Below, piece after piece: positions 1-64,000 of a DNA stretch of 64,000 nucleotides. The DNA comes from Microbacterium sp. Marseille-Q6648 (lineage in GTDB: Bacteria; Actinomycetota; Actinomycetes; Actinomycetales; Microbacteriaceae): positions 530,130-594,129 of the forward strand of contig NZ_CALPBZ010000002.1 in assembly GCF_943181415.1 (NCBI RefSeq). Reading direction: 5' to 3'. Below the pieces are notes generated by a model. It was not told where the DNA came from. It was given only the letters and a program-made list of their open reading frames with translations, and did not search any database. The first letter of the stretch is position 1. Every line of letters begins with the position of its first letter. The position numbers and the translations under genes are program-made.

Positions 1-484
1 CGGGAAGATCCGCGTCGGGCAGCGCGACCGATCCGTCGACGTTGTCGATGGCGATCACCGGGAGTCCCTCAGCGTCCGCCCACGCGGCGAAGGCCGCCAC
101 ATCCTCGTGGTGTCGCACGTGCTGGTAGCGGTCGGTGACCATCGCGCCGCGGCGGTTCCACCGGCGGCGTCCCACGATGTGCACTTCGGCGGCGAGGAAG
201 GCATTGGCGCTGCGCACGATCGAGCCGATGTTCATGTCGTGCTGCCAGTTCTCGATCGCGACGTGGAAGCCGTGACGGCGCTCGTCGAGGTCGGCGACGA
301 TCGCGGCCATCGTCCAGTACCGATACCCGTCGGCGACGTTGCGGGTGTCGCCGTGGGCGAGCAGCTCGGGGTCGTAGCGGGGGTCGTCCGGCCAGTCCTC
401 GGGCCCGTCCGGCCAGGGACCGACGCCGTGCGCGGGCGCGGAGTCGGCGGCCGGGTCCGTCGAGTCGCGGGCAGGGCTGGTCAC
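1..484 (-). CDS. TrmH/SpoU-family RNA 2'-O-methyltransferase (3' end cut by window edge)
   Basis: The 161 visible residues are the N-terminal part; the C-terminus lies beyond base 1. The SPOUT motif 1 is recognisable (IENWQHDMNIGSIVRSANAF, Asn and the GSIVR-A arginine that binds the target ribose). It is preceded by an acidic N-terminal tail of about 40 residues, and followed by the RRRWNRRGAM stretch usual in TrmH-like enzymes. The family methylates ribose 2'-OH in tRNA or rRNA using SAM; which RNA is modified here cannot be told, because the SAM-binding knot motifs 2 and 3 are outside the window. The GTG start at 484 is chosen because a TACCCT -10 box at 491-496 ends 6 nt upstream, implying a leaderless mRNA. 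Confidence 0.85.
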   Translation of the reverse strand, partial: MTSPARDSTDPAADSAPAHGVGPWPDGPEDWPDDPRYDPELLAHGDTRNVADGYRYWTMAAIVADLDERRHGFHVAIENWQHDMNIGSIVRSANAFLAAEVHIVGRRRWNRRGAMVTDRYQHVRHHEDVAAFAAWADAEGLPVIAIDNVDGSVALPDADLP

Positions 485-562
485 CGCCTCAGGGTAGCCG
501 CGTCCTGGGTGCGCCCGCCGCACTCGTAGGATGAAGGCCGGGGAGTTCATCACCGGGGGGTC

Positions 563-1714
563 GTGCACGTGTCAGCCGAAGAACACCGTCAGCGCGCCAT
601 CGAAGCGCTCGGCATCCTCGACACTCCTCCCGACGAACGCGTCGACCGCATCACGCGGATCGCCCAGCAGGCCTTCGGCGTGCCGATGGTCAGCGTCACC
701 CTGATCGATCGCGACCGGCAATGGCGAAAGTCCCAGATCGGCCTCGGCGGCAACGAGGCCCCGCGCGAGGGCGCGTTCTGCGATGTCACCGTGCGCCAGG
801 GCGACACGCTCATCGTCGAGGATGCCGCGCTCGACAGCGTCTTCTCGACCAACCCGTTCGTCACCGGAGACCCCAACCTGCGCTTCTATGCCGGCCACCC
901 GATCCAGGCGCCGTCCGGCGAGCACGTCGGCACGCTGTGCATCCTCGATACGACGCCCCGGCATCTCGACGACGCGCAGGTCGCGCTGCTGCGCGACCTC
1001 GCCGAGTGGGTGCAGGCCGAGATCGCGCAGGTCGACCAGATCGACCAGGCCTCGCTGGTGCAGCGTGCCCTCCTCCCCGCCGAGATGCCGGAGACTCCGG
1101 GGTACACGCTGGCCGCCGCCACGGTCGCCGCGGGCCAGATCGGCGGCGACATCTACGACTGGTACCGGCTGGGCGACCGGCTGCGCGTGACGCTCGCCGA
1201 CGTCATGGGCAAGGGCATCGGGCCGGCGATCATCGCCTCGGCCGTGCGGGCGTCGCTGCGCACCGCACCGGATCGCCCGCTCGCGGCCGCCGTGAGCGAG
1301 GTCGACCGGCTTCTCGAGGACGACATCGGCGGCACCGGCGTCTTCGTCACCGCCTTCCACGCCGACGTCGAGCTCGCGTCGGGCGAGATCAGCTTCGTCG
1401 ACGCCGGTCATAGCCTCGGGTTCATCCTGCGCGCCGACGACACGTGGGATTACCTGCGCTCCACGGGGCTTCCCCTGGGTATGGGGTTCGACGACGGCCG
1501 CGAGTCCGCACTCGCCGTGCTCCACCCCGGGGACGCCCTGCTGTGCTGCTCGGACGGCCTGCTCGATGTGCTCGACGGAGACCCGTTCGAGCATGTTCGC
1601 CGGGTGCTGCGGGCAGAGGGACCGCAGGGCGCGGTCGACGAGGCCGCGCGCCTGGCCCGCTCGCACCGCGGTGTCGACGACCTGACGGTGCTCGTGGTGC
1701 AGCGGGACCGCTGA
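563..1714 (+). CDS. GAF domain - SpoIIE/PP2C-type serine phosphatase (RsbU-like)
   Basis: A 383-residue soluble protein. Residues about 5-155 form a GAF sensor domain (LDTPPDERVDRITRIAQQAFGV opening, then VGTLCILD). Residues about 165-380 form a PP2C-type phosphatase domain of the SpoIIE class, with the metal-binding acidic motifs GGDIYDWY, LADVMGKGIGPA, DAGHS and CCSDGLLDV. Such proteins dephosphorylate anti-anti-sigma factors and so release stress sigma factors, or act in other partner-switch circuits. No anti-sigma or STAS partner is encoded nearby, so the target is unknown. The start is GTG 563 (GTG 569 is possible), preceded by G-rich stretches; a TAGGAT -10 box at 527-532 would give a leader of about 24 nt. 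It is transcribed away from the TrmH-like gene. Confidence 0.85.
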   Translation: MHVSAEEHRQRAIEALGILDTPPDERVDRITRIAQQAFGVPMVSVTLIDRDRQWRKSQIGLGGNEAPREGAFCDVTVRQGDTLIVEDAALDSVFSTNPFVTGDPNLRFYAGHPIQAPSGEHVGTLCILDTTPRHLDDAQVALLRDLAEWVQAEIAQVDQIDQASLVQRALLPAEMPETPGYTLAAATVAAGQIGGDIYDWYRLGDRLRVTLADVMGKGIGPAIIASAVRASLRTAPDRPLAAAVSEVDRLLEDDIGGTGVFVTAFHADVELASGEISFVDAGHSLGFILRADDTWDYLRSTGLPLGMGFDDGRESALAVLHPGDALLCCSDGLLDVLDGDPFEHVRRVLRAEGPQGAVDEAARLARSHRGVDDLTVLVVQRDR

Positions 1715-1735
1715 CCCCGCACCCGCGAGCGCATC

Positions 1736-1779
1736 TTTCGGCCGGCCGAAAAGTGCTCTAGCATTTCGGCGTGCCGAAA
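1736..1779 (+). promoter_or_regulatory. mntH promoter with two MntR-type palindromic operators
   Basis: Two near-identical inverted repeats flank the promoter: TTTCGGCCGGCCGAAA at 1736-1751 and TTTCGGCGTGCCGAAA at 1764-1779. The -10 box TAGCAT lies at 1759-1764 and the -35 position (1736-1741, 17 nt spacer) falls inside the first palindrome. The second palindrome runs from the last base of the -10 through the GTG start codon at 1771. A repressor bound here would cover the whole promoter. Binding by the DtxR-family protein encoded at 3123-3758 is inferred from adjacency and site symmetry. Confidence 0.75.
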
Positions 1780-3090
1780 AATTGCCTCGCGTCTCCCCCC
1801 GCCCCGCTCGCGGGCCGCGCCCCGTCGGCCCCGAGGCTGGCCTGGCTGATCGGCCCGGCGCTGGTCGCGGGCGTGGCCTACCTCGACCCCGGCAACGTGG
1901 CCAGCAACATGACCGCCGGAGCCCGCTACGGCTACCTCCTGGTGTGGGTGGTCGTGATCGGCAACGTCATGGCCTGGCTCATCCAGTACCTGTCGGCCAA
2001 GCTCGGCATCGTCACCGGCCAGAGCCTGCCCGAGACGCTGGGGCACCGCATCCGCAACCCGTGGGCGCGACGCGCGTACTGGCTCCAGGCCGAACTCGTG
2101 GCGATGGCCACCGATGTCGCCGAGGTCATCGGCGGCGCGGTCGCGCTGTGGCTGCTCTTCGACATCCCCCTGCTGTGGGGCGGAGTGATCACCGGCGCGG
2201 TGTCGATCGTGCTGCTGCTCGTGCAGTCCCGGCGAGGTCCGCGCACGTTCGAATTCGTCGTCATCGGCCTGGTCGCCATCATCGCGCTCGGGTTCACGTT
2301 CGGGGTCTTCCTCGCCCCGCCGGATGCCGCGGGTGTCGCCGGCGGCCTGATCCCACGATTCGAGGGGACCGACTCGGTGCTGCTCGCCGCGTCGATCCTG
2401 GGCGCGACGATCATGCCCCACGCCATCTACGCCCACAGCGCGCTGAGCCGCGACCGCTTCGCTCCCCCGGCCCGCGCCGAGGACCCCGGACCAGGCCCGC
2501 GGATCCCGGTGTCGCTCGAGAAGCTCCGCGGCATCTCGACCGATCGCCTGCTCACCGCCACGCGCTGGGATGTCACGATCGCGATGGCGATCGCGGGCAC
2601 GGTGAACCTGTGCATCCTGCTGCTGGCCGCCGCCAACCTCGCAGGCGTGCCGGGCACCGACTCGCTCGAAGGTGCCTATGCCGCCCTGGATGCCGGGCTC
2701 GGCCCGCTCGTGGCGACGCTGTTCGCGGTGGGACTGCTCGCCAGCGGTTTGGCGTCGACGTCGGTGGGGGCGTACGCCGGGGCCGAGATCATGCACGGCC
2801 TCCTGAAGGTGCGGGTGCCGCTGCTGGCTCGGCGGCTCGTGACCCTCGTCCCCGCGCTCGTGATCCTCGCCGCGGGGGTCGATCCGACCCTCGCGCTCGT
2901 GCTCAGCCAGGTCGTGCTGTCGTTCGGCATCCCCTTCGCCCTGGTGCCCCTGGTGGCCCTCACCGCCAAGGCGGACGTGCTCGGTCGGCACCGCAACAGG
3001 GTCATCACGACGGCGGCGGGGGTGGCGGCATCCGTCTTCCTCATCACCCTCAACGCGATCCTGCTGTGGCTCCTTCTCACCGGAGCGTGA
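1771..3090 (+). CDS. mntH: Nramp-family divalent metal (Mn2+) transporter
   Basis: A 439-residue integral membrane protein of the NRAMP family, which imports Mn2+ (and Fe2+) by proton symport across the cytoplasmic membrane. The TM1 metal-binding motif is present (YLDPGNVASN, the DPGN signature), as is the TM6 motif (MPHAIYAHS, the Met-Pro-His segment). About 11 membrane spans can be seen, the usual number. GTG 1771 is chosen because the -10 box TAGCAT ends 6 nt upstream, so the mRNA is probably leaderless and the start codon sits inside an operator palindrome. A DtxR-family regulator follows after 32 nt and has its own promoter. Sure of family; manganese specificity is inferred from the regulator pairing. 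Confidence 0.92.
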   Translation: MPKNCLASPPAPLAGRAPSAPRLAWLIGPALVAGVAYLDPGNVASNMTAGARYGYLLVWVVVIGNVMAWLIQYLSAKLGIVTGQSLPETLGHRIRNPWARRAYWLQAELVAMATDVAEVIGGAVALWLLFDIPLLWGGVITGAVSIVLLLVQSRRGPRTFEFVVIGLVAIIALGFTFGVFLAPPDAAGVAGGLIPRFEGTDSVLLAASILGATIMPHAIYAHSALSRDRFAPPARAEDPGPGPRIPVSLEKLRGISTDRLLTATRWDVTIAMAIAGTVNLCILLLAAANLAGVPGTDSLEGAYAALDAGLGPLVATLFAVGLLASGLASTSVGAYAGAEIMHGLLKVRVPLLARRLVTLVPALVILAAGVDPTLALVLSQVVLSFGIPFALVPLVALTAKADVLGRHRNRVITTAAGVAASVFLITLNAILLWLLLTGA

Positions 3091-3110
3091 GCGGGCGTCG
3101 CAGCGCCCGG

Positions 3111-3116
3111 TAGCCT
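3111..3116 (+). promoter_or_regulatory. -10 box of mntR (leaderless)
   Basis: TAGCCT ends 6 nt before the GTG start at 3123. It gives the regulator a promoter of its own, independent of read-through from mntH. I see no copy of the TTTCGGC palindrome here, so mntR is not obviously autoregulated by the same site. Confidence 0.55.
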
Positions 3117-3122
3117 GGGGCC

Positions 3123-3758
3123 GTGGCTTCTCCCGCCTACGACGACTACCTCAAGACGATCTACCACCACACCGAGTGGCAGGGCGATCCGATCACCCCG
3201 TCGCAGCTGGCCGCCACGCTCGGCCTTGCGCCGTCGAGCGTGACCGAGATGGTGCGCAAGCTCGCCGCGCAGGGGCTGGTGTCGCACCGCCCGTACGGAC
3301 CGATCTCGCTCACGGCCGCCGGTGAGCGGCGCGCCGCCGCCACCATCCGGCGCCACCGCCTGATCGAGACGTGGCTGGTGCGCGAGTTCGGGTACGCGTG
3401 GGACGAGGTGCACGACGAGGCGGAAGTGCTCGAGCACGCCGTCAGCGACCGGCTGCTCGAGGGCATCGACGAACGGCTCGGCCGGCCCCGGTTCGACCCG
3501 CACGGCGACGCGATCCCCGACGCCGAGGGCCGCGTGCAGCGGGTGCCGTTCGTGCTCCTCGCCGACGCGCGGCCCGGCCACACCGGCACCGTGCTGCGGG
3601 TGAGCGACCGCGACCCCGAGTTGCTGCGCGCGGTCGAGTCCGCCGGCGTCGAAGTGGGCGCGGAGGTCACCGTGACGGATGCCGGCGCCCTGCGCCTGGG
3701 CGACGCCGACATCCCGCTCCCGCCCGGGGCACCCGACGCGGTGTGGCTCACCGTCTGA
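3123..3758 (+). CDS. mntR: DtxR/MntR-family metal-dependent transcriptional regulator
   Basis: A 211-residue regulator. Residues 1-65 are the winged helix domain (YDDYLKTIYHHTEWQ, PSSVTEMVRKLAAQGLV). Residues 66-140 are the dimerisation and metal-binding domain (RRHRLIETWLVREFGYAWDEVHDEAEVLEHAVSD holds His, Glu and Asp ligands; HPHG-type DPHGDAIP). The C-terminal part looks like the SH3-like FeoA domain found in long DtxR relatives. The family uses bound Mn2+ or Fe2+ as co-repressor. Placement directly after mntH and the paired palindromes over the mntH promoter argue for manganese control. An iron-responsive role is the alternative; a separate iron-box-like site exists at 60307-60322. Confidence 0.88.
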   Translation: MASPAYDDYLKTIYHHTEWQGDPITPSQLAATLGLAPSSVTEMVRKLAAQGLVSHRPYGPISLTAAGERRAAATIRRHRLIETWLVREFGYAWDEVHDEAEVLEHAVSDRLLEGIDERLGRPRFDPHGDAIPDAEGRVQRVPFVLLADARPGHTGTVLRVSDRDPELLRAVESAGVEVGAEVTVTDAGALRLGDADIPLPPGAPDAVWLTV

Positions 3759-3818
3759 CGCGGGCACCCGCCCGGCGGACCTCAGCGTCTGACACGTCTC
3801 GACGCCCTTCCGCCCGGC

Positions 3819-4778
3819 TCACCGCCTGACGCGCGCCGCCTTCGCAAGCGGCCAGCGGACGCCGGTGGCGTCTTCGGCGGCGTGCCACAGTCGTTCGGCG
3901 ACCTCGTCGTCCCGGGTGATCGCGGCGGCGGTCTGCCGTCGCGGCTCGCCGTGGGTGACCCACCGGGGCCCCCAGTACTCGCCGCCCTCGATCGCGGGAT
4001 CGACGAGCGCGCGCACCAGGGGCCACGCACCGTGCTCCTTCGACTGCGCGATCGGGCTCTGCAGGTTGTCGACGAATCGCTTGCCCCGGCTCGGCTCGTT
4101 CACCCCGAGGATGCCGGGGGTCCGCCCCCGGATCGCATAGCCCGGGTGTGCGACGACACTCGAGACGCCCACGCCCGCCTCGCGCAGATGCCGGTCGGCG
4201 GCGAAGCCGAGGGCGGTCGTGGCGACCTTCGACTGCACGTACGCGCGCCACGCGGTGTACCCCTCGGCGAGCTGCGGGTCGATCGGGTCGTAGCGCCACA
4301 GTGACGTCGACACGCTCCCGACCCACACCATGCGGCCCCCGCCCGCGGCCAGGGTGGTCAGCAGAGCCCCGGCGAGCGCGAAGTGCCCCAGGACGTTCGT
4401 GGCGAGGACGAGCTCGTTGCCGTCGGCGGTGGTGCGGCGCTCACGCGGAGGGTGCACGATCCCGGCGTTGAGGAGCAGTCCGTCCAGACGCCGGCGCATC
4501 CCGGCCGTCGCCGCAGCCGCACGGACCGATCCGAGGTTGCTGGTGTCGAGCAGCAGGGTCTCGATCTGCCACGGTTCGGCGTCGGGAACGCGGCGGTGCA
4601 GGGCCGCGCGCGCCGTCGCGAGGCGGTTCGGGCTGCGCCCGGTCATGACGACCCCGGCTCCGGCGCGCACGAGCTGCTCGGTGGCGAAGTAGCCGAGGCC
4701 GGCGTTGGCCCCGGTGACGAGGTACGAGCGCCCGGACAGGTCGGGGAGCAGCTCGGGGTCCCATCGCTCGCGCGCCAC
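3819..4778 (-). CDS. Short-chain dehydrogenase/reductase (SDR)
   Basis: A 319-residue Rossmann-fold oxidoreductase. The NAD(P)-binding glycine motif TGANAGLG is at residues 21-28, the LNAG motif near residue 105, the catalytic Ser near 155 and the YVQSK Tyr/Lys pair near 182. It resembles retinol-dehydrogenase/protochlorophyllide-reductase type SDRs in length and in the VAHPGYA segment; the substrate cannot be predicted. The GTG start at 4778 is supported by a TAGGGT -10 box at 4785-4790 ending 6 nt upstream. It is convergent with mntR, with a 60-nt gap between stops. Confidence 0.85.
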   Translation of the reverse strand: MARERWDPELLPDLSGRSYLVTGANAGLGYFATEQLVRAGAGVVMTGRSPNRLATARAALHRRVPDAEPWQIETLLLDTSNLGSVRAAAATAGMRRRLDGLLLNAGIVHPPRERRTTADGNELVLATNVLGHFALAGALLTTLAAGGGRMVWVGSVSTSLWRYDPIDPQLAEGYTAWRAYVQSKVATTALGFAADRHLREAGVGVSSVVAHPGYAIRGRTPGILGVNEPSRGKRFVDNLQSPIAQSKEHGAWPLVRALVDPAIEGGEYWGPRWVTHGEPRRQTAAAITRDDEVAERLWHAAEDATGVRWPLAKAARVRR

Positions 4779-4878
4779 GGTCCGACCCTACGCCCGCACC
4801 GGCGCACGACGGCGGCACCGCGCCCGGTCGGCGGTTCCGCAACGGCGGACCACCGGCATCCGGGCCTAGTCTGGTCGC

Positions 4879-5688
4879 ATGCCGACGCGCGCCGAGATCG
4901 AATGCTGGCTCACCGACATGGACGGCGTCCTGGTGCACGAGAACACGCCGATCCCCGGAGCGAGCGAGCTGCTCGAGCACTGGCGCAGCACCGGCACACC
5001 GTTCCTGGTGCTCACGAACAACTCGATCTTCACCCCACGCGACCTCAGCGCCCGTCTGCGCGCCTCGGGTCTGGTCGTGCCCGAGGAGTCCATCTGGACC
5101 TCGGCGCTGGCGACCGCCGACTTCCTGCGGACGCAGCTGCCGGGCGGCACCGCGTTCGTCATCGGCGAGGCGGGGCTGACCACCGCGCTGCACGAGGCCG
5201 GGTTCATCATGACCGAGACCGACCCCGACTACGTCGTCGTGGGCGAGACCCGCAACTACTCGTTCGAGGCGATCACCAAGGCGATCCGCTTCATCGGCCG
5301 CGGAGCCCGCTTCATCGCGACCAATCCCGACGCGACCGGCCCGTCGACCGAAGGCGTGCTGCCCGCCACGGGCGCCATCTCGGCCCTCATCACCAAGGCC
5401 ACGGGCAAAGAGCCCTACGTCGTGGGCAAGCCCAACCCGATGATGTTCCGCTCGGCCCTCAACCGGATCGGCGCGCACTCCGAGAACACCGGGATGATCG
5501 GCGACCGCATGGACACCGACATCGTCGCCGGCATCGAAGCGGGCCTTCACACCGTGCTCGTCCTCACGGGCATCAGCGACCCGGCCGAGATCGAGCGCTA
5601 CCCGTTCCGGCCCAGCGAGGTGCTGGACTCGGTCGCCGATCTGCTGCCCGACGAGCCGGTCGAATCCGAGATGCCCGAGGGCATCTGA
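4879..5688 (+). CDS. HAD-superfamily IIA hydrolase (NagD-like sugar or nucleotide phosphatase)
   Basis: A 269-residue phosphatase of HAD subclass IIA. Visible motifs are I ([10 protein letters not shown], nucleophile Asp), II (LTNNS), III (GKPNPMMF) and IV (IGDRMDTDI). The large C2 cap lies between motifs II and III, as in NagD and 4-nitrophenylphosphatase relatives. The family hydrolyses phosphomonoesters such as nucleotide monophosphates or glycerol phosphate; the substrate here is not determinable. A TAGTCT -10 box at 4867-4872 ends 6 nt before the ATG, so translation is probably leaderless. A tiny membrane-peptide ORF follows after 49 nt. Confidence 0.88.
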
Positions 5689-5737
5689 CTTCTACCGTCG
5701 AGGACATCGTCGCCGAGGCGGCGGAGGGGAGACGCCC

Positions 5738-5848
5738 ATGATCAGTGAGGTCGAGCAGAATCTGCTCTTCGGGGTCGCGTTCATCACCATCCTCGGCACG
5801 CTCAGCGTGTTCGTGTGGCAGTGGTGGCGCAACCGGGGACGCGACTGA
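5738..5848 (+). CDS. Small single-pass membrane protein, 36 residues
   Basis: The reading frame opens with ATG at 5738 behind a strong GGAGGGGA ribosome-binding site. It encodes MISEVEQNLLFGVAFITILG plus a further hydrophobic stretch and a WQWWRNRGRD tail. One transmembrane helix (about residues 9-27) is followed by a Trp/Arg-rich positively charged end, a plausible membrane-interface anchor. I do not recognise the family. The good Shine-Dalgarno site and the sensible topology argue for a real gene, probably cotranscribed with the HAD phosphatase. Confidence 0.6.
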   Translation: MISEVEQNLLFGVAFITILGTLSVFVWQWWRNRGRD

Positions 5849-5890
5849 ATCGTCCGTCGTCCCCGAGATCGACCGGGTGCGACGAGGGGG

Positions 5891-6469
5891 CTACTGCGGC
5901 TCGAGTCCGAGGTCGTCGAGGTCGATGGCGGCGAGCCACTGCAGGCCCTCGGCCTCGACCGCGGCCTGCGCACCGGTCTTACGGTCGACGATGACGGCGA
6001 CGGCGACCGGCTCCGCGCCTTCGCGCCGCAGTGCCTCGACCGCCTTGAGGGCCGACTGCCCCGTGGTCGAGGTGTCTTCGACGACGACCACGCGCTTGCC
6101 CGCGACATCGGCGCCCTCGACCTGGCGGCCGCGGCCATGGTCCTTGGGCTCCTTGCGCACCACGAAGGCGTCGAGCGGCTTGTGGGTGCGCGCCGACTCG
6201 TGCATGACCGCGTTGGCGATGGGGTCGGCGCCGAGCGTGAGACCGCCGACGGCGACGATGCCGTCCACGTCGCGGATGAGGTCGAGCATGATGCGGCCGA
6301 TCGAGGGCGCCGCGCGATGGTCGAGGGTCAGCTTGCGCATGTCGACGTAGTACGTCGCCTGCGCACCGCTCGACAGGGTGAAGTCGCCGTGGAACACCGC
6401 TTCGTCCTGGATCAGGGCGATCAGATACTGGCGGTCGGCTTCGAGTTCGGGAGTGGACGCGACGGTCAT
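5891..6469 (-). CDS. pyrE: Orotate phosphoribosyltransferase
   Basis: A 192-residue enzyme of pyrimidine biosynthesis that joins orotate to PRPP to give OMP. The PRPP-binding motif VVVVEDTSTTGQSALKAV is at about residues 130-147, and the substrate loop KEPKDHGRGRQVEG at about 105-118. N-terminal FTLSSG and YYVDMR are typical. The ATG at 6469 is chosen because a TAGACT -10 box (6477-6482) ends 7 nt upstream. It stands alone here, away from other pyr genes, and diverges from pntA. Confidence 0.94.
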   Translation of the reverse strand: MTVASTPELEADRQYLIALIQDEAVFHGDFTLSSGAQATYYVDMRKLTLDHRAAPSIGRIMLDLIRDVDGIVAVGGLTLGADPIANAVMHESARTHKPLDAFVVRKEPKDHGRGRQVEGADVAGKRVVVVEDTSTTGQSALKAVEALRREGAEPVAVAVIVDRKTGAQAAVEAEGLQWLAAIDLDDLGLEPQ

Positions 6470-6476
6470 GGTCCCG

Positions 6477-6482
6477 AGTCTA
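6477..6482 (-). promoter_or_regulatory. -10 box of pyrE (leaderless)
   Basis: TAGACT on the minus strand, inside a short A/T-rich patch, ends 7 nt before the pyrE ATG. The mRNA would begin at or next to the start codon. Confidence 0.55.
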
Positions 6483-6613
6483 TAAATCCCCGCTTCGTCC
6501 CGCGCCACCGGTCGATACCGCCCCGACGCGGCCGAGCCGGCCCGCGTCGCCCCTAGAGTCGTGTCGAGACCCGCGCGCGAGCGGTGCAGCACGCGCGCAG
6601 CATTGGAGCAGCC

Positions 6614-8158
6614 ATGACGCGCATCGGCATCGTCGCCGAACCGCCCGGCGAGAACCGCGTCGCCGCCACCCCGCTCACCGTGCAGAAGATCGTCGCGCTG
6701 GGCTACGAGGTCGTGCTGGCCGCGGGGGCGGGTGCGGCATCCGCCTTCCCCGATCAGGCGTACGCGGATGCCGGCGCGACCGTCGTCGACGAGGCGACCG
6801 CGTGGGCGGCGGACGTGGTCCTCACCATCGCGCCGCCGCAGCCCGCCGACATCGCCCGTCTGTCGGATGACGCGACACTCATCGGGATGCTCTCGCCCGC
6901 GCTGCGTCCGGATCTCGTCGAGGCACTGTCCACTCGCGGGATCACCGCGCTGGCGATGGACGCCGTGCCGCGCATCTCCCGCGCGCAGTCGATGGACGTG
7001 CTCAGCTCGATGGCGAACATCTCGGGTTACCGTGCCGTGGTCGAGGCCGCCCACGAGTTCGGCCGCTTCTTCACCGGTCAGGTGACCGCCGCCGGCAAGG
7101 TGCCGCCGGCGAAGGTGCTCGTCGCGGGCGCGGGTGTCGCGGGGCTCGCCGCCATCGGCACGGCGTCGAGCCTGGGCGCCGTCGTCCGCGCCACCGACCC
7201 GCGACCCGAGGTCGCCGATCAGGTGCGGTCGATCGGCGGCGAGTACCTCGCGGTCGAGGTGGCGGAGCAGATGGTCTCGAGCGACGGCTATGCCAAAGCC
7301 ACGAGCGAGGCGTACGACCGCCGCGCCGCCGAGATCTACAGCGAGCAGGCGGCCGACGTCGACATCATCATCACCACGGCGCTCATCCCCGGCCGGCCCG
7401 CGCCGCGCCTCATCACCGCCGACGACGTCGCACGTATGAAGCCGGGCAGCGTGATCGTCGACATGGCGGCCGCGCAGGGCGGGAACGTCGCGGGCTCGGT
7501 GGCCGGCGAGCGGGTGGTCACCGACAACGGCGTCGTGATCCTCGGCTACACCGATCTCGCCGGGCGGCTCCCCGCTCAGGCGTCGCAGCTGTACGGCACC
7601 AACGTGCTCAACCTGCTGAAACTGCTCACCCCGGGCAAGGACGGCCGCATGGTCCTCGACTTCGACGACGTCGTGCAGCGCGGTGTGACCGTGGTGCGCG
7701 ACGGCCGGTCGACGTGGCCTCCCCCTCCCGTGCAGGTCTCGGCCGCCCCGCCGGCCAGGACGACGGATGCCGCAGCCGCCGCCCCGCCGGCGAAGACCGG
7801 CCTCTCCCGGACGGCCAGGACCGCGCTCGCCGTCGCCGGCGCCGCGGTCCTCTTCGGCCTCAGCGCCATCGCGCCCGAGCCGCTGCCGCAGCACCTCACG
7901 GTCCTGACGCTGTCCGTGGTGGTGGGCTTCTACGTCATCAGCAAGGTCACGCACGCCCTGCACACGCCGCTCATGAGCGTGACGAACGCGATCTCGGGCA
8001 TCATCATCGTCGGCGCGATCGTGCAGCTGGCCGCGCCCGGGCTCGTCGTGCAGATCCTCGCGGCGGTCGCCGTGCTGCTGGCCAGCATCAACATCTTCGG
8101 CGGGTTCGCCGTCACCCGGCGCATGCTCGGCATGTTCTCGAAGGGCGACGCCCGATGA
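6614..8158 (+). CDS. pntA: NAD(P) transhydrogenase, alpha subunit
   Basis: A 514-residue protein. Residues 1-370 form the NAD(H)-binding domain dI ([17 protein letters not shown] opening; [20 protein letters not shown] dinucleotide motif near 178). They are followed by an Ala/Pro-rich linker and, from about residue 410, four membrane helices of domain dII. With PntB it couples hydride transfer from NADH to NADP+ to proton re-entry and so supplies NADPH. ATG 6614 is chosen over the in-frame GTG at 6584 because GGAG sits 5 nt upstream and the family begins at MTRIGI. A TAGAGT -10 box lies at 6554-6559. The stop overlaps pntB by 4 nt. Confidence 0.94.
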
Positions 8159-9555
8159 CCGCCGCGTCGGTCGCGACCGCGGCGTACCTCATCGCCGCGC
8201 TGCTGTTCATCCTGAGCCTGGCCGGGCTCAGCCGCCACGACACCGCGCGCCGCGGCGTGACGTTCGGCCTCGTCGGCATGGCGATCGCCCTGATCGCCAC
8301 GATCTGGCTCACCGCGTCGTCGGCGTGGGGGTCGCCGCAGGCGGCGCTCGGGCTGGGGCTGCTGATCGCGGCGATGCTCGTCGGCGGCGCCATCGGCCTG
8401 TGGCGGGCCCGCAAGGTCGAGATGACCGGCATGCCCGAGCTCATCGCCCTCCTGCACTCCTTCGTCGGCGCAGCCGCCGTGCTGGTCGGCTGGAACGGGG
8501 CGCTGTACGACACCGGCCTCGAGGGAGCGCTCGCCGACATCCATGACGCCGAGGTCTTCATCGGCGTCTTCATCGGCGCCGTGACCTTCACCGGGTCGAT
8601 CGTGGCGTTCCTGAAGCTCTCGGGCCGCATGTCGTCGAAGCCGCTGGTCCTGCCGGGCAAGAACGCGCTCAACCTCGGCGCCCTCGTCGCGTTCGTCGGG
8701 CTGACCGTCTGGTACGTCATCACGCCCGAGCTGTGGCTGCTCATCGCCGTGACCCTGCTCGCCCTCGCCCTCGGGTGGCACCTGGTGGCCTCGATCGGCG
8801 GCGGCGACATGCCGGTCGTCGTCTCGATGCTCAACAGCTACTCGGGCTGGGCCGCCGCCGCGGCCGGCTTCCTGCTGGACAACGACCTGCTGATCGTCAC
8901 CGGCGCCCTCGTGGGCTCGTCGGGTGCGTACCTCTCGTACATCATGTGCAAGGCGATGAATCGGTCGTTCCTGTCGGTGATCGCCGGCGGTTTCGGCATC
9001 GAGGCGCCGCGGGGCGACGACGCCGACCACGGCGAGCATCGCGAGGTGGACGCCGAGACCGTGGCCGACATGCTCACGGGCGCCTCCCGCGTCGTCATCA
9101 CCCCCGGCTACGGCATGGCGGTCGCGCAGGCGCAGTACCCCGTTGCGGAGTTGACCGAGAAGCTGCGCGAACGCGGCGTGGACGTGAGGTTCGGCATCCA
9201 CCCCGTCGCCGGTCGCCTGCCCGGGCACATGAACGTGCTGCTGGCCGAGGCGAAGGTGCCGTACGACATCGTGCTCGAGATGGACGAGATCAACGACGAC
9301 CTCGCCGCCACCACGGTGGTGCTCGTGATCGGCGCGAACGACACCGTCAATCCGGCGGCGGCCGAGGATCCCACGAGCCCCATCGCCGGGATGCCGGTGC
9401 TGCGGGTGTGGGAGGCCGAGAACGTCATCGTGTTCAAACGGTCCATGGCCTCGGGCTATGCCGGTGTGCAGAATCCGCTGTTCTTCCGCGAGAACACCGC
9501 GATGCTCTTCGGCGACGCCAAGGACCGCGTCGAGGACATCCTCCGCGCACTGTGA
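8155..9555 (+). CDS. pntB: NAD(P) transhydrogenase, beta subunit
   Basis: A 466-residue partner of PntA. Residues 1-265 contain about eight or nine membrane helices of dII, including the proton-path segments ([21 protein letters not shown]). Residues 285-466 form the NADP(H)-binding domain dIII ([48 protein letters not shown]). Its ATG overlaps the pntA stop as ATGA, so the two are translationally coupled. Full length for the family. Confidence 0.95.
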
Positions 9556-9585
9556 GCCCGGCATCCGGGAAATATGCTGGGGTCT

Positions 9586-10425
9586 ATGCGTCTTGCGACC
9601 TGGAACGTCAACTCCATCCGCGCCCGCGTCGACCGGATCGTCGACTTCACGGTGCGCGAGAGCATCGACGTCCTCGCCATGCAGGAGATCAAGTGCAAGG
9701 CCGAGCAGTTCCCGTTCGAGAAGTTCGAGGAGGCCGGGTACCACGTCGAGGCCCACGGCTTCTCGCAGTGGAACGGCGTCGCGATCGCCAGCCGCGAACC
9801 GATCGAGGACGTCGAGACCGCTTTTCCGGGGATGCCGGGCTTCGCCAAAGGCCATGAGGGGCCCGACGCGCCGCAGGAGGCCCGGGCGATCGGCGCCACC
9901 GTCGGCGGGGTGCGGGTGTGGAGCCTGTACGTGCCGAACGGCCGCGCGCTCGGCGACCCTCACTACGACTACAAGCTGCACTGGCTGAAGGCGCTCGAAG
10001 AGCACACCCGAGCGACCCTGCAGGCGAACCCCGATCTTCCGCTCGCGCTCGTCGGCGACTTCAACATCGCACCCACGGACGCCGACAACGGCGACCCCGC
10101 GGTCGTTCCGGGGTTCTCCACCCACGTCTCGCCGCTCGAACGCGACGCCTTCGCGGCGCTGGAGTCCGCCGGTCTGCAGGACGTCGTCCGCCCGCTCGTG
10201 CCCGCGGGCTTCACCTACTGGGACTACAAGCAGCTCCGCTTCCCCCGCAACCAGGGCATGCGCATCGACTTCATCCTCGGATCGCGCGCGCTCGCCGACG
10301 CCGTCGCCGGCGCGGCCATCCACCGTGAGGAGCGCAAGGGCGACGGCCCGAGCGACCACGTGCCGGTGGTCGTCGACCTCGACCTCGACGGCGGGGACGA
10401 CGACGATCGCCCGATGATCTTCTAG
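9586..10425 (+). CDS. xthA: Exodeoxyribonuclease III / AP endonuclease
   Basis: A 279-residue DNA-repair nuclease of the Xth/ExoA family that cleaves 5' of abasic sites and has 3'-5' exonuclease activity. The family signatures are ATWNVNSIRAR (Asn), QEIKC (metal-binding Glu), YVPNGR, GDFNIAPTD (Asp/Asn) and SDHVPVV (Asp-His pair). The start is ATG 9586 (MRLATWNVN) rather than ATG 9574: the sequence TATGCT at 9573-9578 is a -10 box ending 7 nt upstream, so the earlier ATG is part of the promoter. Confidence 0.93.
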   Translation: MRLATWNVNSIRARVDRIVDFTVRESIDVLAMQEIKCKAEQFPFEKFEEAGYHVEAHGFSQWNGVAIASREPIEDVETAFPGMPGFAKGHEGPDAPQEARAIGATVGGVRVWSLYVPNGRALGDPHYDYKLHWLKALEEHTRATLQANPDLPLALVGDFNIAPTDADNGDPAVVPGFSTHVSPLERDAFAALESAGLQDVVRPLVPAGFTYWDYKQLRFPRNQGMRIDFILGSRALADAVAGAAIHREERKGDGPSDHVPVVVDLDLDGGDDDDRPMIF

Positions 10426-10426
10426 T

Positions 10427-10440
10427 CCCCCGTGAGGGGG
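10427..10440 (+). promoter_or_regulatory. Inverted repeat before the histidine kinase (operator or terminator)
   Basis: CCCCCGTGAGGGGG lies 2 nt past the xthA stop and 23 nt before the -10 box (TAGCGT, 10464-10469) of the histidine kinase. The stem is 5 bp with a GTGA loop and no T-run, so it is weak as a terminator. GTGAGGGG recurs in front of the ABC transporter operon (12432-12439), which suggests a shared regulatory element. Confidence 0.4.
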
Positions 10441-10475
10441 ATGCCGGGCGCCGGCCTCCCCCGTAGCGTGGAGGG

Positions 10476-11741
10476 ATGCCTCGCCCGCCCGAGCCCGCGC
10501 TGCGCCGCGCCCGTCCCACCCCCCGCGATCTGCGTGCCGACGTCTGGCTCGCCGGCGGCCTCCTCGTCGCGGCGGTGCTGAGCACCGCCCTCGGATCCGT
10601 GTCAGGCGTCTTCGGCGACGAGACGGCGGGCGTCGAGTGGGCGCTGCTGTACGCCGTCGCCCTCACGGCACCCCTGGCCGTGCGGCGCCGGTTCCCCGAG
10701 ATCGTCGCCGTCATCGTCTCGGCGGCGTTCTTCGTGGCCGTCTCGGCCCGCATCCCCGAGATCTACGTGGGCAACGTGGCGATCTTCATCGCGATGTACA
10801 CCGTCGGCGCGTGGGTCGAGGACCGCCGCCGGGCGGCGATCGTCCGCATCGCGATCATCGTCGGCATGTTCATCTGGCTGCTGGCGACGACCTTCCAGGC
10901 CGCGACCGCGCCCACCGAGGAGGGCCTGTCGCGGGTCGGCCTCTTCTCGCCCTTCGTGGCGTTCATGCTCATCCAGTTCCTCGTCAACGCCGCGTTCTTC
11001 GGCGGCGCGTACTACATGGGCGACCGGGCCTGGGCGGCCGCCCTCGAGCGCGCCGACCTCGAGCGGCGCACCGACGAGCTCGAGCGCGAACGCGAGGTGA
11101 CCGCGGCGCAGGCCGTCGCCCTCGACCGCGTGCGCATCGCCCGCGAGCTGCACGACGTCGTCGCCCACCACGTCTCGGCGATGGGGGTGCAGGCCGGCGC
11201 CGCACGGGCGGTGATGGACCGCGACCCCGACGCCGCGCGCGACGCGCTCCGCGGTGTGGAAGGCTCGGCCCGCTCGGCCCTGGACGAACTGCGCCATCTG
11301 CTCGAGACGCTCCGGACCACCGACGCCGAGTCGGGTGATCCCTCGACCATCGGGCTCGAGAACATCGGCGAGCTCGTCGCCCACGCCTCGGCGACCGGGC
11401 TTCCGACGACGTTCCAGGTCGTCGGCGACCCCGTCGACGTGCCCGCCGTGGTGCAGGTCAACGCGTTCCGCATCGCCCAGGAGTCGCTCACCAATGCCCG
11501 CCGCCACGGCGGCCCCGGCACGACCGCCGACGTGCGCCTGCGATACACCCCCGACGCGCTCGAACTCGAGGTGACCGACACCGGTCGCGGTCGCGGGGAG
11601 TTCCGCCCGGGGCTCGGCATCGTCGGCATGCGCGAGCGCGCGGCCGCGTCGGGCGGCGAACTCGAGGTCGGCCCTCGCGAGCGCGGCGGCTTCCTCGTCC
11701 GCCTGCGCGCGCCCCTCCGCGCGGGGGCGGTCGCACCGTGA
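10476..11741 (+). CDS. NarL-type sensor histidine kinase (HisKA_3, DesK-like)
   Basis: A 421-residue membrane kinase. The N-terminal 190 residues hold about five or six hydrophobic helices and no large extracellular domain, as in DesK/LiaS-like intramembrane sensors. A short coiled segment (ALERADLERRTDELERERE) leads to the HisKA_3 box (RIARELHDVVAHHVSAMG) with His226 as the phosphoacceptor. The HATPase domain follows (FRIAQESLTNARRHGGPG, GRGRGEFRPGLGIVGMRERA). It starts at ATG 10476, 6 nt after TAGCGT (10464-10469). The downstream response regulator overlaps by 4 nt, and the ABC exporter after that is a likely target. Confidence 0.88.
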   Translation: MPRPPEPALRRARPTPRDLRADVWLAGGLLVAAVLSTALGSVSGVFGDETAGVEWALLYAVALTAPLAVRRRFPEIVAVIVSAAFFVAVSARIPEIYVGNVAIFIAMYTVGAWVEDRRRAAIVRIAIIVGMFIWLLATTFQAATAPTEEGLSRVGLFSPFVAFMLIQFLVNAAFFGGAYYMGDRAWAAALERADLERRTDELEREREVTAAQAVALDRVRIARELHDVVAHHVSAMGVQAGAARAVMDRDPDAARDALRGVEGSARSALDELRHLLETLRTTDAESGDPSTIGLENIGELVAHASATGLPTTFQVVGDPVDVPAVVQVNAFRIAQESLTNARRHGGPGTTADVRLRYTPDALELEVTDTGRGRGEFRPGLGIVGMRERAAASGGELEVGPRERGGFLVRLRAPLRAGAVAP

Positions 11742-12397
11742 CCATCCGGGTGCTCCTCGTGGACGACCACGCCGTCATGCGGGCCGGCTTCCGCATGATC
11801 CTCGAGAGCGAGCCCGACATCGCCGTCGTGGGCGAGGCGGCGACGGGAAGCACGGCGGTGGCCGCGGCATCCGCTCTTCGTCCGGACGTCGTGTGCATGG
11901 ACGTGCAGATGCCCGACATGGACGGGATCCAGGCCACGCGCCTGCTCGCCGCCGACGCCGCCGTCGATGCCGCGATCGTGATCGTCACCACCTTCGACCG
12001 CGACGATTACCTGTTCGAGGCGCTGTCGGCCGGGGCGAGCGGGTTCCTGCTGAAGAACGCCGGGCCCGAGGAGCTGGTCTCCGCCGTGCGCGTGGCGGCG
12101 GCGGGCGACGCGCTGCTGGCCCCCGAGGTGACCCGGCGGGTCATCGCGCGGCTCGCACCCGCGTCCCCGAGTCCGGCGCCCGTCACCACGCCGCCTGCCG
12201 CGACCCCCGAGCTGACCGACCGCGAGACCGACGTGCTGCGCCTCGTCGCGCAGGCCATGAGCAACGCCGAGATCGCGAGTGCGCTCTACATCGGCGAGGC
12301 GACCGTCAAGACGCACGTGTCGAACGTGCTGCAGAAGCTCGGCGTTCGCGACCGCGTGGCCGCGGTCGTGTGGGCGCACCGGCACGGTCTGGCCTGA
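11738..12397 (+). CDS. LuxR/NarL-family response regulator
   Basis: A 219-residue response regulator. The receiver domain spans residues 1-120 (VLLVDDHAVMR, phosphoacceptor Asp55 in CMDVQMPDMDG, VTTFDRDDYL, SGFLLKNAGPEEL). A Pro/Ala linker leads to a LuxR-type HTH (LTDRETDVLRLVAQAMSNAE, VKTHVSNVLQKLGVRDR). The GTG start at 11738 overlaps the kinase stop (GTGA), so kinase and regulator are coupled. It probably activates the ABC genes that follow after 66 nt, where an 8-6-8 perfect palindrome sits in front of the promoter. Confidence 0.9.
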   Translation: MTIRVLLVDDHAVMRAGFRMILESEPDIAVVGEAATGSTAVAAASALRPDVVCMDVQMPDMDGIQATRLLAADAAVDAAIVIVTTFDRDDYLFEALSAGASGFLLKNAGPEELVSAVRVAAAGDALLAPEVTRRVIARLAPASPSPAPVTTPPAATPELTDRETDVLRLVAQAMSNAEIASALYIGEATVKTHVSNVLQKLGVRDRVAAVVWAHRHGLA

Positions 12398-12415
12398 CGT
12401 CAGCTGCGATCTCCG

Positions 12416-12456
12416 CCTCACGGGGGATGCCGTGAGGGGACCCTCGTCCGTAGCGT
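12416..12456 (+). promoter_or_regulatory. Operator palindrome and -10 box of the ABC exporter operon
   Basis: CCTCACGG (12416-12423), a 6-nt spacer GGGATG, and CCGTGAGG (12430-12437) form a perfect inverted repeat centred about 24 nt upstream of the -10 box TAGCGT (12451-12456). ATG follows 7 nt after the -10. The site lies where an activator or repressor would act on the -35, and the GTGAGGGG arm recurs before the histidine kinase gene. Binding by the response regulator encoded just upstream is inferred. Confidence 0.55.
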
Positions 12457-12463
12457 GGGAACC

Positions 12464-13348
12464 ATGCTCGAACTTCAGGGGATCACCAAGCACTACGGCG
12501 AGCGCCGGGCGCTTGACGGCGTGTCGTTCACCGTCCGCCCCGGCCGCCTCACCGGCTTCGTCGGGGGGAACGGCGCCGGCAAGACGACCGCGATGCGGAT
12601 CGTCCTGGGCGTCCTCGGTCGTGACGCCGGCACCGTCACCCTCGACGGCGTGGAGGTGACGGCATCCGATCGTCGTCGCTTCGGCTACATGCCCGAGGAG
12701 CGCGGGCTGTACCCGAAGATGAAGGTGCACGAGCACATCACCTACCTCGCCCGCCTGCACGGATTCGGCAAGACGGATGCCGCGACCCGCGCCCGCGAGC
12801 TGCTCGAGCAGCTCGGGCTCGGCGAACGCCTGAACGACAACGTCGAAGCGCTCTCGCTCGGCAACCAGCAGCGCGCGCAGATCGCCGCCGCCCTCGTCCA
12901 CGACCCCGAGGTGCTGATCCTCGACGAGCCGTTCTCGGGCCTGGACCCGCTGGCCGTCGACGTGGTCGCCTCGGTGCTGCAGCGCCGCGCCGAGGCCGGC
13001 GCGGCCGTGCTGTTCTCGTCCCACCAGCTCGACGTCGTCGAGCGGCTCTGCGACGACCTCGTGATCATCTCCGGCGGCACCATCCGCGCCGCCGGCACCC
13101 GCGACGACCTTCGCCGGCAGCACTCCGCACGCCGATTCGAGCTGGTGTCGGCGGGCGACGCCGGGTGGCTGCGCTCCGAGCCGGGAGTCGAGGTCGTCGA
13201 GTTCGACGGCGGCTACGCCGTGTTCGACGTCGACTCCGACCAGACCGCCCAGCGCGTGCTGCGTCGCGCCGTCGACCAGGGCGACGTCGCGAGCTTCGCA
13301 CCCCGGCATCCGTCTCTCGCCCAGATCTTCAAGGAGGTCATCCGATGA
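12464..13348 (+). CDS. ABC transporter ATP-binding protein (NatA-like)
   Basis: A 294-residue ATPase with Walker A GGNGAGKTT (residues 38-46), a modified signature LSLGNQQRAQIAAAL (LSLGN in place of LSGGQ), Walker B VLILDEPFSGLDP and the switch His in FSSHQLD. A C-terminal extension of about 80 residues resembles DUF4162, common in drug- and Na+-export ATPases. With the next gene it forms an ABC-2 type exporter. ATG 12464 is preferred over the GTG at 12455, because TAGCGT (12451-12456) is the -10 box and overlaps that GTG. Confidence 0.9.
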   Translation: MLELQGITKHYGERRALDGVSFTVRPGRLTGFVGGNGAGKTTAMRIVLGVLGRDAGTVTLDGVEVTASDRRRFGYMPEERGLYPKMKVHEHITYLARLHGFGKTDAATRARELLEQLGLGERLNDNVEALSLGNQQRAQIAAALVHDPEVLILDEPFSGLDPLAVDVVASVLQRRAEAGAAVLFSSHQLDVVERLCDDLVIISGGTIRAAGTRDDLRRQHSARRFELVSAGDAGWLRSEPGVEVVEFDGGYAVFDVDSDQTAQRVLRRAVDQGDVASFAPRHPSLAQIFKEVIR

Positions 13349-14448
13349 GCGCCGTCCGCACCCCCGCGCCCGCACCCAGCGCCGCCTCGAGCACGTGGCT
13401 CGTCGCCGAGCGCGAGATCGGCTCGAAGCTGCGCAGCAAGGCGTTCGTCATCTCCACCGCGATCCTTCTCCTGGGCGCCCTCGCGCTCGTGCTGTGGGGC
13501 GGGTTCGCGGCCGCTTCCGAGAGCGGCACCCCCGTCGCGGTGACGACCGACGCGCAGCGCTTCGTCGAGGACGTGCCGGGGCTCGAAGTGACCGAGGTGG
13601 ACGCTCGCAGCGACGCCGAGGCCCTCGTCACCGGCGGCGACGTGGACGCGGCGATCGTGGACGACCCCGCCTCGCCGACCGGGTTCGCCGTGCTCGTGGA
13701 ATCCACCCCGCCGTCGCAGCTGCTGCTGTCTCTCGCGCAGGTGCCGCCGGTCGAGATCCTCGATCCGCAGGGCGCGACCGCCGTGCTCGGGTACGTCGCC
13801 GCGGTCGGGTTCGGTGTGGTGTTCCTCATGGCCGCCTCGCTGTTCGGCGGCACCATCGCGCAGAGCGTCGTCGAAGAGAAGCAGACGCGCGTGGTCGAGC
13901 TGCTCATCTCGGCGATCCCGGTGCGCACGCTGCTCGCCGGCAAGGTCATCGGCAACACCGTGCTGGCGATGGGTCAGATCCTCATCCTCGCCTCGATCGC
14001 CGTCGTCGGGCTCACCGTCACCGGACAGACCGAACTGCTGCAGGGACTCGGGGGGCCGATCGCGTGGTTCGCCGTGTTCTTCCTGTTCGGGTTCGTGCTG
14101 CTGGCCTCGCTGTTCGCCGCCGCGGCCTCGATGGTCTCGCGCCAGGAGGACATCGGGTCGACCACGACGCCGCTGACGATGCTCGTGATGGCGCCGTACT
14201 TCCTCGTCATCTTCTTCTTCGACAACCCGCTGGTGCTCGGCATCATGTCGTACGTGCCGTTTTCGGCGCCGGTGGGCATGCCGATGCGCCTCTTCCTCGG
14301 TGAGGCGCAGTGGTGGGAGCCGCTGCTGTCGCTGGTGATCCTCGTGGTCACGTGCGTGGCCGCGATCGGGATCGGCGCGAAGATCTACCGCAACTCGCTG
14401 CTGCGGATGGGCGGTCGCGTCAAGCTGCGCGAGGCGCTCACCGGCTGA
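13345..14448 (+). CDS. ABC-2 type transporter permease (NatB-like)
   Basis: A 367-residue membrane permease. One N-terminal helix (residues about 33-55) is followed by an extracellular domain of about 110 residues, then five helices from about residue 150 on, which is the NatB/YhaP topology. The conserved EEKQTRVVELLISAIPVRTLLAGKVIGN segment is the coupling region. A strong AAGGAGG site precedes the ATG, which overlaps the ATPase stop. The exporter is likely controlled by the two-component system upstream; the substrate (Na+, lantibiotic, or other) is unknown. Confidence 0.88.
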   Translation: MSAVRTPAPAPSAASSTWLVAEREIGSKLRSKAFVISTAILLLGALALVLWGGFAAASESGTPVAVTTDAQRFVEDVPGLEVTEVDARSDAEALVTGGDVDAAIVDDPASPTGFAVLVESTPPSQLLLSLAQVPPVEILDPQGATAVLGYVAAVGFGVVFLMAASLFGGTIAQSVVEEKQTRVVELLISAIPVRTLLAGKVIGNTVLAMGQILILASIAVVGLTVTGQTELLQGLGGPIAWFAVFFLFGFVLLASLFAAAASMVSRQEDIGSTTTPLTMLVMAPYFLVIFFFDNPLVLGIMSYVPFSAPVGMPMRLFLGEAQWWEPLLSLVILVVTCVAAIGIGAKIYRNSLLRMGGRVKLREALTG

Positions 14449-14464
14449 GCGCCTCGCCCGCGGC

Positions 14465-14872
14465 TCACTCGGGAACCATCCCGGGGACCATCTGGCCGAC
14501 GGCGACGACGTTCCCGGCGGGGTCGCGGAACCACGCGATGTCGGGACCGTCCTCGAAGCCGCGCGAGATGCCCTTCTCGTCGGTGCCGTAGTCGGGGTCG
14601 GTGTAGATCTTGGTCGTGATCCCCCGGCCGTTGAGATCGTCGACGGCCGCTTCGACGTCGTCGACGCCGAAGTTCAGCACCGTGAACGACGCCGGCTCGT
14701 GGTTCTCCTTCTCGTAGACGAAGACGTGGCCCCCCGGCGCCAGCGAGATCGTCATGCCGCGCATCTCGGCGTTGACGTGGACCGGAAGGCCCAGCGTCTC
14801 GCCGTAGAAGCGCGCTGCTTCGTCGATGTCGTCCACCGAGAAGCTGCTGAAGGGATTGTCGGTTGTGAACAT
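14465..14872 (-). CDS. VOC-family (glyoxalase/bleomycin-resistance fold) protein
   Basis: A 135-residue protein with two beta-alpha-beta-beta-beta modules: FSSFSVDDIDEAARFYGETLGLPV at the N-terminus and ARSF-like NVVAVGQMVPG at the end. The metal-ligand positions of glyoxalases are only partly kept, so a binding or unassigned role is as likely as catalysis. The ATG at 14872 has a GAGGAGG site 5 nt upstream. It is convergent with the ABC permease (16-nt gap) and lies downstream of the ArsR-like gene on the same strand, with 32 nt between them. Confidence 0.8.
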   Translation of the reverse strand: MFTTDNPFSSFSVDDIDEAARFYGETLGLPVHVNAEMRGMTISLAPGGHVFVYEKENHEPASFTVLNFGVDDVEAAVDDLNGRGITTKIYTDPDYGTDEKGISRGFEDGPDIAWFRDPAGNVVAVGQMVPGMVPE

Positions 14873-14904
14873 GTCCGCCTCCTCAGGCTTCATCCCCCTC
14901 GGCG

Positions 14905-15486
14905 TCAACGATCCTCCCGCGCCGTGGCGTTGTCCATAGGGTCGGCTCGGCCGCCGGCATCGGCCGCGTCGTCGGCGTCGGCGGACGGCGGGTTGAGGTC
15001 GGGATGGGTCATCACGACGAGCGAATACGGGTCTCCGCCGGGGTCGGGGCCGCGCTCCTTGAACTCCGTCAGGAGGTCGTAGAGGCGCTGGTCGAGCTCC
15101 GCCTTGTGCTCGGCGTTCAGGCGCAGTCCGAGCCACGACACGTCGACCTGTTCGGGGTCGACGCCCTCCAGCTGCTGCCGCACGGTCTCGATGATCACGA
15201 CGGACTGGTTGGGGATGCGCGAGCGCCACGACAGGCCGGTCGCCCGGTACGGCACTTCCCGCGCGCCGCGGGCGCCGGTGCGCTCGGGCTGCGGGGCGAG
15301 CATCCCCGCTTCGACGAGCGTGCGGACGTGATGCAGGAGCGTGCCGGGGTTGACCGCGAGCAGCTCGGCGAGCTCCTTGTTGGTGCGGGCGTCGAAGGCG
15401 CACAGCCGCAGGATTCTCAGCCGCAGCGGCGAGCTGAGCGCGCGGGCGACGAACTCGGCGTGCTCGGGATCGTCGCGGTGGGTCAT
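14905..15486 (-). CDS. ArsR-type winged-helix transcriptional regulator
   Basis: A 193-residue regulator. The N-terminal 100 residues form a winged helix (SSPLRLRILRLCAFDARTNKELAELL, then NPGTLLHHVRTLVEAGML as recognition helix) of the HTH_20/ArsR class, as seen next to MFS exporters. The acidic C-terminal tail is of low complexity. The ATG at 15486 follows a TAGCAT -10 box (15494-15499) by 7 nt. It is divergent from the MFS gene, with a perfect 6-6-6 inverted repeat in the shared 59-nt gap; it probably represses that transporter and perhaps itself. Confidence 0.85.
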   Translation of the reverse strand: MTHRDDPEHAEFVARALSSPLRLRILRLCAFDARTNKELAELLAVNPGTLLHHVRTLVEAGMLAPQPERTGARGAREVPYRATGLSWRSRIPNQSVVIIETVRQQLEGVDPEQVDVSWLGLRLNAEHKAELDQRLYDLLTEFKERGPDPGGDPYSLVVMTHPDLNPPSADADDAADAGGRADPMDNATAREDR

Positions 15487-15507
15487 GCGCCCGATGCTAC
15501 GGGAAGC

Positions 15508-15538
15508 GATTGACTTCTCTCAATCACTGATTCACACT
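15508..15538 (+). promoter_or_regulatory. Operator and promoter of the MFS exporter gene
   Basis: GATTGA-CTTCTC-TCAATC (15508-15525) is a perfect inverted repeat. It overlaps a TTGACT -35 box (15510-15515), which is followed after 17 nt by CACACT (15533-15538) as -10 and after 7 more by the ATG. A repressor on this site would block the -35. It sits between the divergent regulator and transporter genes, so the ArsR-like protein is the obvious ligand. Confidence 0.65.
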
Positions 15539-15545
15539 GATCGAC

Positions 15546-16844
15546 ATGTCTCAATCGGTCGAGCCGCAGGTGGAGCGGCGTGCGGGATCGCGTGCGGGAT
15601 CGCTGTGGCGGGACGGCAATTTCCTCACCATGTGGAGCGGGCAGGCGTTCAGCCAGTTCGGTGCGCAGATCACCGAGCTCGCCGTGCCGGTTCTCGCGGT
15701 GCTGCTGCTCGATGCCTCCGAGTTCGAGGTCGGCGTCCTCACCGCGGCGAACGTCGCGGCGTTCCTCCTCATCGGCCTGCCGGCCGGCGCCTGGATCGAC
15801 CGCGTGCGCAAACGGCACGTGATGATCGCCGCCGACGCCGTGCGCGCGGTCGCCTTGGCGAGCCTGCCGCTGCTGTGGTGGGCCGGAGTGCTGCAGATCT
15901 GGCACATGATCGCCGTCGCGTTCGTGCTCGGCATCGCGACGGTGTTCTTCGACGTGTCGTACCAGTCGATCGTGCCGTCGCTGGTGCGGTCGTCGCAGAT
16001 CGCCGAGGCCAACGGCAAGCTCGAGTCGACGTCGCAGCTCGCCGGCATCGCCGGCCCTGCGGCGGGCGGCTGGCTGGTCGCCGCATTGACCGCTCCCGTG
16101 GCGATCCTGGCCACCGTCGGCACCTACGTCGCGTCGATGATCGCGCTGCTGTTCACCCGCGACGACGAGACGGTCGCCCCCGCCGACGAGCACCCGCCGC
16201 TGTTCCGGTCGATCGGCGAGGGGCTGCGGTGGGTGTTCGGCAACCCGCTGCTGCGGCGCATCGTGGGCACGACGTCGGTGTCGAACTTCTTCAGCACGCT
16301 GACCTTCACCCTGCTGCCGATCTTCCTGCTGCGGGAGCTGGGATTGACGCCCGCCGCGATGGGCGTCATCTTCTCGCTCAGCGCGATCGGCGGCCTCTGC
16401 GGAGCCGTTGCCACCCCGCACATCGTGCGCTGGATCGGCGAGGCGCGCGCGATCCCGATCAGCTCGATCGGGTTCTCGGTGGTGGGGCTCGCCCTGCCCG
16501 CCGCCGCCTGGGTCCCCGACCTCGCCTTCCCCCTGCTCGTCGCGCAGGGATTCCTGGGGATGTTCACCGTCCTGCTCTACAACATCACCCAGGTGACCTT
16601 CCGCCAGCGCATCACGCCTCGCCGGCTGCTCGGCCGCATGAACGCCTCGATCCGCTTCGTCGTCTGGGGGGTCATGCCGATCTCGGCGCTCCTGGCCGGC
16701 GCCTTGGGGACGTGGCTCGGCACGGTGCCGACGATGTGGATCGGCGCGCTCGGCGGTGTGCTGTCGGCCCTCTTCGTGGTGATCGGCCCGTTCTGGGGGA
16801 TGAGGGAGCTTCCGGATGCCGCACCCGCCGACGAGCGCGGGTGA
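15546..16844 (+). CDS. MFS exporter (EntS/MFS_3-like)
   Basis: A 432-residue transporter with 12 predicted helices and the motif-A loop GAWIDRVRKRHVMI between TM2 and TM3. LWRDGNFLTMWSGQAFSQFGAQITELA at the N-terminus is the typical opening of the MFS_3 group that includes EntS-type siderophore and macrolide exporters. Divergent coupling to an ArsR-like regulator with an operator over the -35 suggests substrate-induced drug or metabolite efflux. The substrate is not known. Confidence 0.88.
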   Translation: MSQSVEPQVERRAGSRAGSLWRDGNFLTMWSGQAFSQFGAQITELAVPVLAVLLLDASEFEVGVLTAANVAAFLLIGLPAGAWIDRVRKRHVMIAADAVRAVALASLPLLWWAGVLQIWHMIAVAFVLGIATVFFDVSYQSIVPSLVRSSQIAEANGKLESTSQLAGIAGPAAGGWLVAALTAPVAILATVGTYVASMIALLFTRDDETVAPADEHPPLFRSIGEGLRWVFGNPLLRRIVGTTSVSNFFSTLTFTLLPIFLLRELGLTPAAMGVIFSLSAIGGLCGAVATPHIVRWIGEARAIPISSIGFSVVGLALPAAAWVPDLAFPLLVAQGFLGMFTVLLYNITQVTFRQRITPRRLLGRMNASIRFVVWGVMPISALLAGALGTWLGTVPTMWIGALGGVLSALFVVIGPFWGMRELPDAAPADERG

Positions 16845-16872
16845 CGGCATCCGCGGTACCTGACATCATTCG

Positions 16873-16894
16873 GGAATGAACGGCACTCCATTCC
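16873..16894 (+). promoter_or_regulatory. Inverted repeat upstream of nitroreductase gene
   Basis: GGAATG (16873-16878) and CATTCC (16889-16894), 10 nt apart, form a perfect inverted repeat about 60 nt before the nitroreductase ATG. An A/T-containing patch (GCATAGAT) follows and could hold the -10. It is probably a repressor site; no regulator gene is adjacent. Confidence 0.4.
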
Positions 16895-16953
16895 GTTGCA
16901 TAGATCGGGCCGACGGCGTCCCGACCGAACCGCAACATCTCAGGGAGTCAGTC

Positions 16954-17535
16954 ATGACCACTGCCATCGATCGCACCGCCGACACCGACGCACCGATCCT
17001 CGACGTCCTCGCCGAGCGCTGGAGCACCCGGATCTTCGACGCGCACGCGCCCATCGACGAGAGCGCCCTCGCGAGCGCCCTCGAAGCCGCCCGCTGGACG
17101 CCCACCGCGGCGAACCTGCAGCCGTGGCGCCTCATCGTCGCCCGCCGCGGCACGGACCAGCACGCGCGCATCGTCGAGACCCTCGCCGGCTTCAACAGCG
17201 CGTGGGCCGGTGACGCCGCCGTGCTCGTGGTCTTCATCGCCGAGACCGAGCGCGACGGCCAGACGCTGGACTGGGCCGTGTACGACACCGGCCAGGTCGC
17301 CGCGCACTTCACGATCCAGGCGCACGCGAACGGACTGTCGACGCACCAGATGGGCGGCTTCGACCGTGCCGCTCTGTCCCAGGCGTTCGAGCTGGCGCCC
17401 GAGCTCACGCCGGTGACCATCGCCGCGGTCGGCGAGCTGGGCGACATCCGCGCGGCCTCGGACGAGCTGCAGGCGCGCGAGAACGCCCCTCGCACCCGCC
17501 GCTCCCTCGACGAGTCGGTGCTCGTCGACGCGTGA
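16954..17535 (+). CDS. Nitroreductase-family FMN oxidoreductase
   Basis: A 193-residue FMN-dependent reductase. RWSTRIFDAHAPIDESALASALEAARWTPTAANLQPWRLIV is the typical N-terminal FMN-binding segment (shown here by its key parts Arg-Ser-x-Arg and Ser/Thr-x-x-Asn-x-Gln-Pro-Trp). GGFDR and the C-terminal AVGELGD match the flavin-binding ends of the family. Substrates range from quinones to nitroaromatics; none can be assigned. The start at ATG 16954 has a GGGAG site 7 nt upstream; an in-frame ATG at 16876 lies within the inverted repeat and has no such site. Confidence 0.87.
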   Translation: MTTAIDRTADTDAPILDVLAERWSTRIFDAHAPIDESALASALEAARWTPTAANLQPWRLIVARRGTDQHARIVETLAGFNSAWAGDAAVLVVFIAETERDGQTLDWAVYDTGQVAAHFTIQAHANGLSTHQMGGFDRAALSQAFELAPELTPVTIAAVGELGDIRAASDELQARENAPRTRRSLDESVLVDA

Positions 17536-17759
17536 TCTCGAGCCGGCGGCGGGGCCGAGCGCGCCGCCGCCGGCCGTCTGGCGGTGCGTCCCCGACCGTC
17601 AGGCCCAGTGACGCGTGCGCACGCGTCACGCTTTGCCCCGCGACACGCCGTCTCCCGGGGGCGCGTGCGCACGCGTCACCGCTCGCTCGGGAGTAGCGTG
17701 CGCGGGCGGATCCCGCAACCGCGACCCGCACGGACCCGGCGGCGTGCTTAGGTGAGTGC
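17536..17759. repeat. Intergenic TGCGCA repeat, two copies (family B)
   Basis: No gene is visible in this 224-nt gap. It holds a perfect 22-bp palindrome at 17608-17629 whose half-site is GTGACGCGTGC, and a second copy at 17661-17679 sharing GCGTGCGCACGCGTCAC. The same core, GCGTGCGCAC, recurs at 54181-54390 and 59735-59900. The gap lies between two codirectional genes (nitroreductase and PKS). Confidence 0.8.
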
Positions 17760-18881
17760 ATGACCGCGCGCATCCTGTCGATCGGCACCGCCGTTCCCGC
17801 CACGATCGTGTCGCAGGAGCGCGTGCGGGACTTCTTCGCCGGGCAGCCGGGCGTCGATCGGCTGACGCAGCGCCTGGTCCACGCGGCGTTCGACGCCGCG
17901 GCCATCGACCGCCGCCACACGGTGCTGACCCAGCTCGCCGACCCTGCGGCGACCCCCGCTCCCCTGCGCGACGGGGCAACCGGCCCGTCCTTCGTCGACG
18001 GCACAGCCCTGCTCGAGCCCACCACCGGCGCACGTAACGACCTGTACACCGCGCTCGCCCCGGGTCTGACGGCCGAGGCCGCGCGCGCAGCGCTGCGAGA
18101 CGCGGGCGTCGCGGCATCCGAAGTGACGCATGTCGTCACCGTCTCGTGCACCGGGTTCTTCGCCCCGGGCCCCGACTACCGACTGGTTCGCGACCTCGAC
18201 CTGCCCCCCACCGTGGAGCGTTACCACCTGGGATTCATCGGCTGCGCCGCGGCGATGCCGGGGCTGCGTCTGGCCGCCCGCCTCACAGACGCGCAGCCCG
18301 ACGCCGTCGTGCTCGTCGCCTGCACCGAGCTGTGCACGTTGCACGTGTGCGGATCCAGCGACCCGCAGCAGATCGTCGCGTCGTCGGTCTTCGCCGACGG
18401 CGCCGCCGCCGCGGTGGTCACCGCGCGCTCCGATCGCCCCGGCCTCGACCTCGAACGGTTCGCCACGGCTGTGACCGGCGAGGGCGAGGAGGACATGGTG
18501 TGGACGATCGGCGACCACGGCTTCGAGATGACCCTCTCGGCCGAAGTGCCGCGCATCGTCGGACGGGAGATCCGCGGCGCCGTCGACGCCTTCCTCGCCG
18601 CAGAGGACGCGCCCGACGTCTGGGCGGTGCATCCCGGCGGCCGCAGCGTCCTCGACCGCGTCGAGGCGGGACTCGGACTCGACCCGGCGGCGTTGGCGGC
18701 CTCGCGCGCCGTGCTGCGCGACTACGGCAACATGTCGAGCGCCACGATCCTGTTCATCCTGCAGGCGATGCTCCACGACGACGCGATCGCGGACGGCAGC
18801 CGCATCGCGGGTCTCGCGTTCGGGCCGGGACTGACGGTGGAGTCGGCGCTGATGACGAAGCGCGCGGCGGTCGCGGGGTGA
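17760..18881 (+). CDS. Type III polyketide synthase (chalcone/stilbene synthase family)
   Basis: A 373-residue homodimeric-type ketosynthase that would extend an acyl-CoA starter with malonyl-CoA and cyclise the chain. The catalytic triad is visible: Cys162 (LGFIGCAAAM), His291 (WAVHPGGRS) and Asn324 (YGNMSSATI). GFGPG is present as AFGPGLTVE. The gene order PKS-methyltransferase-flavin hydroxylase matches the srsA-srsB-srsC cassette that makes alkylresorcinols and their quinones in Streptomyces griseus, so a phenolic lipid is the likely product. The start ATG follows a TTAGGT-like box by 6 nt. Its stop overlaps the methyltransferase start. Confidence 0.92.
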   Translation: MTARILSIGTAVPATIVSQERVRDFFAGQPGVDRLTQRLVHAAFDAAAIDRRHTVLTQLADPAATPAPLRDGATGPSFVDGTALLEPTTGARNDLYTALAPGLTAEAARAALRDAGVAASEVTHVVTVSCTGFFAPGPDYRLVRDLDLPPTVERYHLGFIGCAAAMPGLRLAARLTDAQPDAVVLVACTELCTLHVCGSSDPQQIVASSVFADGAAAAVVTARSDRPGLDLERFATAVTGEGEEDMVWTIGDHGFEMTLSAEVPRIVGREIRGAVDAFLAAEDAPDVWAVHPGGRSVLDRVEAGLGLDPAALAASRAVLRDYGNMSSATILFILQAMLHDDAIADGSRIAGLAFGPGLTVESALMTKRAAVAG

Positions 18882-19711
18882 ACGGCACCGGCGTCGGCGA
18901 CCCCCGGCGACCGGGCTCCGGCCCGCGCCCGGCTACCGGCCCGCGCTCGAGCCTCGGTACCCGCCCCGGCATCAGCCCGCGCCCGGGTACCGAGGCACGA
19001 GCGGGCACCGGGCGGCGCGCCGGGCTCTCCGCCCGGGACGAGGGCCTGCGCGAGCTCATGGACGACCCGGACTGCGATCCCGAACGGCTGCGCGCCACGC
19101 TGGAGCGCTTCGACCTCGTCAACCGCCTCGTCGCAGGGTGGGGCACGGTCTACCGAAGGCGGCTGCGACCGTTCCTCACCGGCCTCGGACGCCCCGCCAG
19201 GGTGCTCGACATCGGTGCGGGAGGCGGCGACCTGGTCGCGCGGCTGGCCGGCTGGAGCGCCGCCGACGGCCTCTCGGTGCAGTGGACGGGAGCGGAGCCG
19301 GATCCCCGCGCGCTCCAGGTCGCCGCGGCCCGGGATGTCCCGCCGAACGTGGAGTTCGTGCGCGCCGACGCGCGCACGCTCGTCGACGCCGGGGAGCACT
19401 TCGACGTCGTCCTGTCGAACCACGTGCTGCACCACCTCACGGACGACGAACTGGCCGACTTCGCCGAGACCACCGCGCTGGCGGCGACCGGTCTCGTGCT
19501 GCACGGCGACATCGCCCGCGGCCGGCTCGCGTACGGCCTCTACGCCGTCGGGATCACGCCCTTCGCCCCCGGCACGTTCCTGCGTACGGACGGACTGCGC
19601 TCGATCCGGCGAAGCTACCGGCCCGACGAGCTGTCTCGCGCGCTCGGTGCCGGGTGGCGGGTCGAGACTCCGGCGCCGTTCCGTCTTCTGGCCGTGAGAT
19701 CCCGTGCCTGA
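18878..19711 (+). CDS. SAM-dependent methyltransferase of the PKS cassette
   Basis: A 277-residue class I methyltransferase. VLDIGAGGGDLVARL (residues about 110-124) is motif I, and FDVVLSNHVLHHLTDDE is motif IV with the post-motif helix. The first 50 residues after the GTG start are a Gly/Pro/Arg/Thr-rich low-complexity stretch with degenerate repeats of the type RPGxGPRP; the conserved fold begins near residue 50, so part of this tail may be disordered. GTG 18878 overlaps the PKS stop (GTGA). By analogy to SrsB it would O- or C-methylate the resorcinol or its hydroxylated form. Confidence 0.87.
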   Translation: MNGTGVGDPRRPGSGPRPATGPRSSLGTRPGISPRPGTEARAGTGRRAGLSARDEGLRELMDDPDCDPERLRATLERFDLVNRLVAGWGTVYRRRLRPFLTGLGRPARVLDIGAGGGDLVARLAGWSAADGLSVQWTGAEPDPRALQVAAARDVPPNVEFVRADARTLVDAGEHFDVVLSNHVLHHLTDDELADFAETTALAATGLVLHGDIARGRLAYGLYAVGITPFAPGTFLRTDGLRSIRRSYRPDELSRALGAGWRVETPAPFRLLAVRSRA

Positions 19712-21014
19712 CGTCATCGTCGTGGGGGCGGGTCCGGTGGGCCTGCTGCTGGCCGGCGAGCTGGCCCGTCGAGGTGTGCACGTCGAGGTGTTCGAGCGCC
19801 GGCCCGCCGCCGGTGCCGGGAGTCGCGCGATCGGCATCCATTCGGCCACCCTCGCCGCGCTGGAGGGCGCCGGGCTGACCGACGAACTGCTCGACGGCGC
19901 CGTGCGGGTGGATCGAGGGATCGCCCGCGCGCGCGGCCGTACCCTCGGTGTGGTCCGCTTCGACCGGCTCGGCAGCCGCTTCCCGTTCGTCGCGACACGT
20001 CCGCAGGCCGACACCGAGCGCATCCTCGCCACTCGTGCCCCCGTCCCGCTCCGCGGAGCGCAGGTCTCGGCACTGCTGCCCCGGCGGGATCGCGTGCGCG
20101 TGCGCTACGCGGTCGGCGGGCGACCGGTCGAGACCGAGGCGGCGCTCGTCGTCGTGGCCACGGGCGGCGGCGGGCGCGACCTCGTCTACCGGCCCGGCGC
20201 GCTGCGGCGCACGATCTACCCCGATCGGTACGTGATGACGGATGCCGCGGCCACGCCCGACGCCGACCCGACCGTCGCGGTGGTCGACCTCGATCCGTCA
20301 GGGGTGCTCGAGTCGTTCCCCCTGCCGGGCGGTCTGCGACGCTTCGTCGCGTGGGACGGGTTCGCCGGAGCGGACGCGGCCGGCGCGAAGACCGGGTGGA
20401 ATCCGGGCGGCAGCGACGTGGCCGAGGCGGACCGCGGGATGACCGGGGCGGGCGCCGGCACGGCTGAGGCGGACCGCGGGATGCCCGACGCCGGCAGCGG
20501 CATGTCCGGCGCGGGCGGATGGGCAGCCGGTGCTGCGACAGAGGGGGGCGGGCCGACGCCGGCCGAGCGGCTGCGGTCGGCCGTCGCCGCGCGGGGGGAT
20601 GCCGCGGCGGACGGCATCGTGGACGCGACCACGTTCGGGGTGCGCCGCATCGTGGCCCCGCGGATGCGGCGGGGCCGAGTCGCCGTCGTCGGCGACGCCG
20701 CGCACGAGGTGAGCCCGATCGGCGGCCAAGGGATGAACCTCGGCCTGCTCGACGCCGTGACGCTCGCCCCCTTGCTGGCGCAGTGGGTCCACAGCGGGGT
20801 CGAGCCGACCGCGGCGCTCGATCACTGGGAGTATCGCCGCGTGACGTCGGCGCGCACCGCAGCCGGCATGGCCGCGTTCAACACCCGGCTCGGTCGACCT
20901 TTTCCAGGAGCGTCCGCCGGCGCGCGAGAGGCGCTGGTCCGCGCGATGCTCGGCCCCCTGACCGGACCGCTGTTCGCGCGCGCCTACGCGATGGGTTTCG
21001 ACCGCGACGCCTGA
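19704..21014 (+). CDS. FAD-dependent monooxygenase (aromatic hydroxylase type)
   Basis: A 436-residue flavoprotein. It opens with the FAD dinucleotide motif VGAGPVGLLLAGELARRG, has the DG-type region around residue 150 and the GD motif GDAAHEVSPIGGQGMNLGLLDA near residue 330. Between them, at about residues 232-285, lies a Gly/Ala-rich insertion with an internal duplication (AEADRGMTGAGAG then AEADRGMPDAGSG) that most relatives lack. It overlaps the methyltransferase stop by 8 nt. By analogy to SrsC it would hydroxylate the phenolic ring, allowing oxidation to a quinone. Confidence 0.87.
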   Translation: MPDVIVVGAGPVGLLLAGELARRGVHVEVFERRPAAGAGSRAIGIHSATLAALEGAGLTDELLDGAVRVDRGIARARGRTLGVVRFDRLGSRFPFVATRPQADTERILATRAPVPLRGAQVSALLPRRDRVRVRYAVGGRPVETEAALVVVATGGGGRDLVYRPGALRRTIYPDRYVMTDAAATPDADPTVAVVDLDPSGVLESFPLPGGLRRFVAWDGFAGADAAGAKTGWNPGGSDVAEADRGMTGAGAGTAEADRGMPDAGSGMSGAGGWAAGAATEGGGPTPAERLRSAVAARGDAAADGIVDATTFGVRRIVAPRMRRGRVAVVGDAAHEVSPIGGQGMNLGLLDAVTLAPLLAQWVHSGVEPTAALDHWEYRRVTSARTAAGMAAFNTRLGRPFPGASAGAREALVRAMLGPLTGPLFARAYAMGFDRDA

Positions 21015-21057
21015 TCGCCGTCGGCGCGCTGCCACGCCGGCATCCGCCCGCTCGACC

Positions 21058-21119
21058 GCCGTCCAGATCACGTGACGTGGCCGGCGCGCTCCCGGGCCAG
21101 CCGTCCAGATCACGTGATC
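21058..21119. repeat. Repeat pair in convergent gap, GCCGTCCAGATCACGTGA (family D)
   Basis: The 18-mer occurs at 21058-21075 and 21100-21117, 42 nt apart. The second copy is extended to the perfect palindrome GATCACGTGATC (21108-21119) and includes the TGA stop codon of the UbiA gene on the minus strand. The gap separates two convergent genes; a bidirectional end-of-transcript role is possible. Confidence 0.8.
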
Positions 21120-21955
21120 CGGGCGGAGGTGAGCACCAGCTGCGTAGCGAGCAGCAGCGCAGCGAGCATCGCCAGACGGAACAGCGCGCGCGAGGGTGGC
21201 CGCACGAGCGCGAGCACCAGCGCCGCCGCCGCCACGGCAGCGACGGCGACGAAGAAGACCCAAGCGACGGCGGAGGGTGCGCCCGGATCCGGGCCGACGA
21301 GCACCGCGACGGCGCCGGTCATGATCGCGACGACGGCCACCGCAGCCGACACGCGGGCTCCGAGCCGATGGGGCAGACCCCGGATGCCGGTGCGGGCGTC
21401 GTCGGCAAGATCCGGCAGCACGTTGGTGAGATGAACCGCGGCGCCCAGCGCCGCCCCTGCGGCGCTCGCCCACAGCGGAGCCATCGCGGGCGACGGGGCC
21501 GACAGCGTGGCGAGCGGCGGCAGGAGCCCGAAGCTCACGAGGAACGGCACGACCGACCACACCGTGGCCTTGAGCCCCGCGTTGTAGGCCCAGGCGGACG
21601 CCAGCGCGAGGGCGTGCGCGAGAAGCATCCCGACCCCGAGCAGCGCAGACAGCAGCAGCGCGACGCCCGCCGCCGCGCCCGCCGCCACCCAGGCGGAACG
21701 GACCGAGGCGTCGCCTCGGGCGAGGGGCTTGTCGGTTCGACCGACAGCCCGGTCCCGGGCCACATCGATCGCGTCGTTCGAGATGCCGACCGACACCTGC
21801 CCGGCGAAGACGGCGAGCGCGAGCACGGCCAAACGCCACGGCTCGAGACCCACCGCGATTCCGAGCGTGAACGAGAGTCCCGTCACCACGAGCGTGGGCC
21901 CGGGGTGCGTCGACGCCCACAGGGCGCCCGCCACCCGGGCCCAGGTCCTGTTCAT
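21110..21955 (-). CDS. UbiA-family prenyltransferase
   Basis: A 281-residue membrane protein with about eight helices. The first Asp-rich motif NDAIDVARDRAVGRTDKPLARG (NDxxDxxxD) and the second NVLPDLADDARTGIRGLP both bind Mg-diphosphate, as in UbiA, MenA and phytol transferases. The family transfers isoprenoid chains to aromatic acceptors. It converges on the PKS-methyltransferase-hydroxylase operon, so it may prenylate that product, or it may serve menaquinone or another quinone on its own. ATG 21955 is chosen; the stop codon falls in a repeat. Confidence 0.88.
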   Translation of the reverse strand: MNRTWARVAGALWASTHPGPTLVVTGLSFTLGIAVGLEPWRLAVLALAVFAGQVSVGISNDAIDVARDRAVGRTDKPLARGDASVRSAWVAAGAAAGVALLLSALLGVGMLLAHALALASAWAYNAGLKATVWSVVPFLVSFGLLPPLATLSAPSPAMAPLWASAAGAALGAAVHLTNVLPDLADDARTGIRGLPHRLGARVSAAVAVVAIMTGAVAVLVGPDPGAPSAVAWVFFVAVAAVAAAALVLALVRPPSRALFRLAMLAALLLATQLVLTSARIT

Positions 21956-21981
21956 CACGCTCGATCGTCGCACACGGCGAT

Positions 21982-24192
<2,211 letters not shown>

Positions 24193-24223
24193 TCTTCTCC
24201 CCGTGGTCGTTCGCCCGTTCAAA

Positions 24224-24271
24224 CTTGAGTCGAGCAGGCTCAACTTTACCACCGCTGCGCAGGAGCGACAA
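24224..24271 (-). promoter_or_regulatory. clpB promoter with HspR-binding HAIR element
   Basis: On the minus strand TTGTCG (24266-24271), 17 nt, then TAAAGT (24243-24248) form a -35/-10 pair. Directly downstream lies CTTGAGT-N7-GCTCAAC (24224-24244, plus-strand reading), close to the HAIR consensus CTTGAGT-N7-ACTCAAG. The same variant, with GCTCAAC, occurs before dnaK. The leader to the ATG is about 45 nt. Confidence 0.85.
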
Positions 24272-24315
24272 CAGGGCCCACGGACCCGAGGCCGTGCGGA
24301 GCGAGCGCGGGGCCG

Positions 24316-25335
24316 TCAGGCGACGGGTTCGAGCACCTGGGCCGCCGGAGTCGACGGGGTGGACGCCGCGGCATCCGTCATCTCGACCGTGCAGCAGAAC
24401 CGGGTGCGGTACGCGGTGGGCGTGATGCCGAGTACGCGGGCGAAGTTCTGGCGCAGGACGGCGGCCGACCCGAAGCCCGCCTCGTAGGCGATGCGATCAA
24501 GTCCGAGGTCGGTGGATTCGAGCAGTCGCTGGGCGTGGAGGATCCGCTGGCGTGCGAGCCACGCGGCAGGCGTGGTGCCGAAGTCGGCTTTGAACCGGCG
24601 GGCGAACGTGCGGGGCGACATATGCGCCTTCGCCGCGAGCTGGTCGACCGTGAGGTCTTCACGCAGATGGGCGACCATCCAGTCGGTCACCGGTGCGAGC
24701 GAGTGGGACGCCGACACCGGCAGGGGGCTGTCGATGAACTGGGCCTGCCCGCCGTCGCGTTGCGGGGCGACCACCATGCGGCGGGCGATGCGATTGGCCG
24801 CCTCGGCGCCGAGCTCCTGACGGAGCAGGTGCAGGCACGCGTCGAGTCCGGCCGCCGTGCCGGCGCTGGTGATGATGCGGCCGTCCTGGACGTACAGCAC
24901 ATCGGGATCGACCTCGATCTGCGGGTACATCTGCTGCATCGTCTCGGCGTACATCCAGTGAGTCGTCGCCCGACGGCCGTCCAGCACCCCCGCCGCCGCC
25001 ACGACGAATGCTCCGCTGCACACCGTCAGCACCCAGGCGCCCCGGTCGACCGCGCGACGCACGACGTCGGCGACCCGCCGGTCGACGCTGGTCCAGCTCG
25101 AACGCGGAACGGGCGTGACGACGACCAGGTCCGCCTCGTCGGCGAAGGCGAGGTCGTCGTCGACGTTGATCGAGAACGAGATGTTGCTCGCGACCGCGCC
25201 CGGCTCGGGCGTCACGATGCGGAAGTCGAAGTTCTGGATGCCGTCGCTGGAGCGATCGAGGCCGAACGCCTCGCACGCGAGGCCGAACTCGAACGGAGCG
25301 AAACCGGGCTGGACGATGACGGCGACGGTCTTCAT
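24316..25335 (-). CDS. GlxA-type transcriptional regulator (DJ-1/PfpI domain + AraC HTH)
   Basis: A 339-residue regulator. The N-terminal class-I glutamine amidotransferase-like domain (KTVAVIVQPGFAPFEFGLACEAF; nucleophile-elbow position VLTVCSGAFVVAAAG) is followed by an AraC HTH pair from about residue 220 (LAAKAHMSPRTFARRFKADFGTTPAAWL and DRIAYEAGFGSAAVLRQNF). Such proteins activate catabolic or efflux genes in response to small molecules. The start ATG at 25335 has a GAGGAGG site. It diverges from a 35-codon ORF; the gap has TGCCA-containing inverted repeats that could be its operator. Confidence 0.9.
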   Translation of the reverse strand: MKTVAVIVQPGFAPFEFGLACEAFGLDRSSDGIQNFDFRIVTPEPGAVASNISFSINVDDDLAFADEADLVVVTPVPRSSWTSVDRRVADVVRRAVDRGAWVLTVCSGAFVVAAAGVLDGRRATTHWMYAETMQQMYPQIEVDPDVLYVQDGRIITSAGTAAGLDACLHLLRQELGAEAANRIARRMVVAPQRDGGQAQFIDSPLPVSASHSLAPVTDWMVAHLREDLTVDQLAAKAHMSPRTFARRFKADFGTTPAAWLARQRILHAQRLLESTDLGLDRIAYEAGFGSAAVLRQNFARVLGITPTAYRTRFCCTVEMTDAAASTPSTPAAQVLEPVA

Positions 25336-25424
25336 GGGAGCCTCCTCGCGACTGGCAGGAATCTGCCGAACCGTGACCATCCTGCCACTCGTGGCAGTCG
25401 GAGCGCAAGCGTAGCGTTCCTGCC
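25336..25424. promoter_or_regulatory. Divergent regulatory gap with CTGCCAC-TC-GTGGCAG palindrome
   Basis: A perfect palindrome, CTGCCACTCGTGGCAG, lies at 25382-25397, and a second pair CTGGCAG/CTGCC at 25352-25366. The small downstream gene has its -10 box TAGCGT at 25412-25417. The repeated TGCCA half-sites between an AraC-type gene and a divergent gene are the expected layout for the operator of that regulator. Confidence 0.5.
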
Positions 25425-25532
25425 ATGTTGACGCTCATCCTCTTCGCCGCCCTCGGCGTCGCCGGCCTCATCGGCGCGCTCGTCACCGTCGCCCGCGACG
25501 GCTACCGCCAGACCCCCACCCGCCACCCGTGA
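25425..25532 (+). CDS. Small membrane protein, 35 residues
   Basis: MLTLILFAALGVAGLIGALV is a hydrophobic helix, followed by the polar tail VARDGYRQTPTRHP. The ATG sits 7 nt after a TAGCGT -10 box (25412-25417), which gives a leaderless transcript and independent support that the ORF is real. Function unknown. It is divergent from the GlxA-type regulator, so it may be that regulator's target. Confidence 0.65.
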   Translation: MLTLILFAALGVAGLIGALVTVARDGYRQTPTRHP

Positions 25533-25550
25533 CGACGCCCGCCCGTCGGG

Positions 25551-25771
25551 GGATCACAACTCCTGCACCTCTGCCGTCGGCTGAGGGGTGACCGGATCAC
25601 AACTCCTGCACCTCTGGTCGACGAACCGAGCCGCAGCCCCGGAAAACCGCGGAATCGCGGCACCCCAGGACCTCGAACCGCAGAAAGCTGCAGGAGTTGT
25701 GATCCTCAACGCCGGGTCAGCTGCAGGAGTTGTGATCCTCAACGCCGGGTCAGCTGCAGGAGTTGTGATCC
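25551..25771. repeat. Dispersed 17-mer repeat, five copies (family A, locus 1)
   Basis: GGATCACAACTCCTGCA occurs in forward orientation at 25551-25567 and 25594-25610, both followed by CCTCTG. It occurs in reverse (TGCAGGAGTTGTGATCC) at 25689-25705, 25722-25738 and 25755-25771. The three reverse copies form a 33-bp tandem repeat. The forward and reverse blocks are separated by about 78 nt, so long stems could form. No gene is visible in this gap, which separates a small plus-strand gene from a minus-strand glycosyltransferase (convergent). Exact copies occur again at 52276-52438. Confidence 0.95.
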
Positions 25772-25782
25772 TCCACGCCGGG

Positions 25783-27153
25783 TCAGAGCACGCGGCGGTA
25801 CACCTCGAGCATCGCCGCGGTCCGCGACGACTGCCGGAACCGCGTGCGCAGCGTCGGGTCGGGGGTCGGCGCGGTCCCCTCCGCCACGCGCGACGCCACG
25901 CACCGCAGCGCCGCCGCGAGCGCATCGACCGAGGCGTCTTCGACGCGCCACACCCCCGCGCCGAGCTCCTCGGCGATGTCGGGGTCCGAGACGACCGACG
26001 GGGTTCCCAGGGCGCCGGCCTCGAACACCGTCATCCCCTGCGTCTCGAAGCCGATCGAGGTCTGCACCAGCGCGTCGGCGGCGGCGATCCGCCGCAGCGT
26101 CTCGGGGTACGGGAGGCGCCCCGCGAACGTCACCGTGGCGGCCGCGCGGTGCCGGCCGAGCAGCCGTCGCGCCGCACCGAGCTGCGCACCGCCGCCGATG
26201 ACCTCGACGTCTGCCACCACGCCCGAGACAGCCAGCGCCTCGAGGAAGGGCAGCAGCCGCTTCTCGGGACTCATCCGTCCGCTCCAGACCAGGCGCGGCG
26301 GGCCGGGCGGTCGCACCTCGGGAGCCGAGGCGAGCGCCGCGTCGAGCAGGTCGTCGTCGATGCCGTTCCACACCACGTCGATCCGGGGCTCGGCCTCGGC
26401 AGCCCCTGCAGCAGAGCGGATGCCGCGACCGCCGCGACCGGGCACCACGCCGTGGTCCTCCAGGCGACGCGCGAAGTGGCTCGAGGGCGCGGTGACCGCA
26501 TCCGAGCGCGCGGCGAAGCCGCGGAGGAAGCCCCACCCGTCGCGCGGACTGCCGGCGCCCCGGCCGGCAACCGCGGCGTCAGCCCCGACACCCGCGGCCG
26601 AATCCCCACCGCGCCCGGCACCTGGAGCGCGGCCGCCGTCCACCGGTGCCCCGGCCCCGGCAACCACCCGGCCCGCCGCCAGCGCTCGGCGCTGCCACAG
26701 GTTCAGCGCGCGCAGCACCAGCCCCGGCAGAGGCGTCGTCGCCTCGATGCCCACATCGACGCGGTTGTGCATCGTGTGCACCACCGGCAGCCCGCGACGG
26801 GCGGCGAAGCGATGCCCGATGAATCCGCCCCAGAAGTCCGCCTGCACGTGCACGAGGTCGACCGGCGGTCGCGAGGCGAGAGCCTCGTCGACCCGGCGGT
26901 CGGCGGCGGCACCCGGCCATGTGAAGGAGTACTCCCGGTCGAAAGTGATGGGCACCGACGGCAGGTCCACGTACGCGGGTCCCGCGGCGGCGCGAGCGGG
27001 AACGGCCGCGCGTGCCCGCTGCCCGTGCAGTGCGGGCGCCACGATCGTGACGGTGTGCCCGGCGCGCTCGAGGTACCGGCGCTGCAGCCTCATCGACACC
27101 TGCGCCCCGCCCAGCGACTCCACGTGCTGGTCGGCGAACATCACGATGTGCAC
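25783..27153 (-). CDS. GT4-family glycosyltransferase with Gly/Ala-rich insert
   Basis: A 456-residue GT-B enzyme. The N-terminal Rossmann domain opens with MHIVMFADQHVESLGGAQ; the C-terminal domain has VWSGRMSPEKRLLPFLEAL and the E-x7-E-like nucleotide-sugar motif FETQGMTVFEAGALGTPSVV. Residues about 155-215 are a Gly/Ala/Pro/Arg-rich low-complexity insertion, probably a disordered loop. It likely transfers a sugar to a lipid, glycan or polysaccharide precursor at the inner membrane face. GTG 27153 starts 5 nt after the stop of the other GT4 gene, so the two form an operon. Confidence 0.87.
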   Translation of the reverse strand: MHIVMFADQHVESLGGAQVSMRLQRRYLERAGHTVTIVAPALHGQRARAAVPARAAAGPAYVDLPSVPITFDREYSFTWPGAAADRRVDEALASRPPVDLVHVQADFWGGFIGHRFAARRGLPVVHTMHNRVDVGIEATTPLPGLVLRALNLWQRRALAAGRVVAGAGAPVDGGRAPGAGRGGDSAAGVGADAAVAGRGAGSPRDGWGFLRGFAARSDAVTAPSSHFARRLEDHGVVPGRGGRGIRSAAGAAEAEPRIDVVWNGIDDDLLDAALASAPEVRPPGPPRLVWSGRMSPEKRLLPFLEALAVSGVVADVEVIGGGAQLGAARRLLGRHRAAATVTFAGRLPYPETLRRIAAADALVQTSIGFETQGMTVFEAGALGTPSVVSDPDIAEELGAGVWRVEDASVDALAAALRCVASRVAEGTAPTPDPTLRTRFRQSSRTAAMLEVYRRVL

Positions 27154-27158
27154 GCGGG

Positions 27159-28433
27159 CTACTCCGGAACCGGCTCGCCGCGGTAGAGCGCCTCGAAGGT
27201 CTCGAGGGTCCGGGTCATGTCGTGCACCTTCACGCCCTCCAGGGAGGCCTCCTGCATCCGACGCCGCTCGTCGGGCGTCTGGCGCAGCACGCGGTTGATC
27301 TTCGCGGCGAGGTCGTCCGCGTCACCGGGCCGGAACAGGTAGCCGTTCTCGCCATCGTGGACGAGGTGCGGCAGCGCGACGGCGTCCGCGGCGACGATCG
27401 GCAGGCCCGAGGCCATCGCCTCCATGGTCGCGATGGACTGCAGTTCGGCGATCGAGGCGATCACGAACACACTCGCGCGGGTGAGGAAGCCCCTCAGCTC
27501 CTCGTCGGTGGTGTGGCCGTGGAAGCGCACCCGGTCGGCGAGTCCGAGCTGACCGGCCAGCTCCTCGAGGTTGCGTCGCTGGTCGCCGTTGCCGACGACA
27601 TCGAACTGCACGTCGAGCGCCGGGTCGAGCTTGGTGAGTGCCCGCAGGATGACATCGATCTGCTTCTCGGTGGTCAGCCGCCCCACGAACACGAGGCGAT
27701 GGGCGTCGCGCGGGGTGAGATCGGGGGTGTAGTTCTTGGCCTCGAGTCCGCAGCTGACGGGCATCACACCGCGGATGTCGATCGTGTTCTCGAGGAAGTC
27801 GGCGGCCTTGCGCGTCGGGGTCGTGACGGCGCGCGTGAGGGCGAAGGTGCGCTTGGCGTCGTCCCACGCCAGCTTGACGACGAACTTGTCGAGCACCGGC
27901 GGGAGCGTGGTGAAGTCGACGACGTTCTCGGCCATCACGTGGTTGGTGGCCACGATCGGGATTCCGCGCTTGTGCGCCTCGCGAGAGAGTCCCCGGCCGA
28001 TCACGATGTGCGACTGGATGTGCACCACGTCGGGGCGCACGCGGTCGAGGACTCTGCGCGCATAGTGCTTCGACATCCACGGCAGCACGAAGGTGAGCCA
28101 GTCGTGCGGCAGCCAGCGCCACGACGGCAGCCGGTGCATCGTCATGGACTCGCCCTCGATCACCTCGGTGAACGTGCCGTGCTCGCGATGGGTGCGACTG
28201 GGTGCCATGACGTGCACCTCGTGCCCGCGCGCGACGAGGCCCGCGGCCAGCCGCTCCGCGAAGCGGGCGGCGCCGTTCACATGAGGCAGGAACGTGTCGG
28301 CGCCGATCAGCACCGTGAGGGGTCGCTGGCTCACGGCGTCGGCGGCGGATTCGTCGGGCGTCGCGGGTTCAGTCACGGGATGCGGTGGACCTGTCTGTGC
28401 GGCGAAGTGCGCGGTTCGATGGTCGTCGGGCAC
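27159..28433 (-). CDS. GT4-family glycosyltransferase (PimB/mannosyltransferase-like)
   Basis: A 424-residue GT-B enzyme. Key parts are VLIGADTFLPHVNGAARFAERLAAGL at the N-terminal domain start, HIQSHIVIGRG, the sugar-nucleotide region FVGRLTTEKQIDVILRAL, and EAMASGLPIVAADAVALPHLV. It resembles actinobacterial mannosyltransferases acting on phosphatidylinositol or diacylglycerol lipids, but the acceptor is not certain. The GTG at 28433 is chosen because TACAGT (28443-28448) could be its -10 box; the GTG at about 28376 is the alternative. First gene of a two-gene operon, divergent from the 28528 operon. Confidence 0.88.
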   Translation of the reverse strand: MPDDHRTAHFAAQTGPPHPVTEPATPDESAADAVSQRPLTVLIGADTFLPHVNGAARFAERLAAGLVARGHEVHVMAPSRTHREHGTFTEVIEGESMTMHRLPSWRWLPHDWLTFVLPWMSKHYARRVLDRVRPDVVHIQSHIVIGRGLSREAHKRGIPIVATNHVMAENVVDFTTLPPVLDKFVVKLAWDDAKRTFALTRAVTTPTRKAADFLENTIDIRGVMPVSCGLEAKNYTPDLTPRDAHRLVFVGRLTTEKQIDVILRALTKLDPALDVQFDVVGNGDQRRNLEELAGQLGLADRVRFHGHTTDEELRGFLTRASVFVIASIAELQSIATMEAMASGLPIVAADAVALPHLVHDGENGYLFRPGDADDLAAKINRVLRQTPDERRRMQEASLEGVKVHDMTRTLETFEALYRGEPVPE

Positions 28434-28527
28434 GCGGCATCCACTGTACCCGAGCGCCGCCGCGCGACCGGGAGCCCTCGCCGCACCCTCAGAGGCGCCG
28501 TGTCGCCTGCCCACGTACCCTGGAGTC

Positions 28528-29130
28528 ATGCCGAGACTTCAGGCCGATGCCGCCCCCGATCGCTGGGTGCCGGTGACCGATTCGCTGGGCTGGCGCGGGC
28601 GTCGGCACCGCAAGGCCGCGATCCGGATGCTGCTCACGCAGGCCGGCCGCGCTGTCGGCCCGACCGGTCAGACTCCCCGGCCCGGCAGCGGCGTCGCCGC
28701 GTGGGCGATGAGCCAGGCCGCACCCCTGCTCATGAAGCGGGCCGCCGGACGCGTACTCGCGTGGGTGTGGAAGGCGGACCCGGACCTGCTCGTGGTGATG
28801 GCGCAGGTGCAGCGCGCCACGAACGAGCTGCGCGCGGCGCGCGCCATGATGCCGATGGAGTACGACGACACCGAGTCGTTCCGCAACCCCCACCTGGGCG
28901 AGGGCGAGAAGCTCGCCATGCCGCTCCCCCGCGACGAGCGCACACCGCCGTTCGCCTCGTACACGTGGGACACCGGAACGCACTTCGTCACCGTCACGGC
29001 GGTGTGCTCCGACCGTGAGCGCTTCGGCACCGTCATCGGCGCCGTGGACGACCTGGCCCGCAGCCTGCGGGTGGTCGACGACCTCCCCGTGGGCGAGACG
29101 CCCGGGGTGCTGCGGATCGACCCGGCATGA
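28528..29130 (+). CDS. Conserved-looking hypothetical protein, first gene of a three-gene operon
   Basis: A 200-residue protein I do not recognise. A basic N-terminal half (GWRGRRHRKAAIRMLLTQAGRA) is followed by a helical stretch (LLVVMAQVQRATNELRAARAMMP) and a C-terminal alpha/beta part (ASYTWDTGTHFVTVTAV, then GTVIGAVDDLARSLRVVDD). No clear membrane span. A TACCCT -10 box at 28516-28521 ends 6 nt before the ATG. Its stop overlaps the next ATG (ATGA). Confidence 0.75.
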   Translation: MPRLQADAAPDRWVPVTDSLGWRGRRHRKAAIRMLLTQAGRAVGPTGQTPRPGSGVAAWAMSQAAPLLMKRAAGRVLAWVWKADPDLLVVMAQVQRATNELRAARAMMPMEYDDTESFRNPHLGEGEKLAMPLPRDERTPPFASYTWDTGTHFVTVTAVCSDRERFGTVIGAVDDLARSLRVVDDLPVGETPGVLRIDPA

Positions 29131-29663
29131 GCGAGACGTCTCCACGCCACGCCGACCGGCGCACGCACGGGCTGCATCGGGTGCTCGTGCGCACGGGATT
29201 CACCACCGAGCAGGCCGTCTACGGTGTGCTGCTCGTGGCCGGCCTCATCGTCGTCGCGAGCCTGCACTCCACGTCGTCGCTGCAGGTGCTCGTGACCGTG
29301 GTGTTCACCGTGGTCGTGTTCTGGCTCGCGCACGTCTACGCGGGGACCGTCGCCCATCACGGTCTCGACGAGGGCCGCGACACCGGGTTGCGGGCGTCCT
29401 TCCGCCAGGCGCTGCGCGCGTCGTGGGGCCTGCTGCTGTCGGCGCTCATCCCCTGCGCGATCCTGCTCCTGGGGACGACCCAGGTCGTGCCCGATCCCGT
29501 GGCGGAATGGGCGGCGCTGTGGTCGTGCGTGATCCTCCTCGGAATCCTCGGCTACGTCGCGTTCGCGCGGCGCGGCGCCGCGATGCCGGTCCGCCTCCTG
29601 GGGGCGGTCAGCACGGCCGGCTTCGGCGCGTTGATGGCGCTGCTGAAAGCGATCGTGCACTGA
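29127..29663 (+). CDS. Integral membrane protein of unknown function
   Basis: 178 residues with four clear hydrophobic helices (about residues 30-48, 52-72, 97-117, 125-145, with a fifth weaker one near the C-terminus). A His-rich connection (AHVYAGTVAHHGLDEGRD) lies after the second helix. I do not recognise the family. It is coupled to both neighbours: ATGA overlap upstream, TGATG overlap downstream. Confidence 0.75.
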   Translation: MSETSPRHADRRTHGLHRVLVRTGFTTEQAVYGVLLVAGLIVVASLHSTSSLQVLVTVVFTVVVFWLAHVYAGTVAHHGLDEGRDTGLRASFRQALRASWGLLLSALIPCAILLLGTTQVVPDPVAEWAALWSCVILLGILGYVAFARRGAAMPVRLLGAVSTAGFGALMALLKAIVH

Positions 29664-30337
29664 TGCCGTCACCCCGTTCCCCGCAGGCGCAGCGTCTGCG
29701 GCGCAAGCGTCTGCTGTCGTGGGTGCCGACGACCATCGTGGCCCTGCTGTGCATCGGCGTCGTGATCGCGGCGATCGCCGTGGGCGATTCGTGGTGGAGC
29801 GAGCCCGAGCCCGAGGCAGCCGTGGATCAGCAGGCCGCCGACGGTGCGTCGCTGTTCACGCAGGCGGGTGTCGACTTCCTCACCCGTCAGGGCGAGCTGC
29901 GCGTCAAGCTGCGCGACGACGCCCTGTCGGCCGGCGAGCTCGGCCTCGAGCCCGACGGCGAGCGCACGATCGAGCCGCTCGTGCCGGTACGCGCGATCGT
30001 CCTCGGCGAAGAGGGCACCTTCAGCATCGAGCTCGTCGACGCGTTCACCCTCATCACCGAGGACGACGAGCTGGTGGCCCTCCGGACCGGGCCCGCCGGT
30101 CCCCGGACGTGGGGTACCGCGATGGGTTCGGTCCGCTCCGTCGCGCCGTCGTGGGGCTGGACCACCGAGCATCTCGAGCAGCTCGACGAAGATCTCACGG
30201 CGGCCTCGCGCGGCAGCGACGCCTACAGCGCCGAGCTTCCGCTGGTCACGACCAACGGCGCCCGGGTGGGCGCGCGCATCGACGTCGACACGCGCGCCTC
30301 CTCGGTCACGGTGACCTACACGTTCCGCACTCTCTGA
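29663..30337 (+). CDS. Membrane-anchored protein of unknown function
   Basis: 224 residues: a basic cytoplasmic N-terminus (SPQAQRLRRKRLLSW), one transmembrane helix (about 20-40), then an acidic extracytoplasmic domain (DSWWSEPEPEAAVDQQAADG) that ends in a beta-rich segment (RIDVDTRASSVTVTYTFRTL). No cysteine and no lipobox. The ATG overlaps the previous stop by one base (TGATG). The three genes 28528-30337 probably act together in the envelope, but nothing reveals the role. Confidence 0.75.
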   Translation: MPSPRSPQAQRLRRKRLLSWVPTTIVALLCIGVVIAAIAVGDSWWSEPEPEAAVDQQAADGASLFTQAGVDFLTRQGELRVKLRDDALSAGELGLEPDGERTIEPLVPVRAIVLGEEGTFSIELVDAFTLITEDDELVALRTGPAGPRTWGTAMGSVRSVAPSWGWTTEHLEQLDEDLTAASRGSDAYSAELPLVTTNGARVGARIDVDTRASSVTVTYTFRTL

Positions 30338-30361
30338 GCGCGGGCACGGCGCCGGTACGGC

Positions 30362-31090
30362 TCACGGAGCCGGATCGGCCGGGCCCTCGCCCAGACGCGC
30401 GGTGAGCTCGGCGACCTGCCGCGACAGGTCTCGCACCTGACCGCGCGTCGCCGCCTGGGTCTCATCTCCGGAGGCCTTGACGGCGACCTTCTCGATGACC
30501 CACGACGACAGCGTGGCCGTGACGACGCCGAGCACGGCGACGCCTCCGCACATGAGAAGCACCGCCACGATGCGCCCGCCCGCGGTCACCGGGTAGAAGT
30601 CGCCGTAGCCGACGGTCGTGATCGTGACGAACGCCCACCACACGGCATCCCCGAAATCGACGATGTTCGCCCCGTCCGCGCGGCGCTCGGCGTCGAGCAC
30701 CGCCAGAGCAGCGATCCAGATGAGCACCAGCGCGGCGCCGGCACCGTAGATGGTCAGGCTGCTGCGCAGCCGTGCACCCACCGTCCGCTGCAGCGCGCCG
30801 ATCACCGTCAGCGCCTTCAGCAGCCGCAGGGGTCGCATCGCCGGGATCACGACGACCGCCAGGTCGAACAGGTGCCTCCGGAACCAGACACCTCGGGGTC
30901 GGGCCAGCGAGAGGCGCACGACGTAGTCGACGGCGAAGAAGACCCACGTGGCCACCATCACCGCGCGCACCCAGACGAACGGGGACCCATCGAGGTCGGC
31001 GATCACCTGCCAGGAGTACGCCACGACGAACAGCACCGACGCGATGATCAGCGGCCACGACGTGACCTTCTCCCACCGCTCGAGCGTCAT
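30362..31090 (-). CDS. Voltage-gated-type K+ channel (6-TM ion channel)
   Basis: A 242-residue channel subunit. Five hydrophobic segments precede the pore; the S4-like segment RPLRLLKALTVIGALQR has spaced Arg/Lys. The pore loop WWAFVTITTVGYGDFYPV carries the TVGYGD selectivity filter. A C-terminal coiled segment (RGQVRDLSRQVAELTARLGE) is probably the tetramerisation region. The start MTLERW at 31090 has no good ribosome-binding site. A TACCCT -10 box at 31132-31137 is followed 6 nt later by an out-of-frame GTG whose short ORF ends exactly on this start (see leader entry), so translation may be by coupling. Confidence 0.9.
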   Translation of the reverse strand: MTLERWEKVTSWPLIIASVLFVVAYSWQVIADLDGSPFVWVRAVMVATWVFFAVDYVVRLSLARPRGVWFRRHLFDLAVVVIPAMRPLRLLKALTVIGALQRTVGARLRSSLTIYGAGAALVLIWIAALAVLDAERRADGANIVDFGDAVWWAFVTITTVGYGDFYPVTAGGRIVAVLLMCGGVAVLGVVTATLSSWVIEKVAVKASGDETQAATRGQVRDLSRQVAELTARLGEGPADPAP

Positions 31091-31125
31091 GATCGAAGGC
31101 CCGGCGAGGACGATGTGGTGCGCAC
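31087..31125 (-). CDS. Putative 12-codon leaderless leader peptide of the K+ channel gene
   Basis: From the TACCCT -10 box (31132-31137) the first in-position start is GTG at 31125, 6 nt downstream, exactly the spacing used by other leaderless genes here. It would encode VRTTSSSPGLRS and stop at TGA 31087-31089, which overlaps the channel ATG as ATGA. No in-frame start for the channel exists nearer the predicted transcript start. The composition, with consecutive Thr and Ser, gives no clear attenuation signal. Prediction only. Confidence 0.35.
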   Translation of the reverse strand: MRTTSSSPGLRS

Positions 31126-31172
31126 GCTCAGAGGGTAGCGCTCCACCCCGCCCGCAGTGCCACACTGAGCGC

Positions 31173-32594
31173 ATGAACGCTCCCTCGCTCCGGCCGCTCG
31201 CGGCGGCATGGGAGGCCCCGGTCGGCATCCGGCAGCAGCGCGACGAGGGGCGCGCGGTGCGCCGCGACATCCCCCGCGAATCCCTTTCGGCCATGCCGGA
31301 AGGACCGCGCGACCCGATGGGGATCCTCGACGCGCAGGACGCGGGGCGCGTTCCCGAGCTGGTGCCGATCCGCACCGCGCGCATGGCCGAGAGCCCCTTC
31401 GCGTTCTACCGCGGCACGGCCGCGCTCATGGCCGCCGATCTGGCGCGCACCGCGCACACCGGCATCCTCGTCGGATCGTGCGGCGACGCCCACGTGTCGA
31501 ACTTCGGGCTGTACGCCTCGCCGCAGCGGACGCTCGTGTTCGACCTCAACGACTTCGACGAAGCGGCGTGGGCGCCGTGGGAGTGGGACCTCAAGCGCCT
31601 CGTGACCAGCGTCGTCGTCGCCGGGCAGTCGACGTCGCGCGACGAGAGGGTGATCCGGGACGCCGCCCTCGACGCCGTGCGCACCTACGCGCGGTCGCTC
31701 GGGGCGGGCGTACGCCGGAGCCCGCTCGACCGGTACTACGACCGCTTCGACGCGGATGCCGCCGGCCGGGCGGTGGATCGCCGCACGCGGGCTGCGCTGA
31801 GGGAGGCGGTCCGCGCGGCCGACAAGCGGACGGCGGCGCGGGCGGTGCGCCGTCTGACGGAGTGCGACGACACGGGGCGGCGCGTGTTCGTCGAGCAGCC
31901 GCCGACGATGACGCATGTCGACCCGGCGATCGAACGGCGCGTGCTCGAGGTGCTCGAGGTGTACCTGCAGTCCGCGAACATCGACATCCGCGCGCTGCTG
32001 CAGAAGTACCAGCTCGCCGACATCGTGCGTCGGGTGGTGGGCGTCGGCAGCGTCGGCACGCGCTGCTACCTCATCGCGATGCAGGACGGCGACGACAACG
32101 CCCTGCTCCTGCAGGCGAAGGAGGCGGGCCCCAGTGTGCTCATCCAGTACGGCGAGGTCGAGCAGCCCGAGTCGGTCACCCGGTACATCGAGCGCTTCGG
32201 CGACGGCGGGCGCGTGGTGGCGATGCAGCGCATCCTGCAGGCCGTGTCGGATCCCTTCCTCGGCCACCTGACCGGCACGCCCGCCGAGGGCGGGCCGGAC
32301 CGCTCCTTCTATGTGCGGCAGTTCCACGACAAGAAGGGCGGATTCGAGGTCGACGCGCTCGAGGACGGGCCGTTCCACTGGTACGCCGACGCGTGCGCGG
32401 CCACCCTGGCCCGCGCGCACGGGCAGTCCCCGCACGCGGGGCGCGTGTCGGGCTACCTCGGCGGCGGCCGGGTCGCCGACGAGGCGCTGGTCGAGTGGGC
32501 CTTCGCGTACGCGGCACAGTCCCGCGAGGACTGGCTGCGCTTCCGCGCCCACCGCGGCGTCGACGGCGACCCCGGCGGCGGATCCCACGACTGA
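31173..32594 (+). CDS. DUF2252 protein (kinase-like fold, function unknown)
   Basis: A 473-residue DUF2252 protein. The motifs GSCGDAHVSNFGLY and LVFDLNDFDEAAWAPWEWDLKRL resemble the Brenner (H-D-x-N) and metal-binding motifs of aminoglycoside phosphotransferase/kinase-like folds, so phosphotransfer is plausible. A late motif RQFHDKKGGFEVDAL is conserved in the family. The ATG follows CACACT (31161-31166) by 6 nt; the same atypical -10 hexamer occurs before the MFS exporter at 15546. Divergent from the K+ channel. Confidence 0.88.
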   Translation: MNAPSLRPLAAAWEAPVGIRQQRDEGRAVRRDIPRESLSAMPEGPRDPMGILDAQDAGRVPELVPIRTARMAESPFAFYRGTAALMAADLARTAHTGILVGSCGDAHVSNFGLYASPQRTLVFDLNDFDEAAWAPWEWDLKRLVTSVVVAGQSTSRDERVIRDAALDAVRTYARSLGAGVRRSPLDRYYDRFDADAAGRAVDRRTRAALREAVRAADKRTAARAVRRLTECDDTGRRVFVEQPPTMTHVDPAIERRVLEVLEVYLQSANIDIRALLQKYQLADIVRRVVGVGSVGTRCYLIAMQDGDDNALLLQAKEAGPSVLIQYGEVEQPESVTRYIERFGDGGRVVAMQRILQAVSDPFLGHLTGTPAEGGPDRSFYVRQFHDKKGGFEVDALEDGPFHWYADACAATLARAHGQSPHAGRVSGYLGGGRVADEALVEWAFAYAAQSREDWLRFRAHRGVDGDPGGGSHD

Positions 32595-32619
32595 CGGATG
32601 CCGGTGCTCGCCGCTCTGG

Positions 32620-33102
32620 TCAGGAGGGGCGACCCTCGCCGGGCGCCGAGTCGTCGCCGCCGTCGGGGCTGAGCGCATGACGGGGTCGCCACACGACGAT
32701 CTCGGTCGCGCGGCGCACGCGTGTTCCGTGACGGAGCGTCACCACCGACCCGGTCGCGCCGGCGGCGAACACCCGGGCGCCCGGCCGGGACTGCCGCTCG
32801 ATCGCCAGCTGCTGCTCGAGGTCGCGCACCCGCCGCGACAGGTCGTGCACCCGCTGTTCGAGGGTGACCAGCCGCGCGATCGCGGGCAGGCTCATCCCGT
32901 CGGACGACAGGCGGGCCACCTCGCGGAGCTGCTCGACGTGGCGCAGCGAGTACCGGCGCGACCCGCCTTGCGTGCGTTCGGGAACCACGAGCCCGAGCCG
33001 GTCGTACTGGCGCAGGGTCTGCGGGTGCATCCCCGACAGCTCGGCGGCTGCGGCGATCGCGAAGATCGGCGCGTCCTCGTCGATGTCGCCTCGCTCGGTC
33101 AC
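32620..33102 (-). CDS. hspR: HspR, MerR-type heat-shock repressor
   Basis: A 160-residue repressor. The MerR HTH is at residues 12-80 (FAIAAAAELSGMHPQTLRQYDRLGLVVPERTQGGSRRYS), followed by a coiled coil (VTLEQRVHDLSRRVRDLEQQLAIER) and a non-conserved tail. HspR binds HAIR inverted repeats, with DnaK as co-repressor in Streptomyces. It is the last gene of the dnaK-grpE-dnaJ-hspR operon, 23 nt after dnaJ. HAIR boxes are visible before dnaK and clpB. GTG start at 33102 with a GGTGAG site. Confidence 0.93.
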   Translation of the reverse strand: MTERGDIDEDAPIFAIAAAAELSGMHPQTLRQYDRLGLVVPERTQGGSRRYSLRHVEQLREVARLSSDGMSLPAIARLVTLEQRVHDLSRRVRDLEQQLAIERQSRPGARVFAAGATGSVVTLRHGTRVRRATEIVVWRPRHALSPDGGDDSAPGEGRPS

Positions 33103-33125
33103 GTCTGCTCACCTGCCTCGTTCGT

Positions 33126-34115
33126 CTAGCCGCGCGCCTTCGCCATGAGGTCTGCGCGGGGATTCTCCTTGGGCTCCAGCTCGTGGTACCGCTCGAGCGC
33201 CTCGCGTGCGGCATCGTCGAGGTGCGCCGGCACGGCGACCTGCACTTCGGCCAGCAGATCGCCGGTCGCCTTGCTGGTCTGGATGCCGCGGCCCTTGACG
33301 CGCAGGACCCGACCCGAGGGCGTGCCGGGGGCCACGCGCAGCTTCACCGGGTCGCCCCCGAGCGTCGGGACCTCGATGGTCGCGCCGAGCGCCGCCTCGG
33401 TGAACGTCACCGGCACGGCGACACGCAGGTTCACCCCGTCGCGCGTGAAGACGGGATGCGGACGCACCGCCACCTGCACGACGATGTCGCCGGCCTCACC
33501 GCCGTCCGGAGACGGACGGCCGCGGCCTCGCAGGCGGATCTTCTGCCCGTCGGCGACCCCGGCGGGGATCTTCACCTTGAAGGGCTTGCCCTCTTCGCCC
33601 TGCAGGGTGATGGTCTCGCCCTTCGCCGCCGTGGTGAAGTCCAGGGTCGTCCTCGCGGTGACGTCGGCTCCTCGGGAAGGGCCGCCGTATCCGCGGAAGC
33701 CGCCGGTGGGCTGCCCGAAGCGTCCCGAGCCGAAGCCGCCGCCGGGCTGCTGGTTGAACATCGAGAAGATGTCCTCGAAGTCCTGCGCCTGGTACCGGCC
33801 CCCGCGACCCTGCTGGAAGGCGCTGAAGACGTCCTCGAACCCGCCGGCGCTCTGACCGCCCGCCGTGAAGCGGGCGCCGGAGCCCATGGCACGGATCTGG
33901 TCGTACTCCTGCCGCTGCTCGGCGTCGCTGAGCACCGAGTACGCCTCGCTGACCTCCTTGAACTTCGCCTCGGCGGCCGTGTCGCCGGCGTTGGAGTCCG
34001 GGTGGTACTTGCGGGCGAGCTTGCGATAGGTCTTCTTCAGATCGGCGTCGGTGACATCCTTCGACACCCCGAGGATCTTGTAGAAGTCCTTATCGAACCA
34101 GTCCTGACTGGCCAT
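33126..34115 (-). CDS. dnaJ: DnaJ-type co-chaperone without zinc fingers (class B)
   Basis: A 329-residue J-protein. The J-domain is at residues 1-75 with the HPD motif (LARKYHPDSNAGD). A Gly/Phe-rich region (about 85-150) carries FEDVFSAFQQGRGG and FEDIFSMFNQQPGGGFGSGRFGQP. It is followed directly by the two C-terminal substrate-binding domains (GEEGKPFKVKIPAGVADGQKIRLRGRG) with no CxxCxGxG repeats. It stimulates DnaK ATPase and delivers clients. In many actinobacteria the dnaJ of this operon is the zinc-finger class A form, so the class B form here is notable. Confidence 0.93.
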   Translation of the reverse strand: MASQDWFDKDFYKILGVSKDVTDADLKKTYRKLARKYHPDSNAGDTAAEAKFKEVSEAYSVLSDAEQRQEYDQIRAMGSGARFTAGGQSAGGFEDVFSAFQQGRGGRYQAQDFEDIFSMFNQQPGGGFGSGRFGQPTGGFRGYGGPSRGADVTARTTLDFTTAAKGETITLQGEEGKPFKVKIPAGVADGQKIRLRGRGRPSPDGGEAGDIVVQVAVRPHPVFTRDGVNLRVAVPVTFTEAALGATIEVPTLGGDPVKLRVAPGTPSGRVLRVKGRGIQTSKATGDLLAEVQVAVPAHLDDAAREALERYHELEPKENPRADLMAKARG

Positions 34116-34121
34116 CTCTGC

Positions 34122-34790
34122 TTAACCGGCCCCTGAGCCAGACGAAGGGTCTGCGGGCACGGCCACGACGACCTTCGCGGGGCGCAGCTCCACCGAGCCC
34201 AGGCGGTAGCCGATCTCGACGACCTCGAGGATGGTGGGCTCGGTCGTCCCGGGAGTGGGCGCCTGGAAGATGGCCTCGTGCTGCTGGGGGTCGAACGCCT
34301 CGCCGGCCTCGCCGTACGTCGCCAGGCCCATCCGCTCGGCGACGCCGCGCAGCTTCTCGGCGATCGCGACGAAGGGGCTGCCCTCGACGAGGTCGCCGTG
34401 CTTCTCGGCGCGGTCGAGGTCGTCGAGCACGGGCAGCAGGCCCTTGGCCACCGAGCCCTTGGCGCGCTCGATCTCGACCTCCCGCTGCTCCTCGGTGCGA
34501 CGCCGGTAGTTGGCGTACTCGGCCTGGAGCCGCTTGAGGTCGGTGAGCAGTGCGCTCTCGAGATCGGCGATCACCGCGTCTTCGGCTGCGGCATCCGCGT
34601 TCTGCGACGCACCGAGGATGTCGTCGACGGTCAGCTCCTCGTCCTCGCCCGCGGCATCGCCCTCACCCGCCGTGCCGTCCTGCGGCGCGGGGCCGGAGGA
34701 CTGCTCCTCCGGCCCCGGCTGGCTGGACTGGCCTTCTTCGGGCTCGGGCGCCGAGGCGTCCTGCGGCTCTTCGAAGTCCTTGTCGGCCAT
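34122..34790 (-). CDS. grpE: GrpE nucleotide exchange factor
   Basis: A 222-residue protein. An acidic, Pro/Ser/Glu-rich disordered N-terminus (about 55 residues) precedes the long dimerising helix (LLTDLKRLQAEYANYRRRTEEQREVEIERAKG) and the C-terminal beta domain (FDPQQHEAIFQAPTPGTTEPTILEVVEIGYRLG), which holds the GrpE signature. It releases ADP from DnaK. Starts 2 nt after the dnaK stop; 6 nt before dnaJ. Confidence 0.95.
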   Translation of the reverse strand: MADKDFEEPQDASAPEPEEGQSSQPGPEEQSSGPAPQDGTAGEGDAAGEDEELTVDDILGASQNADAAAEDAVIADLESALLTDLKRLQAEYANYRRRTEEQREVEIERAKGSVAKGLLPVLDDLDRAEKHGDLVEGSPFVAIAEKLRGVAERMGLATYGEAGEAFDPQQHEAIFQAPTPGTTEPTILEVVEIGYRLGSVELRPAKVVVAVPADPSSGSGAG

Positions 34791-34792
34791 GG

Positions 34793-36661
34793 TTACTTCT
34801 TCTCGTCCTCGTCGTCGACGACCTCGGCGTCGATGACGTCCTCATCGGATGCCGGCTGCTCGCCGCCCTCGGCCGGCTGGTCGCCGGCGGGCTGGGCCTG
34901 CTGCTCGGCCTGACCGGCCGCGTAGATGGCCTCGCCGAGCTTCTGCTGGCTCTGGTTGAGCTTGTCGTACGCGGTCTTGACCGCGTCGTCGTCGTCGCCG
35001 GCGAGCGCCGTCTTGAGCGCGTCGACATCGGCCTGCACGTCGGACTTGACATCCTCGGGCAGCTTGTCGGCGTTCTCCTGGATGAGCTTGTCGATCGAGT
35101 ACGACAGGGTCTCGGCCTGGTTGCGCACCTCGGCGGCCTCACGGCGCTTCTTGTCCTCGGCCGCGTGCTCCTCGGCCTCGCGCACCATGCGCTCGATGTC
35201 CTCCTTGGGAAGCGACGAGCCGCCCGTGATGGTCATCGACTGCTCCTTGCCGGTGCCCTTGTCCTTCGCCGAGACGTGCACGATGCCGTTCGCGTCGATG
35301 TCGAAGGTGACCTCGACCTGCGGGATGCCGCGGGGCGCGGGGGCGATGCCGGTCAGCTCGAAGGTTCCGAGCGGCTTGTTGTCGCGGGTGAACTCCCGCT
35401 CGCCCTGGAAGACCTGGATCGCGACGGACGGCTGGTTGTCGTCGGCCGTGGTGAAGGTCTCGCTGCGCTTGGTCGGGATGGCGGTGTTGCGCTCGATGAG
35501 CTTCGTCATGATGCCGCCCTTGGTCTCGATACCGAGGCTCAGGGGGGTGACGTCGATCAGCAGCACGTCCTTGCGCTCACCGCGCAGCACGCCGGCCTGC
35601 AGAGCGGCGCCGACGGCGACCACCTCGTCCGGGTTGACGCCCTTGTTGGGCTCCTTGCCGCCGGTCTCCTTCTTGACGAGCTCGCTCACCGCGGGCATAC
35701 GGGTCGATCCGCCGACGAGCACGACGTGGTCGATGTCGCCGACCTTGATGCCGGCCTCGCGGATGACGTCCTCGAAGGGCTTCTTGGTGCGGTCGAGGAG
35801 GTCCTTGGTGAGGTCCTCGAACTTGGCGCGGGAAAGGGTCTCGCTCAGCGACACCGGGCCCGAATCGGTCAGCGACAGGTACGGGAGGTTGATCGAGGCG
35901 GACGTCGAGCTCGAGAGCTCCTTCTTCGCCTGCTCCGCGGCCTCCTTCAGCCGCTGGAGCGCGATCTTGTCGCCCGAGACGTCGACACCGGTGGTGTCCT
36001 TGAACTGCTTGATGAGGTAGTCGACGACCCGCTGGTCCCAGTCGTCGCCGCCGAGGCGGTTGTCACCGGCGGTGGAGCGCACCTGGATGGTCGAGAAGTC
36101 GTCGTCCTTGCCCACCTCGAGCAGCGACACGTCGAAGGTTCCGCCGCCGAGGTCGAAGACGAGGATGAGCTCGTCCTCCTTGCCCTTGTCGAGGCCGTAG
36201 GCGAGGGCCGCGGCCGTCGGCTCGTTGATGATGCGCAGGACGTTGAGGCCCGAGATCTCGCCGGCCTCCTTCGTGGCCTGACGCTCGGCGTCGTTGAAGT
36301 AGGCGGGGACCGTGATGACGGCATCCGTCACCGTGTCGCCGAGGTACTGCTCGGCGTCGCGCTTGAGCTTCTGCAGGATGCGTGCCGAGATCTCCTGCGG
36401 CGTCCACTTCTTCCCGTCGACGTCGAAGCCCCAGTCGGTGCCCATGTGGCGCTTGACGCTCGAGACGGTGCGGTCGACGTTGGTGACGGCCTGGCGCTTG
36501 GCGGTCTCGCCGACGAGCACCTCGCCGTCCTTCGTGTAGGCCACCACCGAGGGGGTGGTGCGGAAGCCCTCGGCGTTCGCGATGACCTTGGGCTCGCCGC
36601 CCTCGAGCACTGCGACGACGGAGTTCGTCGTACCGAGGTCGATTCCAACAGCACGTGCCAT
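34793..36661 (-). CDS. dnaK: Hsp70 chaperone DnaK
   Basis: A 622-residue Hsp70. Signatures are [15 protein letters not shown] at the start, [17 protein letters not shown], and [17 protein letters not shown] in the ATPase domain. The linker [16 protein letters not shown] leads to the substrate-binding domain, and the tail is acidic ([17 protein letters not shown], the EEVD-like end of bacterial DnaK). AAGGAG lies 8 nt before the ATG. Promoter with two HAIR-type sites upstream; the leader is about 80 nt. First gene of the heat-shock operon. Confidence 0.98.
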
Positions 36662-36728
36662 GTGTTCTCTCCTTCGTGTGGGCGCGGACGGATGCCGCGG
36701 CCCGGTTGATCAGAAGCCTTCTCGCGAT

Positions 36729-36802
36729 CTTGAGTCGCGATGGCTCAACCGTACTCCGCGCTCCTGCACGTGTCAAATGAACTTGATATGAGAAGACTCA
36801 AC
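36729..36802 (-). promoter_or_regulatory. dnaK operon promoter with two HAIR elements
   Basis: On the minus strand TTGACA (36771-36776) and TACGGT (36748-36753), spaced 17 nt, form a near-consensus promoter. HAIR 1, CTTGAGT-N7-GCTCAAC (36729-36749), overlaps the -10 and the start of transcription. HAIR 2, CTTGATA-N7-ACTCAAC (36782-36802), lies just upstream of the -35. HAIR 2 ends 3 bp from the stop codon of the neighbouring antiporter gene. Confidence 0.88.
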
Positions 36803-36805
36803 TTC

Positions 36806-38007
36806 TCAGGCCGTCGCGGCCTTCTGGCGCCATCGCCGTTCCGCTTGCCGCCGCTTCGTCCACGCGGCGAACGCACGTGTGTCGGGCAGGCGCGACAGGA
36901 GCGGCCCGGCGATGATCGTGATGAGGACGTAGGCGGTGGCGAGGGCAGCCAGCGAGCGGTCCACGCCGGCGGCGACGGCGAGGCCGGCGATGACGATGGA
37001 GAACTCCCCTCGGGGCGTGAGCGCGAAGCCCGCCCGCCAGCGACCGGCCTCGCCGATACCGGCGCGCCGGGCGGCGAGGTACCCGGTGAGCACCTTGGTG
37101 GCGATGGTCACGACGGCCAGCAGAATGGCCGGGACGAGCATCGGAACGAGATCCCGTGGGTCGGTGGACAGGCCGAGAACAGGAAGAAGACCGACGCGAA
37201 CAGGTCGCGCAGGGGCGTGAGCAGCCGCGCGGCGTGCGCGGCGACGGGACCGGAGATGGCGATGCCGACCAGGAAAGCCCCCACCGCGGACGACACGCTC
37301 GCCCCCGCGGCGAGACCCGCGACCAGTAGCGTCAGCCCGAGCACCGACAGCAGCAGCACTTCGGCGTTCTTCGACCACACCAGCCGCGACACGAGGTGGC
37401 CGTGACGCAGCGCGACGTACAGGATGAGCACCACCGCGGCGAGCGCGATCACCACCGTGACCAGACCGGCGGCGAACCCGGCGCCGACGAGGACCGCGGT
37501 GAGGATGGGCAGGTAGAACGCCATCGCGAGGTCCTCGATGACGAGGATCGACAGGATGACCGGTGTCTCGCGGTTGGTGAGGCGCCCGAGGTCCTGCACC
37601 ATCTTGGCGATGACGCCCGAGGACGAGATCCACGTGATGCCCGCCAGCGCGACCGCCGCGACCGGTCCCCAGCCCAGGGCGAGCGCCAGCAGCGCACCGG
37701 GCACGGCGTTGAGCAGCATGTCGAGGACGCCGTCCCTGCGCGCAGCGTGGAGGTTCGTCACGAGCTCGCGTGCGGTGTATTCGAGCCCCAGCATCACCAG
37801 CAGCAGGATGATGCCGATCTCGGCGCCGATCTCGATGAACTCGGCCCCGGCCGCCACCGGCAGCAGGCCGCCCTCGCCAAACGCCAGCCCGCCGAGGAGG
37901 ATCAGCGGGATCGGCGAGATGCCCAGTCGCGCGGCGAGGCGCCCGAGCAGGGCGATGCCGAGCAGGAGCGCGCCGATCTCGATGAGCACGAGCGCCCCGT
38001 GGTCCAT
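36806..38007 (-). pseudogene. KhtU/KefB-like K+/H+ antiporter, one-base frameshift
   Basis: A CPA2-family cation/proton antiporter read in two frames. Frame 1 (38007 to about 37175) runs through helices 1-9 to RDLFASVFFLF. Frame 2 then continues as GLSTDPRDLVPMLVPAILL to the stop at 36806, covering the last helices. Adding one T near 37175-37180 restores FFLFFGLSTDP, the expected family sequence, and an ORF of 400 residues. Both halves keep normal codon use, so the lesion is recent or is a sequencing error. It follows the KhtT-like gene, which also carries a one-base deletion. Confidence 0.85.
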
Positions 38008-38013
38008 CGCCGG

Positions 38014-38501
38014 TCAGCTCCCGCCGATGATGCGCACCAGCGCGTCCAGTCCTTCGCGGGTGCCGACGGCGACCAGGGTGTCGCCGGCCCGCAGCAGATC
38101 ATCCGGACCCGGGGCGGGCAGCACGCCGGCGTCGCGCACGATCGCCACGATCGAAGATCGCGTCCGGGTGCGCGCCTTCGTGTCGCCGAGCGCCCGACCC
38201 GCGAACGGCGAGTCGGCGGGCACCGGGATCTGCTCGGTCGAGAGCCCGTCGACCTGTTCGCGCAGCTGCGCGATCTGGGTGAGGATGAGCGATCCGCCGA
38301 CACCTCCGACAGCGCGGTGGCCTCGTCGTCGGCGAGCGAGACGGTCATCGCCGCGCGGTCCGGATCCTCGTCGTCCGAGACGGCGAGTTCGCGCCCGCCC
38401 TCGCGGAAGGTCACCACGGAGATGCGGCGCCCGGCATCCGTCTCGATGTCATGGCGGATGCCGATACCGGCCAGCTCGACGCGTTCCACATGCACGGACA
38501 T
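38014..38501 (-). pseudogene. KhtT-like regulatory subunit (TrkA_C), one-base frameshift
   Basis: The N-terminal part (MSVHVERVELAGIGIRHDIET, ending ADDEATALSEV) matches the KhtT N-domain. The C-terminal part, in another frame (ADSPFAGRALGDTKARTRTR, GDTLVAVGTREGLDALVRII), is a TrkA_C (RCK_C) ligand-binding domain. Inserting one base near 38300-38302 restores ALSEVLGGSLILTQIAQLREQ, in line with the ILGG of Bacillus KhtT. Repaired length would be 162 residues. KhtT gates the KhtU antiporter in response to cyclic di-AMP and pH in Bacillus. Its stop is 6 nt before the antiporter start. Confidence 0.82.
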
Positions 38502-38644
38502 GTGCTCGTCATGGCACCGCGGTCGCGCCGCCGCGGGTCGCCCGCGACGGTTCGCGGCAGAGAGCCACGCTCGCGATAGCCTGACCGCACGCCGCGATGC
38601 CGCGGCCCCGTGGCGGAACCCGCCGTTCACCGAGAGGTCCTACC

Positions 38645-40051
38645 GTGACCGACATGCCGCTGCCGCATCAGCCCGCACCCGAGTCGGAGATCACTCCCCC
38701 CACGAACGCGCGCGCCGGTCGCCGGGGCGTGCTCGCCTGGGCGCTGTGGGACTGGGGATCGGCGGCGTTCAACGCCGTCGTGACGACGTTCGTGTTCTCG
38801 ACCTATCTCGCCTCGACGCTCTTCGTCGACCCCGCGATCGTCGAGGCGGCCGCCGGCAGCGAGCGCGACCCGGCACTGGAGCGCGCGCTGGCCGACAACG
38901 CCAGCGTCGTCGGCTGGGCGCTCATGATCGCCGGCATCCTCATCGCCGCGCTCGCGCCCGTGCTGGGGCAGCGCTCCGACGGCACCGGCCGGCGCAAGTT
39001 CTGGCTGGGGGTCAACACCGCCGTCGTCGTGCTGGCGATGGCCGCGATGTTCTTCGTCGAGGGCACGCCGGCATACCTCATCCTCGGCGCGACCCTGCTG
39101 GCCGTCGGCAACGTCTTCTTCGAGTTCGCGGGCGTGAACTACAACGCCATGCTCGTGCAGGTCTCGGACCGCGAGAACATGGGCCGCGTGTCGGGCTTCG
39201 GCTGGGGCATGGGCTACGTGGGCGGCATCGTCCTGCTGCTGATCCTGCTGGTGCTCTTCATCCAGAGCTTCGGGGCCGAGGGGCGCGCGGGGGTGCTCGG
39301 CATCCCGACCGACGGCGGGCTGCACATCCGCCTCGCGGTGCTCACGTCGGCGGTGTGGTTCGGGATCTTCGCGATCCCGGTGCTTCTCCGCGTGCCCGAG
39401 GTGCCGGCACGCGAGCGCCGGGTGCGCGTGGGCTTCTTCCGCTCGTACGCCGTGCTGTGGGCCACGATCACGAAGCTCTGGCGCGGAAACCGCCAGGTGC
39501 TGATGTTCCTGTTCGCCAGCGCCGTCTTCCGCGACGGGCTCGCCGGGGTGTTCACCTTCGGCGCGATCATCGCCGCGCAGGTGTTCGGATTCTCATCGTC
39601 CGAGGTGCTGTACTTCGCGGTCGCGGCGAACGTCGTCGCGGGCATCTCGACGATCCTCGCCGGCCGCCTCGACGACCGGTTCGGCCCCAAGAACGTGATC
39701 ATCGTGTCGCTGCTCGGCCTCATCGCCGCCGGCACCGCGGTGCTCTTCATCGGCACGGCCCAGATCGGATTCTGGATCGCGGGGCTCTTCCTCACCGCCT
39801 TCGTCGGACCGATCCAGTCCGCCAGCCGCTCCTTCCTCGCCCGCATCACCCCCGAGGGGCGGGAGGGCGAGATCTTCGGCCTCTACGCCACGACGGGGCG
39901 TGCGGTGTCGTTCCTCGCCCCCGGACTGTTCGCACTGTTCGTGGCGATCTCCGGGAACACGCGCCTCGGCATCCTCGGGATCGTGCTCGTGCTGCTGGCG
40001 GGCCTGCTCCTCATGCTGCCCGTCAAGGCGAAGCAGGCCGTCATCGACTGA
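38645..40051 (+). CDS. MFS transporter, UMF1/Atg22-like
   Basis: A 468-residue protein with 12 helices. VLAWALWDWGSAAFNAVVTTFVFSTYL is the typical opening of the UMF1 (Atg22-like) group, followed by GQRSDGTGRRKFWL as the motif-A loop and FEFAGVNYNAMLVQVSDRENMGRVSGFGWGMGYVGG. Members are putative amino acid or metabolite effluxers; the substrate is unknown. The GTG at 38645 has a GAGAGGT site; ATG 38654 is an alternative. A TAGCCT -10 box lies at 38577-38582. Divergent from the broken KhtTU pair. Confidence 0.85.
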   Translation: MTDMPLPHQPAPESEITPPTNARAGRRGVLAWALWDWGSAAFNAVVTTFVFSTYLASTLFVDPAIVEAAAGSERDPALERALADNASVVGWALMIAGILIAALAPVLGQRSDGTGRRKFWLGVNTAVVVLAMAAMFFVEGTPAYLILGATLLAVGNVFFEFAGVNYNAMLVQVSDRENMGRVSGFGWGMGYVGGIVLLLILLVLFIQSFGAEGRAGVLGIPTDGGLHIRLAVLTSAVWFGIFAIPVLLRVPEVPARERRVRVGFFRSYAVLWATITKLWRGNRQVLMFLFASAVFRDGLAGVFTFGAIIAAQVFGFSSSEVLYFAVAANVVAGISTILAGRLDDRFGPKNVIIVSLLGLIAAGTAVLFIGTAQIGFWIAGLFLTAFVGPIQSASRSFLARITPEGREGEIFGLYATTGRAVSFLAPGLFALFVAISGNTRLGILGIVLVLLAGLLLMLPVKAKQAVID

Positions 40052-40087
40052 CCACCCCGGGCGGTGGCGGCGGGCGGGGTCCGGGTG

Positions 40088-41983
40088 TCAGTGCAGCGGG
40101 TCGCGCCCGTCGTCATCGTGCCGCCGGTCGGGGACCGCGTCCACATCCCCCGACGCCCGGGGGTCGTGGTCGACGAGATCGTCCACGTCGTCCGTGGACA
40201 CGCCGGCCGGGTCGGCGTTCTCGACGGTCAACGCACGCGAGGACGCCCGTCGCGGCATCCGCTCGTCGTCCACGTGAGTGAGAGCAGGGCGCAGCGGACC
40301 GGTCGAGGCGGCGGGCGCCTCGACGGGTCGCGAGCGGCGGCGGCGGAACCAGCCGCCCCGGGCCCGCTCGGGTTCGTCGACTTCGAGGCCGTAGTACTCG
40401 CCGATCCGATCGACGAACTGGGCCCGCTGCGCGCGCAGGTAGGCCCGCCGCTCCCGGCTGAACGCCAGCACGGTGGCCCAGCACATCGCGAGCATCACCA
40501 GGCTGAACGGCAGGGCGATGATGATCGCCGCGGTCTGCAGGGCGGTGAGTCCACCCGCGAGGAGCAGGGAGATCGCCAGCACGGCGGTGACCAGCACGAA
40601 GAACGTGCGCACCCACTTGCGCGGATTGATCTGCCCGCCGGTGGCGATCATCCCCATCACCAGGGCGCCGGAGTCCGACGAGGTGATGAAGAAGATCGTG
40701 ATCAGCAGGATCACGCCGATCGTGAGGACGGTGCCCCCCGGCATCCCCTCGATCAACTGGAAGAGGGCGCCCTGCAGGTCGACGGTGCCCTCGGCCGTCG
40801 TCATGGATCCCGGCTCGCTGAGCTCGCGGTAGAGCGCCGAACCACCCAGGACCGCGAACCAGAGGATCCCGATCAGCGTCGGCACGATGATGACGCCCAT
40901 CACGAACTCGCGCACCGTGCGCCCGCGAGAGACGCGGGCGATGAAGATGCCGACGAAGGGCGCCCACGAGATCCACCACCCCCAGTAGAAGGACGTCCAC
41001 GACGCCTGCCACTGCTCGCCGTCGCCGCCCTGGAACGCGCTCACGTTGAAGGACAGCCCCACGAAGTTCTGGATGTACGCCCCGATCGACTGCACCCACT
41101 CGCGCAGCAGGAACTCGGTCGGACCGAGCACCAGCAGAAGGAGCACGAGGATGCCGGCGAGGACCAGGTTGATCGTCGACAGCCACTTCATGCCCTTGGT
41201 CAGCCCCGACAGCACAGACGCCAGGACGAAGACGGTGATGATCAGGATCAGCACCACCTGGGTCGCCGGGTTCGGCTCCGCGATACCTGCCGACCCGAGC
41301 CCGGCGCTGATCTGCAGGACGCCGAGTCCGAGCGAGGTCGCGACGCCGAACAGCGTGCCGGCGAGCGCGACGGCGTCGATGACATTGCCCCAGGCGCCCT
41401 TGACGCGGCGACCGAGCAGCGGTTCCAGTGTCCACCGGATCGAGATCGGCCGTCCTCGGCGGTGGATCGCGTAGGCCAGGCCGAGCCCCACCACCACGTA
41501 GATCGACCATGCCTGGACGCCCCAGTGCAGGTAGGTCTGGGTGAGCGCCTGCTGGGCGAGCTGCTCGGGCGTGCCCGTCACGCCCGGTCGGGGACTGACG
41601 AAGTGGCTGAGCGGTTCGCTCACCCCGTAGAAGACCAGTCCGATGCCCATGCCCGCGGCGAACAGCAGCGCGAACCAGGAGCCGAGGCGGAACTCGGGCT
41701 TGTCGTCGTCCTTGCCGAGGCGGATGTCGCCGAAGCGGCTGAAACCGAGGAAGAGGCAGAACGCGACGAAGAACGCGGCGATCAGCACGTAGTACCAGTT
41801 GAACGCGTTGACGATCGAGGACTGGACCGCCCCGAACACCTGCTCGGCCACCGACGGCAGCAAGAGGGCGAACGCGCTGAACCCCAGCACGATGACCGCC
41901 GCGGGCCAGAAGACCCACGGCTCGATCGACGTGCGCCGCTCACCGGTGGAGCGGTCGGTCTCTTCTGCGGAACCGGCGGACAT
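40088..41983 (-). CDS. BCCT-family betaine/choline/carnitine transporter
   Basis: A 631-residue transporter with 12 helices. The glycine-betaine binding signature FYWGWWISWAPFVGIFIARVSRGR and the first Gly-rich stretch FAAGMGIGLVFYGVSEPL are clear. The C-terminal 130 residues form a hydrophilic tail: first Arg-rich (GGWFRRRRSRP), then Asp/Arg-rich, as in osmosensing BetP-type carriers. It is probably a Na+-coupled compatible-solute importer. ATG 41983 is chosen; an in-frame GTG at 42016 overlaps a TACCGT promoter-like box. Convergent with the UMF1 gene. Confidence 0.9.
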   Translation of the reverse strand: MSAGSAEETDRSTGERRTSIEPWVFWPAAVIVLGFSAFALLLPSVAEQVFGAVQSSIVNAFNWYYVLIAAFFVAFCLFLGFSRFGDIRLGKDDDKPEFRLGSWFALLFAAGMGIGLVFYGVSEPLSHFVSPRPGVTGTPEQLAQQALTQTYLHWGVQAWSIYVVVGLGLAYAIHRRGRPISIRWTLEPLLGRRVKGAWGNVIDAVALAGTLFGVATSLGLGVLQISAGLGSAGIAEPNPATQVVLILIITVFVLASVLSGLTKGMKWLSTINLVLAGILVLLLLVLGPTEFLLREWVQSIGAYIQNFVGLSFNVSAFQGGDGEQWQASWTSFYWGWWISWAPFVGIFIARVSRGRTVREFVMGVIIVPTLIGILWFAVLGGSALYRELSEPGSMTTAEGTVDLQGALFQLIEGMPGGTVLTIGVILLITIFFITSSDSGALVMGMIATGGQINPRKWVRTFFVLVTAVLAISLLLAGGLTALQTAAIIIALPFSLVMLAMCWATVLAFSRERRAYLRAQRAQFVDRIGEYYGLEVDEPERARGGWFRRRRSRPVEAPAASTGPLRPALTHVDDERMPRRASSRALTVENADPAGVSTDDVDDLVDHDPRASGDVDAVPDRRHDDDGRDPLH

Positions 41984-42061
41984 GGCGACACCCTTCGCTG
42001 ATCGGACGCCTTTCACGGTATCGGTGGGCCCCGCCGCTGCGCACGCCCTTCGGCGCAGGGG

Positions 42062-42604
42062 TCAGACCGGCCACCCGTCGGCCAGCTTGGCGAGAAGTCG
42101 GGCGAGCTCCGTACGCTCCGCATCGGTGAAGGACTCCAGCGCGGCGGCGACCGACGAGCGCCGCTCGCCGCGGAAGCCGCGGACCGCACTCCGGCCCTGA
42201 TCGGTCAAGGCGACGAGCGTGCGCCGCGCGTCGTCGGGGTCGGCCTCGCGCATCACGAGCCCCAGCTCGACCGACTGCTGCACGAGCCGCGAGGCCCGGG
42301 GCTGGTCGACCCCGACCGCGTCGGCGATCGCGCTGATCGACAGCCCACCGGATGCCGCGGCGAGCGCCTCCAGCATGCGCAGCCGTGCGGGTCCGCCGAG
42401 CCGAGGGCCTCCGGCCCACGGTCCGCCGCCGCGCCCGTGGTGGTGCTCGTGGTGGCCACGGCCGCGGTGCTCGTCGGCGGAATGCGGGTGCGGACCGTGC
42501 AGCGGCTGAGGCCCGGCTCCGGGCGGGCGCGGACCACGCTTGGAGCGGAGCCGCGCGAGCGCATCCGCGATCGCGTCCGCGGGGTCGTTCGGGGCGTCGG
42601 CCAT
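42062..42604 (-). CDS. MarR-family regulator with His-rich N-terminal extension
   Basis: 180 residues. The MarR winged helix lies at residues 72-180 (ARLRMLEALAAASGGLSISAIADAVGVDQPRASRLVQQSVELGLV; DPDDARRTLVALTDQG). Before it, residues about 35-65 are extremely His-rich (HGPHPHSADEHRGRGHHEHHHGRGGG), suggesting metal binding. The ATG follows TAAATT (42611-42616) by 6 nt. The divergent neighbour is another His-rich small protein, so the two probably belong to one metal-linked circuit. Confidence 0.85.
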   Translation of the reverse strand: MADAPNDPADAIADALARLRSKRGPRPPGAGPQPLHGPHPHSADEHRGRGHHEHHHGRGGGPWAGGPRLGGPARLRMLEALAAASGGLSISAIADAVGVDQPRASRLVQQSVELGLVMREADPDDARRTLVALTDQGRSAVRGFRGERRSSVAAALESFTDAERTELARLLAKLADGWPV

Positions 42605-42725
42605 GCGTCGAATTTACATGTGTGTTGACAAGTTTCGCGAGTGCATGTCACACTACATATGCATGCAATACAGCATGTATCTCTGACGGCACACCGCCGC
42701 CGCCTCGACGAAAGACATCCATCAC
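42605..42725. promoter_or_regulatory. A/T-rich divergent control region with ATGCAT/ACATGT repeats
   Basis: This 121-nt gap is clearly richer in A/T than its surroundings. It has a TTGACA at 42624-42629 facing the plus-strand gene, the regulator's -10 (TAAATT, 42611-42616), and clustered half-sites ACATGTG, GCATGTC, TACATATGCATGC and GCATGTA. The last two form an imperfect inverted repeat (TACAT...ATGTA). This is the expected place for operators of the MarR-family protein. Confidence 0.5.
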
Positions 42726-43034
42726 ATGACAGACAACGACACCTTCCCGGGCGAGTCCTCCGAAGATCTCCGCCCCGCCGCCACCCTGGACGACATCGCC
42801 GAGCGCCTCACCGCGCTCGAGTCCGCCGTCTCGGAGCTCCTCGCGCGCCGCCGCCGCAAAGACCGCCGCCACCACCACGAACGTCACACACGTGGCGAGC
42901 ACCGCGGCGAGCGCGAATACGGCGCAGGGCACCGCGGCCACGGCGGGCACATGCACCGCGCACCGCACGACGGTCCGCGATTCGACCACCACCCGCACCA
43001 CCGCGAGCGGGGCTGCCGTCACGCGCACGTGTGA
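42726..43034 (+). CDS. His-rich small protein divergent from the MarR gene
   Basis: 102 residues. Residues 20-45 form a predicted amphipathic helix or short coiled coil (LDDIAERLTALESAVSELLARRR). The rest is dominated by His, Arg and Gly (RRHHHERHTRGEHRGEREYG, then GHRGHGGHMHRAPHDGPRFD). About 20 His in 60 residues suggests metal (Ni, Zn, Co or Cu) binding or storage. A weak GAAAGA site lies upstream of the ATG. I do not recognise a family. Confidence 0.65.
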   Translation: MTDNDTFPGESSEDLRPAATLDDIAERLTALESAVSELLARRRRKDRRHHHERHTRGEHRGEREYGAGHRGHGGHMHRAPHDGPRFDHHPHHRERGCRHAHV

Positions 43035-43088
43035 CAGCACGTGACACACGGGTCGCACGGCCGGGACCGTGCGGCAGAATGGGCCGGG

Positions 43089-43820
43089 ATGAGCAGCATC
43101 CCGGCCCTTCTCGCGATCTCGCACGGCACGTCTTCGCCGGCAGGTCAGGCGGCCGTCGCCGCGCTGGTGGATGCCGTCGCGGCACGTCTTCCCGATGTCA
43201 CCGTCCGGCTCGGACACGTCGACGTCCAGCAGCCCGACGTTCCGGCATCCCTCGACGCCCTGCCGCCGGGGCAGCCGGTGGTCATCGTTCCGCTCCTGCT
43301 GTCTGCGGGCTACCACGTGCGCATCGACCTCATCGAGCAGACCGCCGGGCGCTCGGGCGTGACGATCGCGAAGGCTCTCGGCCCCGACGCGCGTCTCGTC
43401 GAGGCCCTCGCCGCGCGACTCGCGCCGCTCGCACCGCATCCCGAGGACGCCGTGGTGCTGGCCGTGGCCGGCTCCAGCGACGAGCGCGCCAACGACGACT
43501 GCCGCACGACGGCCGACATGCTGGCGGCCCGGCTCGGGCGCCCGGTCACGACGGGCTTCCTCGCGGCGACGGATCCCCGCGTGGGCGCCGCGGTCTCCGC
43601 CGCGCGCACCACCGCGTCGCGGGTCGTGGTCGCGAACTACCTTCTCGCCCCCGGCTACTTCGACGATCTCGCCGTGCGGCTCTCGCAGCCCGATCCCGTC
43701 GCCCGTCCCCTGCTCGACGACGACGAGCCCCCGGCATCCCTCGTCGATCTCGTCATCGCGCGCTACCGCGAGGCCCTCGGCGCGCCCGCCCAGGTCGAGG
43801 CCGACGACGCAACTGTGTGA
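43089..43820 (+). CDS. CbiX-type sirohydrochlorin chelatase
   Basis: A 243-residue protein with two CbiX repeats: AISHGTSSPAGQAAVAALVDAV (metal-binding His) and LAVAGSSDERANDDCRTTADML, then VVVANYLLAPGYFDDL. It would insert Fe2+ (or Co2+) into sirohydrochlorin; next to sulfite reductase and SUMT, iron for siroheme is the natural role. ATG 43089 follows CAGAAT (43075-43080) by 8 nt. The sulfite reductase begins 126 nt downstream with its own promoter candidate. Confidence 0.87.
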   Translation: MSSIPALLAISHGTSSPAGQAAVAALVDAVAARLPDVTVRLGHVDVQQPDVPASLDALPPGQPVVIVPLLLSAGYHVRIDLIEQTAGRSGVTIAKALGPDARLVEALAARLAPLAPHPEDAVVLAVAGSSDERANDDCRTTADMLAARLGRPVTTGFLAATDPRVGAAVSAARTTASRVVVANYLLAPGYFDDLAVRLSQPDPVARPLLDDDEPPASLVDLVIARYREALGAPAQVEADDATV

Positions 43821-43946
43821 CGCCCTGTTTCGGCCGTTAACGCCTCTTGACGCCTGACGGCCCCCACTCAGAAACGGTTGCCTACTCTCGTGGAGTGGAC
43901 TCGACGGAGTCCGCGCCGGGCATGCCCGGAGACGACGGAGGCCACC

Positions 43947-45683
43947 GTGACCATCAGCGACACATCGACCGGCTCCCCCGCGCCCCGCGCGGAGGGTGCG
44001 CGCGCTCGTCCACCTCGCCCCTCGTCCAAGCCGAACGGCCAGTGGAAGATCGACGGCACGACGCCGCTGAACGGCAACGAGGAGTGGAAGCAGGTCGACA
44101 ACGGCCTGAGCGTGCGCGAGCGCATCGAGAACATCTACTCCAAGGGCGGGTTCGCCTCCATCGATCCCACCGACCTGCACGGGCGCTTCCGCGTCTGGGG
44201 TCTCTACACGCAGCGCAAGCCCGGGATCGACGGCGGCCGGACCGCCACACTCGAACCGCACGAGCTCGAAGACGAGTACTTCATGATGCGGGTGCGCATC
44301 GACGGAGGACAGCTGACCACCGAGCAGCTGCGCGTCATCGCCGGCATCTCGTCGGAGTTCGGCCGCGACGCCGCCGACATCACCGACCGCCAGAACATCC
44401 AGCTGCACTGGATCCGCGTCGAGGACGTCCCCGAGATCTGGCGACGACTCGAGGCTGTGGGCCTCGGCACCACCGAGGCGTGCGGCGATGTCCCCCGCGT
44501 GATCCTCGGCTCCCCCGTCGCCGGCATCTCGGCCGACGAACTGATCGATCCGACCCCGCAGATCAACGAGATCACCTCGCGGTTCCTGGGCGACGCGTCG
44601 CTGGCGAACCTCCCCCGCAAGTTCAAGTCGGCCATCACCGGGCACCCGAGCCAGGACGTCGTCCACGAGATCAACGACGTGGCCTTCGTCGCCGTCGAGC
44701 ACCCCGAGCTCGGCATCGGCTACGACCTGTGGGTCGGCGGCGGCCTCTCGGCCTCGCCGCGGCTCGGCGAGCGCCTGGGTGCCTTCGTCGCCCCCGAGCA
44801 GGTGGCCGAGGCGTGGCACGGGGTGGCGCAGATCTTCCGCGACTACGGCTACCGGCGGCTGCGCGACAAGGCGCGTCTGAAGTTCCTGCTCGCCGAGTGG
44901 GGCCCCGAGAAGTTCCGGCAGGTGCTGCAGGACGAGTACCTCGGCTACGCGCCCCCCGACGGCCCGCCCGCCCCGAAGCCCCCGACCCCGGGCGACCACG
45001 TCGGCGTGCATCGCCAGAAGGACGGCCGCTTCTACGTCGGTGCCACGCCGATCGTCGGCCGCGTCTCGGGTCCGATCCTCGCCCACCTCGCAGACCTCAT
45101 CGAGGCGCACGGCTCGACCCGCCTCCGCACGACGCCCCACCAGAAGATCGTCATCCTCGACATCCCCGAGGACCGCGTCGAATCCCTCATCGCCGGACTC
45201 GACGGGCTCGGGCTGTCGGCTCGGCCGAGCCTCATCCGCCGCGGCACCATCGCGTGCACGGGCATCGAGTTCTGCAAGCTCGCGATCGTCGAGACCAAGG
45301 CCTACGCCACCGCCGCCGTCCTCGACCTCGAGAAGCGCCTCGAGCAGTTCGAGCTGCCGCATCCGATCTCGCTGCATGTGAACGGCTGCCCGAACTCGTG
45401 CGCCCGCATCCAGACCGCCGACATCGGCCTCAAGGGACAGCTCGTCACGATCGACGGCGAGCAGGTCCCCGGCTACCAGGTGCACCTCGGCGGGGGACTG
45501 GCATCGCAGGACCGCGACGAGGCGGGCCTGGGCCGTACCGTCCGCGGCCTCAAGGTCGCCGCCGACGGCATCGCCGACTACGTCGACCGCGTCGTGCGCC
45601 GCTTCCTCGACGAGCGCGACTCCGGCATCGACGAGACGTTCGCGCAGTGGGCGCACCGTGCCGACGAGGAGGCCCTGGTATGA
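43947..45683 (+). CDS. sir: Ferredoxin-dependent sulfite reductase (SirA/NirA type)
   Basis: A 578-residue siroheme/[4Fe-4S] enzyme that reduces sulfite to sulfide with six electrons. Cluster ligands are TIACTGIEFCKLA and HVNGCPNSCARIQ (CxxxxxC and CxxxC). Tyr87 (WGLYTQRK) and Cys179 (TTEACGD) are 92 residues apart, the same distance as Tyr69 and Cys161 of M. tuberculosis NirA, which form a covalent Tyr-Cys bond by the siroheme. That supports sulfite rather than nitrite as substrate, together with the operon. GTG 43947 has a GGAGG site; a TACTCT box lies at 43883-43888. First gene of a run of eight overlapping genes. Confidence 0.92.
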   Translation: MTISDTSTGSPAPRAEGARARPPRPSSKPNGQWKIDGTTPLNGNEEWKQVDNGLSVRERIENIYSKGGFASIDPTDLHGRFRVWGLYTQRKPGIDGGRTATLEPHELEDEYFMMRVRIDGGQLTTEQLRVIAGISSEFGRDAADITDRQNIQLHWIRVEDVPEIWRRLEAVGLGTTEACGDVPRVILGSPVAGISADELIDPTPQINEITSRFLGDASLANLPRKFKSAITGHPSQDVVHEINDVAFVAVEHPELGIGYDLWVGGGLSASPRLGERLGAFVAPEQVAEAWHGVAQIFRDYGYRRLRDKARLKFLLAEWGPEKFRQVLQDEYLGYAPPDGPPAPKPPTPGDHVGVHRQKDGRFYVGATPIVGRVSGPILAHLADLIEAHGSTRLRTTPHQKIVILDIPEDRVESLIAGLDGLGLSARPSLIRRGTIACTGIEFCKLAIVETKAYATAAVLDLEKRLEQFELPHPISLHVNGCPNSCARIQTADIGLKGQLVTIDGEQVPGYQVHLGGGLASQDRDEAGLGRTVRGLKVAADGIADYVDRVVRRFLDERDSGIDETFAQWAHRADEEALV

Positions 45684-46423
45684 CCGTGTCGCTGGCCCCG
45701 CGCACCGCTGTCAAGCGCACGCGAGACGAGCTGAAGGCGCTCGCCGAGCAGGGCGAGCGCGAGCTGCACAGCCTCGCCGCCGACGAGGCGTCCCCCGCCG
45801 AAGTCGTCGCATGGGTCGCCCGCAACTTCGGAGTGGATGCCCTCGCCGTCGCCTGCTCGATGGCCGACGCCGCGCTTCCCCACCTCGTCGCCGAGCAGCT
45901 GCCCGGTGTGGACGTGCTGTTCCTCGACACCGGGTACCACTTCGCAGAGACGCGTTTCACGCGGGACGAGGTCGGCCGGGCGCTGGACGTGCGCATCGTG
46001 GACGTGCTGCCCGAGCAGACCGTCGCGGAGCAGGACGCCGAGTTCGGCGCGAAGCTGTACGAGCGCGACCCGGCCCTGTGCTGCGCGCGCCGCAAGGTCG
46101 CTCCGCTGCAGGACGCGCTCGGCGGCTACGAGGTGTGGTTCACCGGCGTCCGCCGCGAAGAGGCTCCGACGCGGGCGAACACCCCTCTGGTGACGTGGGA
46201 CGAGCGCAACGGGCTCGTCAAGGTCAACCCCGTCGCCGCATGGACGTTCGACGACCTGCTGGACTATGCCGGCGCCCACCAGGTGCCGGTCAACCTCCTG
46301 GTCTCCAACGGCTACCCCTCGATCGGCTGCGAGCCGTGCACGAAGCCGGTCGCACCCGGAGAAGACCCCCGAGCCGGCCGCTGGGCCGGTCTCTCGAAGA
46401 CGGAATGCGGGCTCCACGTATGA
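45680..46423 (+). CDS. cysH: Adenylylsulfate (APS) reductase
   Basis: A 247-residue enzyme reducing APS to sulfite with thioredoxin. The two Cys pairs that hold a [4Fe-4S] cluster are present (LCCARRK and GCEPCTKP), plus the catalytic C-terminal Cys (KTECGLH). The presence of the cluster pairs marks it as APS rather than PAPS reductase, consistent with the absence of cysC (APS kinase) in the window. ATGA overlap with sir and with cysD. Confidence 0.93.
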   Translation: MTVSLAPRTAVKRTRDELKALAEQGERELHSLAADEASPAEVVAWVARNFGVDALAVACSMADAALPHLVAEQLPGVDVLFLDTGYHFAETRFTRDEVGRALDVRIVDVLPEQTVAEQDAEFGAKLYERDPALCCARRKVAPLQDALGGYEVWFTGVRREEAPTRANTPLVTWDERNGLVKVNPVAAWTFDDLLDYAGAHQVPVNLLVSNGYPSIGCEPCTKPVAPGEDPRAGRWAGLSKTECGLHV

Positions 46424-47376
46424 CGATCTCAGAAACCACGGCCCCCCGGACGCTGAGCGAGGAGCGCAGCGACGAGACGAAGCGCCGCCTCTCGACCCTC
46501 GACATCCTCGAGGCGGAGGCAATCCACGTCATCCGCGAAGTCGTCGCCGAGTTCGAACGTCCCGTGCTGCTGTTCTCGGGCGGCAAGGACTCCGTCGTGG
46601 TGCTGCACCTGGCCACGAAGGCCTTCGCGCCCGGGCGGGTGCCGTTCCCGGTGCTGCACGTGGACACCGGGCACAACTTCCCCGAGGTGATCCGCTTCCG
46701 CGACGAGACGGTCGCCCGTCTCGGCATCCGTCTCGAAGTGGCGCGGGTGCAGGACTACATCGACGACGGCCGCCTGCAGGAGCGCGCCGACGGCACCCGC
46801 AACCCGCTGCAGACGCTGCCCCTGCTCGACGCGATCGCCACGGGACGCCACGACGCCGTCTTCGGCGGAGCCCGCCGCGACGAGGACAAGGCCCGCGCCA
46901 AGGAGCGCATCATCTCGCTGCGCGACGAGTTCGGCCAGTGGGACCCGCGCAACCAGCGCCCCGAACTGTGGAGCCTGTACAACGGCCGCCACACTCCCGG
47001 GCAGCACGTGCGGGCGTTCCCGATCTCCAACTGGACCGAACTGGATGTCTGGCGCTACATCGAGCGCGAGAGCATCGCCCTGCCCCCGCTGTACTTCGCG
47101 CACGAGCGCGAGGTGTATGCGCGCGACGGCATGTGGCGCCCCGTCGGGGAGTTCTCGCCGCCGCGCGAAGACGAGTCCGTCGAGGTCCGCACCGTGCGCT
47201 ACCGCACCGTCGGCGACATGAGCTGCACCGGCGCCGTCGACTCGGACGCCGCCGACATCCGCGCCATCGTCGCCGAGGTCGCGCGTTCCACCCTCACCGA
47301 GCGCGGTGCCACGCGAGCCGACGACCGCCTGTCGGAAGCCGCCATGGAAGACCGCAAGAAGGACGGATACTTCTGA
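46420..47376 (+). CDS. cysD: Sulfate adenylyltransferase subunit 2
   Basis: A 318-residue PP-loop ATPase-like subunit (LLFSGGKDSVVVLHLA) with the family motifs HVDTGHNFPEV, FGGARRDEDKARAKER and SWTELDVW-like ISNWTELDVWRYI. With CysN it makes APS from sulfate and ATP. Overlaps cysH upstream (ATGA) and cysN downstream (TGATG). Confidence 0.95.
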   Translation: MTISETTAPRTLSEERSDETKRRLSTLDILEAEAIHVIREVVAEFERPVLLFSGGKDSVVVLHLATKAFAPGRVPFPVLHVDTGHNFPEVIRFRDETVARLGIRLEVARVQDYIDDGRLQERADGTRNPLQTLPLLDAIATGRHDAVFGGARRDEDKARAKERIISLRDEFGQWDPRNQRPELWSLYNGRHTPGQHVRAFPISNWTELDVWRYIERESIALPPLYFAHEREVYARDGMWRPVGEFSPPREDESVEVRTVRYRTVGDMSCTGAVDSDAADIRAIVAEVARSTLTERGATRADDRLSEAAMEDRKKDGYF

Positions 47377-48734
47377 TGCCCGCGACCCTCTCCACCGGGA
47401 CGCTGTTCCGGTTCGCCACGGCCGGCTCGGTCGACGACGGCAAGTCCACGCTGGTCGGGCGGCTGCTGCACGACTCCAAGGCGATCCTCGCCGACCAGCT
47501 CGAGCAGGTCGCACGCACCTCCGCCGAGCGCGGGTTCGCGCACGGCGAGTTCGACTTCGCCCTGCTGACCGACGGCCTTCGCGCCGAGCGCGAGCAGGGC
47601 ATCACGATCGACGTCGCGTACCGCTACTTCGCCACCGCCTCGAGATCGTTCATCCTCGCCGACTGCCCCGGCCACGTGCAGTACACCCGCAACATGGTCA
47701 CCGGCGCGACGACCGCCGACGCGGTCGTCGTCCTCGTGGATGCGCGGAAGGGTGTCGTCGAGCAGACGGTGCGCCACCTCGCGGTGGTCGCGCTCCTGCG
47801 GGTGCCCCACGTGATCGTCGCGGTCAACAAGATCGACCTCACCGGCTTCGACGCCGACACCTTCGCCACGGTGTCGTCCGACGCCCACCGGGTGGCCGGC
47901 GAACTGGGCATCGAAGACCTGCACGTGCTGCCGGTCTCGGCGCTCGAGGGCGACAACATCGTCGAGCGGTCGCCGCGGACCCCCTGGTACGCGGGTCCGG
48001 CACTCCTCGAGCTGCTCGAGACGCTCCCCGGCGCGGACGAGCTCGACCAGGAGCACGAGCCGCTGCGCCTGCCGGTGCAGCTGGTGCTGCGCCCCCAGGG
48101 CGGACTGTCGCCCGAGCTCGCCGCCGACCCCGTCGCCGCCGAGGGCCTGCGCGACTACCGCGCCGTCGCCGGACGCATCGCGTCGGGGACCGTGCGCGTC
48201 GGCGACCGTGTCGAGGTCTTCCCCTCGCGGGTGGCCACCACCGTGACCGGCATCCGGATCGCGGGCGAAGAAGCCGACGAGGCGGTCGCGCCGCAGTCGG
48301 TCTCGCTGGAGTTGGCCGATGATGTGGATGCCGCGCGCGGCGCCCTCGTCGTGGCGGCCGGTACGCTGCCGGACGGACGACGCGACATCGACGCCGAACT
48401 GTTCCAGCTCGACCGGCGCACGCTCGCCCCGGGAGCCCGCGTGCTCGTCAAGCACGGCACGACGACCGTACAGGCGCTCGTCGCCGACGTCTCGTCGCGC
48501 TACGACCTCGACGCGCTGACCCACGAGCCCGCCCAAGCGCTGGCGACGAACGACATCGGCCGGGTGCGACTGCGCCTGGCCGCCGACCTGCCGGTCGAGC
48601 CGTACGCCGACAACCGGCACGGCGGATCGTTCCTCGTCATCCACCCGACCGACGGCGCGACCCTCGCGGCCGGCATCGTGCGCGACAGGGTCGCCGAGGC
48701 GGGCCTCTCGGGCGGCACGGAGTGGGCGATATGA
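47376..48734 (+). CDS. cysN: Sulfate adenylyltransferase subunit 1 (GTPase)
   Basis: A 452-residue EF-Tu-like GTPase subunit that drives APS formation. Motifs: G1 AGSVDDGKSTLVGRLL, G2 EREQGITIDVAYRYF, G3 ADCPGHVQYTRNM, G4 VNKID. At this length there is no fused CysC kinase domain, again pointing to the APS-reductase branch. Confidence 0.95.
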   Translation: MPATLSTGTLFRFATAGSVDDGKSTLVGRLLHDSKAILADQLEQVARTSAERGFAHGEFDFALLTDGLRAEREQGITIDVAYRYFATASRSFILADCPGHVQYTRNMVTGATTADAVVVLVDARKGVVEQTVRHLAVVALLRVPHVIVAVNKIDLTGFDADTFATVSSDAHRVAGELGIEDLHVLPVSALEGDNIVERSPRTPWYAGPALLELLETLPGADELDQEHEPLRLPVQLVLRPQGGLSPELAADPVAAEGLRDYRAVAGRIASGTVRVGDRVEVFPSRVATTVTGIRIAGEEADEAVAPQSVSLELADDVDAARGALVVAAGTLPDGRRDIDAELFQLDRRTLAPGARVLVKHGTTTVQALVADVSSRYDLDALTHEPAQALATNDIGRVRLRLAADLPVEPYADNRHGGSFLVIHPTDGATLAAGIVRDRVAEAGLSGGTEWAI

Positions 48735-49549
48735 CCGCCGCGACCGGCAAGGTGTGGCTCGTCGGAGCGGGGCCGGGCGACCCCGGCCTGCTCACCGTCC
48801 GCGGACTCCGCGCGCTCGAGCGGGCCGACGTCATCGTCGCCGACCGTCTCGGCGCCCGTGCCGTGCTCGACGGCCTCGCCGCCGAGGGTGTCATCCTCAC
48901 CGCCGAGGTCGTCGACGTCGGCAAGCTCCCCGGCCACCACGCCGTACCCCAGGACAACATCAACGCTCTCCTGGCGCAGCTGGCCGGCGAGGGTCGCAGC
49001 GTCGTGCGCCTCAAGGGCGGCGACCCGTACATCTTCGGCCGCGGCCTCGAAGAACTGGCATTCTGCCAGGCGGCGGGGGTCGAGGTGGAGGTCGTCGCGG
49101 GCATCACCAGCGCCATCTCGGTGCCGGCGGTGGCCGGCATCCCCCTCACGCATCGTGGTGTCGCGACCGCCTTCACCGTCGCGACGGGCCACGACCAGAT
49201 CCGCGAGATCGGCGGCGGCGCCGATCACACCGTCGTCCTGCTCATGGGCGTCGGGACCCTCGCGCACTCCGCCCTGACCCTCGCGCGCGGCGAGCGCGGG
49301 CTCGACTGCCCCGTCGCCGTCGTCGAGGACGGCTTCGGCGCCGGACAGCGCGTGACCGTCGGCACCCTCGCGACCATCGCCGCGCAGGCCGCCGAGCGCG
49401 GCGTGCGTTCGCCCGCGGTCGTCGTCGTCGGCGATGTCGTGCGGCTGAGCCCGTACGCCCCGGCCGAGCTGGCCACCCTCGATCTCTCTTCGTTCGATCC
49501 GCTCGCCGCACCCGGCGGGCGCACCCCTCGAAAGGCCCCTTCGCTGTGA
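48731..49549 (+). CDS. cobA: Uroporphyrinogen-III C-methyltransferase (SUMT)
   Basis: 272 residues with the SUMT fold (KVWLVGAGPGDPGLLTVRGLRAL; RLKGGDPYIFGRGLEEL; GVEVEVVAGITSAISVPAVAGIPLTHR). It makes precorrin-2, the first step to siroheme needed by the sulfite reductase. No fused CysG dehydrogenase/chelatase domain; the CbiX protein upstream could do the chelation, but a precorrin-2 dehydrogenase is not in this window. ATGA overlap with cysN and GTGA overlap with the next gene. Confidence 0.93.
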   Translation: MTAATGKVWLVGAGPGDPGLLTVRGLRALERADVIVADRLGARAVLDGLAAEGVILTAEVVDVGKLPGHHAVPQDNINALLAQLAGEGRSVVRLKGGDPYIFGRGLEELAFCQAAGVEVEVVAGITSAISVPAVAGIPLTHRGVATAFTVATGHDQIREIGGGADHTVVLLMGVGTLAHSALTLARGERGLDCPVAVVEDGFGAGQRVTVGTLATIAAQAAERGVRSPAVVVVGDVVRLSPYAPAELATLDLSSFDPLAAPGGRTPRKAPSL

Positions 49550-50958
49550 CCCACACCCCTTCGTCCCTTGCGAATCTGCGCGTCGCGATCATCGGCGCGG
49601 GCCCCGCCGGCATCTACGCGGGCAACATCCTCTCGGGCTCCGTCGCCGAGGCCGGCGGCTCGGTCGCGATCGACCTCTTCGAGTCGCTCCCGGCGCCCTA
49701 CGGCCTGATCCGCTACGGCGTCGCCCCCGACCACCCGCGCATCAAGGGCATCGTCACCTCGCTGCACGAGATGCTGGATGCCGGTTCGATCCGCTTCATC
49801 GGCAACGTCGAGGTGGGCCGGGACATCGCCCTCGACGAGCTGCGCGAACGGTACGACGCGGTCATCATCGCCACCGGCGCGATCCGCGACGCCGTCCTGG
49901 ACATCCCCGGCATCGACCTGCCCGGGTCGTACGGCGCTGCGGACTTCGTCGCCTGGTTCGACGGCCACCCGGACGTGCCGCGCGAGTGGCCGCTGGATGC
50001 ACCCGAGGTCGCCGTCATCGGCAACGGCAACGTCGCCCTCGACGTCGCCCGCATGCTGGCGAAGCACCCCGAAGACCTGCGCTCGACCGAGATCGCGGAC
50101 AACGTGCTCGGGGGTCTCGAGGCCTCGAGCGTCACCGACGTGCACGTCTTCGGCCGCCGCGGTCCCGCCGACATCAAGTTCACGCCCATCGAGCTGCGCG
50201 AGCTCGGCGAAGTGCCGAACGTCGACATCATCGTCCACGACGAGGACTTCGGCGACGCCGACCCCGCCGACGCCAAGAACAACCAGCTGAAGGTGATGCT
50301 GCGCGTCATGAACAGCTGGCGTACGCGCGAGCGCACCGGCGCGAGCCGCCGCCTGCACCTGCACTTCTACCACTCGCCTGTCGAGGTCATCGGCGCCGAC
50401 CGCGTCGAGGGTGTGCGCTTCGAGCGCACCGCTCCCACCGGCGACGGCAGCGTCATCGGCACCGGCGAGTACCGCGAGATCGCCGTGCAGCAGGTCTACC
50501 GCGCCGTGGGCTACTTCGGCACGCCCGTGCTCGGAGCGCCGTTCGACGAGGTGCGCGGCGTGGTCCCGAACGTCGAAGGCCGGGTGACCGACACCGCCTC
50601 TGCGGCGACGGCCGAGGACGGCGGCACCGCACTGCAGGGCCTGTACGCCACCGGCTGGATCAAGCGCGGGCCCGTGGGCCTCATCGGCCACACCAAGTCG
50701 GACGCGATGGAGACCATCGCCCACCTCGTGTCCGACGCGCAGTCGGGGCTGCTCGCGGCTCCCGCGGTCGCGGATGACGTGCTCGACCTTCTCGGCGAGC
50801 GCGACGTCGCCTACACGACGTGGGACGGCTGGCGCGCCCTCGACGCCCACGAACGCGAGCTCGGCGCGACCCATCGCCACACGCGCGAGCGCGTCAAGGT
50901 CGTACCGCGCGACGAGCAGGTGGCGATCTCCCGTTCGGGAGCACTGATCGAGTCATGA
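49546..50958 (+). CDS. fprA: Ferredoxin-NADP+ reductase (FprA type)
   Basis: A 470-residue adrenodoxin-reductase-like flavoprotein. FAD motif [40 protein letters not shown] motif [15 protein letters not shown], and [21 protein letters not shown] near the end. It would move electrons from NADPH to the ferredoxin encoded next, which then feeds sulfite reductase. GTG 49546 overlaps the SUMT stop. Confidence 0.93.
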
Positions 50959-51284
50959 CCTACGTCATCGCCCTTCCCTGCGTCGACGTCAAGGACCGCG
51001 CCTGCATCGACGAGTGCCCCGTGGACTGCATCTACGAGGGCGAACGCTCGCTGTACATTCACCCCGACGAGTGCGTGGACTGCGGCGCCTGCGAGCCGGT
51101 CTGCCCGGTCGAGGCGATCTACTACGAAGACGACCTCCCCGATGAGTGGCAGGACTACTACAAGGCCAATGTCGAGTTCTTCGACGACATCGGCTCGCCC
51201 GGGGGCGCCGCGAAGGTCGGCGTGATCGCCAAGGACCACCCCGTCATCGCAGAGCTGCCTCCCCAGGCGGAAGGCCATGACTGA
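50955..51284 (+). CDS. fdxA: 7Fe ferredoxin
   Basis: 109 residues. Cluster ligands are seen in [14 protein letters not shown] and [22 protein letters not shown], the 3Fe-4S/4Fe-4S pattern of actinobacterial FdxA, with the usual C-terminal extension. Probable direct electron donor of the sulfite reductase in this operon. ATGA overlap with fprA; 8-nt overlap with the next gene. Confidence 0.94.
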
Positions 51285-52242
51285 CCCGCACCCCGCCGCG
51301 ACCAGCACCGAGGTAGACGCGCTCATCATCGGCGGCGGCCCCGCGGGGCTCTCGGCGGCGCTGAACCTCGGTCGCGCCCGCGCGTCGGTCGTCGTGGTGG
51401 ACGCCGGCCGTCCGCGCAACGCCGCGACCCTGCGGTCGCACGGTTTCCTGACCCGCGACGGCGTCTCGCCGCTGGAGCTGCGCAAGCTCGCCCGCGCCGA
51501 GCTGACTGCGTACCCGAACGTGCACGTGATCGAGCGCGCCGTCGTGTCGGGCCTGCGCCCGCACCCCGGCACCGACGGGCTGCGCTTCGTCGCCGGCATC
51601 AACGCCCGCACGCCGCGCACGCCCCCGGCCGTAGCCGCCCGATCGGTCCTCGTCGCCACCGGCCTGCGAGAGACGCTGCCGACGATTCCGAACCTGCGGT
51701 CGTACTACGGCATGTCGATCTTCAGCTGCGCGGCGTGCGACGCGTGGGAGCTGCAGGACCGTCCGCTCGCGCTCATCGGCGAGACCCCCGACCTGGCCGC
51801 CCGCGCCCGCCTGATCGCCCGGTGGACCGACCGCCTGACGGTGTTCACGAACGGCGCCGACGTGGTGTCGACGGTCGAAGAGGCCGAGCTCGCGGCATCC
51901 GGGATCACCGTCGAGCGATCCGGGATCGCGGATCTCGAAGGGGAGCGCGGCGCGGTCACCGGCGTACGGCTGGGCAACGGGCGTGTGGTGGCGGTCGAGG
52001 GCGGGTTCGTGCGGCCGGTGTGGCATCCGGCGCTCGACTTCCTCGGCGCGGTCGAGGCCGAGCGCGACCCCGACGGTCATCTGGTCGTCGACGGATCCGG
52101 CCGCACCACGATGCCCGGTCTCTACGCCGCCGGCGACGCCGCCGCGCCCGGCCCGCAGCAGCTCATCGTCGCCGCCGGTCAGGGCGCGCGAGCCGCAGCG
52201 GTGCTGGTGCACGACCTGGTCGGGGTGCAGACCGCGCACTGA
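51277..52242 (+). CDS. Thioredoxin-reductase-like FAD/NAD(P) oxidoreductase
   Basis: A 321-residue flavoprotein. FAD motif [20 protein letters not shown], the redox disulfide CAAC ([10 protein letters not shown]), and the C-terminal FAD motif [17 protein letters not shown]. In true TrxB the NADPH motif is GxGxxA; here the corresponding region [17 protein letters not shown] is degenerate, so its electron donor may differ. It ends the sulfate operon and could serve APS reductase turnover or another thiol pathway. No thioredoxin gene is adjacent. Confidence 0.85.
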
Positions 52243-52275
52243 GCGGCGTCCGGCCGATGGGTGCCAGCCGGCCGA

Positions 52276-52438
52276 GGATCACAACTCCTGCACCTCGAGT
52301 GCGGCCCGGCGGGCGCCGGCCGCCGAGGATCACAACTCCTGCACCTTGAGTGCCGCCCGGCTGGCAGGTCCCCGATTCCCCGCGGATTCCCGCCGTGCAC
52401 GGCGCGCGGCGAGCCGCGACATGCAGGAGTTGTGATCC
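52276..52438. repeat. Dispersed 17-mer repeat, three copies (family A, locus 2)
   Basis: GGATCACAACTCCTGCA occurs forward at 52276-52292 and 52327-52343 (51-bp spacing, each inside a CCGAGGATCAC context) and in reverse at 52422-52438. All three are identical to the five copies at 25551-25771. The layout is again forward-forward then reverse, with about 80 nt between blocks. The whole gap 52243-52516 shows no gene apart from this. Confidence 0.95.
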
Positions 52439-52516
52439 TCGCGGGGTCTTTACCCGGCCGGGAAGCCGCCTGTCAAGGGCCCCGATCGAGTGCACGGCCA
52501 GTGCGAAGCTGGGTTC

Positions 52517-52675
52517 ATGCCCGCACTCGTTACTATCCTCATCATCGTCGGAATCGTCCTGCTGCTCCTCGGCATCTTCGTCGAGGCCGTGAAGTTCCTG
52601 CTGTGGCTGGGCCTGGTCCTGCTGGTCATCGGCGTGATCGTCTGGCTGCTGAAGTTCATCAAGCGCAAGGCCTGA
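52517..52675 (+). CDS. Small two-helix membrane protein, 52 residues
   Basis: MPALVTILIIVGIVLLLLGI, then FVEAVKFLLWLGLVLLVIGV, and the basic end LLKFIKRKA: two transmembrane helices with a short polar turn. ATG 52517 is chosen since the upstream in-frame residues are polar and would place an ATG before the likely -10 region. Function unknown. It is followed by a strong hairpin. Confidence 0.7.
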   Translation: MPALVTILIIVGIVLLLLGIFVEAVKFLLWLGLVLLVIGVIVWLLKFIKRKA

Positions 52676-52683
52676 CACACCAC

Positions 52684-53091
52684 TTACCGGCTGCTCGTGG
52701 GTTCGCCCACGAGCAGCCGTCTCGTTAACGCCCGTGCGGCGATGAGGCTGAGGATCAACGCGGTGACGGCGAAGAACCCGCCCAGCTGGACGGCGCCTCC
52801 GAAGACGATGTCGGTCACGGCGAGGACGATGAACTTGCTGCCGGCCATCACCGCGAGCAGGAGGAGCGCCCCGAGCACGCGGGTCGCCGGTGTCTGCGCC
52901 GTGCGGAGCCTGCCGACCGCAGCCTTCTTGGCGACGAGGACCACCTCGAGGATCGCCTTCAGCAGGATCGCCGTCAGGAGCGCGAGGGCGAAGGACTCCG
53001 AGATGACCTGGGGGGCGAACTGGATGAAAAGCCCCAGCACGACCAGGTAGACGAGGACGTCAACGAGGTCGATCGGCCGGATTCGCCCCAT
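52684..53091 (-). CDS. Integral membrane protein of unknown function
   Basis: 135 residues with three or four membrane helices (about 12-30, 37-55, 72-92, 98-118). A central basic loop reads AKKAAVGRLRTAQTPATR. I do not recognise the family. ATG 53091 follows TACACT (53098-53103) by 6 nt, giving a leaderless transcript. The last codons form one arm of the hairpin at 52688-52719. Confidence 0.75.
   Translation of the reverse strand: MGRIRPIDLVDVLVYLVVLGLFIQFAPQVISESFALALLTAILLKAILEVVLVAKKAAVGRLRTAQTPATRVLGALLLLAVMAGSKFIVLAVTDIVFGGAVQLGGFFAVTALILSLIAARALTRRLLVGEPTSSR
52688..52719. terminator. 14-bp hairpin with TTCG loop between convergent genes
   Basis: A perfect stem with arm CGGCTGCTCGTGGG, loop TTCG (52702-52705), and its complement. 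It starts 12 nt after the stop of the plus-strand small protein and lies within the last 11 codons of the minus-strand gene. A UUCG tetraloop makes it very stable in plus-strand RNA. There is no T-run, so it is a candidate intrinsic-like or 3'-end-protecting structure. Confidence 0.7.
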
Positions 53092-53127
53092 GGCGCGAGT
53101 GTAGACCCGCCGCACGCGACGGAGCGG

Positions 53128-53733
53128 TCAGTTGCCGCGCGAACCCGCATCCGTCGAACCGACGTCGGTGCGATGGAAGTTGTGGAACGAACGTGATGCC
53201 GTCGGCCCCCGCTGTCCCTGGTAGCGGTTGCCGTAGGGTCCTGAGCCGTAGGGGTTCTCGGCCGCAGACGACAGGCGGAAGAAGCAGAGCTGACCGATCT
53301 TCATCCCGGGCCACAGGGTGATGGGCAGCGTGGCGACGTTGGACAGCTCGAGCGTCACGTGCCCGGTGAAGCCGGGGTCGATGAAGCCGGCCGTGGAGTG
53401 GGTCAGCAGGCCGAGGCGGCCGAGGGATGACTTGCCCTCGAGGCGCGCGGCGACGTCGTCCGGCAGCGACACCTGCTCGAAGGTCGAACCCAGCGCGAAC
53501 TCGCCCGGGTGCAGAATGAACGGCTCGTCGGGCTCGACCTCGATGAGGCGGGTGAGCTCCGGCTGATCCTTCGCCGGGTCGATGAAGGGGTACTTGTGGT
53601 TGTCGAAGAGCCGGAAGTAGCGGTCGAGGCGCACGTCGACGCTCGAGGGCTGCACCATCGCCGGGTCCCACGGGTCGAGTCCGATGCGTCGCGCCTCGAT
53701 CTCGGCCCGGATGTCTCTGTCGCTCAGCAGCAC
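53128..53733 (-). CDS. dcd: dCTP deaminase
   Basis: A 201-residue enzyme of the dUTPase fold that converts dCTP to dUTP; some actinobacterial members also hydrolyse dUTP to dUMP. Motifs are [51 protein letters not shown] and [13 protein letters not shown] 53733 follows TAGGCT (53740-53745) by 6 nt. Next to tRNA-Gly on the opposite strand. Confidence 0.95.
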
Positions 53734-53760
53734 GCGATCAGCCTATCCGGGCGGGGCTGT

Positions 53761-53766
53761 TATGCT
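53761..53766 (+). promoter_or_regulatory. -10 box of tRNA-Gly
   Basis: TATGCT lies 25 nt before the mature 5' end of tRNA-Gly, a normal distance for a short 5' precursor. Confidence 0.5.
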
Positions 53767-53791
53767 GTCCGGGCGCCGTAACGCGGCGTTC

Positions 53792-53862
53792 GGGGCTGTA
53801 GTTCAATGGCAGAACTTCTGCTTCCCAAGCAGACAGCGCGGGTTCGATTCCCGTCAGCCCCT
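53792..53862 (+). tRNA. tRNA-Gly (anticodon CCC)
   Basis: A full cloverleaf can be drawn. Acceptor GGGGCTG pairs with CAGCCCC (53855-53861, discriminator T). D arm GTTC/GAAC. Anticodon stem TCTGC/GCAGA with loop TTCCCAA, so anticodon CCC reading GGG. T arm GCGGG-TTCGATT-CCCGT. No CCA is encoded. Confidence 0.96.
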
Positions 53863-53865
53863 CTG

Positions 53866-53904
53866 AAGGCCCTCGTGCCGCCTAAAGCGATGCGACGGGC
53901 CTTT
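53866..53904 (+). terminator. Probable terminator after tRNA-Gly
   Basis: AAGGCCC (53866-53872) and GGGCCTT (53897-53903) form a stem closed over a 24-nt loop and followed by TTCG. It begins 4 nt after the tRNA 3' end. Confidence 0.55.
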
Positions 53905-53951
53905 CGCGCGGGGGTCGGGCCGGAACGGGTCGTCTCGAATACGATTCGGGG

Positions 53952-54179
53952 ATGGTGAACCCGGCTGCGATCGACGACGTCTCCATCGGCGGCGAGGCGA
54001 TACGCCTCGGGCAGTTCCTCAAGTTCGCGGGGCTTCTGGACTCGGGCGGAGACGTGAAGGAAGCGATCATCGACGGCTACGTGACCGTCAACGGCGAGGT
54101 CGATCGCCGCCGCGGCCGGCAATTGCAGCTCGGCGACGTGGTCGGCTTCGAGGGTCACCGGGTACGCGTCTGCCGGTGA
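53952..54179 (+). CDS. S4-domain RNA-binding protein (YaaA/RlbA-like)
   Basis: 75 residues forming one S4 domain (IRLGQFLKFAGLLDSGGDVKEAI; GYVTVNGEVDRRRGRQLQLGDVV). Stand-alone S4 proteins of this type bind RNA; some lie in recF or heat-shock regions. ATG 53952 follows TACGAT (53940-53945) by 6 nt. The stop TGA lies in the first unit of a 50-bp tandem repeat. Confidence 0.87.
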   Translation: MVNPAAIDDVSIGGEAIRLGQFLKFAGLLDSGGDVKEAIIDGYVTVNGEVDRRRGRQLQLGDVVGFEGHRVRVCR

Positions 54180-54409
54180 GGCGTGCGCACGCTGCCCGCG
54201 CGGCACGCTGCCCACGCGGCTGCAGGTGAAGCGTGCGCACGCGCCCCACGCGGCTCGCTGCCCACGCGGCTGCAGGTGAAGCGTGCGCACGCGCCCCACG
54301 CGGCTCGCTGCCCACGCGGCTGCAGGTGAAGCGTGCGCACGCGCCCCACGCGGCAGGCTGCCCAGGCGGCTGCCGGTGAAGCGTGCGCACGCGCCCCACG
54401 GGTCGCCCG
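54172..54409. repeat. Exact 50-bp-period tandem array with GCGTGCGCAC core (family B)
   Basis: GCGTGCGCAC recurs at 54181, 54231, 54281, 54331 and 54381, always 50 bp apart. Other parts of the unit are CCCACGCGGCTGCAGGTGAA and GCGCCCCACGCGGC; the inner units are nearly identical, and the first and last have diverged. The first unit includes the stop codon of the S4 gene and the last ends 2 bp before the stop of the DUF1905 gene, so the array fills the convergent gap. Confidence 0.97.
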
Positions 54410-54411
54410 CC

Positions 54412-54696
54412 TCAGCGCGCCGGCGAGTGCGGCGCGACCGCGACGCGAACGATGTCGCCCACGTCTTTACCCAGTTGCTTCCGCACCTTCGCGCTGAGCG
54501 AGATCATGTGGCCGCCTGTGCCCGTCACCATTGCTCCGACGTTCTCCAGCCGGATGCCGTCGACTTCGGCATCCACCCGGACGGACTTCCCGGTCCCGAA
54601 GAAGTCGACCGACGAAGGGATCTCGACGCACGACCACATCTCGCCCTTGACGTTCACTCCGATCGGCGCTTCGAAGCGCAGGTCTTTCGGTGTCAT
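54412..54696 (-). CDS. DUF1905 protein
   Basis: 94 residues with the small beta-barrel of DUF1905 (LRFEAPIGVNVKGEMWSCVEIP; GTGKSVRVDAEVDGIRLENV; LSAKVRKQLGKDVGDIVRVAV). Often found alone or fused to YdeI/OmdA domains; function unknown. The start is ATG 54696 rather than 54717, because TACAGT (54704-54709) is a -10 box ending 7 nt upstream and the family begins near LRFEA. Confidence 0.85.
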   Translation of the reverse strand: MTPKDLRFEAPIGVNVKGEMWSCVEIPSSVDFFGTGKSVRVDAEVDGIRLENVGAMVTGTGGHMISLSAKVRKQLGKDVGDIVRVAVAPHSPAR

Positions 54697-54755
54697 GCGG
54701 ATCACTGTAGCGATCACCGGGATCGCCCCTGCGAGGCGTCACCGAGAATGGTCTG

Positions 54756-55145
54756 GTGGAGCCGTGGGAGATGCGCGAGTGGTACGCGGACTACCTCGAC
54801 GCTTGCAACCGACACGACCTGGATGCCATCCGGTCGCTCGTCGACCCCGCCGTGCGCCGCGCGCACCTGCCCGGAGGCGCCGATGCATGGATCGACGACT
54901 TGGCCGAGTTGTTCCATGCGTTCCCGGACTGGCGGTGGCGCCGCATCCAGCTCATCGTCGAAGACGACCGCGTCGCGGCGCACCTCCGCGGCAGCGGGAC
55001 CCACCTCGGGCCCTTCCGCGGCATCGCGGCCACTCGCCGACGCGCGAACGTCGCCGAATGGGGCATGTACCGCATCGCGAAGGGCCGCATCGTGGAGTTC
55101 TCGGGCACCGAGCCGATCGAGCTTCTCGCGCAGCTGGAGGCGTGA
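54756..55145 (+). CDS. SnoaL-like (NTF2 fold) protein
   Basis: 129 residues: WYADYLDACNRHDLDAIRSLVDP is the opening helix of the SnoaL-like polyketide-cyclase/NTF2 fold; WRRIQLIVEDDRVAAHLRGSGTH and KGRIVEFSGTE form the sheet. Catalytic or binding role unknown. GTG 54756 follows GAGAAT (54744-54749) by 6 nt. Confidence 0.8.
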   Translation: MEPWEMREWYADYLDACNRHDLDAIRSLVDPAVRRAHLPGGADAWIDDLAELFHAFPDWRWRRIQLIVEDDRVAAHLRGSGTHLGPFRGIAATRRRANVAEWGMYRIAKGRIVEFSGTEPIELLAQLEA

Positions 55146-55167
55146 GGCGTCCGCTCCTCGAGTCCGG

Positions 55168-55533
55168 TCAGCGCGCCTCCGCATAAGCCGCCCTGAGCCA
55201 CGCTCTGACTTCCTCGTCGACGTCGTCCACCGTCTTCAGCTCCACGTGGTGCATCCAGACCCGTGCTGAAGAGTGCGCGACTTCCTTGAACCGCGGCGAC
55301 GAGAGCGGCTGCCGCAAAGCGAATGAGACGACGACCGGCGCCACGCTGCGCACGTACCGCCCCGGCGCCCATGCGAAGGCGAACGCGCGTCGGGCCCGGA
55401 AGGCGACCTGGCTCTTCGTCACCCTCACGGCGACATCCTCGCGCGCCACGAGCGGCGCCGCGAGCGCCCGATAGATGGCGACGGCGGACTCGTCCGGCGA
55501 GAAGAACTCCTCCCCCTCGACGCTTCCAGCCAT
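55168..55533 (-). CDS. DUF5655-like small protein
   Basis: 121 residues. AIYRALAAPLVAREDVAVRVTKSQVAFRARRAFAFAW and VHSSARVWMHHVELKTVDDVDEEVRAWLRAAYAEA resemble the DUF5655 domain, which often contains His and Lys/Arg for nucleic-acid or phosphate binding. Function unknown. ATG 55533 follows TAGGGT (55540-55545) by 6 nt. Convergent with the SnoaL-like gene (22-nt gap). Confidence 0.75.
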   Translation of the reverse strand: MAGSVEGEEFFSPDESAVAIYRALAAPLVAREDVAVRVTKSQVAFRARRAFAFAWAPGRYVRSVAPVVVSFALRQPLSSPRFKEVAHSSARVWMHHVELKTVDDVDEEVRAWLRAAYAEAR

Positions 55534-55651
55534 GGCGTAACCCTAGGCGCGGGTCAGCACGACGTGCGCGAAGACCTTGTCCGTCCCCGCGGGAGGACGA
55601 GAGAACACGCACGTCGGGGCTTGTGCGCGGCACGGCTGGAAGGATGAGCGG

Positions 55652-56248
55652 ATGACGGATGATGCGCGGGCTCTCTGGGATGCCGAAGCGGAACACTTCG
55701 ACGAGGCTGCCGACCACGGGCTGCACGACCCGGAGGTCCGTCGCGCATGGGCAGACCTGCTGCTTCCTCTGATCCACGACCGTGGGCTGAAGGTGGTTGA
55801 CCTCGGCTGCGGGACCGGCACGCTGTCGATCCTGCTTGCCGACGAGGGCGGACACGCGGTCACCGGTGTCGACTTCTCGCCCGAGATGATCCGCCGGGCG
55901 CGCGAGAAAGCCGGGACGACGAACCCGAAGCCGACCTTCACCGTGGGCGACGCCGCCCACCCACCATTGCCGGCGGGATCGTTCGATGTCGTGCTCTCGC
56001 GCCACGTCCTCTGGGCGATGCCGGATCCCGCCGCAGCCCTGCAGAACTGGCTCGGACTGCTCACTCCGACGGGCGTGCTGATCCTCGTCGAGGGTCGATG
56101 GCACACGGGGGTCGGGCTGACGGCCGACGAAGGCGTCGCGCTCGTCGGCGGCTTCCGGAGCCACGTCGACCTGCGGATCCTCGACGACCCCCGCTACTGG
56201 GGCGGCCCCACCTCCGACGAGCGGTATCTGATCGTCAGCCGCACCTGA
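55652..56248 (+). CDS. SAM-dependent methyltransferase (class I)
   Basis: 198 residues. Motif I VVDLGCGTGTLSILLADEG, motif II VTGVDFSPEMIRRAREKA, and FDVVLSRHVLWAMPDPAAAL match the Methyltransf_11/25 families. The substrate is unknown. ATG 55652 follows a weak -10-like AAGGAT (55640-55645) by 6 nt. Confidence 0.85.
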   Translation: MTDDARALWDAEAEHFDEAADHGLHDPEVRRAWADLLLPLIHDRGLKVVDLGCGTGTLSILLADEGGHAVTGVDFSPEMIRRAREKAGTTNPKPTFTVGDAAHPPLPAGSFDVVLSRHVLWAMPDPAAALQNWLGLLTPTGVLILVEGRWHTGVGLTADEGVALVGGFRSHVDLRILDDPRYWGGPTSDERYLIVSRT

Positions 56249-56473
56249 CGCGCAGCATCCGACACCGGGTGCCTTCCGCGAGACCGGGTGTCTGCCGCGA
56301 GACCGAGGGCCACGCCGCGCGTCTCGCGGCGGATCCCCTGTCCCACCGGATGCCGGGGCTCACCGCGCCGCCGGCGGCCTCCACGATCCCGCGTCTCACC
56401 TGCGATCCCGCGTCTCGCGGCGGATTCCGGGGCTCGCGGAGCCCACGCCACCCCGCACCCCCGCGCCCGAGGG
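56249..56473. repeat. Convergent gap with CCGCGAGAC / GTCTCGCGG repeats (family C)
   Basis: CCGCGAGAC occurs at 56276-56284 and 56295-56303; its complement GTCTCGCGG at 56321-56329 and 56412-56420, with partial GTCTCAC at 56393-56399. GATCCCGCGTCTC is also duplicated. No gene is seen. Adjacent forward and reverse copies can pair as stems, which suits the end of two converging transcripts. Confidence 0.8.
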
Positions 56474-57511
56474 TCAGGGCAGCCGGGGGTCGACCATCGT
56501 CATGCCGGCCGGGGCCGCCCGGTCGAGCAGCGGCAGCCGGGCGGCCGCTTCTTGCAGCCCGACCACCTGCTCGACGAGATCCTGCGGGCGCAGGTCGCCG
56601 CTCTCGATGAGCGCGAGCATGCCGGGATAGTCCGCGGCCGCCATGCCGTGGCTGCCGAGGATATCGAGCTCCCACGCGATCGCCCGCGCCATCGGGATGC
56701 CGGACAGCCCGGTGGGCGAGGGGAGCAAGCCGACCTGCACATGCCGACCCCGGCGCCGCAGGCTGAGCACCGCGTCGGCCGACGTCTGCTCGCTGCCGAC
56801 CGCGTCCACCGAGATGTGGCTGCCGCCGATCAGATCGTGGACCCGAGCGGGGACGTCCGCCCCGTCGGCGAGCACGACGTGCTCGGCTCCCAGCGCTCGC
56901 GCCACCGAGAGGGCTGCGCTGGTGCGGTCGACGGCGACCACATGGGCACCGAGCGCCCGCGCGATCATGACGGTGCTGAGGCCGACGCCGCCCGCGCCCA
57001 CGACCGTCACCCACTCGCCGGCGCGCACCCGCGCTCGCGCCGTGAGCGCGCGGTACGCCGTCGCGAACCGGCAGCCGAGCGCCGCCGCGGCCTCGAACGA
57101 CACACCGTCGGGGATGGCGACGAGGTTCGTGTCGGCGGCGTGCAGCGCGACCAGCTCGGCGAACGAGCCCCAGTGGGTGAAACCGGGCTGCTCCTGATCC
57201 GGGCACACCTGCGCCTGGCCGGTGCGGCACCATTCGCACCGGCCGCAGCCGCACACGAACGGGACGGTGACCCGATCGCCGAGCGACCACCGCTCGACGC
57301 CGGCGCCGACGCCGACGATGACGCCGGCGAGCTCATGGCCGGGAACGTGCGGCAGGGCGATGTCTTCGTGTCCCGCCCACGCGTGCCAGTCGCTGCGGCA
57401 CAGCCCGGTAGCCCGCACCTCGACGACGACCCCGCCGGGCGGGAGGGCGGGATCGGGAACGTCGCGCACCGAGAGCGGCTGACCCACGGCATCCATCACG
57501 ATCGCTCTCAA
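56474..57511 (-). CDS. Zinc-dependent alcohol dehydrogenase family protein
   Basis: A 345-residue MDR enzyme. The catalytic-zinc ligands are Cys (ATGLCRSDWHAW) and the GHE motif (PGHELAGVIVG). The structural-zinc set CGCGRCEWCRTGQAQVC has four Cys. The NAD motif is VVGAGGVGLSTVMIARALGA. Substrate unknown. The start is TTG at 57511, with AGAAGGG about 10 nt upstream; the gene follows the EamA gene by 16 nt in one operon. Confidence 0.88.
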   Translation of the reverse strand: MRAIVMDAVGQPLSVRDVPDPALPPGGVVVEVRATGLCRSDWHAWAGHEDIALPHVPGHELAGVIVGVGAGVERWSLGDRVTVPFVCGCGRCEWCRTGQAQVCPDQEQPGFTHWGSFAELVALHAADTNLVAIPDGVSFEAAAALGCRFATAYRALTARARVRAGEWVTVVGAGGVGLSTVMIARALGAHVVAVDRTSAALSVARALGAEHVVLADGADVPARVHDLIGGSHISVDAVGSEQTSADAVLSLRRRGRHVQVGLLPSPTGLSGIPMARAIAWELDILGSHGMAAADYPGMLALIESGDLRPQDLVEQVVGLQEAAARLPLLDRAAPAGMTMVDPRLP

Positions 57512-57527
57512 CGGCTGCGAACCCTTC

Positions 57528-58403
57528 TCATCCGAGCGGCTCCGCCGTGCGGCGCGCAGCCCGCGTCGATGCGCGGACCGCTCCGATGCTCGCGACGATC
57601 ACCAGGGCGATCCCCACCAGTTCGAGCCAGGTCAGGTGCTGGCCCAGCAGCACGAATCCGGCGAGCGCCGCGGTCGCGGGGGCCAGCGACATGAGGATCG
57701 CGAACGCCGCGGCGGGAAGGCGCCGGAGCGCGAACAGCTCCAGCGCGTACGGGATGGTCGACGAGAGCACCGCGACGGCCGCGCCCAGCGCGACGAGGTC
57801 GATCCGCAGCAGTGCGCCTCCGGCATCCATGATCCCGAAGGGCAGGGCGAGCAGCGCGCCGACCGTCATCGCCAGGGCGAGACCGTCGAGCTTCGGGAAC
57901 TCCCGTCCCACACGAGCCGACGCCAGGATGTAGAACGCCCAGCTCGCCGCGGCACCCAGAGCGAAGAGCACCCCGATCGGGTCGAGGCGATCCCATCCTC
58001 CGCCGCCGAGTGCGACGACTCCGACGAAAGCGACCACCGCCCAGACCCAGGCGGACCGTCGGCGGCTCGCGACGATCGAGAGCACGAGCGGCCCGAGCAC
58101 TTCGATCGTGACGGTCACGCCCAGCGCGAGGCGCTCCAGCGCCAGATAGAACAGGCCGTTCATCACGGCCAGGACGACACCGAACCACACCACCGAGCGC
58201 CAGGCGACCGCGTCGTGACCGCGAAGCCGCGGCCGCGCGATGGCGAGCAGGAGGAGGGACGAGAACACCAGCCGCAGCATGACCATCCCGAGCGGGCCGA
58301 CCTCGGGGAAGAGGAGCACGGCGAAGGACGCGCCGATCTCCTGACAGGCGAGACCGGCGACGACCAGCAGGACGGCGGGGGTGCTGCCCGCGCGCGCGCT
58401 CAC
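57528..58403 (-). CDS. EamA-family (DMT) metabolite exporter
   Basis: 291 residues with 10 helices in two EamA repeats (LGMVMLRLVFSSLLLLA in the first, GVLFALGAAASWAFYILASARVG in the second), as in RhtA-type threonine/homoserine exporters. GTG 58403 starts 10 nt after the stop of the serine-hydrolase-like gene. Substrate unknown; the RhtA resemblance suggests amino acids. Confidence 0.85.
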   Translation of the reverse strand: MSARAGSTPAVLLVVAGLACQEIGASFAVLLFPEVGPLGMVMLRLVFSSLLLLAIARPRLRGHDAVAWRSVVWFGVVLAVMNGLFYLALERLALGVTVTIEVLGPLVLSIVASRRRSAWVWAVVAFVGVVALGGGGWDRLDPIGVLFALGAAASWAFYILASARVGREFPKLDGLALAMTVGALLALPFGIMDAGGALLRIDLVALGAAVAVLSSTIPYALELFALRRLPAAAFAILMSLAPATAALAGFVLLGQHLTWLELVGIALVIVASIGAVRASTRAARRTAEPLG

Positions 58404-58413
58404 TCCCGGGACG

Positions 58414-59673
58414 TCACTCGGACGGCGCGGAGCAGATGGCGTTCTCGGCGATGGGCTGCGCGAACTGCTCGGCAGTCCACGGCAGACCCGCGCTCGGGGT
58501 CTCCTGCCCCGACGCGGCGGGCGCCTTCGATGCGATCGCGGCGAGCTGGAGAGCCAGCCACGTCACGTGATTGGGCGTCGCCGACGAGTTGTTGAGGACG
58601 ATCACGACGGTCAGGCCCGACTCGGAATCGGCATACGCCGCGGTCATGTAACCCGGGACCGAACCGTGCTGACCGACCAGCGAACCCGCCTGGAACGCGC
58701 CGCCGGCAGCCGTGAACCACGACGACGACGACCGCGACGGCGGTCGTCCGTCCTCGAAGCGCTGAGTGCCGGTGAGTGCACCGGTGGCGAGCGCCCGGAC
58801 ATAGCGCGCGAGATCGGTCACGTTCGTCATGACGCCGGAGTCGCTGTAGCCGGTGGTCAGCGAGACCGGCGTGACGTCGGTGGGCTCGGCGCAATTCCAC
58901 ACGCCCTCGATCCGCGGCGAGCGCAGACCGTTCAGCTGGGGGGCCTCCGTGGGGCCGGCGGCGAGATAGGTGTTCTCGAGGTCGAGCGGGTCGGTCACGT
59001 ACTTCTCGATGAGGGCCGGCATCCGCTCGCCCGATGCGTTCTCGAGCGCGAGGCCGAGCAGGAGATACCCGGAGTCCGAGTCGGTGTACTGCGCGCCCGG
59101 GTCGGCGACGCGGCCCTGCCCGAGACCGTAGCTCGCGAGCTCCAGCGGCACCCACGTCCGCTCGGGGTTCGACAGCCACAGCCCGAGGAGCTTGCTCGAG
59201 TAGGAGGCCAGCCCGCTGGTGTTGTCGCACAGCATCTCGAGGGTGACGTCGGTGAGGTCGGCCGCACCCGAGACCCATTCGGCCACCTCGTCGTTGCGGC
59301 CGACGACGCCTTCGTCGACGAGCTCGTAGAACACGTCGCACGTCATCGCGCGCGTGACCTTGCCCGCGCGGAACTGCATGTCGGCGGACACCTCGGCGCC
59401 GCCGGGCGTCGTCGTCCCGACGCCATCGACCCAGCTGCCGCTCCACGGCGCCCACACGCCCACGATGGCGCCGGTGGACCCCGTCGCCGTGATCGCGCGG
59501 GACACCGCATCCTGCAGCTGCGTCTGCGTCTCTTCGGGGAACGCGCCGTCGACCTGTTCGGGCACGTCGATCGACACCGACTGGTCGGGAGCGCACGCAG
59601 CGAGACCGATCACGAGCCCGAAGGCCACGCTGATCGCCACGGCTGCCCGCCGCACTGAGGGTCGAACCGGCAT
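58414..59673 (-). CDS. Beta-lactamase/D-Ala-carboxypeptidase-like lipoprotein without the catalytic Ser
   Basis: 419 residues. The lipoprotein signal is RRAAVAISVAFGLVIGLAACAP with lipobox LAAC. The fold resembles class C beta-lactamase/R61 DD-peptidase, but the SxxK motif is GKVTR where relatives have GSVTK, so both the nucleophile Ser and the Lys are lost. The Tyr motif is YTDSD (usually YSN), and the third motif is HGSVPGY. Four Cys in the mature part may form disulfides. It is likely a non-catalytic binding protein. ATG 59673 has GGGGAG 4 nt upstream. First gene of a three-gene operon with EamA and ADH. Confidence 0.82.
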   Translation of the reverse strand: MPVRPSVRRAAVAISVAFGLVIGLAACAPDQSVSIDVPEQVDGAFPEETQTQLQDAVSRAITATGSTGAIVGVWAPWSGSWVDGVGTTTPGGAEVSADMQFRAGKVTRAMTCDVFYELVDEGVVGRNDEVAEWVSGAADLTDVTLEMLCDNTSGLASYSSKLLGLWLSNPERTWVPLELASYGLGQGRVADPGAQYTDSDSGYLLLGLALENASGERMPALIEKYVTDPLDLENTYLAAGPTEAPQLNGLRSPRIEGVWNCAEPTDVTPVSLTTGYSDSGVMTNVTDLARYVRALATGALTGTQRFEDGRPPSRSSSSWFTAAGGAFQAGSLVGQHGSVPGYMTAAYADSESGLTVVIVLNNSSATPNHVTWLALQLAAIASKAPAASGQETPSAGLPWTAEQFAQPIAENAICSAPSE

Positions 59674-59957
59674 ATCACTCCCCGAATTGGTGCGTACCGA
59701 TTCAAACACACCCCGGTCCCGCCCGGTTGCGGGGGCGCGTGCGCACCTGCCACCCCCGTGCGTGAGAATCCCGCACGTCGGGGCGGCGTGCGCACGTGCC
59801 CCCTGGGCACCGCACCCTGGTCCCGCCCGGTTGCAGGGGGCGCGTGCGCACGTGCCACCCGCGTGCGTGAGAATCCCGCACGCGGGGGCGGCGTGCGCAC
59901 GCGCCCCGGTGGCCGCACCCCGGTCCCGCGCGGTGCGCGCACTCGTAAGCTGGCAGG
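59674..59957. repeat. TGCGCA repeat, two units of about 104 bp (family B, third locus)
   Basis: GGTCCCGCCCGGTTGC begins at 59715 and 59819, and a partial unit at 59922. Each unit carries GCGTGCGCAC twice, on both sides of GTGCGTGAGAATCCCGCAC. The gap has no gene and lies between divergent genes, unlike the convergent 54.2-kb array. The upstream part has the DUF2470 -10 box at 59946-59951. Confidence 0.9.
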
Positions 59958-60266
59958 ATGCCGCACCAGTTCGACGAGGCCGCTCTGGCGGGGGTCCTCC
60001 GCCACATGAACGCCGACCACGTCGGCGACAACCTGCTCATCGTGCGCGCATTCGCCGAGCCCGACGCGGTGTGGGCGACGATGACGGGATTCGACGGGGA
60101 TGCCGGAAGGTGGCGCGCCCGGCGGCCCGACGGGGCGGAGTCGGACGTCTCGATCCCGTGGCCGGGGGGTCCGATCTCGGCGCGACCCGAGGTGCGGCGA
60201 GAAGTGGTCGCCCTGTACGACGAGGCCTGCCGGCGCCTGGACGTCGAGCCTCGTCCGCACGCGTGA
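59958..60266 (+). CDS. DUF2470 protein (heme-utilisation-associated)
   Basis: 102 residues. LRHMNADHVGDNLLIVRAF is the His-Met motif of the domain that forms the C-terminal part of HugZ-like heme-degrading proteins, here as a stand-alone protein. Next to heme oxygenase, with which it may cooperate in heme use. ATG 59958 follows TAAGCT (59946-59951) by 6 nt. Confidence 0.85.
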   Translation: MPHQFDEAALAGVLRHMNADHVGDNLLIVRAFAEPDAVWATMTGFDGDAGRWRARRPDGAESDVSIPWPGGPISARPEVRREVVALYDEACRRLDVEPRPHA

Positions 60267-60306
60267 CCCTCGGCGGTCGTGCGCCGTCGCAGCGATCCGA
60301 GGCTAG

Positions 60307-60333
60307 GTTAGGACGTCCTAACTCGCCTATCAT
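60307..60333 (+). promoter_or_regulatory. Iron-box-like palindrome and -10 box before heme oxygenase
   Basis: GTTAGGACGTCCTAAC (60307-60322) is a perfect 16-bp palindrome preceded by TAG, giving TAGGTTAGGAC, which resembles the DtxR/IdeR consensus half TTAGGTTAG. The -10 TATCAT (60328-60333) ends 6 nt before the ATG at 60340. It probably makes heme oxygenase iron-repressed; the regulator is not in this window unless it is the DtxR-family protein at 3123. Confidence 0.7.
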
Positions 60334-60339
60334 GGCCCC

Positions 60340-60993
60340 ATGAGTGACCCGACCCCGTTCTCGGCCGCGCTGCGCGAGCGATCGAGCCGCGCGCACTCCT
60401 CCAGCGAGTCAGCGGGGTTCATGTCCGATCTCGTCGAGGGCCAGGGCACGCGCGAGGACTACGTGGCTCTCGTCGCCCAGCACTGGTTCATCTACGACGC
60501 GCTCGAGCGTGCGGCATCCGAGATGAAGGACGACCCGGTCGCGCGGGTCTTCATCACCGACAAGCTCACGCGCCTGCCCGCCCTCGAGGCCGACCTGGCC
60601 TACCTCGTCGGACACGACTGGCGGGAGCGCATCGAGCCGCTGCCGACCACCCCCCGCCACGTCGAGCGCATCGCCGAGGTGGGTCGCACGTGGCCCGGCG
60701 GCTTCGTCGCCCACCACTACACCCGCTACCTCGGCGACCTGTCGGGCGGGCTGTTCATCGGCCGCCTCATGGCCCGCCGGTTCGGGTTCGACACCAACGG
60801 CATCGGCTTCTACCTCTTCGACGACATCGCCGACCCGAAGGCGTTCAAGGACGTCTACCGCGAGCAGCTGGACGCCGCTCCATGGGATGCCGCCGAGCAG
60901 GAGCGCGTGATCGACGAGGTACTGCTGGCCTACCGCTTCAACACCGAGCTCTTCGAGGACCTCGCGGCCGCCAAGCGCGTGCGCGTCGCCTGA
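60340..60993 (+). CDS. Biliverdin-producing heme oxygenase
   Basis: 217 residues of the HO-1/HmuO family, which opens heme to biliverdin, CO and Fe2+ for iron supply. The proximal-His motif RERSSRAHSSSES (His19) and the distal-helix Gly-rich motif RYLGDLSGGLFIGRLMARRF are present. Leaderless, behind an iron-box-like palindrome. Its stop and that of the helicase gene form the two ends of the palindrome TGACCCGGGTCA (60991-61002). Confidence 0.94.
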   Translation: MSDPTPFSAALRERSSRAHSSSESAGFMSDLVEGQGTREDYVALVAQHWFIYDALERAASEMKDDPVARVFITDKLTRLPALEADLAYLVGHDWRERIEPLPTTPRHVERIAEVGRTWPGGFVAHHYTRYLGDLSGGLFIGRLMARRFGFDTNGIGFYLFDDIADPKAFKDVYREQLDAAPWDAAEQERVIDEVLLAYRFNTELFEDLAAAKRVRVA

Positions 60994-60999
60994 CCCGGG

Positions 61000-62367
61000 T
61001 CAGGATGCCGGGGGTCGCGCCGCGCGCATCTCGGCCATCCAGCGCTGAACGTCCGGGTCGACGCGGATGTCGCTGGGCCGCAGCGGCCGGGAGAGGTACA
61101 GCCCGTCCAGCGACGTGAGGCGCGACAGAGCGACATACGTCTGACCGGGCGCGAAGGCGCCGGAACCGAGGTCGATGACCGCACGGTCGTAGGTCTTGCC
61201 CTGGGACTTGTGGATCGTCACCGCCCACGCCAGTCGGAGCGGGAACTGCGTGAACTCCGCGACGATCTCGCGGCTGAGCGACTTCGATCCGGGGTCGTAG
61301 GCGTAGCGGAACCTCTCCCACACCGCCGGTTCGACGTCGACCTCCTCACCGTCGATCTCGACGCGCACCGACTCGCCGGCGATGCGGGTGACGGTGCCGA
61401 TCGTCCCGTTCACCCAGCGCGGCGGCTCGCCGAACGACGAGGTGTCGTTGCGCAGGAACATGACCTGCGCGCCGACCTTGAGCCGCAGCTCGGCGTCGGC
61501 GGGGTAGGCGGCCTCGCCGCGTCCGAAGTCGCCGTTGACCTCGGCAGCGGCTGTCTGCAGCCGCCCCGGCAGCGCGTCGAGATGGCGCCGGTTGATCGCG
61601 TTGACGATGTCGTTGCGGGTGGCCAGCGTGATGATCGGCGGCTCGTCGTCCGCGGCATCCGGGGGCGTGCGCGCACCGGTGTCGTTGAGGATCTGCGCGA
61701 TGTCGGCGGTGACGCGGCCGTAGCGCACCGCGTTGAGCATGGCCTTGAACGACTGATCGGACTGCCGGTGGATGTCGATCAGCTCACGCACCTGCAGGTC
61801 GGCACCGTACGACCCGACATCGAGGATGCCGTCGCTGGCCGCCTCGCCGTTCCACACCTTCGCGTCGAAGAACCAGAACGAGCGGTAGTGGTCGCGGATG
61901 TACCGCAACTCGTCCCCTCGCGGCGGCACCGGAGCGAGCTGGTACGGGTCGCCGAACATCACGATCTGCACACCGCCGAACGGCTCGGATCGCCGGCCGC
62001 GGGCCTGGCGCAGGGAGCGGTCGATGCCGTCCATGAGATCGGCGTTGACCATCGAGATCTCGTCGATGACGAGGGTGTCGATGGCGTTGAGGATCTTCCG
62101 CGTGGCGTCGGACTGGTCGAGCTGCGTGTTGGCGATGAGCCCGATCGGCAGGCGGAACAGCGAGTGGATCGTCTGCCCCTCGACGTTGAGGGCGGCCACC
62201 CCGGTCGGCGCGCACACGGCGATCTGCTTCGACGTGTTCCACGCGAGGTGCTGCAGCAGCGTGGACTTGCCGGTTCCGGCGCGTCCGGTGACGAACACGT
62301 GCTCGCGGGTGTCTTCGATGAGCCGGTAGACCGCCTCCTGTTCGGGCGAGAGCGGCGGCCTGGTCAC
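61000..62367 (-). CDS. PIF1/RecD2-like superfamily 1B helicase
   Basis: 455 residues. Motif I (Walker A) VTGRAGTGKSTLLQHLAWN; CAPTGVAALNVEGQTIHSLFRLP is motif Ia and the PIF1 signature; Walker B VIDEISMVNADLMDGIDRSLRQ; motif III MFGDPYQLAPVPP; and the C-terminal motifs TIHKSQGKTYDRAVIDLGS and YVALSRLTSLDGLYLS. A 5'-3' DNA helicase of unknown task. GTG 62367 follows TACCAT (62374-62379) by 6 nt. Confidence 0.9.
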   Translation of the reverse strand: MTRPPLSPEQEAVYRLIEDTREHVFVTGRAGTGKSTLLQHLAWNTSKQIAVCAPTGVAALNVEGQTIHSLFRLPIGLIANTQLDQSDATRKILNAIDTLVIDEISMVNADLMDGIDRSLRQARGRRSEPFGGVQIVMFGDPYQLAPVPPRGDELRYIRDHYRSFWFFDAKVWNGEAASDGILDVGSYGADLQVRELIDIHRQSDQSFKAMLNAVRYGRVTADIAQILNDTGARTPPDAADDEPPIITLATRNDIVNAINRRHLDALPGRLQTAAAEVNGDFGRGEAAYPADAELRLKVGAQVMFLRNDTSSFGEPPRWVNGTIGTVTRIAGESVRVEIDGEEVDVEPAVWERFRYAYDPGSKSLSREIVAEFTQFPLRLAWAVTIHKSQGKTYDRAVIDLGSGAFAPGQTYVALSRLTSLDGLYLSRPLRPSDIRVDPDVQRWMAEMRAARPPAS

Positions 62368-62430
62368 CGGTTCATGGTAATCGGCGGTAGCACCTGCCGA
62401 TTCTCAGGTGGGGTTTTCTAGACTGACCCC

Positions 62431-63573
62431 GTGGACCAAGGGGCGGTGGGCACTTTCTCCGCGCGCGCATCGGCGCCCGCGGGTGTCGCGCCGAGCCCGA
62501 CGCCGGTCGCCTCCAGCGCCCCGACCCCCGCGCCGCGCAAGCGCCGCCTGGGGCTGGGTGCGTATCTGACGATCCTCGGCGTGCTGTTCGCCCTGCTCGC
62601 AGGCGCCGTCTGGGCGTCGGTCGGCTACCTCTACCGCGAGCTCTACAGCCCCACCGCGTTCGTCGAGCGCTACCTCGGCCTCCTGGTGGACGGCCGAGCG
62701 GCCGACGCGCTCGCGATCCCGGGCGTGGCTGTCGACTCCGCCGCTCTGGAGGAGGCGGGACTGCCGGCGACGGCATCCGAGGCACTGCTGCGTCGCGACG
62801 CCCTCGCACAGTTGAGCGGCGTCGATGTCGTCGCCGAGACCACCGATGCCGAGACCGGAGTGACGCGCGTGACCGCGGAGTACCGCGCCGCCGGCTACGA
62901 CGGCACGACCACGTTCGCGGTCGAGCGCGCCGGCTCGATCGGGGTCGCACCGACATGGCGGTTCGCGACCAGCCCGCTCGCGGTGCTCGACCTCACCGTG
63001 CGCGGATCGATGAGCTTCGACGTCAACGGGTTCGCCATCGACAAGCGTCAGGTGTCGGTCGACGGGGTGGATGCCGATCCCACAGCCGCGGTGCCCCTGC
63101 TGGTGTTCTCGCCCGGCGTGTACTCGGTCGCGGTCGACACCGCGATCTCGGCGACACCGGGAGTCGTCGTGCTGTCGGACAGCCCGTTCCAGAACGTGTC
63201 GGTCACCGTGCAGGCGCAGGCGACCGACCAGTTCGTCGAGGTCGTACAGGAGCGCGTCAACGAGTTCCTCACCGACTGCGCATCCCAGGAGGTGCTGCAG
63301 CCGACCGCGTGCCCGTTCGGCTTCGTGCTGCAGGACCGCGTCGTGTCGTTGCCCGACTGGTCGATCAAGACGTATCCGAAGGTCGACGTCGTGCCCGACG
63401 GCGCCGGCTGGCGCATCCCCGCGACCGAGGCCGTCGCCCACCTGGACGTCGACGTGCAATCCCTCTTCGACGGCGCGGTGTACGGGGTGTCGGAAGACGT
63501 GGGCTTTGCGGTCACGGCCGACATCACCGTTCTCCCCGACGGCACGGCGTCGATCGTGGTCAGCGGGCCTTAG
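62431..63573 (+). CDS. Membrane-anchored extracytoplasmic protein of unknown function
   Basis: 380 residues: a Pro/Ala/Ser-rich cytoplasmic tail (38 residues), one transmembrane helix (GLGAYLTILGVLFALLAGAV), then a large beta-rich extracytoplasmic region with two Cys (FLTDCASQEVLQPTACPFG) that may pair. I do not recognise the family. GTG 62431 follows TAGACT (62419-62424) by 6 nt. Divergent from the helicase gene. Confidence 0.75.
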   Translation: MDQGAVGTFSARASAPAGVAPSPTPVASSAPTPAPRKRRLGLGAYLTILGVLFALLAGAVWASVGYLYRELYSPTAFVERYLGLLVDGRAADALAIPGVAVDSAALEEAGLPATASEALLRRDALAQLSGVDVVAETTDAETGVTRVTAEYRAAGYDGTTTFAVERAGSIGVAPTWRFATSPLAVLDLTVRGSMSFDVNGFAIDKRQVSVDGVDADPTAAVPLLVFSPGVYSVAVDTAISATPGVVVLSDSPFQNVSVTVQAQATDQFVEVVQERVNEFLTDCASQEVLQPTACPFGFVLQDRVVSLPDWSIKTYPKVDVVPDGAGWRIPATEAVAHLDVDVQSLFDGAVYGVSEDVGFAVTADITVLPDGTASIVVSGP

Positions 63574-64000
63574 CGCGGCGGTTGCGTGAGCGCGGGGCCG
63601 CACCGGTTCGGGCGGTCGTCGCCGCGCCGGGTTCGGTTGTCGTCGCCGCGCCAGGTTGCGGCATCCGCTGTACCGATCGATGGCGCGGACGCCGCGAAGT
63701 GGCGCGGCGGTGGGATCTACCCGCCGCGAGCTGGCGCGGATGCCGCAAGCTGCCGCGTCGGTGGGAACAGGCGCCGCGAGGTGACGCGGGAGTGGAGTGC
63801 GCAGCGGGTTCGGTGGACCTCGCCGCGCCAGGTTGCGGCATCCGCTGTACCGATCGATAGCGCGGATGCCGCGAGGTGGCGCGTCGGTGGGGTCCAGGCG
63901 CCGCGAGCTGACACGGGAGCGGAGTGCGCAGCGGGTTCGGGGGATGTCGCCGCGCCAGGTTGCGGCATCCGCTGTACCGATCGATGGGGCGGATGCCGCG
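63574..64000. repeat. Intergenic repeat field with GGCATCCGC units, to the window edge (family E)
   Basis: No credible gene in these 427 nt. A unit containing CCAGGTTGCGGCATCCGC and TGTACCGATCGAT recurs at 63651, 63828 and 63955 (spacings 177 and 127); the longer first unit has an internal duplication of about 50 bp. Shared other parts are GCGGATGCCGC, GGAGTGCGCAGCGGGTTCGG and CGCCGCGAGCTG. CGCGCCAGGTTGCGGC and GCCGCGAGCTGGCGCGG are inverted relatives. The field probably goes on beyond the edge. Confidence 0.92.

What the first reader, a model, noticed from the sequence alone, without database searches (positions are those of the whole stretch)
25551..52438. An exact 17-mer repeated eight times at two intergenic loci 27 kb apart
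GGATCACAACTCCTGCA occurs at 25551, 25594 (forward), 25689, 25722, 25755 (reverse), and at 52276, 52327 (forward), 52422 (reverse). Eight perfect copies, all intergenic, cannot be chance in 64 kb. Both loci have the same architecture: two forward copies, a gap of about 80 nt, then reverse copies (three in a 33-bp tandem, or one). Spacer sequences differ, so the 17-mer itself is what is conserved. It is not a single hairpin; forward and reverse blocks could pair over a distance or serve as protein sites. I know no described element with this sequence.
Basis: seen in the sequence. Interest (0 to 1): 0.75.

Follow-up and report, generated by a model that had tools for sequence, protein, structure and literature searches.

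The report
Nuclease with matching scattered genome sites
The repeated 17-letter word is one half of a paired, regularly spaced DNA site that is scattered between the genes of this bacterium and its relatives, and each lineage's version matches the sites flanking a gene for a DNA-cutting-type protein, so these bacteria seem to keep a cutter together with dozens of its own target sites.

Summary
In detail: eight exact 17-mers where 0.13 near-matches are expected. The genome (a Microbacterium) holds 23 exact and 43 near copies, mostly as inverted pairs. The unit is a three-block site: half-site, centre palindrome (about CCSCGNAATTNCGSGG), inverted half-site. Interiors differ, but spans cluster near 63, 74, 85, 98 and 108 bp and arms are about 31, 43 or 54 bp, i.e. 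whole helical turns. The likely partner is encoded outside the window: an AbiEi-type fold fused to a Vsr/EDxHD-type nuclease domain, its gene flanked by such elements. Homologues elsewhere are flanked on both sides by their own half-sites (20 of 28 loci picked by protein alone; other genes 1 of 306), and words read from those flanks proved dispersed in most of those genomes tested, up to 81 copies. Half-site type follows the protein tree, with some rows left unlabelled. It works like REPIN/RAYT but shares no component with it. Binding and cutting are inferred. Ten searches of an open-access library (lists capped) showed no earlier description.

The parts
25551..25567 (+). extra half-site GGATCACAACTCCTGCA, 43 bp outside the next one
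25594..25610 (+). left half-site of element A (core edge 25601)
25636..25661 (.). centre of element A: two overlapping candidates CCCCGGAAAACCGCGG and CCGCGGAATCGCGG; either gives arms of about 44 and 54 bp
   Evidence: first candidate, by matrix; second seen by eye
25689..25705 (-). right half-site of element A (core edge 25698); span 98 bp
25722..25738 (-). extra half-site within the 33-bp tandem array
25755..25771 (-). extra half-site within the 33-bp tandem array
25686..25786 (.). 33-bp tandem array, 3.1 copies
52276..52292 (+). extra half-site within the 51-bp tandem array
52259..52365 (.). 51-bp tandem array, 2.1 copies
52327..52343 (+). left half-site of element B (core edge 52334)
52379..52396 (.). 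centre motif of element B CCCGCGGATTCCCGCCGT, arms 54 and 44 bp
52422..52438 (-). right half-site of element B; span 98 bp

Best explanation
The 17-mers are half-sites of a dispersed, three-block DNA site recognised by a chromosomally encoded, domesticated nuclease: a protein with an AbiEi antitoxin fold (N-terminal winged helix) fused to a Vsr/EDxHD-type nuclease domain, encoded in this genome at contig 2, 18170-19033, and flanked on both sides by the same element. Shown by computation: the three-block anatomy, the helical-turn quantisation, the flanking of the gene, the lineage-specific match between gene flanks and genome-wide sites, and the clustering of half-site types on the protein tree. 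Inferred: the winged helices bind the two half-sites on one face of the DNA, the DNA is bent or looped, and the nuclease domains meet at the centre palindrome, where they nick or cut under conditions not known. Breaks at the elements and their repair would explain the local tandem duplications, the change of arm length at shared places, the in-place inversion of the nuclease cassette and the gain of an element inside truA. The host benefit is not known; long retention at fixed places with intact catalytic residues suggests there is one.
Against: No binding, cutting or expression data. Homologues at E<=1e-20 occur in 256 of 295 congeners, so bare presence does not discriminate; site-positive G003 has none at that cut-off. 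8 of 28 protein-picked loci lack a shared flanking word by the automatic test. In G162 and G169 the exact 9-mer pairs lie only at the nuclease flanks; in G314 the related 16-mer occurs once, beside the nuclease. L285 and L290, left unlabelled in the tree, have AACTCAGGC pairs on one side only and lie outside the AACTCAGGC clade, so with them that type would not be one clade. This genome's second paralogue (L369) has no shared flanking pair. The 63-64 bp classes show no centre motif, scores in the 73 class are often near the shuffled level, and the matrix was built from the 84, 86 and 88 classes, which are therefore not independent. Order-wide 13 of 30 loci pass, two already known, three by a single GC-rich 8-mer or a GC-rich pair of them (control in that setting 1 of 306). 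Pfam AbiEi_4 and MTES_1575 hits are below the curated cut-offs. An arm of 3-5 turns is long for a 288-aa monomer.
Confidence: 0.72

Rival explanations
1. A member of the REP/REPIN family mobilised by a RAYT (Y1 tyrosine transposase) through single-stranded hairpins.
For: Dispersed intergenic inverted pairs, diverse spacers, gene flanked by its own repeats, vertical inheritance: all as described for REPIN/RAYT (PMC3116915, PMC8049555, PMC2817692, passages). The pair can fold as a hairpin.
Against: No Y1 transposase family match in this genome; 4 of 98 genomes have one. Half-site has no GTAG tag and no stable stem of its own. Arms do not covary within G321 and G012. Span falls in several discrete classes per genome. 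The flanked gene is a different enzyme.
Confidence: 0.05
2. A transcription-factor regulon: the AbiEi-like protein is a repressor or activator with 20-40 operators and the nuclease domain is incidental.
For: AbiEi proteins autoregulate by binding inverted repeats. One site lies in the LacI-galT promoter region (names by eye) and is shared by two species.
Against: Elements avoid divergent regions and favour convergent ones (25 convergent, 15 divergent, 55 codirectional of 95; length-weighted expectation 19%, 36%, 44%; p 0.0002) and sit nearer the upstream stop in 49 of 78 codirectional gaps (p 0.03) (home-made gene calls). Nuclease residues are invariant.
Confidence: 0.15
3. A chromosome-structure site: the protein bridges or wraps DNA at intergenic elements (nucleoid organiser), with the nuclease domain used rarely or as a structural dimer.
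For: Helical phasing, dozens of dispersed sites, no obvious promoter link.
Against: Invariant catalytic residues; tandem duplication, cassette inversion and gain inside truA hint at DNA breakage.
Confidence: 0.2
4. RNA-level element (terminator, stabilising hairpin or riboregulator).
For: Bias to 3' sides of genes; long-stem potential.
Against: No Rfam match but a tRNA in the window; no terminator-like site at either place; arm covariation absent within G321 and G012, weak in the own genome; helical-turn spacing has no obvious reason in RNA.
Confidence: 0.05
5. Plain non-autonomous transposon (MITE) with 17-bp terminal repeats.
For: Inverted termini; element inside truA absent from G012 and G208.
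Against: Interiors of dispersed copies in one genome look unrelated apart from the centre and local doublets; places shared between species keep ends while interior, and in two cases length, change.
Confidence: 0.08

Closest known systems
REP/REPIN elements with RAYT (REP-associated tyrosine transposase)
   Same: Dispersed intergenic inverted pairs with diverse spacers; an enzyme gene flanked by the same repeats; single-copy, vertically inherited enzyme (papers seen in passages)
   Different: Enzyme is AbiEi fold plus Vsr/EDxHD nuclease, not Y1/HuH; half-site has no own hairpin or GTAG tag; conserved centre palindrome; spans fixed in whole helical turns
AbiEi / Rv2827c antitoxin operators
   Same: Same fold in residues 5-182; paired inverted repeats; repeat gap differs by 10 bp between two systems (PMC7319586 passages)
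   Different: Those are operators of a toxin operon with 23-bp repeats 3 or 13 bp apart; here dozens of dispersed sites with half-sites 40-90 bp apart and no toxin partner seen
EDxHD homing endonuclease I-Bth0305I and Vsr
   Different: Chromosomal, with one weak match in the phage collection; many resident target sites in the same genome; AbiEi-type DNA-binding half
MTES_1575 REase / DUF559 domain family
   Same: Nuclease domain belongs near this family; described as novel Vsr-type REase (PMC3710099 passages)
   Different: No dispersed cognate sites in the two passages I saw

Membership tests
REP/REPIN-RAYT | Y1 (HuH) tyrosine transposase encoded in the genome | tested here: not met
   PF01797: no match in own genome; 4 of 98 genomes have one
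REP/REPIN-RAYT | Each repeat holds an imperfect palindrome and a GTAG-type tag | tested here: not met
   17-mer folds at 0 kcal/mol; GGCGCAT variant -0.6, as good in 109 of 200 shuffles; no GTAG or CGTC in either, by eye
REP/REPIN-RAYT | Enzyme gene flanked by its cognate repeats | tested here: met
   but for a different enzyme: 30 of 42 loci
AbiEi-type antitoxins | AbiEi fold with N-terminal winged helix | tested here: met
AbiEi-type antitoxins | Operon with an AbiEii-type toxin | tested here: not met
   in the own genome both neighbouring genes lie on the other strand; they are an acetyltransferase and rplQ (by eye)
Vsr/EDxHD nucleases | Fold and catalytic residues | tested here: met
Vsr/EDxHD nucleases | DNA cleavage activity | not testable with these tools
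   needs purified protein
Homing endonuclease | Gene sits inside its own target and spreads to empty targets | tested here: inconclusive
   gene lies between two elements at a few fixed places; empty counterparts not examined

The most novel reading that the evidence does not exclude
A new class of genome-resident system in Actinobacteria: a domesticated AbiEi-EDxHD nuclease that recognises, and under some condition nicks or cuts, dozens of self-encoded three-block sites on its own chromosome, with protein and sites changing together by lineage. It would be an independent invention of the REPIN/RAYT arrangement with a restriction-type nuclease, acting on helically phased double-stranded DNA.
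Probability: 0.5. Interest if true: 0.93.

Novelty: categorically new. Interest (0 to 1): 0.85.

Why it matters
A nuclease that changes together with dozens of matching sites in its own chromosome has no described counterpart that I could find in the library searched. It gives a natural set of many protein-site pairs (seven half-site types on one protein tree) from which DNA recognition by AbiEi-type winged helices could be read; it makes the function of a common orphan family testable (homologues in 256 of 295 congeners); and it offers an independent comparison for the open question of why bacteria keep REPIN-like repeats. It also suggests that intergenic repeats in Microbacteriaceae are not neutral markers.

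Tried and rejected
RAYT as the partner: no PF01797 match in the own genome. Hairpin/RNA reading: arm covariation looks strong when all species are pooled (positions -7 to -1, z 3 to 11) but this can come from lineage-specific half-sites; within G321 and G012 it vanishes; in the own genome a weak rest remains (positions -5, -4, -1, z 2.7, 2.0, 1.8), where two half-site types mostly pair like with like. Rfam and terminator scans: nothing at the sites. Viral origin: 17 stretches in the viral contigs with scattered spans 63-121, which serves as a chance picture; nuclease in the phage collection 1 weak hit, in plasmids 3 distant Tsukamurella hits. NCBIfam: none; PADLOC: weak AbiEi. Eight pattern loci from unrelated phyla were dropped before the counts as chance hits. 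A search for TruA relatives in viral contigs gave none. The galT-side half of the promoter pair overlaps the galT start and lacks the lineage's outer seven bases, so it may be chance. My first control (13 of 329) still held nuclease genes; cleaned to 1 of 306 (the test there was slightly stricter: same word, same orientation). Literature: ten searches of an open-access library gave no report of such elements; two of them asked for known systems, and the lists of 46, 63, 94 and 98 showed only the first 10 to 15 papers; subscription papers and preprints were not searchable, so novelty is provisional.
Full report
OBSERVATION. The eight 17-mers are at the stated places, with no further copy in the window at up to 3 mismatches and 0.13 expected. 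The whole genome has 14 forward and 9 reverse exact copies and 43 copies at up to 3 mismatches; reading the pattern backwards gives 0 and 4. Among 98 genomes searched for the exact word, only the own one has it. The genus is Microbacterium: the relative G012, placed in the same genus, has a contig of the same length (904,425) as one of Microbacterium sp. Root180, and both hold the same element.

ANATOMY. Most copies form inverted pairs. Searching the inner ten bases as a pair (AACTCCTGCA..TGCAGGAGTT) found 15 of 295 congeners, reversed control 0; with a wider gap 13 pairs in the own genome, 28 in G321 and 18 in G012. After dropping eight loci of unrelated phyla and near-identical copies (over 72% alike at equal span), 166 pairs remain: spans 63-64 (12), 72-76 (30), 83-88 (113), 98-99 (6), 108 (1) and four others. 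Outer bases are lineage-specific: GGATCAC here, GGCGCAT in G321 and G012, gNGCAT in many Cryobacterium loci. The own genome also holds some GGCGCAT sites and one mixed element (L221).

CENTRE AND PHASING. Aligning by span shows a palindrome at the exact centre of the 84-86 classes, about CCSCGNAATTNCGSGG. A matrix built from the 84, 86 and 88 classes was slid over all elements. In classes not used for the matrix it fell at 42/43 in 34 of 36 (span 85), 44/54 in 5 of 5 (98), 45/54 (99), 54/54 (108) and about 31/42 in 9 of 11 (73), though scores in the 73 class are often near the shuffled level; classes 63 and 64 show no centre. So the arms are about 31, 42-44 or 54 bp: three, four or five turns. 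A second half-site family has 108 pairs, of which 82 were listed; these lie at 62-65 (60), 73-74 (6) or 85-87 (16) (periodicity score 0.95 against at most 0.41 in 2000 random sets; local near-copies not removed). In a third, G043, 81 copies give 34 pairs with start-to-start distances of 57-58 (25) or 69-70 (9). By contrast 17 pattern hits in viral contigs have scattered spans.

GENERALITY, BY PREDICTION. I took homologues from other Microbacterium genomes by protein similarity alone and looked at their flanks. Many carry inverted pairs with other words: AACTCAGGC, AACTCCGGAG, AACTCCTCA, CGTACCGATTGCAGGATC, CGTACCGTTCTCAGGA, GGTTCGCAATTCAGTC. The same 8-mer inverted pair stands on both sides in 30 of 42 loci with flanks; of the 30 protein-picked loci 28 have both flanks and 20 of these pass (my count from its lines; eight of the 30 are represented by another fetch of the same gene). 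The control gave 13 of 329 genes, but nuclease genes had not been removed; without them it is 1 of 306. I then searched whole genomes for such words. CGTACCGWTYKCAGGA, written from the flanks in G048, G250 and G184: 20 of 295 genomes, with 53 copies in G184, 13 in G250, 11 in G048 and 6 in G037, whose flank word fits it; control one hit; but only one copy, beside the nuclease, in G314, whose flank word is similar. AACTCAGGC pairs: 20 of 295, with 22 in G278, 19 in G293, 17 in G269, control 0; but only the flanking pairs in G169 and G162. In the wider order 56 of 149 genomes have a homologue at E<=1e-25; 13 of 30 loci pass the flank test, two of them already known and three by GC-rich 8-mers only (control in that setting 1 of 306). 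Two new words were followed in six genomes at one mismatch: G060, another family, has 18 copies of TTCGATGTAGAAAT, and G043 has 81 copies of ACGACGCCAATTCT; the other genomes have 0 or 1; the reversed control is 0 in G060 and G043 and at most 5 elsewhere. Half-site types of 33 labelled rows need 8 changes on the protein tree (least possible 6; shuffled mean 17.1; 0 of 200 as low), with the six labelled AACTCAGGC rows one supported clade. Eleven rows were not labelled; two of them, L285 and L290, have an AACTCAGGC pair on one side and lie elsewhere on the tree.

EVOLUTION. The gene sits at a few fixed places: after rpoA-rplQ (own, G321, G012, G212, G208), between mutM/acetyltransferase and trpS, between mnhFG and a hydrolase, and beside glpK in Cryobacterium (neighbour names recognised by eye from their sequences). 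In the own genome the gene is turned around relative to both neighbours as compared with G212: the cassette between the two elements is inverted in place. Of 28 G321 elements, 11 have both flanks matched to a G012 element; there the outer seven bases are kept in 41 of 44 arms while the next 53 bases on either side are 62-94% identical, and two places changed span (86 to 108, 74 to 86). Extra half-sites in the window lie in 33-bp and 51-bp tandem arrays, except the one at 25551. An element lies in frame inside the own truA: part of own residues 77-151 is absent from TruA of G012 and G208, while G212 has an unrelated insert there; truA of G321 was not in the stretch fetched. So elements seem to be gained by a lineage, though loss elsewhere is not excluded.

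POSITION. By a home-made gene caller, 4 of the 155 elements that could be placed lie inside genes; 11 more were at locus edges. In the named-genome loci 25 are convergent, 15 divergent, 55 codirectional of 95, against length-weighted expectations of 19, 36 and 44% (p 0.0002), and 49 of 78 codirectional ones are nearer the upstream stop (p 0.03). This is not the pattern of promoter operators, though one site lies in the LacI-galT promoter region.

HOW IT MAY WORK. AbiEi and Rv2827c bind pairs of 23-bp inverted repeats, AbiEi cooperatively and with DNA bending, and their repeat gaps differ by 10 bp (PMC7319586, passages). I-Bth0305I dimerises on a target of nearly 60 bp (PMC3943268, passages). 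Combining both, I propose binding of two protomers to the half-sites on one face, DNA bending, and nuclease domains meeting at the centre. Binding and cutting are inferences. A resident nuclease with dozens of chromosomal targets must be held back; how is open.

COMPARISON AND VERDICT. The arrangement works like REPIN/RAYT (PMC3116915, PMC8049555, PMC2817692, passages) but fails its defining features: no Y1 enzyme in this genome, no palindrome in the half-site. It is not filed as a member. MTES_1575 REase is named in PMC3710099 without dispersed sites in the two passages I saw. I rate the association of nuclease and sites as very likely, the cutting step as about even.

Noticed in passing
L214:7919-8929 (- strand), own genome contig 2: truA carries a whole element in frame within a loop; G012 and G208 TruA lack it, G212 has an unrelated Pro/Ala-rich insert.
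   Followed up: yes
window 54164-54400: 50-bp tandem array, 4.7 copies, 94% matches, GC-rich.
   Followed up: no
window 59709-59934: 105-bp repeat, 2.2 copies, holding GTGCGTGAGAATCCCGCACG, which by eye resembles the centre palindrome of the elements; could be a site of another nuclease of this family.
   Followed up: no
window 63681-64000: 51- and 127-bp GC-rich tandem repeats running to the window end.
   Followed up: no
L369 (own genome contig 3, 286399-287181): Second paralogue of the AbiEi-nuclease with no shared flanking inverted pair.
   Followed up: partly
G043 contig 3, 705864-706697: Nuclease homologue flanked by elements has one TGA inside its frame, yet that genome has 81 half-sites and a second homologue without stops at 927049-927879.
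   Followed up: no
L011, own genome contig 2 262924-263012: Half-site upstream of galT beside a LacI-type gene (by eye), conserved with a promoter-like stretch in G321.
   Followed up: partly
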